This document shows, one piece after another, positions 1 to 64,000 of a stretch of 64,000 bases of DNA. Under the pieces are notes generated by a model, which saw only the letters and a list, made by a program, of their open reading frames with translations, did no database searches and was not told where the DNA came from. The position numbers and the translations under genes are program-made. The DNA is taken from contig NC_060025.1 of the NCBI RefSeq assembly GCF_021134715.1, positions 3,286,001 through 3,350,000 on the forward strand, in the 5' to 3' direction. How positions within the stretch are numbered: the first letter of the stretch is position 1; every line of letters begins with the position of its first letter. The DNA comes from Daphnia pulex. Taxonomy: Eukaryota > Arthropoda > Branchiopoda > Diplostraca > Daphniidae.

Positions 1-1155
1 CAAAGAAAAATTTCAGGACGATTAACATAACAAAAAAATAATAATTATGATAATAATAATTATAATAATACCGGTAATAAATACTTGGTAAGAGAAACAA
101 GGGGAAATAAGCGGAAACCTAACCATCATCTAATTTATCTTGCTGTGTGGCAAGGATAAACTTGAAGCACAGATTTCGGAGAAAAGTTGGCGAAACTATT
201 CCCTGCTGTAGATTATGTCGGAAGACTGCAAAGTTGATGAGCATGTGAATAAAATAACGCTATAAATCAATCGATGAGCAAAGGAAACTCCTCGGAAAAA
301 TAATTTCTTATTTGTAATTTTTCGTGACGTGATTTGATCATCAACAGAGGTGCGCACTATCCTCTAAATTACGTTTGCTTATGGAAAACTTTTGCAGATG
401 AGCAACAACTGGTTGTTGCTATCACGTTTCGGCATCACAATGAATGCAGTCAATGAGTTCGTGACAGTTCGTGATGTCCTTTACAACTCAACCCTGTGCT
501 AAGGAAAATTCAATTGATAGCCCACGACATTTATCAGTGATCCATCCAACTCATTTGCATTTTCCATTAGAATTCAAGGAATAAAACAAGTAAATCAGAA
601 AAAAAAACTTTAACGATAATTAGGAATGCAAAACGTATAATCTTTTATATTATGGGCAGGCAATGAAAACAAATCCAATTACATAAGACAAAACCGGAAA
701 TCGTCTTCTTCTTGGAAAATGAATTTCCCCGAATTAAATAATTGGGATGATGACGCTCATCGTTATGTAGTGAATGAAAACGAAACTCGATCCATCAGCT
801 CGATAAACGTAGTGCATGTTTAGTCAACCCAAAGATTAATTTGAACATCACGGAGGGGCGAAAATAACACAATGCCGAGAAACGGTATTAGTACAGATGG
901 GCGCCCGACAACCAGAGCAGCGCGTGGGAGGACAACATAACAAAATGACAACCAAAAAGAAATCAACGGCAATAAAAAAAAATTTTGACGTAAAGGCCAT
1001 CGGAATGTTCGATTCCCAATAAAAGCAATCACCGTGAGCCATATACCAAGAAATAGGGGGGTGGAGTACAAGATAAGAGAAAGAAATGATTTCGTTCGCT
1101 GCGCGATCTTCTTATTCACCGACCCGCCACCGGTCGTCCCTGCTACTCGTCGCGT
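1..1155. other. Outer arm sequence upstream of the distal promoter; no gene seen
   Basis: AT-rich sequence with AAT repeats at 40-70. It aligns to 43190-44479 in reverse orientation but with many substitutions and several indels, the largest being about 125 bp present only in arm 2. The reading frames here are short, are not conserved between the arms and do not resemble any protein I know. Confidence 0.7.
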
Positions 1156-1381
1156 TATATAAAAAAGAGCGAGAACTGCAGCCGTTAGTTGAACGGCGAC
1201 AGTCGACCCGCAAGCGTTCAGTCGACCAACATTTTCACAATTGACAAACGTCAACAAAATTTCTCCGATTGATTCTCGTCATACCTTTTCAGTCATCACC
1301 ACCTTTGCGAATCAACCGATTGCCAGCACAATCAACTCTTTGCAGCCTAGAAAACTATACAACTTTGAGCATCGTTTAAAG
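1156..1381 (+). promoter_or_regulatory. Candidate distal core promoter and noncoding first exon, arm 1
   Basis: A TATA box (TATATAAAA) starts at 1156. An initiator-like TTAGTT at 1185-1190 places its A about 31 bp downstream, the standard spacing, so transcription would start near 1187. The following 195 bp has no useful reading frame and ends at a good donor, AAAG/GTGAGT, after 1381. The nearest fitting acceptor in this orientation is before the chordin-like start codon at 9462, which would make an 8-kb first intron. TATA, initiator and donor are all kept in arm 2 although the surroundings have diverged. The link to the chordin-like gene is inferred; this could be a separate noncoding transcript. 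Confidence 0.5.
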
Positions 1382-4300
1382 GTGAGTCTCGACTTATTTT
1401 AACTACATCTTACCTGTCACCTAACAAGTCGCAAAATTCAATAGCAAATTAATTACCACCGTTTTCTCTACAACTTAATTTTCTTGCTGAATTTACAAGT
1501 CGGTTGAAGACTCTCAATTTGTTGGTCAATGAAAAGGAGTGAACTAAGATATTCCGATCGTGATATTCCTTTAAGTAATTTTTTTTATCGACATTCTTGC
1601 TTGGTGTAATTGAGACTAGACACATCATTCGATTTCATCAAATTTGTCGCTGTTGACTTTTAATCGATTTTTTTTTTCTGTTTCGGCTGTGCAAAAATAT
1701 ATGAATCAACACCCGATAAAACGTAAAACGAGATAACCTTTGAAACTGGTTGATGGCGGAATGGCGGAATTGTTATTTCTCGTCCATACCATCCGTTGCG
1801 AGTTGTCAAACTTGTTTTCATCTTCCTCGTCTTTCTTCCTTGGACGAGCTTAATGCCGCCGACTCTGAATAAGAGTTTCAGTGATTTGATTTGAATGAAT
1901 TACATGTAGCTCCTGCATGCACGTTATCAGGAGGCTTCCCCGCTTCCATCAGGGATTGTCGCCCTAGTTCCTCCACTAATTCTTCTTCTTCATGGCGGCC
2001 AACATTTACTAGCCCATCTTCACTAAGCACTTAGCACTGCTCCTGCTGATAATAATGCAACAGTCCTGTACAGCATCAGCAGTTAATGCACTGGTCATAT
2101 CCGTCGCCGTGACGAGAATACGTGATGAACGAATACACTCGACTCTGGAGCAGCACCTGCAAAATACTGTACACTAGTACAGGAGGAAAGAAAAACAATA
2201 ATGCATTTCTTGATTATTGTAATCTTGTAGTTCCGCTACTTTGCCGAGAAAAAAGAGTCCCATCAGACTCCCAGTAATTCTATTCGATGCGGTTTTCGTT
2301 TGTTTCTTTTTCACTTTTCATCTCGTCTACCGTGAAAAGCGCTACTGTTCGTGCACTCCTTGAAAAAGTACTAGCTGAGTATGACAAACGCTCGTCGACT
2401 CTAGTCGTCCTTGGATTTCTGACGGATGTTGTAGCAGAAATCGATCAAATTATTTCCGTGTGATAATATCATCTATGGAGCTATACTCCGGTCATAAGCG
2501 AAATACTACGTAATATCTCAATGCCGTCATCCACTGTTGCCGCGCCTGTTGTAGGTTACACGAAACCGCACGAAATTGAAATTCGACTCAAATATCAACA
2601 AAGTTGATCGGGTCCATTTGCCTTAGCTCCGACAAAATCCCAGCGTCTTAGGATGGCTGGCGCATTGTCGGGTTTTATTGATAATTACAATGTCAATTTC
2701 TTTGTGTGAAATGAAAATTTACTTTCAACAAAAACTATAAGTTTAGTTTCAAGAAGATTTTAATTTCGGTTTCTGTAATGTCGCCAAAGAGATAAGCACG
2801 CACATATTTGTCAAGAATCGAACCCGGATTGCCATTAAGATAAGAAAAAAGATCACGAAACCGGTTCAAGAATACAAATGACGTCCGGGAACGGTAAAAA
2901 ACCTAAAAATGCATTAACGTATTTCCTACAGAACTGAGATCTTACCAACCGGTTTCGCTATTCCCAATAGAATGTCTACAGTCATTTCACTTTTTTTTGG
3001 AAGGGGGGGGGGGGTCTGATGTAACTGCGCCGGTTTCGTGCCGCCCAAAAAAACCGCACCGCAACCGCCGAGTTGGTTATTGGAGGTGCAGCGCGTGTCC
3101 AAATGATAGATGAGATTCGTCCTCCCCCCCCCCCCCTCTACCCTGTATTCCGTCAAAGATTAGTCTAGGTCGGGGATTTCCTTATTCACTTTCTTCTTGT
3201 TTGCTTCCTCGATCTTTGGCATCGATAATATTTAACTGACATAGTTATTCCTCAACTCTAATAATAGGGACACACAATTCCGTGGTTTCTGGTGGACGGA
3301 GATTTAAACATACGTTGCCTTGGTGGTGAGGGAGGATTGAGGGGAATTTTTGGAATTTCTTTTATCTCACCATCCTTGACCTGGTATAGAGAAAGAATTA
3401 AAAGGTATTACCTTTTGGTCCAGGATAGACAAGGCACTCATCCATCACTCCATTCCGTTCAGTCCTCCCTTCCATCATTCTGATGCTGTTGGATTTTCTT
3501 TAATATCAGAGTTGAAACTTTCTTTCTTTTAAGGAGATCTTTTGATGGATGGGACTTGCTTCTGTCCAACCCTGGATGAACACTCCCTCCAACACAACCC
3601 CGACAACAAATGAATTGTTGTTGTTAGGGCAAACAGGTACAGTGCAGTTCTTTCGTCCCTACTGCATGTACATTTGAATGTACAATTTAGTGAACCACAG
3701 ATACCTTGCAAGTATACTGGCTTCAATTATTGTGCAGGCTACTCACCGAATACTTTGCTTATGTATCACCAGCATCCGCATGGATGATGTCTCTGTCTAT
3801 TGAGAGGCCAATGCCCCCCTCTTCTTGATTTCAGAATTGGCACAGTCCATATATGGCAGCTCTTGAATACGACTGGAATATGGACGGATAGATGATGGAT
3901 GAACAATCCGGAATTTTCAGTGGTAAGCCTAAAAATGGGGAACAGCAGACAAGATAGAAAAATTGCAAAATCAATTGAGCAACAACAACACGGTGTATAA
4001 TGAATGAGAATCAAATTGATGCCATACCACTTCGCCGTATAGTATATATTTAGGAGATCCCGATTCCTTTGAATTTTGTGAAACGTCAACGAAAGTGTCT
4101 GGTGTGTTGCTGTACAACAAATCTCCGGTTTCTTTTTATTGCTGGCGTATCGCCTTGCAGCTGCTCTAACACGTCGAATAACTCGACTGCGTCCATGGGG
4201 CTTCCATTGCACAAAAGCACACGATGATGATGGGCCAAATCACCCGAGCCGATGCTGTTGCTGCATGCTGCAATTCTACACTGCGGATAATAACGACGCC

Positions 4301-7300
4301 TTATTATTACGTGACCGAACGAGCGGGCGGGCCAGCCAGCGGAGACAGAAGAAACGATAGGAGCGGAGAGAAACATTATTTGGCACACGGGAAATGTAAA
4401 TTCTTTGATACGAATGCGAGATATTAGGGGAAACGGAGGAACTCGAACAGACTGCTGTTGCTGCAGGGCTCTCGGATTCTCTTCGTCCCATTGAGCTGCT
4501 GCGGCGGTGCCATGAAAAACCCCATCGTAAAATGTGTGTCTGCCTTTTGTCGTGGCTCTGCTGATGGCGCAATCGTGATCGATTGTGCAGCGCTGGCGCG
4601 TTTCAGAAACGCGGTGATGCAACACGTTACAACATATTAAATGCGGCCGCACTTTTCAGCAGTTCACTCGCCAACTGGGACGAAAAACGATTGAACTGGT
4701 CCTTCGTTTTGGTGATAAAATATTTCGACTATTGCTGCAGGCGTCTCAGTACCTGCCTATTGACTGCTGGCAATGGTCAGCATTCACGTAACCAGTTGTG
4801 TCATAAATCATTGACGTTAAGTCATCAAACGGTCAGAGAGTCACTGAACGTTGTTGTCATGGAGGGTCAGAAAAGATTCGGAGAAATCCAACAAGTTCTT
4901 GGAAAATGAGGTCCTGACAGCCAAAGTATAGATTTACTAAAGGCCGAAATCCACCAGCAGCGACTGTTTGCTCCGTTCTTTAAATTCGTAGAATTGAGAG
5001 AAAGTTGGGTGATTTAATTTAATTTGCCAGTTGGAAATTTTTATCAATTATTAAGGACGTCACTTTGAACGACGACAGCGAGTTGCTATGGAATTTCACC
5101 GGCATTCCATGACCCATATCGGGCGGTACTCTCTCCGATCGAAATGAAGGTCTCAAATGGACAGTAACAACAACTGCAATGAGCCAAAATTACAGCAGCC
5201 GTGCGATTCGCGGATGTCACTAATAAGAGCGGCAGTGCTGCCAAACAGCGAAAAGCCCTGAGCTCTAAACATGGAAACTCGGGGACACTGGCAAAATTGA
5301 GAGAAACCAGACAGACCAAACTGAGTGAAATGAGCAGCTGAACCACAAAATATGAAATTAACCGTGCTCAACTGACAGCTGCTCTTTTAATCATTTCCGA
5401 GGCGCATGGATTCAAATTTCTTCAAGTACATTAATCATCACTCCATGATCTCCCAACGCCGAGGTTATCATTTAGAGGGGGGAATTAAGAAGACGGCATT
5501 CTGTTATCTTACGTGATCGCTACGTATTTTCTTGATTGTTATCCAGATCAACAGTATATCAAACAAAATCGCAATAAATCGATTGATTGATAATAAGAAA
5601 TGGTCTGTTTTTGAAAAAAAAGTTGAATTGTGACATTTTATTAGCCGATTGTGACGTGCGCGTGAGTGAAGCCAATCTATTTTTAGTTGAAAGAACAGAA
5701 CGCTCAGAGCAGTTCCTGGATGACGACGAGCCACGGTCGAGACAGAATGGCAATTAAATAATCATATCGTCGCCAAAAGAATTTAAAAGGGGCACAACAC
5801 TATAAGCTAATGGAAAGTCATAACCACAGGATATGGTGGAGACTGGAGAGGAGGTGGTCTGGGTTGTCTGACAATAGCAATAAAGAAAGGATGATTGAGC
5901 TCGATGCAACTTGTAAATTAATTTTAACAATTTGGAAATCATTACGTTCGCTAATAACAAACGCCATCTGCGTGAAATCTATAAAGACCCCATTTCGTGA
6001 CATATTATTAAGGTTTATAAAGCGAAAAACACCGCGCTTTAGTTGCCGTGTTGCATATTGTAAAGTTGGCACTGACCTGAGTCAAGGCAGAGTGGCAGCC
6101 TACCAAAAATTTGGATTCATCCAGCGGGTTCCATCCCTATTCAAGATCAGCAGATCATCTGTCTTTGGGATTCTTGGAAAAGATCGGAGAAAAATAGATC
6201 GAGGGGGGAAATATTCCGTCGTCTGTCAAAATTAAGAGCCAGTGCGTTTTGTACCAGCAGGGTTTTGCTACTTTGTCAGGGCCGGGGTTTTGCTACTTTG
6301 TCAGACTAGTCAGAGCGTCCAAGATGCCAGAATCTTAGAAACTGCTTCTGATATCATAAGGCGTCGTGTGATGGAATCAATTTTGTCCTGCGGACTTTTC
6401 GTTGTTGCTGTGTGATTGATTGTCACCGCGTCACGTCAGACGACTCTCTGCAGCAGGAGACAAACAACAAAATGGACGTCACATTAGAAATTATTACGTG
6501 AATTTCTTTATGGAATTTGGGGCATTTCGCGATCCCGCGTACGAAGCGGCAATTCGCAGAAAATGTCTACCAGCATCGACCAGATGATAATACCGTGTCT
6601 AAATGTGAGGACATTAATTAAACAGCAGCAATCTTTTGGCAGATACAAAATAAAATATTGAAATGAAAAAAAAAAAAAAAAAAAAAAAAACAAAAAAAAA
6701 CAAAACAAACGGAAAGCTAAAATTAGGACCGTGCGATTCCCGGAAGGAAATCGTAACGCGCCAAACACGAAAACAATAAACTGTGAAATCTTGGCAACTC
6801 CACATCGAAAAATCAATCATCACAAATACCCGAAATGAGATTCACATTCGACTTGTGTCCAGTTATTTATTCCCCGAAGGAAAAATAATTTCCAAACCAA
6901 TTTCATAATTTCACATCAAATTTCGACGTTTGGTGCTGTCGAGTGATTCATCCATCACTCGCCTGTGGAACGGCCACCGGTTGTGTTGAAACCAAAGATG
7001 ACGTATGATTAGCCTAAAATTCCTTTGTGTGTGACACATCAGCAGCGGCCGTCGTGAAATGAACAGCGCTACTATTATGTAAAAACAAACTCGGCCATGT
7101 TTTTTTTGGTTTGAGTTCATCTACGATAGAAAAAAGTCTAAAAACGTAAAGAAAATCGATAACTTATGGACGGATGACGAATAGGCTGTAAATCAATGAA
7201 ATTGACGCAAACCATTAACTAGAACATTGGATTATTCCAACGAGATCCTGTGTGCCGATCCCGCACGGTCCAGTGCAGCATCCTGGTCGTGTCATCTTTT

Positions 7301-8524
7301 TGGTCCCCGACTGGCGAGGAATGATGAACGGACCCATTAGTCAATGCGCCAATCGCTGGCCGAACGGACCGACCGGGGACTCTTTTCTTCTTTGCAGACG
7401 CGAACAGCATCAAGGAAAACTCTGATCCATCTATAGTCAGTCGGCGAAGAGACGCGGGAAAAATCGACGTCGGCCACTGTTGTTTCCTCAGACGTTATTC
7501 AAGAGACACGACTCTATACAAGTGAACGGAGCTGTATATTCGTCATTTTATTCAAATAAATCACCCAGCAGCCCGTCAGTCACGGCAAAATCGTCTGTTT
7601 TATCACGGAGGCGGCACGTTTAAAACGATCGTTGGAAAAAAATCTAAAAAGAAGAAGAAGATGACGAAAATGAGAAAAACAAATACGACAAAATCGAAGA
7701 ATCAAAAAATCCAAAAATCGAGTCGTGACATCCGCTTTGTGTCTCCCGTTCTCTCCACACACTTATACATCATCATCACGGACAGCATCACATGTCGGCT
7801 TGCTCTGTGTGTCTCCGTCCGGGAAACCCAGTTTTGGAATGTAAGTCGTGAGGGACCGGGACAAAAGAGACGACGACAATAAAAGATGAAGGGAGAAAAA
7901 AGAGAAGCAAATTGAATTGAAAATGTGTGGCCGAGAGACAAACGAAAAACAAACACGTTAACAGGGGAAATGTATGGAGATTTCAAAACAAAAAACAAAA
8001 ACAAAAAACAAAAACAAAACAAGACGCCCTATTTTTCTAAACATAGCAAGAAAATTTAGAAGAGCAGCAGAAAAATGCAAATTCCGTTCGGCGTCTCAAT
8101 CGACGAAATTCGCTTCATCATCAACGGTCGAATCGCCAGACTTTTCTGTAGAATTCGGAATTTCATTAGACAAAGACGCTAGAGACGCTAGAGCTCGGAT
8201 GCGATATTATTACGTCAAAGGCTAAAAGGGAATCAAGTGTCGGCGTCTTTCTGGATCTAGTGGTCCTTTGCTGCTTTTTGATGGATTGCGACATGTTCAT
8301 TGCGTCACTCGGAAGCTGCTGGTTCATTGTGTACGTGGAGTCAAATTCGTTTTCTTTGACATTGTACCCAATTTTTTTTAGTCGAATAAAGAACACGACG
8401 ACAGCACAATCGACATGCTGAAACTTGCTGATGGAAATCCCGCTGCTGATGGACACTGGATCAGAGCTGCTGACGGTTAATTACGAATACTGACGTCGGA
8501 GAAATATTAATTCGCCGCGATGTG
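1382..8524. other. Noncoding stretch between distal and proximal promoters, arm 1
   Basis: No convincing gene. The reading frames are short, mirror each other between arms and lack recognisable domains. Simple sequence includes a G12 run at 3003-3014, a C13 run near 3124-3136 and an A25 run at 6666-6690. The A-run is 27 long in arm 2. A segment near 7100 differs by about one base between arms, and near 5165-5190 arm 2 carries an extra copy of a short GGCTCATT-type motif. If the distal promoter serves the chordin-like gene, this is its first intron. Confidence 0.6.
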
Positions 8525-8591
8525 TATATATAGGGCCTACTGAATTCGTTCATTCGTCAAACACGACGGTCAATCGGTCATAGATAATAAC
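8525..8591 (+). promoter_or_regulatory. Candidate proximal core promoter and 40-bp noncoding first exon, arm 1
   Basis: The TATA box TATATATA lies at 8525-8532. A perfect arthropod initiator TCATTC at 8550-8555 puts its A (8552) 27 bp further on. Forty bases later, at 8592, there is a strong donor, AAC/GTGAGT. The matching acceptor is the pyrimidine-rich stretch ending in CGCAG at 9447-9451, just before the chordin-like start codon. The same elements occur unchanged in arm 2. The spacing and the exact initiator make this the best-supported promoter of the chordin-like gene. Confidence 0.65.
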
Positions 8592-9461
8592 GTGAGTCAC
8601 TGGTCCTGATGGCTGAATGGAAGAAACGGCCGGCAGCAGGCGCGTTTTCTCGCTGATTCGATATCTCTGACAATTCCCGGGATTTCCTGGAACCAGGATG
8701 TCGTATAATGGGATATTTGGCACGCGTTGGCTGCAGTCAAGTCAAAAAAACGAAAATCTGGTCGCGCATCTATTCATCTGCTGTAAGTATTTAATGGCCA
8801 CGGATATTATAAGAAAAGGGAAAAGAAAAAGAGACGAGAGGTACAAACGCGAGTCTCTGTGCGTGTGTTGCTGTGCCGGGGTCTATAGTCTTGTCTGTCT
8901 GTTGGACGATTGCCGAAGGATAGAATGAAACAGAAAGAGAAAGGGGAGGAAAGAGGAGGGCGAAGGAATGAGAGAATGGAGCGAGAAGAGAATTTCCTTT
9001 TTTCTTATTTTTTAAAGAAGAAAGAAAATGGGAAAACATAACACGCGCTACCATTCGACCAGGTCTCGCCAGTCTTCCACTGACCGGCATCGCCTCCGCA
9101 CCTCACAGAAAAACGGCAACGAGCCAAAATCTGTTGACGATCCGATCCTCGCGTCGTGTGTGATTCCATTTGTGTCGTCGAGCATCATTTGTTACTGGAA
9201 TACGAAATTACCGAGGGAAATTCAGTTCCGTTTCGAGACGTGACGATTTTCGTGCAATCAAAAACAAAATAAACATAAAAACAAAAAACAAAACAAAAAG
9301 TGGTGCCCATCATTTGACTTTTGTTCTCCTCCTATCTCCTTGCACAGAGTGTCACCTTTAAAGGTATCTGATAGGCGGCACGCTGGTAAATTTTAAAACA
9401 AGATTTTCATTATTCTCGTTTTTTTGTTTTGTTTTCTCTGTTTGATCGCAGCAGCAGCCGA

Positions 9462-12400
9462 ATGACAGCAGCGTCAGCCAATTCCGCCATCATGGGTCGT
9501 CAGCAGCAGCAGCAGCAAAAACAACAAGGCCGGATGATGACGACAACAACCCTGACCGCAGCCGTCCCGACGATATTGCTCCTCCTGTCGACATTCTCAT
9601 CGCTGATGGCAGCAGGTAAAACAAAGAATACGCCATGCAGTGACATCATCGTTTCCGTCGCGTCTGTTGGTTGACGTCGACTGTTGACTCGTTCGCGGCG
9701 ACGAGCGGCAATCGAGTGGAAAAGGAAGGAAGCAATGAATGAGCTCGGTTAGGCTGGCGCCGTGCAATAATCGTAGGCATACATCCAGGGTTGTTCTTTT
9801 CCGTGAGTGGCCCCATAAAGCCGCATTGACATTCGTGCCAATTTCTCCAGCAGCCTTTGTTTCATTCGTGTCCATTTGAGGAGCATTATAGGTGCGGCAA
9901 CTCGCAGTTAATACAATCAAAGTTGAATATTCATAACGAACCGATAACGGACAGACAAATATAATATGCCACGCACAGTACGAGGGTTTGGTTCCGCTGT
10001 CAAAGGGCGCAGTTTGCGTCGCCAGTTGTAAGCGTCAAAACAAACGACACTTTTAGAATCGTAAATGTGCTGTAGGAAAAGTCCGAAAAGAAGAGGAAGA
10101 AAAAAGAGGCGCGTAGTTTTATGGCGATTTTTTAGAAAACCAAGACAATAAAATCCATCGGAGACGACGCAACAAAAAATCAACAAACGCCTTGAATAGA
10201 TAAAAAACGCACAGTCTACCAATTGTGAATTCTCCAATTCTCCATTGAAATCCTGACGCATTCGATATAGAAAATTTCATTTCAGTTCTTTTTTTATATA
10301 AGGAATATTGAATATTGAGTGTGGAAATGGGATCATGCGGCCAAGGTATGGCGGACAAATGAACCAAAGCCCAAAATAATTGGAAAAAGGAGAACCCCAA
10401 AAAAGTAAAAAAAAAACCTCAAAAGCCAAGAAAAAGTCGAAAAAGAAAAAAATCTATAGAGAAAAGAGGGTTTGGTTTGGGTTTTGGCTCTCTCTCTATT
10501 CCCTGGGCTTGTTGTAATGTTGTATCCATAAAACGAGTGGAATGCCTGTCCATCTTAATAACAGTCATCATCAACAGAGACGATACCCCCGTATCTTTGA
10601 TGGGGTCTCTGCTGGTCCTCTCACGAGTTGGAAAAGGGTTTCGGTTTCACCTTGTTTCCCTCACACCACACGACAACACCCCGTCCCAGTGCCCTTTTCC
10701 CTTTGGGTTTTGAGCTGATGGAGAAAATGGGGGTGGGCTGGGCTGGGCCGGGCCGGGTTGCATCGAGAGGGACAGCAGAGGAGGCCATCCCGTCTCTGAT
10801 GTGAACCTATAACATGTTGCACATGTAGTGGTGGTGGTGGTGGCATCGTACAACAGACTCTGCTGCTGTCTCTCTCTGCGTGACGCCAACCACCACCATG
10901 CAGGGTCCATCAACTTGATGTAAAGTGTTTCTTCTTTTTCACATAGCCTCTTTTTTGTCTCTCTCTTGTTGGTTGGTTGGATGGTAACGTGTGGTTGTAA
11001 TAGTAGCCTAGTGGTTGGTGTTGTTGTAGTCTTTGAGCGTAGTAGTAGCCTAGTAGTATATAGCTAGTGGTGGCAGGAGCCGACTGTAGTAGACTAAAAA
11101 TAGAAGTGACTTTTGGACGAGAGCAGCTAGGGGACGGAGGGTTTCTTCTTCTACTTTTGCCTCGCGGATGATTTCAAACGTCACTAGGACAGACAATGTA
11201 TGTTAGGTGAAGAGCCGACCTTCTCTTGACCGTCTGGCATCGCTGACTTGGTCTCTCCTCCTCCTCTCACCAAGTCTAAACGCAGACGGCGGGAGGTCAA
11301 CGTCATCCTCGGTTCACTTGTTGCTATATTTAACGTTTTCCCATCACGCCGATGCGCTGGATGGCGCTGGATGGAGTTAGAGAGAGACAACTGCCATGGA
11401 CTCGAGACTCGGACCGGAGGAACGAGGAACGAAATGCTGGGTCTCCGTTTCAACTTGTACGCGGGATCGGAATGAATGAATTCATTTGCGACAGACTAGA
11501 AAGAGGCGACCATAGAAAAAAGCTTATATTAGCGCTATATAGATGGGGGGGGGGGGGGAGGGGAATATATTTTCGCGTATTTACCGGCGTTTGACGTTGG
11601 CCAAGTTATTCCCGTGGCCGCAGCAGATCGAGACAACACCGAGCGTTTAGACTCGAGAGGCGGCCGGTCGTTAATTTTTACACCCTCCCATAATCACGTA
11701 AGCCATCGAGTTAAGACGGGACGGGACGGGAGAGAGAAAGAGAGAAGAAAAGAACACCGAAATAAATAAGACCCGGCAAAACATCACAGACACAACATAA
11801 CAAAACAACCCGAAATAATCAGAATAATTAACGAGCTAATGAACCGACAGTTCCGGCACAACAACCTCGCGAGCTCCAAAGAGTTTTCTCTCTTCTTTTT
11901 TCTTTTTCTTTTCTTTATTTTTGTGGTTTTCCTTTCTTCAGCACGATCCTCCCTTCACGTTTCGTTATTCCCTCGCATTTCGGCCCATTTCTTTTTATCG
12001 CCTCCTCATCTCTGAATTCTGAAATTCCTCGTCACATTCAATTGTCCTTTCCCCTCCGTGCGAGAGAGGAGGACGACGAATGGGTTTTGGCGATGCCAAT
12101 TAGAAAATTACAGACGAGCGGAACGGATGAAATTCAAGCCAAAAAACACAATCGATGCGTGTGTGTGTGTGTGTATACATCGATGAGTCTGGGGGGGGGG
12201 GGGGGGCGAAGAATCTGATCCACCACCACCAGCACCGACAAAATCACACAGACGAAAACAAAACACATCACGCACAGGAATTAATGGAATATCGAACCGG
12301 ATGTCGATGATGGAAAGGCGAGATGGAAGCAATCGGAATCCCATCCAACTTGCAGTCCGGTTACAACTCTTACATAAATTACATAAATCAAAGTAATAAT

Positions 12401-15400
12401 AATCCAATCAAACACACACACACAGCACAATTGTCTGTTCCACAGTCCTGACGTGTTACGCGCAGACAATCAAATTCGGCGACAGTTTATTTACGGGAGG
12501 GAAATCGGCACTTTATTTCATTTGTGTCTTCCCTCCCGCCACTGCGGTTGCTGGTTGTTCACGCTGCGCAGAAACGGCAGGAGGACGCAAAGTGATGAAC
12601 GATTGGGCCTTGTTTGTTTTCGAATTCTCGGCATCGGACGCCGCGTTTATTTATTGCCTTTCACGCCGAGAAGAAACACGGCCGATCCTCCCGCACAGCA
12701 AGATCTTGTGGTCTGTGTAACGCAGCGCGAATGTAAACACGCTCGTCATTTGACTAGTCTAATCCTTCATTTTCCCTTTTTCCCGCATTGGTCGATAAGG
12801 TGTACAGAGATGTCGATTAACGACGGGGCACTCATCTTGTCTTGTCTGTTTGTTATCTTGGGCGGTGGCTGGGCTGTTATTATTGTTTCGCCTGCGCAAC
12901 ACTAACGGAGTTGGGGGTCCCGATCGGCGGTGGCCGCGTGTCGTCGAGCTTGGAACGACAAGTTGTGTGTGTGTGTGTGGGGGGGGGGGGGGGTTGTACG
13001 GGGCTGGAAATAGATCTACTAGTCTCACAGCCGATGTCTCGGCTCTTTTGCGCTGGCCAGCGAAAATCAAACAAAAACGACGGAACGAGATTTTGTGGCA
13101 ACATGTCGAAATCAAATCAGCGAATTCAGAAAAAACCAGCGACAACTCGACTCGGAATTTCAGCAGAAAAACGACATTGGCAAATTCTATGAATAGACGA
13201 TGTAATTGCTGCACGTGCCCCGTTTGGTTTAGACCTCTGCCGTCATTCCAAAACTGTTTCCCGCTGGATGAGCCGACCACGCCTATATTGAATTATTTGG
13301 ATGCGGGATGAAACGAACGATTCATCACCGTCAAACCGACTTGACGTCACCGAGACTTGACGTCTCCACGTGCAACAAATGAACAAAGAGAAACGAATAA
13401 AACAAACACAAAATTTCTTCTTTTTTCTTAAATAAATAGAGCAAGGTTGCTCGCAAGTTTATTCCTCTTTTGTGGTGCACGTAATTATTCAACTTTGGCT
13501 CATGCACAATACGTGAAGGAAATAAGAGTACGTTGAAAGTAGCGAGGAAGTAACATGGGAAATGATGGCTTACCAATTTGCTGCGGAAAAAGTGGACTAT
13601 TTAGATTCACACGAAGAATGGGCAGGTGCGATCAAAAGAGCCTCTTATCAATGCTGATTAGTATGAAGGTAACAAGTATGTTGGCAAGAAACGAACCAAA
13701 CGCCAATAACACAATGAACAGAAAACCACATGTCTGAAACCGAGGAAAGGACACGGACGGCACCTATTCAACGCCAAACTTTAAATCTAAATTTCAGCTA
13801 GTAATCTGATTTTATTTGATGTCAGCACAGCACGACAAAAATTGACCACGACTTTTTCCAATTTCCCTACCCCAAGAGCAAATGGGGGAAGGGTTGTAGA
13901 GGCGGCCATCGTGAAATTCACTTTCTAATTCAATTCAAATCTAATTCAAATTCCCTTGAACCGTCTAGCAGACGACGAGATGAGAAAAGACCATTACATC
14001 CCCAAGTGATCTGTAGTATCTGCCACACGAAATAGTTCCTCGGTTATTTCACTAGATACTCTCGTTGAATCGTCACATTTTCTCTAAGTAAATGAATAGT
14101 TAAATAATTAAGTTGTAATTGTTTATTCGAGGGCGATTGGAGTGTCGAAAACCCATCAAAAGTTTTACAATCAGCACCAACTTGTGATGTTTGCTGATTG
14201 GAAAAATTGACGAGTCGAATGCTTTGGCTATTGGCTAACAGAGTTGCTTGTGTACATTAGGTTGATGTCAGCCGGTAACATCGTGAAAGTTCCTCTTGGC
14301 GAAATCTGTAAATTTAGCTACGACTGTTCAGTGATAGTGAAACTGTTTTGTCTCGTCTATATATTTTGCAACTTGCACCGATCGCTGGGGAAAGAGTCCC
14401 GCTTGAGTGTAGACAATCAGCCGCGAGCTACCAAAAGAAAAGACGTGGGCAGCAACAACGTACAGCACACGCAGGCAATGGTGTGCCACTCACGTTGTCG
14501 ACCGGATCTGCTTCGTCTCGTCTGTTAAATGGCGTGACGTAACGTCTCCCGAATTTCGTTCATCATCTAAATTACCGGTACTTGTTGTTGAAATGGTTTG
14601 ATCCAGGGTCCACGGTGATGGCGGCCGATGTGTCGGACGGAACGACTTGCACCTTCACGTCGAGAAACTACGCGGTCGGCGACGTCTGGTACCCGCGACT
14701 GGGCCAACGCGGAGCCCTTCACTGCGTCGCCTGCATCTGCCAAGAGGTAAAATTGGCTTCAAATAATTCAAAATTATTTATTGCGAGCCTTGCTGTTGCA
14801 TTGATTTGATTTCTCCTTTTTTTTTTCTCCCAATCCCCAAGGGCGGCAAAATCAACTGCACCATTCACGAATGCGGCGGCCAGGATTGCGCCTCGCCCGA
14901 ATCGGCCGCCACCAACGAATGCTGCGTCCACTGTTCCAGTAAGTCTTTCATTTTTGAACGCAGCACAAAGTTTGCATATTAGGCGTGCTGAGCGGTCAAT
15001 TAGAAAACGTTATGGGAAGAGGCGTCGTCCAAACCAACAGAACAACAAACCGGCTTATTATTGTTTGGGTCGTATTTATTAGCTAAACCTGATGCGGAGA
15101 CTAAATTGTCTGTTGGACTGCCCGAGAAATATACCTAATTTAGCTACTAATGAATCAAACTTGTTTTTGTTGCCATCATTTAGAAGAGGCCACGAAATCG
15201 ACGACGACGACTCTGACGGCGGCTTCGACACGTCCGGCGCCTTTCTACCCGGAGGAAGTTCCAGTGTCTTCGTTCTCGTCTTCGGATCTCAGCGGCAGTT
15301 CGACGTCGTCGGGCGTCACCTGCTTGCACAACGGCAACGTCTACCGCCACAAGGAGCGATTCACGTCGTCCAATGTCGGTCTCAAACCGGAGCACGCCGA

Positions 15401-18400
15401 TCAGTGCGTCCAGTGCTCTTGCGAGGTCAGTTGCAGCGCCATTTTTCCGTCATTTTGAAAGAAACGAAAATGGGTTTTGCCCGTGTTGTCATCGGAGCTT
15501 AAAATCATCGGCGAAGCTGATCCGCGGCATCCGGCCGTTTGCCAGTCGTTTGGCCGAACCGGTTCGATCGGGATGGCTGTGGGAAAAACATGATGGCAGA
15601 TGGAATCAGTATTAGTTGAGATGAGAATTGGGGCTGTACTGTGCTGCTGCTGTACTGTAGTTACTGTAGGCAGGCCAACAGCGAAGAATTCGATTCAAAG
15701 ACGAAAGAGAAACCGACTGCTGAATTTAGGTAATCAGTTGTCGAGTGGAATGTGATATCGACGACGTTGATGCAGCACGGAGAGAAGGAAAACAAATTGA
15801 TGGAGAGGAGGAATTTCCCCTTCTGGGTTTCTTTCTTTCTCGTCTCGTCGTCGATGGCATTGTGCTGGAATGTTGTCGATGGCCGGTCGGTCGGTCGGTC
15901 GGTGGCTCTGGTACGTCCCCCCGCGTGACGGTCGGGTGCTGGCGTGAGACGTTGCAGACGCGTGCGCCCCAGCAGTCCCGTATTTATTTCACTCTCCTTT
16001 TGATGCGTCTAAATGTGCGCGCGTGTGTCTTGCACGGTCCTCGGCTATTAGCATATTATTGTATACGCCACCTCGCCGCCGCCGCCGCCACCGATACGCA
16101 CTGCTGTGCCCCCGTTTCTACTGTGCGTTGCGTTCATTTTCTTTCTTTCTCTTTCTTCTTTTCTTTCTCTTTTCTCTCTCTCTCTCTCTCTCCTCGAACG
16201 GCCGTCGTGAGCAGAATTCCTAATGTGATTCTTTCCCCTTTTTCCAGCAGTCTGTGTGTACGGAATCTTCCTCATCTTCCTACTGTCCAAACTCCAAACG
16301 ATCCGCCCTATCCGCAACGGCGACGGGTTCGACGGTCGGGCCCTTTTCTCCGACTCGACCGATTTTTGTTTTTCCATTTGAATCCGCTGGTTTCGATTTT
16401 TTAGGATTTTTATTATTGCCTTCGGTCGACCACGCAGAGAGTTTTTCTTTCTAAAAATAGAAAGAAAAGGGGGCGAGCACGACCTCGCACCTTTCCCAGC
16501 GTGAAACAACAACCCGGCGGCCGCCCCGCCTGTTTGTCTACAGTTTCTCTTTGACGTCGTTGGCTGGCCGTGCTGGCCGTGCTGGCCGTCTCCTCGTGGC
16601 ACTAGAATATAGTAACGTGCGTACAACTATTTGACTGCTGAGGGGAAACTTCGGAATGAAATGGCCAGGCCAACCTCATCGGGCCGATGAGGCCATCAAC
16701 GGAAGGCGAAGGCTAAAAGAAGACGCGCAACGGCACAAAGCATCAAATCATCGGAGAAGTGCACGACGGTAATAGAGGCCCAACCAAATAGATGCCAGGA
16801 TAGAAGAAGAAGAAGAAGAATTTGATATTTCGATATTTTATACGGATGGAGGGGCAGGGGGGGAGAGAGAGAGATAGAATAAGGCAAAGGCGCATTTGCA
16901 TGACATCTCCATAATTTTCAATTCTTGAAACACCCGCGTGTCCGTCTACCCGAGTCCCGCTTCGATATATTTATAGACATCAACATATTCATACTTAGGT
17001 AAAAACATCACGCCCTGCTGTTGTCTGCCGTTATTGTTGCGTCTCTTGTTGTTGTCTGTGCTGCGCCGAGCCATAGAAATTCTGATTGTTTTTTATTGTT
17101 ATGATCGCAACGGCCTCCTTACGTCTAACCCACCCAACCACCCCTCTCTCCCTCCCCCTCCCTCCCGCTCTTTATACCAACACACGGCCACGGCCAGCCA
17201 CGGCTGCATGCTGCTGGACGGGTATAGAGGATCCGCCTGGCTGGCCGGGTGCTGGCTAACCCAAAAACCGAATCACACCCCAACAGTTGAGGGGCTCTGA
17301 TTCTTCGGCCGCTGCTGCTGGCATCGTCCACTATGTCGAGTTGACGTAGCTGAGCCACTAAAAGAAAACGACTGGCTGCCAGCCGATGATGCCAAAACGG
17401 TAGCCGCATATCCCACGAAATCGAGACCCGTCCGTCCTCCATCAAGAGTAGCGAAAGGACAAAAGATCCTTGTCGACTTTGCGCTCATCCGACGATATAG
17501 ACCTATACCTTTAGTATAAAGATTAGATTACCTAGAATTTAGAAATGAGTTCAATCAGTTGATTTCGGCCTTTTTTTTTTTTTTTCGAGCGAATAATGCG
17601 AGTCGGCGATTTTCGCTCATATTTATTGGGAAACCTAAAAATAGATGCGACTAGGCCAACGATGATCAAGATTCCGAGATGTTCCGAGATGGAGCTGGAC
17701 GTCGAGAACTCGAGATGAGAGGTCACGTCAAGTGGGAGTGGCCCAGCTTGGGTGGAAAACGAGGGGCCCGGCTCTGGCGCGGATGTAACATTCAAAAGTC
17801 GCGTCTCCGTTGCTGCGAGCTTGGATTTTTTGGAGGGGTTTTTTACGAGTTACCACCAAGTCGTGGAACAACAAGGCCAACAGCAGACAAAAAGGAAACC
17901 GGACCACACCGGTTCGCTCATCAACTCTGATGGAAAAAGGAAATCGTGTCTGATGAATACGTTGCAAGTTGTTTCACGGCGATGAAACTCGATATGCTCG
18001 TAAATATACAAACGAAGCAACGACTAAATAGTAAATACAAGATGATGCAGCCAGCAGAATGAATGCCCCAACAGCTATTAGAGAATACCAATACCTGCCG
18101 TATCCAGGTGGAGCGGTAAATCACGACTGACGTTCATCGCGCAATCCCTTTTCTTCTTCTTCTTCTTCTTCTTCTTCTTCTTCTTCTTCTTCTTCTTCTT
18201 CTTCTTCTTCTTCTTCTTCTTCTTCTCCTTTTCTTCTTTTCTTCTTTTCGTCTTGTCTCGCGTTTCTCCTTTTTTTCCTTGTTGCGCCTTCGCCGTTATT
18301 TTCTTGATTAGATCAAGGCGGAAAAACCAACGCCGATCTGCCGCCAGAAAAAGTGCGTGAACTTGAAATCCATTCGACTACTAACGGCTACCGAAATTTT

Positions 18401-20397
18401 TCTTTGGTTTTCGTTCCGGCTCGTGCGGAAATGGATGCACACCACAGGGAGGAATGGTCATGTGCCAACTGAAAGATTGCCCAAAAGTGGACTGCGACAA
18501 CCCCATCCGAACCAAGGACGATTGCTGCCCAGTTTGTCCAGGTACGTGTATGAACGACGATTCAGTTCTAGTACGTAGTATAATTCAGCAGCTTGAATCA
18601 AACTGATCCATTCCAAAACTGGCCCATCTATTATATCACGTATTTTATATCAATCAAACAGATCCAGCTGGCAGGGTGGACGAGATGGACAATTCGCCCG
18701 TCATTATCCAGCAGCAGCCGGACGGAACCAACAGCAAGTTGGAGGACTGCATCTCCGGCGGGCGGTACGTCTCTGTAAATTTTTTCACGCTCCTCCTATA
18801 TACATTCCGTCACGCTGTTTTCTTGTTCCCGTCAATTGAGACGCAACATTTGAGCCATTACGACGACGACTGGTGACGTCTTCTTCTCCTCAACGTTTTG
18901 TAGATATTACCTGCACGGGACGACTTGGCACCCGGTGATGGGTCCATTTGGGCCAATGGACTGCGTCAATTGCAAATGCAAATCTGGCAGGATCGAATGC
19001 CAACGGCTGGAATGTCCCAGTCGGCCGGCGCTCAACTGCGAAAGGCCCGTCAAAGTCGCCGGCCGCTGCTGCCCCGTCTGTCCGCTCGAGGGAGACATCC
19101 AAGGTGCGCACATTTATTGAAATGGATGATGATCCTTCATCGCCATGTTGTTGTTGATCCTGTATTACTCATTGGCTGCAAGTCATAAAAAAGCCAGTCC
19201 AATGTGCTGGCCTTGTGATCTTTGGCCGCCAAATTGGGTCTCTCTCTCTCTCTCTCTTCCGGTTCATCCAGCTCTTCCGCGTTGGTCCTTCTGACGTCTG
19301 CGTTTATTCTCGTGCCAGCAGGTCCCGTGACGCCGCTCCTGTCATCTTCGCCCATCACTGGGACGCGGTCCAACATCCAAGCCACATCTGGAATGGGCAG
19401 CGGCCGGACCAAGACGCCGTCAGCAGGTCGTCCCATGTCGCCTCCTTCCTCGTCTTCGCTCATCAAATCGTCCACTCATCACGGCAACTTCACCTTGTGT
19501 TTGCCCAGAGAATACGACGTCGTCGTCTACCGGGCGCAGGGCGGTGGCAACGCCTCCGAGTTCATTCAGGTAATAAACTAAACCATGCAGTTGTCGCCTC
19601 CCCAGCACCGAAAACAAACCCACGCCAGCCTCCAATTCTCGGCTGCTGGCTCGGCTCCTTGATATCAGACGTCGTAAAAGAGCTAGCAGGGTACCGCCAT
19701 CAATCCCGCCATTCTCGCCCCATATCGCTCCATCTCGTGATTGTCAAAGTGTCGGGCTGACTTGTGTCGCCGACGTCGGCACGTTCTTGTTGTGCATGAG
19801 CGATCGAAATGTGATAAAAGGCAAAAGATGCTGCATTCCCGGCACAAGACGCGGGCGGCAGAGTCTTTTAGTGTTGATTATCTGCTGCTGGATTCAAATG
19901 CTGATTCTCTTGTTTTGCGCTTGCCGTTACTGTCGTCGCCCGTGACTTTGCAGTACATTTTCCAGCAAGTGGTCAACGGCCAGGCCATCGAACACCACCT
20001 GTGGATGCTGCAACCGACCGTGACAACCTACAAAGTCCAGGATTTGACCAGGGACCAGTCGGAGGCGTTACGTCAACGCTTTCGCTTCGTCCTTCTCGGC
20101 GCCACCGCCACCAGTAAGTAGCCCATCAGCACAGCCATCATGTAGCCTAATATATAAAGCCCAGCAGTCGTCGTCGTCTTGTTTTGTCTTGTTCTCACCA
20201 ATATTAACTGAAATCTGCATCTGCCCGCAGAGCACGTCAAACGCTTCACCAAAAGGGAAAAGAAACTCAAACCCAAATGCCTGCCCAATTCCGGATGCCC
20301 CAAGAAGATCCGACGACTGGAGCGCAACCTCGCCTTCCAGGAGGTGACCAGCCGCAAGGGATGTTTGCCCATCGAAGTCGAGGCCAACACTCGCTGA
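9462..20397 (+). CDS. Chrdl: Chordin-like secreted protein with three VWC domains, copy A (10 coding exons)
   Basis: Coding exons are 9462-9615, 14607-14746, 14842-14938, 15184-15425, 18448-18541, 18662-18764, 18904-19103, 19322-19569, 19954-20113 and 20231-20397. All have GT/AG borders and joining phases, giving 534 residues. A hydrophobic signal-peptide core lies at about residues 31-50, after a Gln-rich n-region at 14-22 encoded by CAG/CAA; Met25 is a possible alternative start. Three cysteine-rich VWC domains follow at about 66-129, 177-241 and 272-336, each with a CxxCxC centre and a CCxxC end (CVACIC/CCVHC, CVQCSC/CCPVC, CVNCKC/CCPVC). The C-terminal region (about 400-478) resembles the tail of vertebrate chordin-like 1/2, including the stretch IEHHLWMLQ, and then becomes basic. 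Known members are secreted BMP antagonists or modulators; activity here is inferred. Introns 1 (5 kb) and 4 (3 kb) hold only simple repeats. Exon 8 has a tandem CAGCAG acceptor. Crossveinless-2 or another VWC protein is a less likely alternative. Confidence 0.85.
11545..12993 (+). repeat. Cluster of long poly-G runs in intron 1 of the chordin-like gene, copy A
   Basis: Three unusually long G homopolymers sit in 1.5 kb: G14 at 11545-11558, G16 at 12191-12206 and G15 at 12979-12993. The last directly follows a GT dinucleotide repeat. Mirror C-runs occur in arm 2 near 31260, 32047 and 32695. They are noncoding, prone to sequencing error and possible G-quadruplex formers. Confidence 0.8.
18151..18226 (+). 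repeat. (TTC)n microsatellite, arm 1
   Basis: About 25 TTC units (76 bp) lie in a longer pyrimidine tract, inside intron 4 of the chordin-like gene and about 220 bp upstream of exon 5. The arm 2 counterpart is about 15 bp longer. Pure polypurine/polypyrimidine mirror repeats of this kind are known to form triplex (H-DNA). Confidence 0.95.
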
Positions 20398-20432
20398 ATC
20401 AAGTCACCCACTTTTTTTCACGGTTGGCCATT

Positions 20433-23400
20433 TACTGGAGCCAGCCAGTCATCCATACACACGTTCGACGACTGGCAATAGCATCTGTTATGTAAACTAC
20501 ATAGGACCTCCCCTCATTTACTTTCGGTACCGCGGGTGTATTCCGCGTTTGTACCCGGTGAAAGAAGCTCAAATATGGGAAATCTAATTTTCCGTATATT
20601 CCACGTAAATGACATAAAACATAGTTTTGTTTTATGAATTTCAGTGGATGGACCCCGCGTATCCCCCCCAGAAATGCATTATGCAGTTCCTTGACTATAA
20701 GGCATGAGAACAGAGACCAGCTAGATAAGAATGCGGTAAATGAAACGGGGAAATATGTAGTTCACCTTTTATACCTGTTTACCCCATATAGCCAAATAAA
20801 AAAAATAAAAAAAATCACCTTCCTTACAGAAATAGAGTGGCTCTTCCTTCACCGTCATAGGAAAAATAACAATTCAACTGATCACATTATGTAAAGGCTC
20901 TATTGCTATATCATTCTTCAAAAAGCGTATTTATTAAGTATTTGGTTTTAACTAAAAAAGTGAAAATTACTGTAAATGCCCTGCAAGACTTGCGCAAAAA
21001 AAAAATGAGAGAGGATAACAAGAAATTCCTACGCAAACAAAAGTTTGAAAAAATCACAATTAAAGTTTGTTTAAATGAATCATCGTTTAATATCATGTGA
21101 CTATATCTTTGTTAATGAACTCAAATAAGAAATATCTGTTTTAAAAAATGTGAAAGCTCTTATTCCATGTTCACTGTTGTACAACTGAGATTTCAACAGC
21201 GAAAATGACTTCAATTGCGGCTAAATGCTTCGCAACTGATTCAAGATGAGGATTCACGTTGACCGTTCAAATCTTGAGCAAACTCTGTTGAGGGTTCCAT
21301 CTTAACGACCGTGCTGAACTGATACATCCGACATGAAATGAATGAAGTCTGTTGTCTATTATGCCCAAGCCTTGTAGTAGGTTTTTCTCCGACTCTGGTT
21401 TGGACCCGCAGATCTTCTGTAGATCATTACACCGAAAATGTAGACCCAATTTTCGTCACACACGTTGCAGCACAGAGTGTTCAGTGTTCACTGCTATCGC
21501 TGCCTCTTTTCTGTTTTTGATGTTGTATCTTAACTCGCAGTATATGTTCTATCGCCGGCGGACAGAATGTTTCTAGTGCTTATCTTTGATTAAAATAAAA
21601 GTCTGAATGAAACTGCATTCAATCTGATTATGTACACGTGTTATTGATGAAACACAAATGTATTATTGAAATTGGTTAAAATTTCGACAGCATAAAATAC
21701 TAAACGAAATAGCGACAACATTGATTCTCATTTTGAATTTGTCAATGTCAAATAATGCAGCGACTTCAACTGAAAAATAAGATTTATTTGTCCAACTTTG
21801 AACCATAAATACAAGAGATAATTTTTATGGCTACATTGGATGGAGCAACATTGAAGCATTTTGGGTTTTCCTGTCTCTTTCTCTTTCTCGTGTGTTACAT
21901 CATCGGGAATAAATGAATTTAATACACGATGACAATTCGACGCTTTCATTATTTTTGCTTTAGCGTTTTCTATTAGGTAAGGTGAGGCAAATGAAGAAGT
22001 GGTGTCGGATTCTTTTGTTATAGCAGCGCACACATACATCTGGCATGACATTGACGATATATTCCTATCTAGATTGACTGAAATCTCTCAAGCACTTGGA
22101 TACAACAATAACAACGACAACAACGATAAAACCAGACAACCAATTTTGAAACAAAAGGGCAAGAGGAAAAAGATTAGAAATAGAAAACTATCTGAAATTC
22201 TTGTTGGGAACGGGCGGATTGTTTCTTCTTCATAGACCAAAGAGAAATGCAAATTATGTATTCGCAAGTTAATAATAACGATGTCAACTTTTTGCCTCTC
22301 ATTAAGATTCGATAGATAATTGCTTAGAAAAACTGCAATGAAAGATCGGCAAATAGAAGCGAATGAAAGATATTTATACATTGAATAGACTAGTTGATGG
22401 ACGCCTGTTTCTTTCTTCCTTTATTTCTTTCTTTTCTATTTTCTCTTATTTTTTTTTTTTTTTGAATTCTCATTTCTCGGTTAGTTGTTTCCGGAAGAAA
22501 AACACAGGAGGGGAGGGGAGTCAGGTAACAGGTAAAGTGAAAAAAGAAAAGCCTCATGAATATTTGATACCGAGATGAACTCAACATAAAAAGCGGCTCG
22601 AATAAATCGAACTGATTTCGAAACGGTAAGTATAATAATCATTAAGAATAACAACGAATGATCAGGAGCAGGTGGGACACTGATGTTCTCTGGAGGGTGG
22701 GGACACATTGAAATGGGTAATTAATGCCTGTCGAAGATCAATTGGCTCAAATGAATTACTAATGAAGGGAAGTGCAAACAGGGAACAACAATTAATAATA
22801 TGGTCAGCAAAAATCAAACCAGTCAATTGGAAGGCAAATATGAAAACAAAGCAAAAATTGACATTTTTACAAGCCTAGGCATTCAAGGGCTACTTTTGCA
22901 TCATGGACAGATATAGAGGTTGCTATATCTATAAATCTACATTTTAAATAGATCAAAGACGACAACCTGATAGGTGGTGTTCGTCTTTTTGCTATTCATA
23001 TGCCTTTGTCTGGGTCCTGTGAGTTCACATTTTCACACAGATTTAGCAGGGATTGGTGGTTTTCATTAAATAAATCATCCATTCATCTAAAATTACATTC
23101 GCAAATTCTAAACTCTTCTTCATCTCTTTTCTCTCGGTCGTTTGGATGCAATTAAATGGCGTTCGATCAACGAAGCCTCGTCATTCTAAACGTCACACAG
23201 TGTCCTCAACGGCGATTTTTCGGACGATGGTGATGACGATGATGAATGGATGGACGACCAGCATGGAATTTTCCGTGTCCAGCACGAGAGAGATGAAATT
23301 GACAACTAATTCGATATCGTAAGCTTACAGCTTAAGACACAAGTCAGTAAACATAAACAAACACATCATAAAAGTCAAACATATATCAACATATAAAGCT

Positions 23401-23803
23401 CATCAATGAGTCATTCATTGGCGAAAACACAATCAAACTTCAACCACCAAAATCAGAAGCCCGATAGAACAGAGAAGTAGAATAGCAATTATAACCAGGT
23501 TGTATAATATTGGAACTAAAGGGGGCGCTTTATCCACTTGCCTCTTATTTTTGACGATTTTTTTAAGTGGAGTGTACAATCAGAGAAAAATGCCAAATTA
23601 CACATTTATACAGATAGATAAATAATTGTTTGCCGTCAGACAACTGTCATTGAAACAGATCATTTGATTGATGTAAAGCGGAAGTAACCACTGCAGTACG
23701 GGCAATGAAATCGTAAGAGATACTAGATAGGGTATGTGTTCTTTGCATTGAGTTCAGTTGATGGAGTTCGAGTAAATAATGTGTAGACTGATGCAATTGT
23801 TTT
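20433..23803. other. Single-copy palindrome spacer holding both 3' ends
   Basis: These 3371 bp separate the inverted arms and are not themselves inverted repeats of each other. The two chordin-like genes point into the spacer from both sides, and it begins 35 bp after each stop codon. It must therefore supply two unrelated 3' untranslated regions. It is AT-rich. I found no domain-bearing reading frame, no clear transposon ends and no RNA gene. A small inverted motif CGGGT...ACCCG occurs at about 20530-20560. Confidence 0.8.
20795..20800 (+). terminator. Candidate polyadenylation signal for chordin-like copy A
   Basis: AATAAA occurs about 400 bp after the copy A stop codon, and a second near-copy starts about ten bases later in an A-rich stretch. 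It lies in the spacer, so copy B cannot use it. For copy B the only nearby variant on the minus strand is a TATAAA at about 23603-23608. Confidence 0.4.
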
Positions 23804-23838
23804 AATGGCCAACCGTGAAAAAAAGTGGGTGACTTGAT

Positions 23839-26800
23839 TCAGCGAGTGTTGGCCTCGACTTCGATGGGCAAACATCCCTTGCGGCTGGTCACCTCCTGGA
23901 AGGCGAGGTTGCGCTCCAGTCGTCGGATCTTCTTGGGGCATCCGGAATTGGGCAGGCATTTGGGTTTGAGTTTCTTTTCCCTTTTGGTGAAGCGTTTGAC
24001 GTGCTCTGCGGGCAGATGCAGATTTCAGTTAATATTGGTGAGAACAAGACAAAACAAGACGACGACGACTGCTGGGCTTTATATATTAGGCTACATGATG
24101 GCTGTGCTGATGGGCTACTTACTGGTGGCGGTGGCGCCGAGAAGGACGAAGCGAAAGCGTTGACGTAACGCCTCCGACTGGTCCCTGGTCAAATCCTGGA
24201 CTTTGTAGGTTGTCACGGTCGGTTGCAGCATCCACAGGTGGTGTTCGATGGCCTGGCCGTTGACCACTTGCTGGAAAATGTACTGCAAAGTCACGGGCGA
24301 CGACAGTAACGGCAAGCGCAAAACAAGAGAATCAGCATTTGAATCCAGCAGCAGATAATCAACACTAAAAGACTCTGCCGCCCGCGTCTTGTGCCGGGAA
24401 TGCAGCATCTTTTGCCTTTTATCACATTTCGATCGCTCATGCACAACAAGAACGTGCCGACGTCGGCGACACAAGTCAGCCCGACACTTTGACAATCACG
24501 AGATGGAGCGATATGGGGCGAGAATGGCGGGATTGATGGCGGTACCCTGCCTAGCTCTTTTACGACGTCTGATATCAAGGAGCCGAGCCAGCAGCCGAGA
24601 ATTGGAGGCTGGCGTGGGTTTGTTTTCGGTGCTGGGGAGGCGACAACTGCATGGTTTAGTTTATTACCTGAATGAACTCGGAGGCGTTGCCACCGCCCTG
24701 CGCCCGGTAGACGACGACGTCGTATTCTCTGGGCAAACACAAGGTGAAGTTGCCGTGATGAGTGGACGATTTGATGAGCGAAGACGAGGAAGGAGGCGAC
24801 ATGGGACGACCTGCTGACGGCGTCTTGGTCCGGCCGCTGCCCATTCCAGATGTGGCTTGGATGTTGGACCGCGTCCCAGTGATGGGCGAAGATGACAGGA
24901 GCGGCGTCACGGGACCTGCTGGCACGAGAATAAACGCAGACGTCAGAAGGACCAACGCGGAAGAGCTGGATGAACCGGAAGAGAGAGAGAGAGAGAGACC
25001 CAATTTGGCGGCCAAAGATCACAAGGCCAGCACATTGGACTGGCTTTTTTATGACTTGCAGCCAATGAGTAATACAGGATCAACAACAACATGGCGATGA
25101 AGGATCATCATCCATTTCAATAAATGTGCGCACCTTGGATGTCTCCCTCGAGCGGACAGACGGGGCAGCAGCGGCCGGCGACTTTGACGGGCCTTTCGCA
25201 GTTGAGCGCCGGCCGACTGGGACATTCCAGCCGTTGGCATTCGATCCTGCCAGATTTGCATTTGCAATTGACGCAGTCCATTGGCCCAAATGGACCCATC
25301 ACCGGGTGCCAAGTCGTCCCGTGCAGGTAATATCTACAAAACGTTGAGGAGAAGAAGACGTCACCAGTCGTCGTCGTAATGGCTCAAATGTTGCGTCTCA
25401 ATTGACGGGAACAAGAAAACAGCGTGACGGAATGTATATAGGAGGAGCGTGAAAAAATTTACAGAGACGTACCGCCCGCCGGAGATGCAGTCCTCCAACT
25501 TGCTGTTGGTTCCGTCCGGCTGCTGCTGGATAATGACGGGCGAATTGTCCATCTCGTCCACCCTGCCAGCTGGATCTGTTTGATTGATATAAAATACGTG
25601 ATATAATAGATGGGCCAGTTTTGGAATGGATCAGTTTGATTCAAGCTGCTGAATTATACTACGTACTAGAACTGAATCGTCGTTCATACACGTACCTGGA
25701 CAAACTGGGCAGCAATCGTCCTTGGTTCGGATGGGGTTGTCGCAGTCCACTTTTGGGCAATCTTTCAGTTGGCACATGACCATTCCTCCCTGTGGTGTGC
25801 ATCCATTTCCGCACGAGCCGGAACGAAAACCAAAGAAAAATTTCGGTAGCCGTTAGTAGTCGAATGGATTTCAAGTTCACGCACTTTTTCTGGCGGCAGA
25901 TCGGCGTTGGTTTTTCCGCCTTGATCTAATCAAGAAAATAACGGCGAAGGCGCAACAAGGAAAAAAAGGAGAAACGCGAGACAAGACGAAAAGAAGAAAA
26001 GAAGAAAAGGAGAAGAAGAAGAAGAAGAAGAAGAAGAAGAAGAAGAAGAAGAAGAAGAAGAAGAAGAAGAAGAAGAAGAAGAAGAAGAAGAAGAAGAAGA
26101 AAAGGGATTGCGCGATGAACGTCAGTCGTGATTTACCGCTCCACCTGGATACGGCAGGTATTGGTATTCTCTAATAGCTGTTGGGGCATTCATTCTGCTG
26201 GCTGCATCATCTTGTATTTACTATTTAGTCGTTGCTTCGTTTGTATATTTACGAGCATATCGAGTTTCATCGCCGTGAAACAACTTGCAACGTATTCATC
26301 AGACACGATTTCCTTTTTCCATCAGAGTTGATGAGCGAACCGGTGTGGTCCGGTTTCCTTTTTGTCTGCTGTTGGCCTTGTTGTTCCACGACTTGGTGGT
26401 AACTCGTAAAAAACCCCTCCAAAAAATCCAAGCTCGCAGCAACGGAGACGCGACTTTTGAATGTTACATCCGCGCCAGAGCCGGGCCCCTCGTTTTCCAC
26501 CCAAGCTGGGCCACTCCCACTTGACGTGACCTCTCATCTCGAGTTCTCGACGTCCAGCTCCATCTCGGAACATCTCGGAATCTTGATCATCGTTGGCCTA
26601 GTCGCATCTATTTTTAGGTTTCCCAATAAATATGAGCGAAAATCGCCGACTCGCATTATTCGCTCGAAAAAAAAAAAAAAAGGCCGAAATCAACTGATTG
26701 AACTCATTTCTAAATTCTAGGTAATCTAATCTTTATACTAAAGGTATAGGTCTATATCGTCGGATGAGCGCAAAGTCGACAAGGATCTTTTGTCCTTTCG

Positions 26801-29800
26801 CTACTCTTGATGGAGGACGGACGGGTCTCGATTTCGTGGGATATGCGGCTACCGTTTTGGCATCATCGGCTGGCAGCCAGTCGTTTTCTTTTAGTGGCTC
26901 AGCTACGTCAACTCGACATAGTGGACGATGCCAGCAGCAGCGGCCGAAGAATCAGAGCCCCTCAACTGTTGGGGTGTGATTCGGTTTTTGGGTTAGCCAG
27001 CACCCGGCCAGCCAGGCGGATCCTCTATACCCGTCCAGCAGCATGCAGCCGTGGCTGGCCGTGGCCGTGTGTTGGTATAAAGAGCGGGAGGGAGGGGGAG
27101 GGAGAGAGGGGTGGTTGGGTGGGTTAGACGTAAGGAGGCCGTTGCGATCATAACAATAAAAAACAATCAGAATTTCTATGGCTCGGCGCAGCACAGACAA
27201 CAACAAGAGACGCAACAATAACGGCAGACAACAGCAGGGCGTGATGTTTTTACCTAAGTATGAATATGTTGATGTCTATAAATATATCGAAGCGGGACTC
27301 GGGTAGACGGACACGCGGGTGTTTCAAGAATTGAAAATTATGGAGATGTCATGCAAATGCGCCTTTGCCTTATTCTATCTCTCTCTCTCCCCCCCTGCCC
27401 CTCCATCCGTATAAAATATCGAAATATCAAATTCTTCTTCTTCTTCTTCTATCCTGGCATCTATTTGGTTGGGCCTCTATTACCGTCGTGCACTTCTCCG
27501 ATGATTTGATGCTTTGTGCCGTTGCGCGTCTTCTTTTAGCCTTCGCCTTCCGTTGATGGCCTCATCGGCCCGATGAGGTTGGCCTGGCCATTTCATTCCG
27601 AAGTTTCCCCTCAGCAGTCAAATAGTTGTACGCACGTTACTATATTCTAGTGCCACGAGGAGACGGCCAGCACGGCCAGCACGGCCAGCCAACGACGTCA
27701 AAGAGAAACTGTAGACAAACAGGCGGGGCGGCCGCCGGGTTGTTGTTTCACGCTGGGAAAGGTGCGAGGTCGTGCTCGCCCCCTTTTCTTTCTATTTTTA
27801 GAAAGAAAAACTCTCTGCGTGGTCGACCGAAGGCAATAATAAAAATCCTAAAAAATCGAAACCAGCGGATTCAAATGGAAAAACAAAAATCGGTCGAGTC
27901 GGAGAAAAGGGCCCGACCGTCGAACCCGTCGCCGTTGCGGATAGGGCGGATCGTTTGGAGTTTGGACAGTAGGAAGATGAGGAAGATTCCGTACACACAG
28001 ACTGCTGGAAAAAGGGGAAAGAATCACATTAGGAATTCTGCTCACGACGGCCGTTCGAGGAGAGAGAGAGAGAGAGAGAAAAGAGAAAGAAAAGAAGAAA
28101 GAGAAAGAAAGAAAATGAACGCAACGCACAGTAGAAACGGGGGCACAGCAGTGCGTATCGGTGGCGGCGGCGGCGGCGAGGTGGCGTATACAATAATATG
28201 CTAATAGCCGAGGACCGTGCAAGACACACGCGCGCACATTTAGACGCATCAAAAGGAGAGTGAAATAAATACGGGACTGCTGGGGCGCACGCGTCTGCAA
28301 CGTCTCACGCCAGCACCCGACCGTCACGCGGGGGGACGTACCAGAGCCACCGACCGACCGACCGACCGGCCATCGACAACATTCCAGCACAATGCCATCG
28401 ACGACGAGACGAGAAAGAAAGAAACCCAGAAGGGGAAATTCCTCCTCTCCATCAATTTGTTTTCCTTCTCTCCGTGCTGCATCAACGTCGTCGATATCAC
28501 ATTCCACTCGACAACTGATTACCTAAATTCAGCAGTCGGTTTCTCTTTCGTCTTTGAATCGAATTCTTCGCTGTTGGCCTGCCTACAGTAACTACAGTAC
28601 AGCAGCAGCACAGTACAGCCCCAATTCTCATCTCAACTAATACTGATTCCATCTGCCATCATGTTTTTCCCACAGCCATCCCGATCGAACCGGTTCGGCC
28701 AAACGACTGGCAAACGGCCGGATGCCGCGGATCAGCTTCGCCGATGATTTTAAGCTCCGATGACAACACGGGCAAAACCCATTTTCGTTTCTTTCAAAAT
28801 GACGGAAAAATGGCGCTGCAACTGACCTCGCAAGAGCACTGGACGCACTGATCGGCGTGCTCCGGTTTGAGACCGACATTGGACGACGTGAATCGCTCCT
28901 TGTGGCGGTAGACGTTGCCGTTGTGCAAGCAGGTGACGCCCGACGACGTCGAACTGCCGCTGAGATCCGAAGACGAGAACGAAGACACTGGAACTTCCTC
29001 CGGGTAGAAAGGCGCCGGACGTGTCGAAGCCGCCGTCAGAGTCGTCGTCGTCGATTTCGTGGCCTCTTCTAAATGATGGCAACAAAAACAAGTTTGATTC
29101 ATTAGTAGCTAAATTAGGTATATTTCTCGGGCAGTCCAACAGACAATTTAGTCTCCGCATCAGGTTTAGCTAATAAATACGACCCAAACAATAATAAGCC
29201 GGTTTGTTGTTCTGTTGGTTTGGACGACGCCTCTTCCCATAACGTTTTCTAATTGACCGCTCAGCACGCCTAATATGCAAACTTTGTGCTGCGTTCAAAA
29301 ATGAAAGACTTACTGGAACAGTGGACGCAGCATTCGTTGGTGGCGGCCGATTCGGGCGAGGCGCAATCCTGGCCGCCGCATTCGTGAATGGTGCAGTTGA
29401 TTTTGCCGCCCTTGGGGATTGGGAGAAAAAAAAAAGGAGAAATCAAATCAATGCAACAGCAAGGCTCGCAATAAATAATTTTGAATTATTTGAAGCCAAT
29501 TTTACCTCTTGGCAGATGCAGGCGACGCAGTGAAGGGCTCCGCGTTGGCCCAGTCGCGGGTACCAGACGTCGCCGACCGCGTAGTTTCTCGACGTGAAGG
29601 TGCAAGTCGTTCCGTCCGACACATCGGCCGCCATCACCGTGGACCCTGGATCAAACCATTTCAACAACAAGTACCGGTAATTTAGATGATGAACGAAATT
29701 CGGGAGACGTTACGTCACGCCATTTAACAGACGAGACGAAGCAGATCCGGTCGACAACGTGAGTGGCACACCATTGCCTGCGTGTGCTGTACGTTGTTGC

Positions 29801-32800
29801 TGCCCACGTCTTTTCTTTTGGTAGCTCGCGGCTGATTGTCTACACTCAAGCGGGACTCTTTCCCCAGCGATCGGTGCAAGTTGCAAAATATATAGACGAG
29901 ACAAAACAGTTTCACTATCACTGAACAGTCGTAGCTAAATTTACAGATTTCGCCAAGAGGAACTTTCACGATGTTACCGGCTGACATCAACCTAATGTAC
30001 ACAAGCAACTCTGTTAGCCAATAGCCAAAGCATTCGACTCGTCAATTTTTCCAATCAGCAAACATCACAAGTTGGTGCTGATTGTAAAACTTTTGATGGG
30101 TTTTCGACACTCCAATCGCCCTCGAATAAACAATTACAACTTAATTATTTAACTATTCATTTACTTAGAGAAAATGTGACGATTCAACGAGAGTATCTAG
30201 TGAAATAACCGAGGAACTATTTCGTGTGGCAGATACTACAGATCACTTGGGGATGTAATGGTCTTTTCTCATCTCGTCGTCTGCTAGACGGTTCAAGGGA
30301 ATTTGAATTAGATTTGAATTGAATTAGAAAGTGAATTTCACGATGGCCGCCTCTACAACCCTTCCCCCATTTGCTCTTGGGGTAGGGAAATTGGAAAAAG
30401 TCGTGGTCAATTTTTGTCGTGCTGTGCTGACATCAAATAAAATCAGATTACTAGCTGAAATTTAGATTTAAAGTTTGGCGTTGAATAGGTGCCGTCCGTG
30501 TCCTTTCCTCGGTTTCAGACATGTGGTTTTCTGTTCATTGTGTTATTGGCGTTTGGTTCGTTTCTTGCCAACATACTTGTTACCTTCATACTAATCAGCA
30601 TTGATAAGAGGCTCTTTTGATCGCACCTGCCCATTCTTCGTGTGAATCTAAATAGTCCACTTTTTCCGCAGCAAATTGGTAAGCCATCATTTCCCATGTT
30701 ACTTCCTCGCTACTTTCAACGTACTCTTATTTCCTTCACGTATTGTGCATGAGCCAAAGTTGAATAATTACGTGCACCACAAAAGAGGAATAAACTTGCG
30801 AGCAACCTTGCTCTATTTATTTAAGAAAAAAGAAGAAATTTTGTGTTTGTTTTATTCGTTTCTCTTTGTTCATTTGTTGCACGTGGAGACGTCAAGTCTC
30901 GGTGACGTCAAGTCGGTTTGACGGTGATGAATCGTTCGTTTCATCCCGCATCCAAATAATTCAATATAGGCGTGGTCGGCTCATCCAGCGGGAAACAGTT
31001 TTGGAATGACGGCAGAGGTCTAAACCAAACGGGGCACGTGCAGCAATTACATCGTCTATTCATAGAATTTGCCAATGTCGTTTTTCTGCTGAAATTCCGA
31101 GTCGAGTTGTCGCTGGTTTTTTCTGAATTCGCTGATTTGATTTCGACATGTTGCCACAAAATCTCGTTCCGTCGTTTTTGTTTGATTTTCGCTGGCCAGC
31201 GCAAAAGAGCCGAGACATCGGCTGTGAGACTAGTAGATCTATTTCCAGCCCCGTACAACCCCCCCCCCCCCCCACACACACACACACAACTTGTCGTTCC
31301 AAGCTCGACGACACGCGGCCACCGCCGATCGGGACCCCCAACTCCGTTAGTGTTGCGCAGGCGAAACAATAATAACAGCCCAGCCACCGCCCAAGATAAC
31401 AAACAGACAAGACAAGATGAGTGCCCCGTCGTTAATCGACATCTCTGTACACCTTATCGACCAATGCGGGAAAAAGGGAAAATGAAGGATTAGACTAGTC
31501 AAATGACGAGCGTGTTTACATTCGCGCTGCGTTACACAGACCACAAGATCTTGCTGTGCGGGAGGATCGGCCGTGTTTCTTCTCGGCGTGAAAGGCAATA
31601 AATAAACGCGGCGTCCGATGCCGAGAATTCGAAAACAAACAAGGCCCAATCGTTCATCACTTTGCGTCCTCCTGCCGTTTCTGCGCAGCGTGAACAACCA
31701 GCAACCGCAGTGGCGGGAGGGAAGACACAAATGAAATAAAGTGCCGATTTCCCTCCCGTAAATAAACTGTCGCCGAATTTGATTGTCTGCGCGTAACACG
31801 TCAGGACTGTGGAACAGACAATTGTGCTGTGTGTGTGTGTTTGATTGGATTATTATTACTTTGATTTATGTAATTTATGTAAGAGTTGTAACCGGACTGC
31901 AAGTTGGATGGGATTCCGATTGCTTCCATCTCGCCTTTCCATCATCGACATCCGGTTCGATATTCCATTAATTCCTGTGCGTGATGTGTTTTGTTTTCGT
32001 CTGTGTGATTTTGTCGGTGCTGGTGGTGGTGGATCAGATTCTTCGCCCCCCCCCCCCCCCCAGACTCATCGATGTATACACACACACACACACGCATCGA
32101 TTGTGTTTTTTGGCTTGAATTTCATCCGTTCCGCTCGTCTGTAATTTTCTAATTGGCATCGCCAAAACCCATTCGTCGTCCTCCTCTCTCGCACGGAGGG
32201 GAAAGGACAATTGAATGTGACGAGGAATTTCAGAATTCAGAGATGAGGAGGCGATAAAAAGAAATGGGCCGAAATGCGAGGGAATAACGAAACGTGAAGG
32301 GAGGATCGTGCTGAAGAAAGGAAAACCACAAAAATAAAGAAAAGAAAAAGAAAAAAGAAGAGAGAAAACTCTTTGGAGCTCGCGAGGTTGTTGTGCCGGA
32401 ACTGTCGGTTCATTAGCTCGTTAATTATTCTGATTATTTCGGGTTGTTTTGTTATGTTGTGTCTGTGATGTTTTGCCGGGTCTTATTTATTTCGGTGTTC
32501 TTTTCTTCTCTCTTTCTCTCTCCCGTCCCGTCCCGTCTTAACTCGATGGCTTACGTGATTATGGGAGGGTGTAAAAATTAACGACCGGCCGCCTCTCGAG
32601 TCTAAACGCTCGGTGTTGTCTCGATCTGCTGCGGCCACGGGAATAACTTGGCCAACGTCAAACGCCGGTAAATACGCGAAAATATATTCCCCTCCCCCCC
32701 CCCCCCCATCTATATAGCGCTAATATAAGCTTTTTTCTATGGTCGCCTCTTTCTAGTCTGTCGCAAATGAATTCATTCATTCCGATCCCGCGTACAAGTT

Positions 32801-34790
32801 GAAACGGAGACCCAGCATTTCGTTCCTCGTTCCTCCGGTCCGAGTCTCGAGTCCATGGCAGTTGTCTCTCTCTAACTCCATCCAGCGCCATCCAGCGCAT
32901 CGGCGTGATGGGAAAACGTTAAATATAGCAACAAGTGAACCGAGGATGACGTTGACCTCCCGCCGTCTGCGTTTAGACTTGGTGAGAGGAGGAGGAGAGA
33001 CCAAGTCAGCGATGCCAGACGGTCAAGAGAAGGTCGGCTCTTCACCTAACATACATTGTCTGTCCTAGTGACGTTTGAAATCATCCGCGAGGCAAAAGTA
33101 GAAGAAGAAACCCTCCGTCCCCTAGCTGCTCTCGTCCAAAAGTCACTTCTATTTTTAGTCTACTACAGTCGGCTCCTGCCACCACTAGCTATATACTACT
33201 AGGCTACTACTACGCTCAAAGACTACAACAACACCAACCACTAGGCTACTATTACAACCACACGTTACCATCCAACCAACCAACAAGAGAGAGACAAAAA
33301 AGAGGCTATGTGAAAAAGAAGAAACACTTTACATCAAGTTGATGGACCCTGCATGGTGGTGGTTGGCGTCACGCAGAGAGAGACAGCAGCAGAGTCTGTT
33401 GTACGATGCCACCACCACCACCACTACATGTGCAACATGTTATAGGTTCACATCAGAGACGGGATGGCCTCCTCTGCTGTCCCTCTCGATGCAACCCGGC
33501 CCGGCCCAGCCCAGCCCACCCCCATTTTCTCCATCAGCTCAAAACCCAAAGGGAAAAGGGCACTGGGACGGGGTGTTGTCGTGTGGTGTGAGGGAAACAA
33601 GGTGAAACCGAAACCCTTTTCCAACTCGTGAGAGGACCAGCAGAGACCCCATCAAAGATACGGGGGTATCGTCTCTGTTGATGATGACTGTTATTAAGAT
33701 GGACAGGCATTCCACTCGTTTTATGGATACAACATTACAACAAGCCCAGGGAATAGAGAGAGAGCCAAAACCCAAACCAAACCCTCTTTTCTCTATAGAT
33801 TTTTTTCTTTTTCGACTTTTTCTTGGCTTTTGAGGTTTTTTTTTTACTTTTTTGGGGTTCTCCTTTTTCCAATTATTTTGGGCTTTGGTTCATTTGTCCG
33901 CCATACCTTGGCCGCATGATCCCATTTCCACACTCAATATTCAATATTCCTTATATAAAAAAAGAACTGAAATGAAATTTTCTATATCGAATGCGTCAGG
34001 ATTTCAATGGAGAATTGGAGAATTCACAATTGGTAGACTGTGCGTTTTTTATCTATTCAAGGCGTTTGTTGATTTTTTGTTGCGTCGTCTCCGATGGATT
34101 TTATTGTCTTGGTTTTCTAAAAAATCGCCATAAAACTACGCGCCTCTTTTTTCTTCCTCTTCTTTTCGGACTTTTCCTACAGCACATTTACGATTCTAAA
34201 AGTGTCGTTTGTTTTGACGCTTACAACTGGCGACGCAAACTGCGCCCTTTGACAGCGGAACCAAACCCTCGTACTGTGCGTGGCATATTATATTTGTCTG
34301 TCCGTTATCGGTTCGTTATGAATATTCAACTTTGATTGTATTAACTGCGAGTTGCCGCACCTATAATGCTCCTCAAATGGACACGAATGAAACAAAGGCT
34401 GCTGGAGAAATTGGCACGAATGTCAATGCGGCTTTATGGGGCCACTCACGGAAAAGAACAACCCTGGATGTATGCCTACGATTATTGCACGGCGCCAGCC
34501 TAACCGAGCTCATTCATTGCTTCCTTCCTTTTCCACTCGATTGCCGCTCGTCGCCGCGAACGAGTCAACAGTCGACGTCAACCAACAGACGCGACGGAAA
34601 CGATGATGTCACTGCATGGCGTATTCTTTGTTTTACCTGCTGCCATCAGCGATGAGAATGTCGACAGGAGGAGCAATATCGTCGGGACGGCTGCGGTCAG
34701 GGTTGTTGTCGTCATCATCCGGCCTTGTTGTTTTTGCTGCTGCTGCTGCTGACGACCCATGATGGCGGAATTGGCTGACGCTGCTGTCAT
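23839..34790 (-). CDS. Chrdl: Chordin-like secreted protein with three VWC domains, copy B (10 coding exons)
   Basis: Mirror copy of the gene in arm 1, on the opposite strand. In transcript order the coding exons are 34637-34790, 29506-29645, 29314-29410, 28827-29068, 25696-25789, 25473-25575, 25134-25333, 24668-24915, 24123-24282 and 23839-24005. I saw no coding difference from copy A, so the predicted 534-residue product is the same: signal peptide, three VWC domains and the chordin-like tail. All splice sites are intact, so this is not a decayed pseudogene. Differences are noncoding: two bases in the acceptor tract before the start codon (TTTTGTCGCAG instead of TTTGATCGCAG), a longer GAA tract in intron 4, one extra base in intron 8 and an unrelated 3' untranslated region. 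The gene converges on copy A across the spacer. Confidence 0.85.
26011..26101 (+). repeat. (GAA)n microsatellite, arm 2
   Basis: About 30 GAA units (about 91 bp), the mirror of the TTC tract in arm 1 and about five units longer. It lies in intron 4 of chordin-like copy B. Confidence 0.95.
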
Positions 34791-35660
34791 TCGGCTGCTG
34801 CTGCGACAAAACAGAGAAAACAAAACAAAAAAACGAGAATAATGAAAATCTTGTTTTAAAATTTACCAGCGTGCCGCCTATCAGATACCTTTAAAGGTGA
34901 CACTCTGTGCAAGGAGATAGGAGGAGAACAAAAGTCAAATGATGGGCACCACTTTTTGTTTTGTTTTTTGTTTTTATGTTTATTTTGTTTTTGATTGCAC
35001 GAAAATCGTCACGTCTCGAAACGGAACTGAATTTCCCTCGGTAATTTCGTATTCCAGTAACAAATGATGCTCGACGACACAAATGGAATCACACACGACG
35101 CGAGGATCGGATCGTCAACAGATTTTGGCTCGTTGCCGTTTTTCTGTGAGGTGCGGAGGCGATGCCGGTCAGTGGAAGACTGGCGAGACCTGGTCGAATG
35201 GTAGCGCGTGTTATGTTTTCCCATTTTCTTTCTTCTTTAAAAAATAAGAAAAAAGGAAATTCTCTTCTCGCTCCATTCTCTCATTCCTTCGCCCTCCTCT
35301 TTCCTCCCCTTTCTCTTTCTGTTTCATTCTATCCTTCGGCAATCGTCCAACAGACAGACAAGACTATAGACCCCGGCACAGCAACACACGCACAGAGACT
35401 CGCGTTTGTACCTCTCGTCTCTTTTTCTTTTCCCTTTTCTTATAATATCCGTGGCCATTAAATACTTACAGCAGATGAATAGATGCGCGACCAGATTTTC
35501 GTTTTTTTGACTTGACTGCAGCCAACGCGTGCCAAATATCCCATTATACGACATCCTGGTTCCAGGAAATCCCGGGAATTGTCAGAGATATCGAATCAGC
35601 GAGAAAACGCGCCTGCTGCCGGCCGTTTCTTCCATTCAGCCATCAGGACCAGTGACTCAC

Positions 35661-35727
35661 GTTATTATCTATGACCGATTGACCGTCGTGTTTGACGAAT
35701 GAACGAATTCAGTAGGCCCTATATATA
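35661..35727 (-). promoter_or_regulatory. Candidate proximal core promoter and noncoding first exon, arm 2
   Basis: Exact counterpart of 8525-8591. On the minus strand there is TATATATA at 35720-35727, initiator TCATTC with its A at 35700, and a 40-bp exon ending at 35661 before the donor GTGAGT. It would feed the acceptor just upstream of the copy B start codon at 34790. Confidence 0.65.
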
Positions 35728-38700
35728 CACATCGCGGCGAATTAATATTTCTCCGACGTCAGTATTCGTAATTAACCGTCAGCAGCTCTGATCCAGTGTC
35801 CATCAGCAGCGGGATTTCCATCAGCAAGTTTCAGCATGTCGATTGTGCTGTCGTCGTGTTCTTTATTCGACTAAAAAAAATTGGGTACAATGTCAAAGAA
35901 AACGAATTTGACTCCACGTACACAATGAACCAGCAGCTTCCGAGTGACGCAATGAACATGTCGCAATCCATCAAAAAGCAGCAAAGGACCACTAGATCCA
36001 GAAAGACGCCGACACTTGATTCCCTTTTAGCCTTTGACGTAATAATATCGCATCCGAGCTCTAGCGTCTCTAGCGTCTTTGTCTAATGAAATTCCGAATT
36101 CTACAGAAAAGTCTGGCGATTCGACCGTTGATGATGAAGCGAATTTCGTCGATTGAGACGCCGAACGGAATTTGCATTTTTCTGCTGCTCTTCTAAATTT
36201 TCTTGCTATGTTTAGAAAAATAGGGCGTCTTGTTTTGTTTTTGTTTTTTGTTTTTGTTTTTTGTTTTGAAATCTCCATACATTTCCCCTGTTAACGTGTT
36301 TGTTTTTCGTTTGTCTCTCGGCCACACATTTTCAATTCAATTTGCTTCTCTTTTTTCTCCCTTCATCTTTTATTGTCGTCGTCTCTTTTGTCCCGGTCCC
36401 TCACGACTTACATTCCAAAACTGGGTTTCCCGGACGGAGACACACAGAGCAAGCCGACATGTGATGCTGTCCGTGATGATGATGTATAAGTGTGTGGAGA
36501 GAACGGGAGACACAAAGCGGATGTCACGACTCGATTTTTGGATTTTTTGATTCTTCGATTTTGTCGTATTTGTTTTTCTCATTTTCGTCATCTTCTTCTT
36601 CTTTTTAGATTTTTTTCCAACGATCGTTTTAAACGTGCCGCCTCCGTGATAAAACAGACGATTTTGCCGTGACTGACGGGCTGCTGGGTGATTTATTTGA
36701 ATAAAATGACGAATATACAGCTCCGTTCACTTGTATAGAGTCGTGTCTCTTGAATAACGTCTGAGGAAACAACAGTGGCCGACGTCGATTTTTCCCGCGT
36801 CTCTTCGCCGACTGACTATAGATGGATCAGAGTTTTCCTTGATGCTGTTCGCGTCTGCAAAGAAGAAAAGAGTCCCCGGTCGGTCCGTTCGGCCAGCGAT
36901 TGGCGCATTGACTAATGGGTCCGTTCATCATTCCTCGCCAGTCGGGGACCAAAAAGATGACACGACCAGGATGCTGCACTGGACCGTGCGGGATCGGCAC
37001 ACAGGATCTCGTTGGAATAATCCAATGTTCTAGTTAATGGTTTGCGTCAATTTCATTGATTTACAGCCTATTCGTCATCCGTCCATAAGTTATCGATTTT
37101 CTTTACGTTTTTAGACTTTTTTCTATCGTAGATGAACTCAAACCAAAATAAAACATGGCCGAGTTTGTTTTTACATAATAGTAGCGCTGTTCATTTCACG
37201 ACGGCCGCTGCTGATGTGTCACACACAAAGGAATTTTAGGCTAATCATACGTCATCTTTGGTTTCAACACAACCGGTGGCCGTTCCACAGGCGAGTGATG
37301 GATGAATCACTCGACAGCACCAAACGTCGAAATTTGATGTGAAATTATGAAATTGGTTTGGAAATTATTTTTCCTTCGGGGAATAAATAACTGGACACAA
37401 GTCGAATGTGAATCTCATTTCGGGTATTTGTGATGATTGATTTTTCGATGTGGAGTTGCCAAGATTTCACAGTTTATTGTTTTCGTGTTTGGCGCGTTAC
37501 GATTTCCTTCCGGGAATCGCACGGTCCTAATTTTAGCTTTCCGTTTGTTTTGTTTTTTTTTGTTTTTTTTTTTTTTTTTTTTTTTTTTTCATTTCAATAT
37601 TTTATTTTGTATCTGCCAAAAGATTGCTGCTGTTTAATTAATGTCCTCACATTTAGACACGGTATTATCATCTGGTCGATGCTGGTAGACATTTTCTGCG
37701 AATTGCCGCTTCGTACGCGGGATCGCGAAATGCCCCAAATTCCATAAAGAAATTCACGTAATAATTTCTAATGTGACGTCCATTTTGTTGTTTGTCTCCT
37801 GCTGCAGAGAGTCGTCTGACGTGACGCGGTGACAATCAATCACACAGCAACAACGAAAAGTCCGCAGGACAAAATTGATTCCATCACACGACGCCTTATG
37901 ATATCAGAAGCAGTTTCTAAGATTCTGGCATCTTGGACGCTCTGACTAGTCTGACAAAGTAGCAAAACCCCGGCCCTGACAAAGTAGCAAAACCCTGCTG
38001 GTACAAAACGCACTGGCTCTTAATTTTGACAGACGACGGAATATTTCCCCCCTCGATCTATTTTTCTCCGATCTTTTCCAAGAATCCCAAAGACAGATGA
38101 TCTGCTGATCTTGAATAGGGATGGAACCCGCTGGATGAATCCAAATTTTTGGTAGGCTGCCACTCTGCCTTGACTCAGGTCAGTGCCAACTTTACAATAT
38201 GCAACACGGCAACTAAAGCGCGGTGTTTTTCGCTTTATAAACCTTAATAATATGTCACGAAATGGGGTCTTTATAGATTTCACGCAGATGGCGTTTGTTA
38301 TTAGCGAACGTAATGATTTCCAAATTGTTAAAATTAATTTACAAGTTGCATCGAGCTCAATCATCCTTTCTTTATTGCTATTGTCAGACAACCCAGACCA
38401 CCTCCTCTCCAGTCTCCACCATATCCTGTGGTTATGACTTTCCATTAGCTTATATAGTGTTGTGCCCCTTTTAAATTCTTTTGGCGACGATATGATTATT
38501 TAATTGCCATTCTGTCTCGACCGTGGCTCGTCGTCATCCAGGAACTGCTCTGAGCGTTCTGTTCTTTCAACTAAAAATAGATTGGCTTCACTCACGCGCA
38601 CGTCACAATCGGCTAATAAAATGTCACAATTCAACTTTTTTTTTTCAAAAACAGACCATTTCTTATTATCAATCAATCGATTTATTGCGATTTTGTTTGA

Positions 38701-41700
38701 TATACTGTTGATCTGGATAACAATCAAGAAAATATGTAGCGATCACGTAAGATAACAGAATGCCGTCTTCTTAATTCCCCCCTCTAAATGATAACCTCGG
38801 CGTTGGGAGATCATGGAGTGATGATTAATGTACTTGAAGAAATTTGAATCCATGCGCCTCGGAAATGATTAAAAGAGCAGCTGTCAGTTGAGCACGGTTA
38901 ATTTCATATTTTGTGGTTCAGCTGCTCATTTCACTCAGTTTGGTCTGTCTGGTTTCTCTCAATTTTGCCAGTGTCCCCGAGTTTCCATGTTTAGAGCTCA
39001 GGGCTTTTCGCTGTTTGGCAGCACTGCCGCTCTTATTGGTGACATCCGCGAATCGCACGGCTGCTGTAATTTTGGCTCATTGGCTCATTGCAGTTGTTGT
39101 TACTGTCCATTTGAGACCTTCATTCGATCGGAGAGAGTGCCGCCCGATATGGGCCATGGAATGTTGGTGGAAATTCCACAGCAACTCATCGCTGTCGTCT
39201 TTCAAAGTGACGTCCTTAATATTTTATAAAAATTTCCAACTGGCAAATTAAATTAAATCACCCAACTTTCTCTCAATTCTACGAATTTAAAGAACGGAGC
39301 AAACAGTCGCTGCTGGTGGATTTCGACCTTAGTAAATCTATACTTTGGCTGTCAGGATCTCATTTTCCAAGAACTTGTTGGATTTCTCCGAATCTTTTCT
39401 GACCCTCCATGACAACAACGTTCAGTGACTCTCTGACCGTTTAATGACTTAACGTCAATGATTTAGGTGACACAACTGGTTACGTGAGTGCTGACCATTG
39501 TCAGCAGTCAATAGGCAGGTACTGAGACGCCTGCAGCAATAGTCGAAATATTTTATCACCAAAACGAAGGACCAGTTCAATCGTTTTTCGTCCCAGTTGG
39601 CGAGTGAACTGCTGAAAAGTGCGGCCGCATTTAATATGTTGTAACGTGTTGCATCACCGCGTTTCTGAAACGCGCCAGCGCTGCACAATCGATCACGATT
39701 GCGCCATCAGCAGAGCCACGACAAAAGGCAGACACACATTTTAAGATGGGGTTTTTCATGGCACCGCCGCAGCAGCTCAATGGGACGAAGAGAATCCGAG
39801 AGCCCTGCAGCAACAGCAGTCTGTTCGAGTTCCTCCGTTTCCCCTAATATCTCGCATTCGTCTCAAAGAATTTACATTTCCCGTGTGCCAAATAATGTTT
39901 CTCTCCGCTCCTATCGTTTCTTCTGTCTCCGCTGGCTGGCCCGCCCGTCTGTTCGGTCACGTAATAATAAGTCGTCGTTATTATCCGCAGTGTAGAATTG
40001 CAGCATGCAGCAACAGCATCGGCTCGGGTGATTTGGCCCATCATCATCGTGTGCGTGCTTTTGTGCAATGGGAAGCCCCATGGACGCAGTCGAGTTATAC
40101 GAAGTATATCAGAGCAGCTGCAAGGCGATACGCCGGCAATAAATAGAAACCGGAGATTTGTTGTACAGCAACACACCAGACACTTTCGTTGACGTTTCAC
40201 AAAATTCAAAGGAATCGGGATCTCCTAAATATATACTATACGGCGAAGTGGTATGGCATCAATTTGATTCTCATTCATTATACACCGTGTTGTTGTTGCT
40301 CAATTGATTTTGCAATTTTTCTATCTTGTCTACTGTTCCCCATTTTTAGGCTTACCACTGAAAATTCCGGATTGTTCATCCATCATCTACCCGTCCATAT
40401 TCCAGTCGTATTCAAGAGCTGCCATATATGGACTGTGCCAATTCTGAAATCAGGAAGAGGGGGGCATTGGCCTCTCAATAGACAGAGACATCATCCATGC
40501 GGATGCTGGTGATACATAAGCAAAGTATTCGGTGATTAGCCTGCACAATAATTGAAGCCAGTATACTTGCAAGGTATCTGTGGTTCACTAAATTGTACAT
40601 TCAAATGTACATGCAGTAGGGACGAAAGAAACTGCACTGTACCTGTTTGCCCTAACAACAACAATTCATTTGTTGTCGGGGTTGTGTTGGAGGGAGTGTT
40701 CATCCAGGGTTGGACAGAAGCAAGTCCCATCCATCAAAAGATCTCCTTAAAAGAAAGAAAGTTTCAACTCTGATATTAAAGAAAATCCAACAGCATCAGA
40801 ATGATGGAAGGGAGGACTGAACGGAATGGAGTGATGGATGAGTGCCTTGTCTATCCTGGACCAAAAGGTAATACCTTTTAATTCTTTCTCTATACCAGGT
40901 CAAGGATGGTGAGATAAAAGAAATTCCAAAAATTCCCCTCAATCCTCCCTCACCACCAAGGCAACGTATGTTTAAATCTCCGTCCACCAGAAACCACGGA
41001 ATTGTGTGTCCCTATTATTAGAGTTGAGGAATAACTATGTCAGTTAAATATTATCGATGCCAAAGATCGAGGAAGCAAACAAGAAGAAAGTGAATAAGGA
41101 AATCCCCGACCTAGACCAATCTTTGACGGAATACAGGGTAGAGGGGGGGGGAGGACGAATCTCATCTATCATTTGGACACGCGCTGCACCTCCAATAACC
41201 AACTCGGCGGTTGCGGTGCGGTTTTTTTTGGGCGGCACGAAACCGGCGCAGTTACATCAGACCCCCCCCCCCCCCCTCCAAAAAAAAGTGAAATGACTGT
41301 AGACATTCTATTGGGAATAGCGAAACCGGTTGGTAAGATCTCAGTTCTGTAGGAAATACGTTAATGCATTTTTAGGTTTTTTACCGTTCCCGGACGTCAT
41401 TTGTATTCTTGAACCGGTTTCGTGATCTTTTTTCTTATCTTAATGGCAATCCGGGTTCGATTCTTGACAAATATGTGCGTGCTTATCTCTTTGGCGACAT
41501 TACAGAAACCGAAATTAAAATCTTCTTGAAACTAAACTTATAGTTTTTGTTGAAAGTAAATTTTCATTTCACACAAAGAAATTGACATTGTAATTATCAA
41601 TAAAACCCGACAATGCGCCAGCCATCCTAAGACGCTGGGATTTTGTCGGAGCTGAGGCAAATGGACCCGATCAACTTTTTTTTTTATGTTTGAGTCGAAT

Positions 41701-42980
41701 TTCAATTTCGTGCGGTTTCGTGTAACCTACAACAGGCGCGGCAACAGTGGATGACGGCATTGAGATATTACGTAGTATTTCGCTTATGACCGGAGTATAG
41801 CTCCATAGATGATATTATCACACGGAAATAATTTGATCGATTTCTGCTACAACATCCGTCAGAAATCCAAGGACGACTAGAGTCGACGAGCGTCTGTCAT
41901 ACTGAGCTAGTACTTTTTCAAGGAGTGCACGAACAGTAGCGCTTTTCACGGTAGACGAGATGAAAAGTGAAAAAGAAACAAACGAAAACCGCATCGAATA
42001 GAATTACTGGGAGTCTGATGGGACTCTTTTTTCTCGGCAAAGTAGCGGAACTACAAGATTACAATAATCAAGAAATGCATTATTGTTTTTCTTTCCTCCT
42101 GTACTAGTGTACAGTATTTTGCAGGTGCTGCTCCAGAGTCGAGTGTATTCGTTCATCACGTATTCTCGTCACGGCGACGGATATGACCAGTGCATTAACT
42201 GCTGATGCTGTAAGTACAGGACTGTTTTATCAGCAGGAGCAGTGCCGACGAGGCGAAGTCAAAGTCGGCAAACGTGAGTGACAACCAAATCCGGTCGACA
42301 ACAACACAAGAACATTTCTCTTCTATATTGTTCTCTGCATGGTGATGATGGGCTAGTAAATGTTGCCCGCCTTGAAGAAGAATTATTGGACGGAATAAAT
42401 GAACTAGGGCAATCCCTGATGGAAGCCTCATGATAACGTGCATGTAGGAGCTACAAGCTACATGTAATTCATTCAAATCCAATCACTAAACCGCTTATTC
42501 AGAGTCAGACATTGAGCTAGTCCAAGGAAGAAAGACGAGGAAAGATAAAAACAAGTTTGACAACTCGATCGCAACGGATGGTATGGACGAGAAATAACAA
42601 TTCCGCCATCAACCAGTTTCAAAAGTTATCTCGTTCAGTCGGGTGTTGATTCATATATTTTCGCACAGCCGAAAGAAGAAAAAAAAAATCGATCGAAAGT
42701 CAACAGCGACAAATTTGATGAAATCGAATGATGTGTCTAGTCTCTATTACGTCAAGCAGGAATGTCGATAAAAAAAAATTACTTTAAGGAATATCACGAT
42801 CGGAATATCTTAGTTCACACCTTTTCATTGACCAACAAATTGAGAAACCCTTCAACCGACTTGTAAATTCAGCAAGAAAATTAATTTGTAGAGAAAACGG
42901 TTTTGATTTGCTATTGAATTTTGCGACTTCTTAGGTGAAGATGGACAGGTAAGATGTAATTGAAAGAAGTCGAAACTCAC
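35728..42980. other. Noncoding stretch between proximal and distal promoters, arm 2
   Basis: Counterpart of 1382-8524. It carries a T27 run at 37563-37589 and a C-run near 41264-41276. No gene was recognised. Divergence from arm 1 rises clearly beyond about 38.5 kb, with substitutions, small indels and a short tandem duplication near 39075-39090. Confidence 0.6.
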
Positions 42981-43185
42981 CTTTTAGCGATGCTTAAACT
43001 TGACCAGTTTACTATGGCAGTGATCTTATGGTGGCAATCGGTTGATTCGCAAAGGTGGTGCTGAGTGAAAAGGTATGATGTTGACGTTTGCGTTTGTCAA
43101 CTCTGAAAATGTTGGTCGACTGAATGCTTGCGGGTCGACTGTCGCCGTTCAACTAACGGCTGCAGTTCTCGCTCTTTTTTATATA
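42981..43185 (-). promoter_or_regulatory. Candidate distal core promoter and noncoding first exon, arm 2
   Basis: Minus-strand counterpart of 1156-1381. The TATA box (43177-43185), initiator TTAGTT (start near 43154) and donor AAAG/GTGAGT (exon end 42981) are all kept. The exon is 174 bp here and 195 bp in arm 1, because the sequence between start site and donor has indels. The first 100 bp or so around the start site is nearly identical in the two arms while the flanks are not. Confidence 0.5.
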
Positions 43186-44479
43186 AAGCGACGAGTAGCA
43201 GGGACGACCGGTGGCGGGTCAGCGAATAAGAAGTTCGCGCAGCGCACGAAATCATTTCTTTCTCTCATCTTGTACTCCACCCCTCCCCCCATTTCTTGGT
43301 ATACATGGCTCACGTTGATTCCTCTTATTGGGAGTCGAACATTTTAAAGACCTTCTGGCAGAGATTTCTTTCTTGCTGTTGATTTCTTTTTGGTTCTCAT
43401 TTTGTTAAGTTGTCCTCCCACGCGCTGCTCTGGTTGTCGTTGAGCGATCTGTTTATGCTAATACCGTTTCTCGGTATTGTGCTAGCCTATTTACGATCAT
43501 GTAATTAACTCTGGCAATTCATCACCGGACGATTGTCAACGACTCTTCGATCCCATGGCATTTTCAGCAAGTGCCGAGTCATTTGTTTCCAGTTCCCCCC
43601 CTCCCCCCACGCCCCTCCGTGATGTTCCAATTAATCTATTGGTTGACTAAACATGTACGACGTTTATCGAGCAGATGGATCGAGTTTCGTTTTCATTCAC
43701 AACATTCCGCTGAGCGTCCCAATTATTTAATTCAGGGAAATTCATTTTCCAAGAAGAAGACGATTTCCGGTTTTGTATTATGTAATTTGATTTGGTTTCA
43801 TTGCCTGCCCACAATACCTAAAAGATTATAAGTTTTGCATTCCTAACTATCGTATAAGTTTTTCTGATTTACTTGTTTTATTCCTTGAATTCTAATGGAA
43901 AATGCAAATGAGTTGGATGGATCACTGATAAATGTCGTGGGCTATCAATTGAATTTTCCTTAGCACAGGGTTGAGTTGTAAAGGACATCACGAACTGTCA
44001 CGAACTCATTGACTGCATTCATTGTGATGCCGAAACGTGATAGCAACAACCAGTTGTTGCTCATCTGCAAAAGTTTTCCATAAGCAAACGTTATTTAGAG
44101 GATAGTGCGCACCTCCGTTGATGATCAAATCACGTCACGAAAAATTGAAAATAAGAAATTATTTAGATAAATATATATTATTAAATTATCTGAGAGTTTT
44201 CCTGTGCTCATCGATTGATTTATGTCGTCATTAAAATCATATGCTCATGAACTTTGCAGTCTCCCGACATAATCTACTGCAGGGTATAGTTTCACCAATT
44301 TTTCCCCGAAATCTGTGCTTCAAGGTACATCCTTGCGTCACAGCAAGATAAATTAGATGGTTAGGTTTTCCCCTTATTTCTCTTACCAAGTAGCCTATTT
44401 ATTATTATTATTATTTTTTATTATTATTTTATTTTTGTTTTGTTTTGTTATCGTCTGATTGTCCTGACATTTTTCTTTG

Positions 44480-47400
44480 GAAATTTAGATTTTCTTTCGG
44501 TTGGAAAAAAGGTGATTGAATTATGTTATCCTATTATTAGCTATTTCGTGAAGCGGTGAAGGAAGACATTATCACTTTTCAGTACAACCCGGCTGTATGC
44601 CCGTCGTGTTATGGATGGGACAAAGGGGCGTTCATTTCCCTACAGGATTTGATTACATAACGAGAAATGGAAGAAACATAAAGGGGATACGAGAGAGAAA
44701 CCTTGGATGGACAATTTTAGGTTATTAATGTTTCATTAAAGGATCATCCGAATCAAATCCATGGCGTACGTAAATAGAAGGCAGTTTTGAACAAAGGAGG
44801 AGAGGATTTCAAAATGGGTCACGTTTCTTCTGAGTATTTCCCCGTTTTCTTCTGCTGTTACTCAACCGTGTAATACACACGACGTAATTATTTTGGTCGA
44901 ACTCTTGTTACATCAGTGCAGCGTCATCGATGTTGTGGGGACTTTTCCTTTGGAAAGCGGACAACTGAAGATGAAAACGACATTGAAGGAAACATAATCT
45001 GTTACATAAGCCAAGAAAGGAACAATCCTCTTGTTATTACACACCTGTGACTACGACCGACTGAAAAGGAAATTCTTTCATTCGGAATTTTAATTCCATC
45101 ATCCCCCCGTTTCCCAGCACAAAAGTTCCAGCGGACTACAACGCCCCCAAGAAAAGTAATAAATATTCATGGTACAATACAAGAGCGGATGATTTCTCTG
45201 TTCAAGTTCAATAGGCTTGTATAGGTACTTGTATGTCCTAAATGTTTGCTGTTTGACCGCGTTTGACAGGTATGATTTGTGGTTTGGTAATTCGGCAGTT
45301 CCTTTGCTCACAAAGAAAAATCGACCGATAGGATTTTCTTTCCTTTTGATTTCCCTCCACCAGCTTGTACTAGTACCTGCCCATCTTCTTTACATTTATT
45401 CTCCCTTTGTCTGTGGCTGTCAGCGGGTTTCCATTTGCTTTTCTTCTTGTGCTGTTTCACGGCAGTTGGGGTCGTCGGGTACGTAGTAGACACACATCGT
45501 TTATCTTTGGGTGTGGGTGTTGATTGTTTGGGCCGTTTTCCTGTTGTTATTGTTTCCCCTTCTTCCTGTCCCGTAACCACGAGTGGCCGGCCCAGCCAAA
45601 AATCCTTTCCCAAAATAAATGCGCCCAGAATGCGCGTGTCGTCCGTATAGGGGCGGATGGTGGCGATGGGCATTCGTTGCGCGTTGAACTGGGACAGTTA
45701 ATTGTTGTTGCGTTTGTTCCCATTGAACCGACCGACCGGTTAACCGAAACAGGAGGAGGACCCACAGCAGAGATTTTGACTCAAATATTTGGTTTCCTCC
45801 CTCACGTGTTGTCGCTACATCATCCGCTTTGTTGTAAGGGACACAAGGATTCCAATTCTTATTTGGTCTTATTTTTCTCTTTTCTTTCTTATCTGTCCGT
45901 GGAAAGAAGTTAGCCCCGTGCTGCGTGTCCCGACGGGTGGCCAACTGCACTGCTGCCCTACAAATTCTAGAAAATTATTCTCGAATTTTCCAACATCAGA
46001 CGATCTCTCACGGCGGGGAGTTTAGTCAACTCTCTCTGCCTCTGGTACCCCTCCGAATTAAAATCCGCGCCATTATTTATAGCCACAGCTGCTCCCCCTC
46101 ATCGATGCTGCTTGCTCCTTTTGCCTTTTGCTTTTTCTTTTTGCGCATAATTTAGCGATCGTTTTCTTCCATTTCCTTTCAGATTATGATTTTCCATGTC
46201 TTGATAATATCGTATTTGGGACCAACCGACTAGAAATGTCAATTGGATTTGAAGCGGTATTATGTCATATTTTTGTTTTTTCACTGAGTTTGAAATTTTG
46301 TATCGGCGTATGTAACCGAATACAAGTCGCTGGATCTGACATTAAGGAACGGGCCAGTATTGCGTTCATATTTTCTACGAAAATCCCCGTTTGAAACAAC
46401 CTGATGACGTAAAGGCTTACAATTTCATGGAACGGAAAAAACAAAAATTTGTTCAGGCAACCACATCATGTGACCGGGTTGCGAGTGCCAATATTTTCAA
46501 AATGGAAAAAGGAAGTTGCCATCGTGAAATCTTACACGCGAATTTCCACGAAGCAACCGCTATCCTTTTTTCCTTGTGCGTCTTATTACAACGTACTACA
46601 TCACGCATACACTCGGCACTGTCAAAGCAGTTTCTCTTTCCACTCCCAAGAAAAAGATATTTTGTCCTCTCCGTTTTCCTCCTGATGTGTCTTTTTATAA
46701 TTCTTTCGTTTCTCCTATTCAGTCAGGTGTACCAATTTAGCTCAGCACTAGTGTGATGCCATTGCTTTGTTATCCAAATAGTTGGCCAAAAAGATAAATA
46801 TAGGCATGTTGACGTATGAAAGGCCCAGCACGTGAGTTTGTCCACGACAAGTGAACCAAAAAAATCTGTTAAAAAATAGCAGCACTTTAACGGAAAGGTT
46901 TCCGATTTGTTGCTGAATGGAAGTTGCGGCACGTGGAACGATTAATCAGTGAGGAAACGGCCAGCAACAAAAAGTCTTGCACATCATTCAATAGAAACTG
47001 TACAATGTGTGAGCCTATGTTAAGGTCGACTTCATCGAGTCCCTCTAATGTTTACTACGATGGATGGAATCAGACGTCATGATGCACGATATCTAGCAGC
47101 GCTCCCAGTGTATACACCGACACATGGAGGAGATTCATCCATCACCGATGGAAGAAGAAAATGCAATTGCGTATTTCTTCCCGCCACAACTGCATCCAAC
47201 AGAAGGTCTTTTAGTCTGAGATTGAATCAATTCCACTTAAATCTTTCGTCAGATTTTCTTTCACTCCACAATAAACAGTTTCCCTAAGTGTGACATTTTC
47301 CTTACTGTTCTTTGCATGTGTGTCTGGTGCGGTTGAATCAAAATTTGACTTTCACTACTTTAAGTGTGGAGTTCCTGTCCATTATATTGTATTGTCTCAA

Positions 47401-48617
47401 ATTGTTTTTCTGGAATAACTTTGCACTTCCCTTCTGGTGTCGTCTGAAGTCAGAAACGGCAAAGAAGAATTTTTAATGAATTAAACAAGTTCGACCTGAA
47501 CACTTTTGAACGTGTATCGCTTATTCTATCATGATGGGCATTTATGGCTCAAAGAAAACAAGATGGGTCTGATTGGAACTAATTTTAGGCTGCATTATTC
47601 ACCAAAAGATTTTATGCTTTTTGGTAGATTGGCAGGATTCTATTTCTGTAAAAAGAAACGGGAATGGGTTATTCATGATCCTGTCATACATATAGCTGAT
47701 ACGTCCTCGGTGGATCGATATCCTTCATATATGATGCGTTCCATTCACTGGGATTCATCCATTCATTCTGTTCATTCATTATCTTCCCAAGAAGGCACGC
47801 AGGAACGAATCTTTCTAGTATTTTTTCGCTTGAGTTTTTTCTTTGGAGTTTACGACATCAAATGGTATTCTCATCCGGTTTTCATTTCCCCTGGAAGACA
47901 TACCCACGCAATTTGTAAGTAATGGCCAATACAAAATATATTGTGACGTGACCTCAATAATTCCAAAGTCAGTATATTACAACCAGTAACAAAAGGTTTG
48001 TTGGCAAAACGTCAATTACGCTTAAGTGAACATTGTTTCCTACATCAAGGTTTTGCATAAATGCATTAACTGCTTGAATCGATTCCCTATCTGCTTTCAT
48101 TCATGAACGATGGCACTTTGCCCATCTCGTTGCCGAGTCAATCCAACTCCGCTCATGGACGATGGTACTGCCGGATGACCATTCATTCATTGAAATGAAA
48201 TTCTTCTGCGTGTATATTTCTTCAGTCGCCATCAACTTCCATTCATAAATGCTGGACGCGTGGGATGCTCTATTCCCCCATTCCCGGAAGGGATTTTTTT
48301 AACGACAACACGTTACGCCCTGCTCCTGTACTTGCGATTCATCCTGATGGCTCACTTTGTCATCAATCATATGAAATCAATCGGCCTGTCCCCCCTCTAT
48401 GCATAGGGTTTGACCATGCCATTCATCTCGTTTTATTAATTCTGACTAGAACAAATTCTTTTGCAATGCACTTATCAACTCGAATTTGCTGCCGTACGCC
48501 GGATAGTCGAATCAACTACGATAGAATCTTTTATTTATTTATTTTTTTCTTATTCGAAAGTTTACACAAGATAAATGAGACTGACAGGACAGTTGAGTTC
48601 GACGTAAAGTTAAGGTT
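44480..48617. other. Intergenic region between palindrome and housekeeping cluster
   Basis: About 4.1 kb with no recognised gene. It holds low-complexity CATTCATT-type stretches near 47740-47790 and 48175-48200, T-rich tracts and reading frames of up to about 140 codons without recognisable domains. Whether its left part belongs to the palindrome arm cannot be judged, because the partner sequence lies outside the window. Confidence 0.6.
48530..48539 (-). terminator. Polyadenylation signal of TAF11
   Basis: On the minus strand this reads as overlapping AATAAA motifs (48530-48535 and 48534-48539), about 80 bases after the TAF11 stop codon, at a normal distance for a short 3' untranslated region. 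Confidence 0.6.
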
Positions 48618-49556
48618 TCAAAAGGCTTTGGCGAACGGTTTCGATCCCGGGATGCCTCCTCGATTCCTCACTCTTCTGACGGCCTCTCTCAAGTGCTTGG
48701 GCTGAAGTGGACCGCTATCGCCCCATTGCTCCATGACGTCAAGAGCTGCGATAAGAAAAGATTGAAAATAAACTCCCACGCAAGTGACCATGCGTAAAAT
48801 TGCATCATTCCCCGTCACCCCGTGTACCTTCTTCGACTACTTCGCCGACGAAAACTTTGGCGATGCCAGCCATAGCGATGACCACGTTTTGAGATATTGA
48901 ACAGCCGGTAATGGTTTGCATCAACTAAAATCCACCAAGAACGAAAATACACATTATTATTCGAGTGAAATCGTAAGAGACGCGCTGCTGAATCTTACAC
49001 GCTTGATGGCCGCTTTCGGGAACGCTGATCGCCTGTACATTTCGTATCTGTCCAGCTGCTCTTCTGTGAAATTAGACACCAGCACTTGCATCTTTTCTCT
49101 TTCTTCTTCTTCAGCTTCTCTTTTCATTCGGAATTCAGCTCTTCTTTCTGCTTCTTTTTCACTTTCTTTTGATGGTGAAGAAACTGCTGGTGGTGGTGTA
49201 CTGACTGACACAGGGGATGACTTGGGCATTACAAACTCACCATCAGTTTTTTTGTCATCAGTAAATTTTTGTGACTTTTCTGGAGGCTCATTGGACTCAT
49301 CACCATGAGTTGGTGTGGAAAGCATCCTTGCAAGGGGATCCATTTCTCCATTTTCTTCGTCGTAATCTGTCTCTGATTCAGATACCTGTTTTCTCTTTTT
49401 TAAGTCTCTGTGTGAGTTGTTTTTGAAAGGAGATACTGAAGAATGTCTTGTAGATTGGCCTCCATCATCATCGTCATTCTCACTTGAATGAGTGATATTT
49501 ACATCACTCATTTCCCCATCCTCAGACATTGATCCAGTTGAAACATTCATGTCCAT
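48618..49556 (-). CDS. TAF11: Transcription initiation factor TFIID subunit 11 (3 exons)
   Basis: Exons are 48999-49556, 48828-48924 and 48618-48745, joining in phase 0 and phase 1 to give 260 residues. The N-terminal half is acidic, serine-rich and probably disordered. A charged helix of Glu/Arg/Lys residues at about 130-160 leads into the conserved TAFII28 histone-fold domain that fills the C-terminal 100 residues. Recognisable blocks include [20 protein letters not shown], then [14 protein letters not shown], and near the end [14 protein letters not shown]. In known systems TAF11 pairs with TAF13 through histone folds inside TFIID and contacts TBP/TFIIA at RNA polymerase II promoters. It is transcribed divergently from GTF2H1, with 355 bp between the start codons. 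Length and domain order are normal for the family. Confidence 0.97.
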
Positions 49557-49911
49557 TTTTCTAGAAATTATATTGAATTTACAAACTCTGGTTAATTCAA
49601 CTATTCAACTGCTTTTGTAAAAAAAAAAATTATTTTACAAAATTAAAATATTTACTTCAGAAGAGGCACTACACTTTTCTTTGTAACAAATATGAAATAT
49701 AATAATGTTTACTTTGTAACTTTGTAAATCCGACTGTCAGAACGAGTCAAAACAACGAATCTGTGATGCTCTTTAGCATCAGCTTTTTTATTCCGTTCCA
49801 AAGATAGAGTGTAAATGTTTTATGATAGGTGTCTCTGATTGTCTGATACTCGTTTATGGTTTCCTTTCCAGCAGACGAAAAAGTTATTTGCACATTGTAA
49901 TATTTTCGAGA
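49557..49911. promoter_or_regulatory. Shared divergent promoter of TAF11 and GTF2H1
   Basis: These 355 bp lie between two start codons on opposite strands, so both promoters and 5' untranslated regions must fit here. There is no TATA box at a sensible position. A perfect dyad, TGATGCT-CTTT-AGCATCA, lies at 49764-49781, roughly 210 bp from the TAF11 start and 130 bp from the GTF2H1 start. Homopolymer A/T runs occur near 49620. Confidence 0.7.
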
Positions 49912-52097
49912 ATGACTTCCTCATCATCAGAAAGCATACTTTTATTAGTTCCTCACGTTAAACTTAAGAAAAATGAGGGAGAACTATATTTGATGTCCGA
50001 ACGATTGGGGTGGATGGTTGGTAATAAAGACAGTTTCAATGTAACGCATAAATATTGTGATATAAAAAGTAAGTTATCTTTCTACTAGTTTTTCTCTGAA
50101 ATTTCCATCATGCTTCTTTTCTTTAGCTCAAAAGATTTCACCTGAAGGAAAGCCTAAAGTGCAGTTGCAAGTCTGCTTACATGATGGAAATGCCACAACT
50201 TTTCAGTTTGTTAATCCAGCAGGGCAAGCTGAACAGATGGCTGACCGAGACAAAGTGAAAGATCTGCTTCAACTAACCCTGCCTAAATTTAAGAGGATGA
50301 TTAACAAAGATCTTGAAGAAAAGAAACTTTTTCTGTCTGAAAATCCCCAATATCGGCAGCTATACATGGATCTTGTAAAATCAAATGTCATATCAGCTGA
50401 AGAATTTTGGGCTGACCATGCAACTCAGTTTATCAAACAACAACAAGATGCTAAAAATGCTGGTCAACAGGATGTCGGTATCTCAGCTTCATTCTTGGTA
50501 TGGTACTAACAAAAATAAGTTAGTCATGCACACATCCAACAGATTTCTTTCTTTTTTAGGCTGATATCAAACCTCAGATTACAGATGGCTGTAATGGTGG
50601 TGTCAGGTATCTTCTAACATCTGATGTAATGGCCAGCATATTCAGAACTTATCCATCAGTTAAACAAAAACATCTTAAATGTGTGCCAAACAAAATGACT
50701 GAAGAAGAATTTTGGAAAAAGTTTTTCTCTTCCCACTATCTGCATCGCGATAAAAACATAAATGATACTAAAGATTTGTTTACGGATTGCGGCAAGCAGG
50801 ATGAGCAAAGTATTTTAAATCGAAGATTGTGCTGCTATTAAGGTTCTAAAAAGATTTTTTTCATAGTCCTAAGACAAGATTTATCAACTGCCATCAAAGA
50901 TCCTCTCCTTGATCTAACTACCCTTAATGATGTTGTTGAAGAAGAATCCTCGTCAACTCCATCAAACTCCAAAATTAACAATATTGCCCATCAAAACATG
51001 ATCCGACGGTAACGTAGCTATCGTTTGTTGTAACGCAGAATTCAAAAAAATATGTACATTTGTGTTTGTTTGTATAGGTTTAATCAGCATTCCATTTTAG
51101 TATTAAAAGCATCGGAACAAGCACCTGGGGAACAAGCATTGGAGTCTTCTGTTCCCGAACCCGCTCCGTCAAAGAGGGTATGCAATTATAGTATTATTTG
51201 AATTTGGCGATATTAAGTTACTGTAACACAGATTCGGCTACAAGAAGCGATGTCGTATGAGGATTTGGAATCTAATGACACAGACCCTACCGTTCAATTG
51301 AATCTTTCACGTATTGAGAGATACTTAAATGGTCCTCCTACAACAGTGCAATCACAAACAGGTTGGTCCTTAGCTATTTACTTATCGGATCCGCTCTTTA
51401 ATGGACTCAATGAATTTTCCCTATTTATAAAATTTAGGGGTTAACGGAAATGGATCAACTGCTGCTCATTATGTTATTGATGCCAACGCCTTCAAATCTA
51501 TTCTAGGTCGATGGATGCGTGGAGGTGGAGAGAGATATAATCCGTTGGATGTGCTCAATTCCGCAACAGCAGTAAACGTCTTAGGTGAATTGTCTATCGG
51601 CGGAACACTTATGAGAGGCTCTCAACCAAATTCGGCGATTCGTAATAAAACTTACTTCTTATGTGACCTTGTGGAAAAAAATTTTTAATACTTTTTTTTT
51701 TTTACTCTTAAACAGATTTGACCAGTGAACTGCAAAAAGAGCTGAAAGAACTGTACGTCTCATTAAGTGAAATTCTTAAGCATTTTTGGGCTGCTTTCCC
51801 TCCGTCGTCGCCTGAACTCGTTCAAAAGACCAATCGCATGATTGATGCTCTACACAAATTTAATCAAGTGACGATATTTAAAAATTTTAATAGTCTGTGG
51901 ATATTTTATTTTAAATTTACTTTCCCTAACAGGCAAAGTTGGCCCCTTACGAACAGAAACTTATTCAGGCTAGCACGTCAAGTGAGGCAGAAAATATTCT
52001 GAAGCCCCTGAGATTCCAACTACAGGCAGCCATAAGGAAACATTCCCAATTATCTGAAAGGCGTCCTTTGCCAAGAGCAGCCGTATCTTCAATGTGA
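49912..52097 (+). CDS. GTF2H1: General transcription factor IIH subunit 1, p62 (9 exons)
   Basis: Exons are 49912-50068, 50127-50497, 50560-50809, 50867-51008, 51078-51177, 51232-51361, 51438-51641, 51716-51867 and 51933-52097. Phases agree throughout and give 556 residues, close to the usual size of about 550. The N-terminal PH-like domain covers about 1-100. Two BSD domains follow at about 105-155 (ending [11 protein letters not shown]) and 190-238 (with [15 protein letters not shown]). The C-terminal third includes [18 protein letters not shown] and a helical region containing [20 protein letters not shown]. Known role: core TFIIH subunit in promoter opening and nucleotide excision repair, contacting XPD, p44 and activators. 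The start was chosen because residues 1-52 match the family N-terminus. The exon 7/8 junction (donor after 51641) is the least certain; exon 2 ends at 50497, because the frame then reads [16 protein letters not shown] as in relatives. Confidence 0.97.
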
Positions 52098-52171
52098 ATC
52101 ATATCCATAGAAAAATTCAGGGTTATATTTCAGGCTATGGACGCACTGTGCGTACCTCAAATATAAATTGT

Positions 52172-52177
52172 ATTAAA
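52172..52177 (+). terminator. Candidate polyadenylation signal of GTF2H1
   Basis: ATTAAA, the commonest variant signal, lies 75 bases after the GTF2H1 stop codon and 6 bases before the end of the convergent MVD coding sequence. Cleavage downstream of it would fall inside MVD exon 7, so the two transcripts probably overlap in antisense. Confidence 0.45.
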
Positions 52178-52182
52178 CGATT

Positions 52183-53748
52183 CTAACCTGTTGGATCAAT
52201 ATTTTTGGGACCTTGACCAACATTACATACAATTGTATATTGCACTTGACCTTTTAAGGCCTTTTCCGGTACTAAACTTGCTACATCTTCCGTGGGATCT
52301 ACTAAATCGGGTACTTTTCCTCTAAAAAATTTATCATGGGGTGTGGATCCGAAAACAGAGTAGAATACAGAAGCGAAACGGCTTATTTCGCCTTGTTCCA
52401 GGAAAAGCACAGCATTTGGTCCAGCGTCGAAAGTATATGCCACCTGTAAGAAAGTATAATTCATCCACTTTCTAATAAACCTAACCTAAATAACTGTTTT
52501 TATTTTGATTACTTTAACACTTTGCCGGATTTGATTATAGCGATGCACGAGCTGAATAATAGCTTGTGATGTACTATTCATGTAAAAAAGAGGTGGGTAG
52601 GTATCCAGGCAAATTGCGTGAAACTGATTGCTGTCTTGCATTGTGATTTCAGCAAACTTGACAAAGTTTTTTTCGAGAATAGCCTACGATTTTACAATGA
52701 AGAATCCATATTAGACAACCTCATTTTAATGAGAAAAGTTAGAAGTAATAAAAAAGAGAAAAAGTAAATTACCATTTTCATATCTTCAATTCGATCTCGG
52801 ACGACATGTTTAACACGATGCTCTAACAGTTTACTTGTTTCAGCACTCCTCCTCATTCCTTCCGTGCTGCCAACAGACTTACTAGTGTTAGAGACCACAG
52901 CAACCAGACAACGTAACTCGGGCCAATGTTCCGCTTCAGCTATTGGTCTTGCTATGCAGGGTTGTGAGTCGTGAAACCATCGAACGAATCCACCAAACAG
53001 GGAACGGCAGGCAGAACCAGATCCTCGTCTGGCTAGAGCAGATAATTCGGATTGATGAGATTCTAGTTCGTATAGCTGAGCCAGTGTAAAGACTGAAATT
53101 TCGAATTTTATTAGTAATTAAATTTTAACCAGTTCATCACACTTAAAAATACCTAGGCAGGCATAGCCAGAAGCTGAGGATGCCAAACCAGCTTTAGTTG
53201 GAAAGTTGTTCTCAGAAACAATTGCCACCTTCCATGTAGATTTTTCAACAGTTGAAGCATGTTTACTTGAAGCAGCTAGTTTTCTAACTGATTTTAAGAG
53301 GATTTATTTCAGTTGAAAAATAATTTAGGAAATGAAGAAAAATTAATTGGTGGCTTTTAAATACCCTCAGAAAGGCAATTTTGAAATCGTACTCCATCTC
53401 CAGACCCTTGCTCATTGTTTAAAACAATACTATCTTGTGTAAATTCAGGGCTGATGGTGGCAGTGGTCTTAGTGAACATCTAAAGAAGGCATATACATGG
53501 TTGTACCAGAAGCTAAATCATTTACAGGAACGTATAAATAATTTAAATTACATAATCAGTATCCAAAGTAATTGAAATAGAGTCATTCAAGGGGATGATT
53601 TGTTCTTCATCACTTTTACCCCCTAATTGGCAGAAGAGAAAGTATTAGGACAGTATGCAAATTTCAATTATTATAAAAGCTTACAGTATTTGATTACAGC
53701 AATGTTTATTGGTGCAATGCAGGTACTTGATCTAATTTTGCAGTCCAT
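52183..53748 (-). CDS. MVD: Diphosphomevalonate decarboxylase (7 exons)
   Basis: Exons in transcript order are 53685-53748, 53552-53622, 53365-53479, 53153-53287, 52773-53092, 52513-52683 and 52183-52443. They join in frame to give 378 residues. This GHMP-kinase-fold enzyme converts mevalonate 5-diphosphate and ATP to isopentenyl diphosphate, CO2, ADP and phosphate, the last step of the cytosolic mevalonate pathway. Visible family blocks are NIAVIKYWGK (residues about 15-24), the ATP-binding [12 protein letters not shown] (113-124), [14 protein letters not shown] (150-162) and [10 protein letters not shown], with the expected catalytic Asp at 298. It is slightly shorter than the human enzyme at the C terminus. 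Arthropods do not make sterols, so the product probably feeds sesquiterpenoid hormones, ubiquinone, dolichol and prenylation (inference). It converges with GTF2H1, with 85 bp between stop codons. Confidence 0.97.
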
Positions 53749-54527
53749 GTCACACTTCAAACTTGGTTTTCTGAAACAATCTCTAAACAAGTTATATGTA
53801 AATAATTAACCAGATTGAAGCATATATTTTACCTATTAGTAGAGAAGTAACTAGCCTAATTTCTTCGTTCTTTCACGTGTGTTTCACAAATCCCACTAGA
53901 TAAAAAAAAGACTGGATTTTCTAGCTATTGTCCTTTACCGAACTTTCCCCAAGTCCACACTCTTTTACGTCCCTTACTCGTTTTACTAATTTACTGACGA
54001 AATGGATGTCAAATTGGAAATTAACTTGTTAGACCGGTCCTACTACAATTGTTGATAAACATTAAGAACTGCCATCTGCCGCATTGATTTACAAGCGTTG
54101 TAAGTAGCAACGCACTCGAGGCGCTTTAATGCCGCTTAAGATTTAAAAAAAACACGCGCAGAAAGTTTTTCAGCACTAACTTGTTTTAGATGCTTCCTAG
54201 TGAATACTGACTGGCTGTAATAAAATAAACCTTTTTATGTACTCGTTTCTTATGTTTAGATAAAATCCCGGGGCACAATCTCAAAAAAGAAAATACAGTC
54301 ATGCGAAAAGTCTTGGGTCGATCGGATGGTTGTTAAAAGTAAGAAAAATTTCCCGATGACTTTGATTGTATTGTTATGGTTAAGGTCAAAGGGTTAAACT
54401 GTGAAATTTCTAAAAATGGTCTCGACTAAAATGTAGCAATTAGAGATTGTATTGAATTAATTTTTACACGATGTATTTGATAAATTTGACAAAAACGCAG
54501 CCAGCTGGGGGAATTTAAAAGAGTAAA
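53749..54527. other. Region between MVD start and POLD3 stop
   Basis: These 779 bp must hold the MVD promoter and the POLD3 3' untranslated region, as both genes are on the minus strand. The 10-mer AGATGGCAGT occurs on the minus strand at 54068-54077, about 320 bp upstream of the MVD start codon, and again in the POLD3/LCMT1 promoter. No other gene was seen. Confidence 0.6.
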
Positions 54528-56124
54528 CTATTTGCGCGTAAAAAAACTTGTAATGGATTTTTGCTTCGTTTTGCCAGGAGGAGAGGGATGCTTTACTGAT
54601 GGCTTGGTTTCAATCTTAGGAATTTCTGCAGTTTTTTCTTTTGGTGTAGAATTTTCGTTTGCTTCATTTTCTTCGCAAGTCTCGTACTCTTTAGTTGTTA
54701 CTAGGTAAAATAAAAAGAAATTTCGCCAAAGTTAGAGCGTAGAAATGAAAATACATGAACAATGAACATACCAACATAACCATCCTTATCCATGAAAGTT
54801 TTTGCCACCAGTTTACGACTACGCTTATTGTTCTTGGGTTCAACAACCGTAGCATTTAGCACATCCTCATCATCTTCTGACATGGGAGCTGGCATCTGGG
54901 GTGGCACCTCAGGACTGGAAAGAATAACTTCTTCTTCCTCTATTAAAGTTGAAACAATGTATGAATGTGTTTATTTTCCGAACAACTACCGTACTGAATA
55001 AATAATTACCATCGCTGTTTGATTCAGAGTCTGAAATCTGTTGGATTCTTTTGCGTTGAGTCTTCCCGGATAACTTGGATTGTTTAGCCTTTTTCTGAGA
55101 TTTCTTTGCTTTAGCTTTAGTTTCATGCGACTTCAGGGGTTCTTCCGCCAGCTTGAATCGTTTAGTAGGTTTAACTTTTTCTGAATTGGTATCTTTATTC
55201 TCATTCTCACTCTCATCATCGCTCGACTGACGAATCAATCTTTTGTGTGTTACCGATTTTTTCGGTTCTTCATCAACCACCTTTTTCTCTGCTGGCTCTT
55301 TGACTGGATTAACCCTTCCAATAGCCTGCTGAGTAGCAAAAAATGCTGCAATAGCTGGTTTTCCACCTTTTGTTGCAGGTAATTTGCTGGATGTCTTTTC
55401 CTTAGCTGTTGCTTTTCCCTGTGTTGTGTGATCAGCAACTTCTGTCTTTAAAGACGTAGAATCCAAACTTGTTTCTTCTTTCTTTAAAGTGGACGGAGGA
55501 GGCTTCACTGGTTCAGGATTCTTCTGCACTTCAGTGACATTACTGCTAGCTAACTCTGCAGGAGACTTCAATTTTGCTGCTGGACATTGGATGGCAGCTT
55601 GGCCAGAACACTGTTGAATACTTTTCTTTATTTCTGTGATGTTGCTATTGTACAGCACACCAAATTTTTCTAATTTCCCTTTTTGTATGCTGTAAATATG
55701 AAGTGAAATAATCTTCTCAAATTTAGACTTGGCTTCTTCAAGGTTGATGTCCCTGACCAGGAGAAATTTCAGATTTTTACCAATATATCCTCCCAAGCTA
55801 TAAACAACCTGGTACGATGAATCCTGCACCTTTTTCTTCAAATTATCAACATATTTCCCTAATACACTGGGAAATGTAAGCATTGGTAAGTGACACAAAA
55901 TGTACAAATAAGATCTAATCTTTATCTTACGTCTTGGCCAAGTTCACATGGATACCACAAGTTTGACTGAGAAATTCATAGGTAACCTGGAAAGAAAAAA
56001 AACACCCAAATAAGCACTTTACATGATTCACAAGTTAATTTATCACACGTACAATCCTATTTTCGTCGTTGATGAGTTGTTCTACATTTTCGAGCATATT
56101 GTTCATCTCGGAGGAGTCTGCCAT
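54528..56124 (-). CDS. POLD3: DNA polymerase delta subunit 3, p66 (5 exons)
   Basis: Exons in transcript order are 56053-56124, 55931-55986, 55010-55866, 54772-54939 and 54528-54700, joining to 441 residues. Residues 1 to about 140 match the N-terminal winged-helix domain that binds the POLD2 subunit, including ENRIVTYEFLSQTCGIHVN and ISLHIYSIQKGKLE. A long Lys/Ser/Glu-rich disordered middle follows, with basic clusters. Near the C terminus is the conserved block TFMDKDGYVVTTKEYE. The protein ends in a PCNA-binding PIP box, QKSITSFF at 431-438, three residues before the stop. Known role: accessory subunit of the lagging-strand replicase, also part of polymerase zeta. Exon 3 was started at 55866 because this keeps the frame as AKT/VLGKYVDN; an upstream AG near 55915 would not. 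It shares a divergent promoter with LCMT1. Confidence 0.95.
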
Positions 56125-56658
56125 TTTTGTTTGTTATTTTCCCGCCGTCAATTCCTTTATTTGCACTTCTTGAGAGTTGCCATTTAAAAAAAAACAGCAT
56201 ACAAATTTATTTGATTTATATGAAAATAAATACCACTCTGAATACTATGAAAAAAGAATAAAATAAGTTCTTTTTAGTCGAATATTTTATGTTAGAATGA
56301 ATGGCATTAAAAAATCGCGATCAGATCGTGAATCGAATTTAAGTGTTTACACCGTCACTCCCGCTAAAAGATGGCAGTGCTGTCCCCCCAGTGCTGTCAA
56401 TGTGTTTTGTTATGAATTTGTCATGAATTTGTCATCGGCTACTTAAAGTTTATAATTTATAGTCGATTAGTTCGTAGTTTTAATACGATATTTCAGACAA
56501 GGAAAGATTGGTTACGTTTCTCAATTCTTCACACCTAAAATCTTTAGTCATTTGGAAATCCTCGAAACTCGAAAAGTCACATATTCCATCTAAAACTCCC
56601 AGCGTCTGTTGGAATACGCGATTGAATTTGATTTAGTCCCGCATGATTCATTCCTTCC
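56125..56658. promoter_or_regulatory. Shared divergent promoter of POLD3 and LCMT1
   Basis: These 534 bp lie between opposite start codons. There is no clear TATA box. Visible elements are an AAGATGGC core (a YY1/Pho-type motif) at 56368-56375, extended to AGATGGCAGT; a directly repeated 10-mer CAGTGCTGTC at 56375-56384 and 56389-56398; and a tandem 11-mer ATGAATTTGTC at 56412-56422 and 56423-56433. The cluster sits mid-way between the genes. Confidence 0.65.
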
Positions 56659-57885
<1,227 letters not shown>

Positions 57886-57936
57886 AAATGTAAAAAGAAA
57901 AAAAAACAAACAACCGTGCTATTATAAAGTTATTCA

Positions 57937-57942
57937 AATAAA
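57937..57942 (+). terminator. Polyadenylation signal of LCMT1
   Basis: AATAAA lies 52 bases after the LCMT1 stop codon, in an A/T-rich 3' flank. Confidence 0.65.
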
Positions 57943-58760
57943 AGTGATCCTGTATACATCGGCAGAAAGATAACAGAATAAACGTTTAACTCCACTAACT
58001 GCGTTTGTAGTTTTCTACTCGTGATAAATTCAACGTGACGCATTTTTCCTACATTTGATTTGGCCATTCATAATGTTTCCCAAGGTTTTTTTCTTCTTTA
58101 TCACTGCGAGGCGTGTCATCGTCAGTGTCTCAGCGACGATAAAACATAAAAGGCCTTGGTAATCAGATTACCGCTAAGTCTTCACCTTTAATGCTCCGTA
58201 TGTAATGAATGCAGGGGACCAGCTATGGCTAGAGATAGAGAGAGTATGTAGAATTGTAGCTATGCCGCCTATGCGCAGGTGTTGTTTGTTGGTTTTGTGA
58301 GGTTTCTTCCCGGTCCCCCCTAGTGCGTCGAAACTTATCAGGCAACGCTGTTGATAAAACATAAATTTCTTATTGAAATCTATCATGGCGTTCGAGATAG
58401 ATTGACGTGAGGTTTAATCGAAATGTGCAGTTAAATAGTTGAATTAAAAGAGACGTCTGTGCAATATTTGTACGAGGACTCGGATATTGAATTTGGCCTC
58501 CGATTTTGGCGAGTGTGTGTGACGTAACAACAGAGCTACACCGTTATGAGGCATAGTTTGTCTGCTCGCGATAACCTTACTGATCGTGAGTAGGAAAACA
58601 TCGAGATAAAAGTGAACTTTGACAGTTTTAAACTGTTTAGTGTTGTGTTGTCTGGAGGCCTAATAAGGACTGGAGAGATTTTGGCTGTCCCGTACATCAA
58701 AGCTGGGTGACCTTGCCTCATGCTGGTCTGCAAGCAGTTGGCTCGTCAAACCAGTCAAGA

Positions 58761-58790
58761 ATGTTCTCGTCAATGGATCATTACAAAGAG
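58761..58790 (+). CDS. Candidate alternative first coding exon A (partial gene)
   Basis: An ATG opens ten codons reading MFSSMDHYKE and ending exactly at a strong donor, GAG/GTAAATGAG, in phase 0. The preceding 300 bp has the character of a 5' untranslated region. No partner exon is visible in the window, so neither the gene nor its product can be named. Confidence 0.35.
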
Positions 58791-60633
58791 GTAAATGAGA
58801 ATCTCGATATTCCATCTGACATTTATTCCAGGTCCCAACGTCAAGAGAGATCTTGTGATGTCTGCTGGCACTCGCACAGCAGTAATGGCTGCACAATTCA
58901 GATGGCAAGCCAGACATGTTATTATTGTATCGTGTTCAAGTCTGCTGGGGTTTTTTTTTCCCCCTGTCATTCACGACCTACGGGTCACGCGACTCTGCCA
59001 GTTGTGTTTTTCGTCAATCGGGCGGATGTTGAGCCAACCCGTTCATCCCCCCCCCACCCTCTATCTCTTCACAAAACCCCTTTTGTGTCATGCTTATTAA
59101 CAAATGGAAAAGAAAGAGGGGGGTGCTGGAACAAATCAGGCGGCAGGTGGCCTTCATCACGAACGTGGGAAACACACAAGAAAATCATAAAAGAAGGACT
59201 TGAGCCATTGAATTCCCGACAGAGAAAACTCCAAAAAACAACAAACAGTGTGGGATTATTCTCACAACTCGAGTTTTACCCCAATAGTTTGGGCCATTTC
59301 CTCTTGATTTTTTCGAGTTTTTAATCACCCGTAGATTATTTATTTCGAGTGTTATCGAGTAGAGAGACAGCCGACAACACAAAAAAAAGTGTCGCATTTT
59401 TGTGCGTGTGTGTGTTTAGATGGCGCTCGTGCGGAAATGCGAGATGCGTCTGCGTGACAAAAATAAAAATAAAAAAGGGGGCGACCGCGTTCATCATCTA
59501 AAATTCCCGTGTTATGGTTTTTCAAGTTCTTTCTGGTTTTGTTTGATATTGTTCGTTTCAGTCGCTAGGTGTCCCCCCCTCCCGTTGGAATAAAACAAAC
59601 ACACACACAAAAACACAAACCAAAACAAATATTTAAAAAAAGAAGAAAGAAAAGAAGAAAATAAAAACGAGATCCGTCACCCTTCGGCTGTGCTGGCCCC
59701 TCTCTGCCTGTGTAAAATGACAGGAATGTCCGTGAGACTTGTGGGCCCCCTAAAGGATTTTGGAATCATTCAGCGTGAAGCTTTTCTCAAACATGAAATT
59801 ATATCGTGAAGCACAAGGGAACCGAGCGTCGTCGTCTACATGCGTTAGAGGTGGAAAGAAGAAAAGTTAACCCAAAAGAAGCGAAACTTGTTTTTCGAGA
59901 TTGAGCCCCCTGGACATTTTGGCCATTTTATGATGTTAAAACGGGCGCCGTTTGCCTCTTTATATAGACGACACTCGAAAATCGCCGAGGAACTCTCAAG
60001 TTCGATTATTTATCGGGATTTTCAGGTTCAGGCTGCTCGAATTGCTGGCCATTTGGTGGCTGAGCTTGGAATTGTTAGAGAGAGAATCCCGCCGGCTGTC
60101 TCGTACCTTTTTTTTTCCTTCTTTTTTCTCTTGTGTGGTTACTGCAATCACAATAAAGAGTCGACCACCTGGCGTCTCGGACAGACAGGAGTCAATGCCT
60201 CGCTGCCTCTTTTTCCATCCTCATCCGTGGGCCAGGCCAGTCGCTTGGATGAATTCCATCCAGTCGGACTTGTCCGAATTCTAGTCGTCCTCCTTCCGTT
60301 TCGGTGTGAAATTGCACCAAGGCTTTTCTCTCTCTCTCTCCCTCCGCCACGATACGGTTGTCATGGCAGCGTGATAATAATATAGCAGCAAAGCCTTTAG
60401 CTTCAATGTCGTCGTCGCTGTGATTCGCCCGGAATCCCGTCATCGTCGTCTAATTTTTTGTTTTGGTTGTTCTCTTCTCTCTCCGTCTGACCTGACCGTG
60501 TCGACCCGAGTCGCCGTGATTGTGTTTGAGAGCCAACCGGTTTCTCTTTTTGAGGTTATTGCCGAGTGCGCGTGTGTCTCTCTGTGTGCCTCTGTGTGTG
60601 TGTGTGTTTGTTGTTGTCAACCCTGGAACAGAC

Positions 60634-60684
60634 ATGGATTCCCGTCTCCTGTATTACGAGGATTACAATCGATCCCGCTCAGAG
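60634..60684 (+). CDS. Candidate alternative first coding exon B (partial gene)
   Basis: An ATG opens seventeen codons, MDSRLLYYEDYNRSRSE, ending at a donor GAG/GTGAGA in phase 0, the same phase and last codon as exon A 1.8 kb upstream. Upstream is a GT-rich, stop-containing leader. An AG just before the start (ACAG/ACATGG) may be an acceptor. The product is unknown. Confidence 0.35.
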
Positions 60685-62328
60685 GTGAGATTTTCGCATA
60701 TTTCTCGACTAAGAAACGTATCTCGGTCAACAAGGCCGCATTCTTTGTCGTCTACTTTGATGACGACATTGACAAAAGAGATCTTATTTACATTTTAAAA
60801 AATGATGATGATAAGATAGCGGCACAACGGAGCACGTCGCAAAAACCATTTTCCGGCACGCTGTTATTTTTTGTTGGTGGTGGTGGAAGAAAATTCATTC
60901 CGTTTGAGCCGGGATTTCCAGTTTCCCCAGCATTTCTCATTGTCACTCGACGAGATGTTATTTTTTTGAGAAATTTATTTCCTCGGTGGCAGTTAAAAAT
61001 TGAACCGCATTGCAGGGGTACGGACGGGGGAGAGAGGGGAAAAAAAAATACCGGGAGAGAGAGACGACAGATGGCGTGATATTCGCCTCGAGCTACAATC
61101 GTAAATCATTCGAATTAAAAAAAAGAAAAAGAAAATACACACAAGCAAAGGCAGCGCCAGAATGGGAAATCGATAAGATCGTAATTTCTTGATTTGAAAT
61201 GGTTGAAACAAAAGAATCAGGTTAGCGACTGAACTTTGTCCACATAACACATTTTTTTTCCGAGAAGTATATATTATTTTATTCCCCCTCCGTGCCAGCG
61301 CGCCATGTTTAAACGCTAATTGAGTTCAGAGAACCTGAAGAAGAAGATGCTCCATTAAAAGACATACTCTTGGTGTGGTATTCTTGGTGCACACATACAT
61401 GACCGGAGGCGCCGACGTCTTTGTAGCCGTTCAGGTCACGCTAGACCAACTAAATTACCCTAAGACGAGGAAAAAAAGAGATTTCTTCCTTCTTTTTTTG
61501 TTTTCGAAATTTCTTTACATTTCTTCGAAATTTTATCACGACAGGATGACGTGAATTGCTTATTTCGTTTCAATTCCAGACAAAGTGTCCTGTTAGCAAT
61601 TTCATAAAAGTCTTTGGCTTCGTCGCTTTTTTTTTGAGCTGTTATTTTGATTGCCCATCAGACATTTTTCGCTACCTTTTTTTTCTCTTATCGTCTCTCC
61701 TCTCCTTTTTAATTTGACTTTTTTTTTTATATGAGATTTACCGCTTTGATTACGAGCGTTCCAGGTGTTTCCACACATTTTTTTCTTCCCTTTTTTTCTT
61801 TGGTTTCTGGTACATTTTTTTTGTAATGAGGTTTTTTTGGCGTGTGATACAGTTCGTTCAATGTGATAATGAGTTTCTTTCCCTCCCCCTCATTCCAATG
61901 TGTTATTTTTTCATTCGCCAATTTCCCGGTGTGTGTTTGGACCATCTGTCTGCTCGGTCGGATCCATCTGTGTGTTTTGCGGTTTTGAATCGAGCGCTCG
62001 ATCGGACGGGATTGTCGTCGCGTGGCGCCACCTGACGGTAGAATTGACAACCATTTTGTTTGACGACCCCCGAGGGATTTGAATGAAACCGAAAAAACCC
62101 CAAGGAAATGGCAAATGAAGATTAAGAAAAGGAAAAAATATTTAAAAAAATTATTAACATTTTGGACTCGTTTGCTCCTGTGCTCTTATTCCGTCGAGCT
62201 GTTGAATTGAAGGCGCACGCACTCGAAAACCCCTTAATTGGATTACATTCAAATAATGTCGTCGTGCGGGTTCCGCACTGTGTAGAATAGATCAATAGAG
62301 AAGTGGGAGGGAAGGGGGGATTTCGGAA

Positions 62329-62469
62329 ATGAGGGTGATCGGTCGTTCGATCGTAGTGATTCTTTGGGTGGGATTTTTGCTGCTTATAGCGAACCCATTA
62401 CCAATGCAAACCAAATGCGGAAAAAAAAGTAATACGGGTCGGTCAAGTGACGGCCGAGTTTGTTTGTAA
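62329..62469 (+). CDS. Small reading frame with signal-peptide-like start, doubtful
   Basis: A 46-codon frame begins MRVIGRSIVVILWVGFLLLI, with a basic start and a long hydrophobic core like a secretory signal. A possible donor (AAAA/GTAATA) lies after codon 33. There is no homology I recognise and no promoter evidence, so it may be chance. Confidence 0.15.
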   Translation: MRVIGRSIVVILWVGFLLLIANPLPMQTKCGKKSNTGRSSDGRVCL

Positions 62470-64000
62470 TCGAACGCCGCGGTCCGTGACACAATTCAGC
62501 GCCAGTTGTCTTTCTTTTCTTCTTTTATTATTATTTGATTTTATTGGGAGTCTTCAAATAATCGCAGGAGGACAGGAGGGGCTATTGTTTTCTTTTCTTT
62601 TATCATCATTATTATTATTATCCGACCGATATTGCACCACGAACCGATTTTTAATGATTGTGTTTGTTCGCGGAAAAAAATGGGATGCGTGTCTGAGTGT
62701 GGCATAGATTTGTTTCTCATTCACGCGGGACTGTAGTGGCCAGTGAGTCACGAAAAGAGGAAGGAATTGACGTCATCCATTTGGTCTTGACGGCAAGCAT
62801 GAAAAAAATATTTCATTCCATTTTGTGTTGGGGGACATCCGTACCATCCATACACCACCCCGCATCACCAGAGCCAAATGAGTCACAAACAATCTGTTTT
62901 ATAGTACTACGTAATATAAGACAATCGTTGTAGTAATGGCGGTGGCGTAATCCAGACTCATTTAGCCGGATGTCATGGTATTTCCGATGTTATCCCGGAT
63001 CCGGACCCTTTTGTTCCTTTTTTTCTTTTCCCAGCTCTTTTATCTCGCCATCTCTACATACACACAAGTCGATTTGTACATGTGGAAAAGATGGCCATCG
63101 AAAGAAACCTTTTTTTTTCTGTATAAGAAGAATAAGACTGGAAGAAGTAGAGAAAAATACTTTTCTTCGTCGACTTCTTTTGTGTTTGGTCCGCCCCTCC
63201 AATCCGCCCCAGGTGTGACGAGTTCAACGCTTTCGAATGGGGCGGACCCATCCAGCCAGCCAGCTCTCCATACTATACCTCCAGCTTGGGAAACATAACA
63301 CAGGCACGAGCATACACTACACACACGTCTGAGAAGTAGATATATCCCTTGCGTCAAGAAGGATTACGATCTAACGGGAATGCCTTGTAAGAAAAAAAAA
63401 ACCTCTCCCGGGAAACGATGATGATGGCAAATATTCAAAAGAAAAATTTGACAACAACAACAACAATCGAACGTTTTATTTATTTAATACGCCAATCCCG
63501 TTTCTCCGCAAACAACAACAACTGTCACCGGATGAAATATTGTCTAAAGAACCAGAGAGAAAAACATCCGCAACGGTACTCACTATCCATCCAAGATTTT
63601 ATTTTTCGCCCCGTCAAAAATCTAAAAATCTAAAAAAAAATGAAAAGACGTTTGACTTTGGCATGCAGCGATTTGTGATTGGCGCTGACCATTTTTTTTT
63701 TCTCTCTCCCCCCTTCTCATTCCCTCTCTCTCTCTCCTTCCTTCCATCCGGAGTAAGTTTGTGTGTATACAACACGACACGACCGAGCAGCAGCAGCGGA
63801 GTCAAGAGAGAACAGACAAAAACATTGGGTTGGAAGGTGGAGTTGGAAAAGAGGAGAATGGAAGAGAGTCGAAAGAGGAGAGATGGGTTTTATACACTTT
63901 TTCCCTGAGCCAGAGAGAGAACAGAACAGAACCGAACAGAAAAGGCAAAACCTTCCACAGTCATTGACCAAGTTGCTGGCGAACCAGCAGCTTACCAGAC

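Follow-up and report, generated by a model that had tools for sequence, protein, structure and literature searches.

Palindromes whose arms undergo gene conversion are best known from sex chromosomes. On the mammalian X and Y, long inverted arms are more than 99% identical, exceed their flanks in GC-content and convert one another, GC being raised in the arms of converting primate X palindromes (PMC8981503, available text). Asexual animals, among them Adineta vaga and Folsomia candida, provide a second class, in which inverted gene duplicates occur together with clonal reproduction and gene conversion has been proposed; Daphnia pulex stood outside that palindrome screen, annotation being lacking (PMC7953838, available text).

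Here we describe a palindrome of about 53.9 kb in the D. pulex genome. It shares with its mammalian counterparts the long inverted arms of more than 99% identity and the arm GC above that of the flanks, and each arm holds a complete gene, as in gene-bearing mammalian palindromes. It differs in that identity steps down toward the outer ends and in its host, which is not known to have sex chromosomes; conversion between its arms is read here from within one genome. Like the palindromes of asexual animals it consists of inverted gene duplicates in an organism that reproduces clonally, but with one gene and a fragment per arm. Among the matches listed, and to the extent that the sources were available, the locus is apparently undescribed in the literature on D. 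pulex palindromes, gene conversion and Daphnia chordin-like genes, and in that on inverted or tandem duplicates, autosomal palindromes and diversity; the available part of PMC13322756 mentions neither chordin, BMP nor LOC124201617.

Results

Anatomy of the palindrome

The window, the whole stretch of 64,000 nucleotides that was analysed (C9:3286001-3350000), belongs to a D. pulex assembly of 133,188,837 bases in 13 contigs. A first-pass annotation had reported a giant inverted repeat at 1-44479, with arms of about 20.4 kb, sharp inner boundaries and a 3.4-kb spacer. Self-BLAST of the window recovers the repeat: 2034-20432 matches 42245-23804, reversed, at 99.4% over 18,454 columns (41 mismatches, 22 gap openings), with a bit score (32,754) far above chance. 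The arms are thus inverted, 18.4 kb of them at more than 99% identity, and their inner ends are as sharp as claimed, at 20432 and 23804, on either side of a spacer of 3,371 bp that is single-copy in the assembly. The further claim that every stretch is mirrored holds for the main piece; reverse-complement matches run through most of the arms, but the outer pieces within the window are weaker (865-2029 at 83%, 1-860 at 86%), two 4-bp segments (861-864 and 2030-2033) fall in gaps between BLAST pieces, and identity is stepped rather than uniform.

The outer limits proved to be merely the window edge, which cuts the left arm. BLAST of the window against itself, with 60 kb of left flank and 30 kb of right flank attached, carried the outer match on to window coordinates -4700 (left) and 49174 (right), over 5,650 columns at 93%. 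True arm lengths are 25,133 bp (left) and 25,371 bp (right), and the palindrome occupies C9:3281300-3335174; the outer 6.7 kb of each arm lies below the >99% identity of the main piece. Its parts are as follows.

1-20432, + strand: left arm, part inside the window, continuing outside to -4700 (C9:3281300); self-BLAST with and without flanks
20433-23803, no strand: unique spacer, 36% GC, single full match in the genome
23804-49174, - strand: right arm, putative source copy, entering intact TAF11; self-BLAST
1-2029, + strand: strongly diverged zone, left arm; with 1 kb outside the window, 247/2,938 = 8.4%
2030-5250, + strand: intermediate zone, left arm; 1.3% divergence, 42/3,209
5251-20432, + strand: homogenised core, left arm; 15,182 aligned bases, with 3 substitutions and 6 indel events relative to the right arm
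23804-39008, - strand: homogenised core, right arm

In a genome search that ignores simple repeats, the spacer gave one full match (itself) and one 35-bp match on contig C6. For the diverged piece 42300-44500 the mirror is the sole other long match in the genome, apart from about 50 bp on C4. Both inner arm ends carry GGTTGGCCATT and then separate, 35 bp past both stop codons.

Scaffolding errors can make artificial palindromes, a warning given in the available text of PMC7953838, and our reading is drawn from assembled sequence. An alternative haplotype might have been joined in inverted orientation and its core made identical by polishing; where arms are nearly identical, consensus polishing could remove the differences between them. 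The 154 kb examined (window plus flanks) contain no N, which argues against such a misjoin, and a hairpin error at the level of the read should yield evenly identical arms with no unique spacer between them. The divergence between the arms, considered below, leaves this explanation unlikely.

Each arm carries the same chordin-like gene

Each arm contains a complete gene for an identical protein of 535 amino acids, which combines three VWC domains with a chordin-like C-terminus. The first-pass reading of a gene-bearing arthropod palindrome is borne out, each arm holding one complete developmental-type gene.

9462-20397, + strand: chordin-like gene, left copy; ten coding exons, splice-consistent, read by eye and script; match to P0001
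Left copy, exons 1-5: 9462-9615, 14607-14746, 14842-14938, 15184-15425, 18448-18541
Left copy, exons 6-10: 18662-18764, 18904-19103, 19322-19569 (or from 19319, as in P0001), 19954-20113, 20231-20397
23839-34790, - strand: chordin-like gene, right copy; mirror image, coding exons identical

The encoded protein is 100% identical to P0001, "uncharacterized protein LOC124201617 isoform X1 [Daphnia pulex]", whose eighth exon begins 3 bp upstream of our modelled start and so adds one residue. Nine exons, with ends as first modelled, occur letter for letter in both arms. Exon 1, placed by a tblastn search with the N-terminal part of P0001, lies inside an identical run of 8,705 columns and is matched alike in both arms; the same coding exons and open frame are therefore present twice. 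Two of the three core substitutions are adjacent, at 9444 and 9445, 17-18 bp upstream of the start codon, and the third is at 5524; the DNA of the two copies is nearly identical over the 4.2 kb before the start codons. The genes are convergent, tail-to-tail. Intron 1 (9650-14600) is present in both arms and probably holds a dispersed repeat, since C12 has a match to 1.4 kb of it at 83% and C8 one to a short piece.

Pfam finds three VWC stretches in the arm protein and lists no CHRD domain, the combination of VWC repeats without CHRD that characterises the chordin-like family. Like the arm protein, CHRDL proteins have three VWC domains and a common C-terminal region: the alignment with P0010 extends through residue 534 of P0001, and in the closest named relatives outside Daphnia, insect chordin-like proteins 1 and 2, the C-terminus is also aligned (37% identity with Anabrus simplex chordin-like protein 1). 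The best solved relative is Chordin (E 1.9e-24, residues 146-287 of the partial arm protein). The sequence thus points to kinship with BMP antagonists, BMP binding being putative here, and a hydrophobic N-terminus seen by eye suggests that the protein is probably secreted. The Daphnia proteins bear names that vary between sources: uncharacterized, NELL1-like, and VWC and EGF domain-containing.

Identity with short gastrulation/chordin, first suspected from the VWC motifs, was rejected: the sole CHRD match found in the genome is on C2, and Pfam lists none for the arm gene. No match came from NCBIfam, whose library covers bacteria and archaea, with P0001, or from Rfam with the window, and reading all six frames for a handful of Wnt, TGF-beta, hedgehog and homeobox motifs revealed no convincing gene.

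A third copy of the gene

With P0001 as query the genome yielded 30 matches, 29 of which belong to the two palindrome copies or to a third, diverged copy 0.77 Mb away (C9:2529070-2533940); the remaining one, on C2, is weak. The third copy encodes a protein 87% identical to that of the arms (410/471 aligned), with dN 0.076 and dS 0.476, values that indicate purifying selection averaged over the two lines. In a family tree built from 9 of 19 protein hits plus two D. pulex copies, the D. pulicaria protein P0003 groups with the third copy (support 100/100); the branching of the palindrome gene, P0002 and the third copy is settled only in part. Among the 19 hits the palindrome gene has no D. pulicaria counterpart with its own row, the P0001 row comprising five member sequences.

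One arm ends inside an apparently intact TAF11

The first-pass annotation, partly supported overall, had included neither this third copy nor a TAF11 fragment nor the stepped divergence. The features beyond the chordin-like gene are these.

48621-49556, - strand: TAF11 gene, apparently intact, with the right arm's outer end inside it; Pfam PF04719, tblastn
about -4700 to -4148, outside the window: 3' part of TAF11 in the left arm, only from about residue 130 on; tblastn
50066-50509, + strand: frame matching the TFIIH p62 N-terminal domain, in the right flank outside the arms; Pfam PF08567
C9:3279974-3280789: open frame adjoining the left breakpoint; weak resemblance, below cutoff, to the N-terminus of Fanconi anaemia A

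TAF11 is truncated on one side only. Because the right TAF11 is readable from its start and the left arm has the 3' part only, we take the right arm as probably the source and the left arm as the copy. In D. sinensis the chordin-like gene and TAF11 bear locus tags close to each other, GHT06_020782 and GHT06_020797, their contigs being equal in length (8,418,570), GHT06_020782 being a match to the D. pulex chordin-like copies as a group, palindrome or third.

Divergence between the arms is stepped

One way to describe the relationship between the arms is to count differences in successive 500-bp bins of the left arm. From the outer end, bins 1-11 differ by 3.5, 0.6, 0.0, 6.8, 5.0, 1.0, 2.7, 3.0, 7.3, 6.7 and 8.3%, and bins 12-22 by 9.6, 11.2, 7.4, 1.6, 0.8, 0.4, 0.8, 2.4, 1.2, 1.8 and 0.2%; in the inner 29 bins the difference is zero in all but one, which stands at 0.4%. 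Segment limits, set after the bins had been inspected, gave the following differences.

-4700 to -4230: 8/471
-4229 to -3400: 2/830
-3399 to -2600: 57/775
-2599 to -1950: 11/649
-1949 to -1000: 23/919
-999 to 2029: 247/2,938
2030 to 5250: 42/3,209
5251 to 20432: 3/15,182

From 0.02% in the inner 15 kb, divergence thus steps to 1.3% in the next 3 kb and then to a patchwork of 0.2-8.4%, with sharp falls around positions 2030 and 5250. The outer arm (6,642 columns, 408 differences) also contains identical patches of 772 columns (-4116 to -3344) and 263 columns (-2273 to -2010). None of 2,000 shuffles produced a run as long as 772 (largest 196); without the TAF11 end the longest run is 756, again unmatched in 2,000 shuffles (largest 209). 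Identity tracts therefore exceed those of uniform divergence. The comparison is independent of the segment limits, except that the outer arm is defined as positions up to 2029; it assumes independence of sites, and conversion, constraint and allelic patches may all give long runs.

Arm-to-arm gene conversion in an old inverted duplication would produce stepped divergence of the kind observed. How do other explanations fare? Published silent diversity within a population is 1.83% (0.0183), for a population other than that of the sequenced clone, and clones TCO and PA42 differ by 5.1-5.7% (PMC5427498, available text); silent divergence between D. pulex and D. obtusa is 13.4% (PMC12926508, available text). 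That the 8.4% patch is more than four times the silent diversity of this other population argues against a misjoined haplotype, as do the many indels of the outer patches (7.4 and 8.4%, about fourfold or more the allelic value) and the abrupt drops near 2030 and 5250.

The pulex group hybridises (PMC11754708, available text), and patchy divergence can be allelic. A young palindrome might accordingly span two divergent haplotypes, for example through introgression, the patchwork being allelic with little or no conversion between arms. This demands locally extreme haplotype divergence beside 15 kb with three substitutions, and we consider it improbable, slightly more so than an assembly artefact. 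Less credible still, and by some way, is an old inverted pair in which a single recent replication-based event, in place of recurrent conversion, duplicated the inner part anew: the core does form a single block of near-identity, but the several divergence classes and the separate identical outer patches (772 and 263 columns) point to several events.

If old duplication followed by conversion is correct, published rates of 2.3-5.7e-9 substitutions per site and generation (PMC12926508 and PMC5427498, available text) would date the most diverged segment (JC 0.089) to about 8-19 million generations. For the core (0.0002) they would give about 17,000-43,000 generations; both figures are orders of magnitude.

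GC-content

GC climbs with homogenisation from the outer arm (40.9-41.0%) through the intermediate zone (43.5-43.8%) to the core (46.7%); the spacer stands at 36.2% and the flanks at 41.4 and 39.9%. Introns 2-9 of the palindrome gene have 47.8% GC against 38.1% in the third copy, third codon positions being nearly alike (74.5 vs 71.5%). Where the palindrome gene and the third copy differ at third codon positions, the tilt to GC is only slight (53 vs 39), and at sites that differ between the arms GC and AT are balanced (152 and 152). The gradient fits GC-biased conversion, its direction unpolarised, and gene content may be another cause; a D. obtusa study describes 40 conversion events without GC bias (PMC12926508, available text).

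Discussion

The most likely reading is that the palindrome is genuine, an old inverted duplication whose arms later converted each other. We hold with reasonable confidence that the right arm served as source and that conversion was most recent over the inner 15 kb, a reading that comes from one genome, with direction and age lacking outgroup polarisation. About 25 kb, from within TAF11 to 35 bp beyond the chordin-like stop codon, would have been duplicated in inverted orientation, and the copy (left arm) placed beside the original (right arm) with 3.4 kb between them. The duplication would be old, its least converted parts being 8-9% apart; the arms would later have paired and converted each other, most recently in the inner 15 kb, with decay at the outer edges. 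The outcome would be convergent genes with identical coding sequence: two tail-to-tail genes for a probably secreted VWC-domain protein, from which we infer doubled dosage.

Selection may have kept the palindrome, conversion repairing a dose-sensitive chordin-like signalling gene during the clonal phases of a cyclically parthenogenetic host in which the locus would be autosomal; the convergent genes may also yield double-stranded RNA by read-through. We regard such maintenance as doubtful.

The kind of structure is already known; what makes this case useful is its place and the clarity of its stepped record. Mutation-accumulation estimates for D. pulex have been published (cited in the available text of PMC12926508), and a 54-kb palindrome in this species would make conversion rate directly measurable in clonal lines. 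Homology between the arms stops 35 bp beyond the stop codon, so the two otherwise identical genes should differ in their 3' ends, and the expression of the two copies could be separated by 3'-tag RNA data.

Repeats inside and beside the palindrome

The near-identical inner parts of the two arms differ at few places, one of which is the length of a TTC/GAA microsatellite in intron 4 of the chordin-like gene, where the right-arm copy is 15 bp longer than the left.

18151-18254, left arm: TTC/GAA microsatellite
25983-26101, right arm: TTC/GAA microsatellite

Part of intron 1 (12226-13623), for which a genome search returned an 83% match at C12:3289396-3290712, is probably a dispersed repeat carried inside both arms. 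Self-BLAST of the window plus flanks also detected another palindrome in the left flank, at C9:3234311-3238150 (window coordinates -51689 to -47850, left of base 1). It is 3.9 kb long at 94.9% identity and has no spacer; direct repeats adjoin it.

Neighboring genes and the third copy

C9:3252253-3253194: glypican gene (Pfam E 2.2e-50), ~28 kb left of the main palindrome
54909-55943, minus, right flank: frame with a Pfam match to DNA polymerase delta subunit Cdc27 (POLD3-type)
C9:2529070-2533940, minus: third, diverged chordin-like copy

Glypicans act in BMP signalling, and the presence of one near a chordin-like gene is therefore curious. Third-position differences between the third copy and the palindrome gene are uneven, ranging from 3 to 20 per 40 codons; this patchiness might stem from sporadic conversion across the 0.77 Mb between the loci, or from constraint that varies along the gene.
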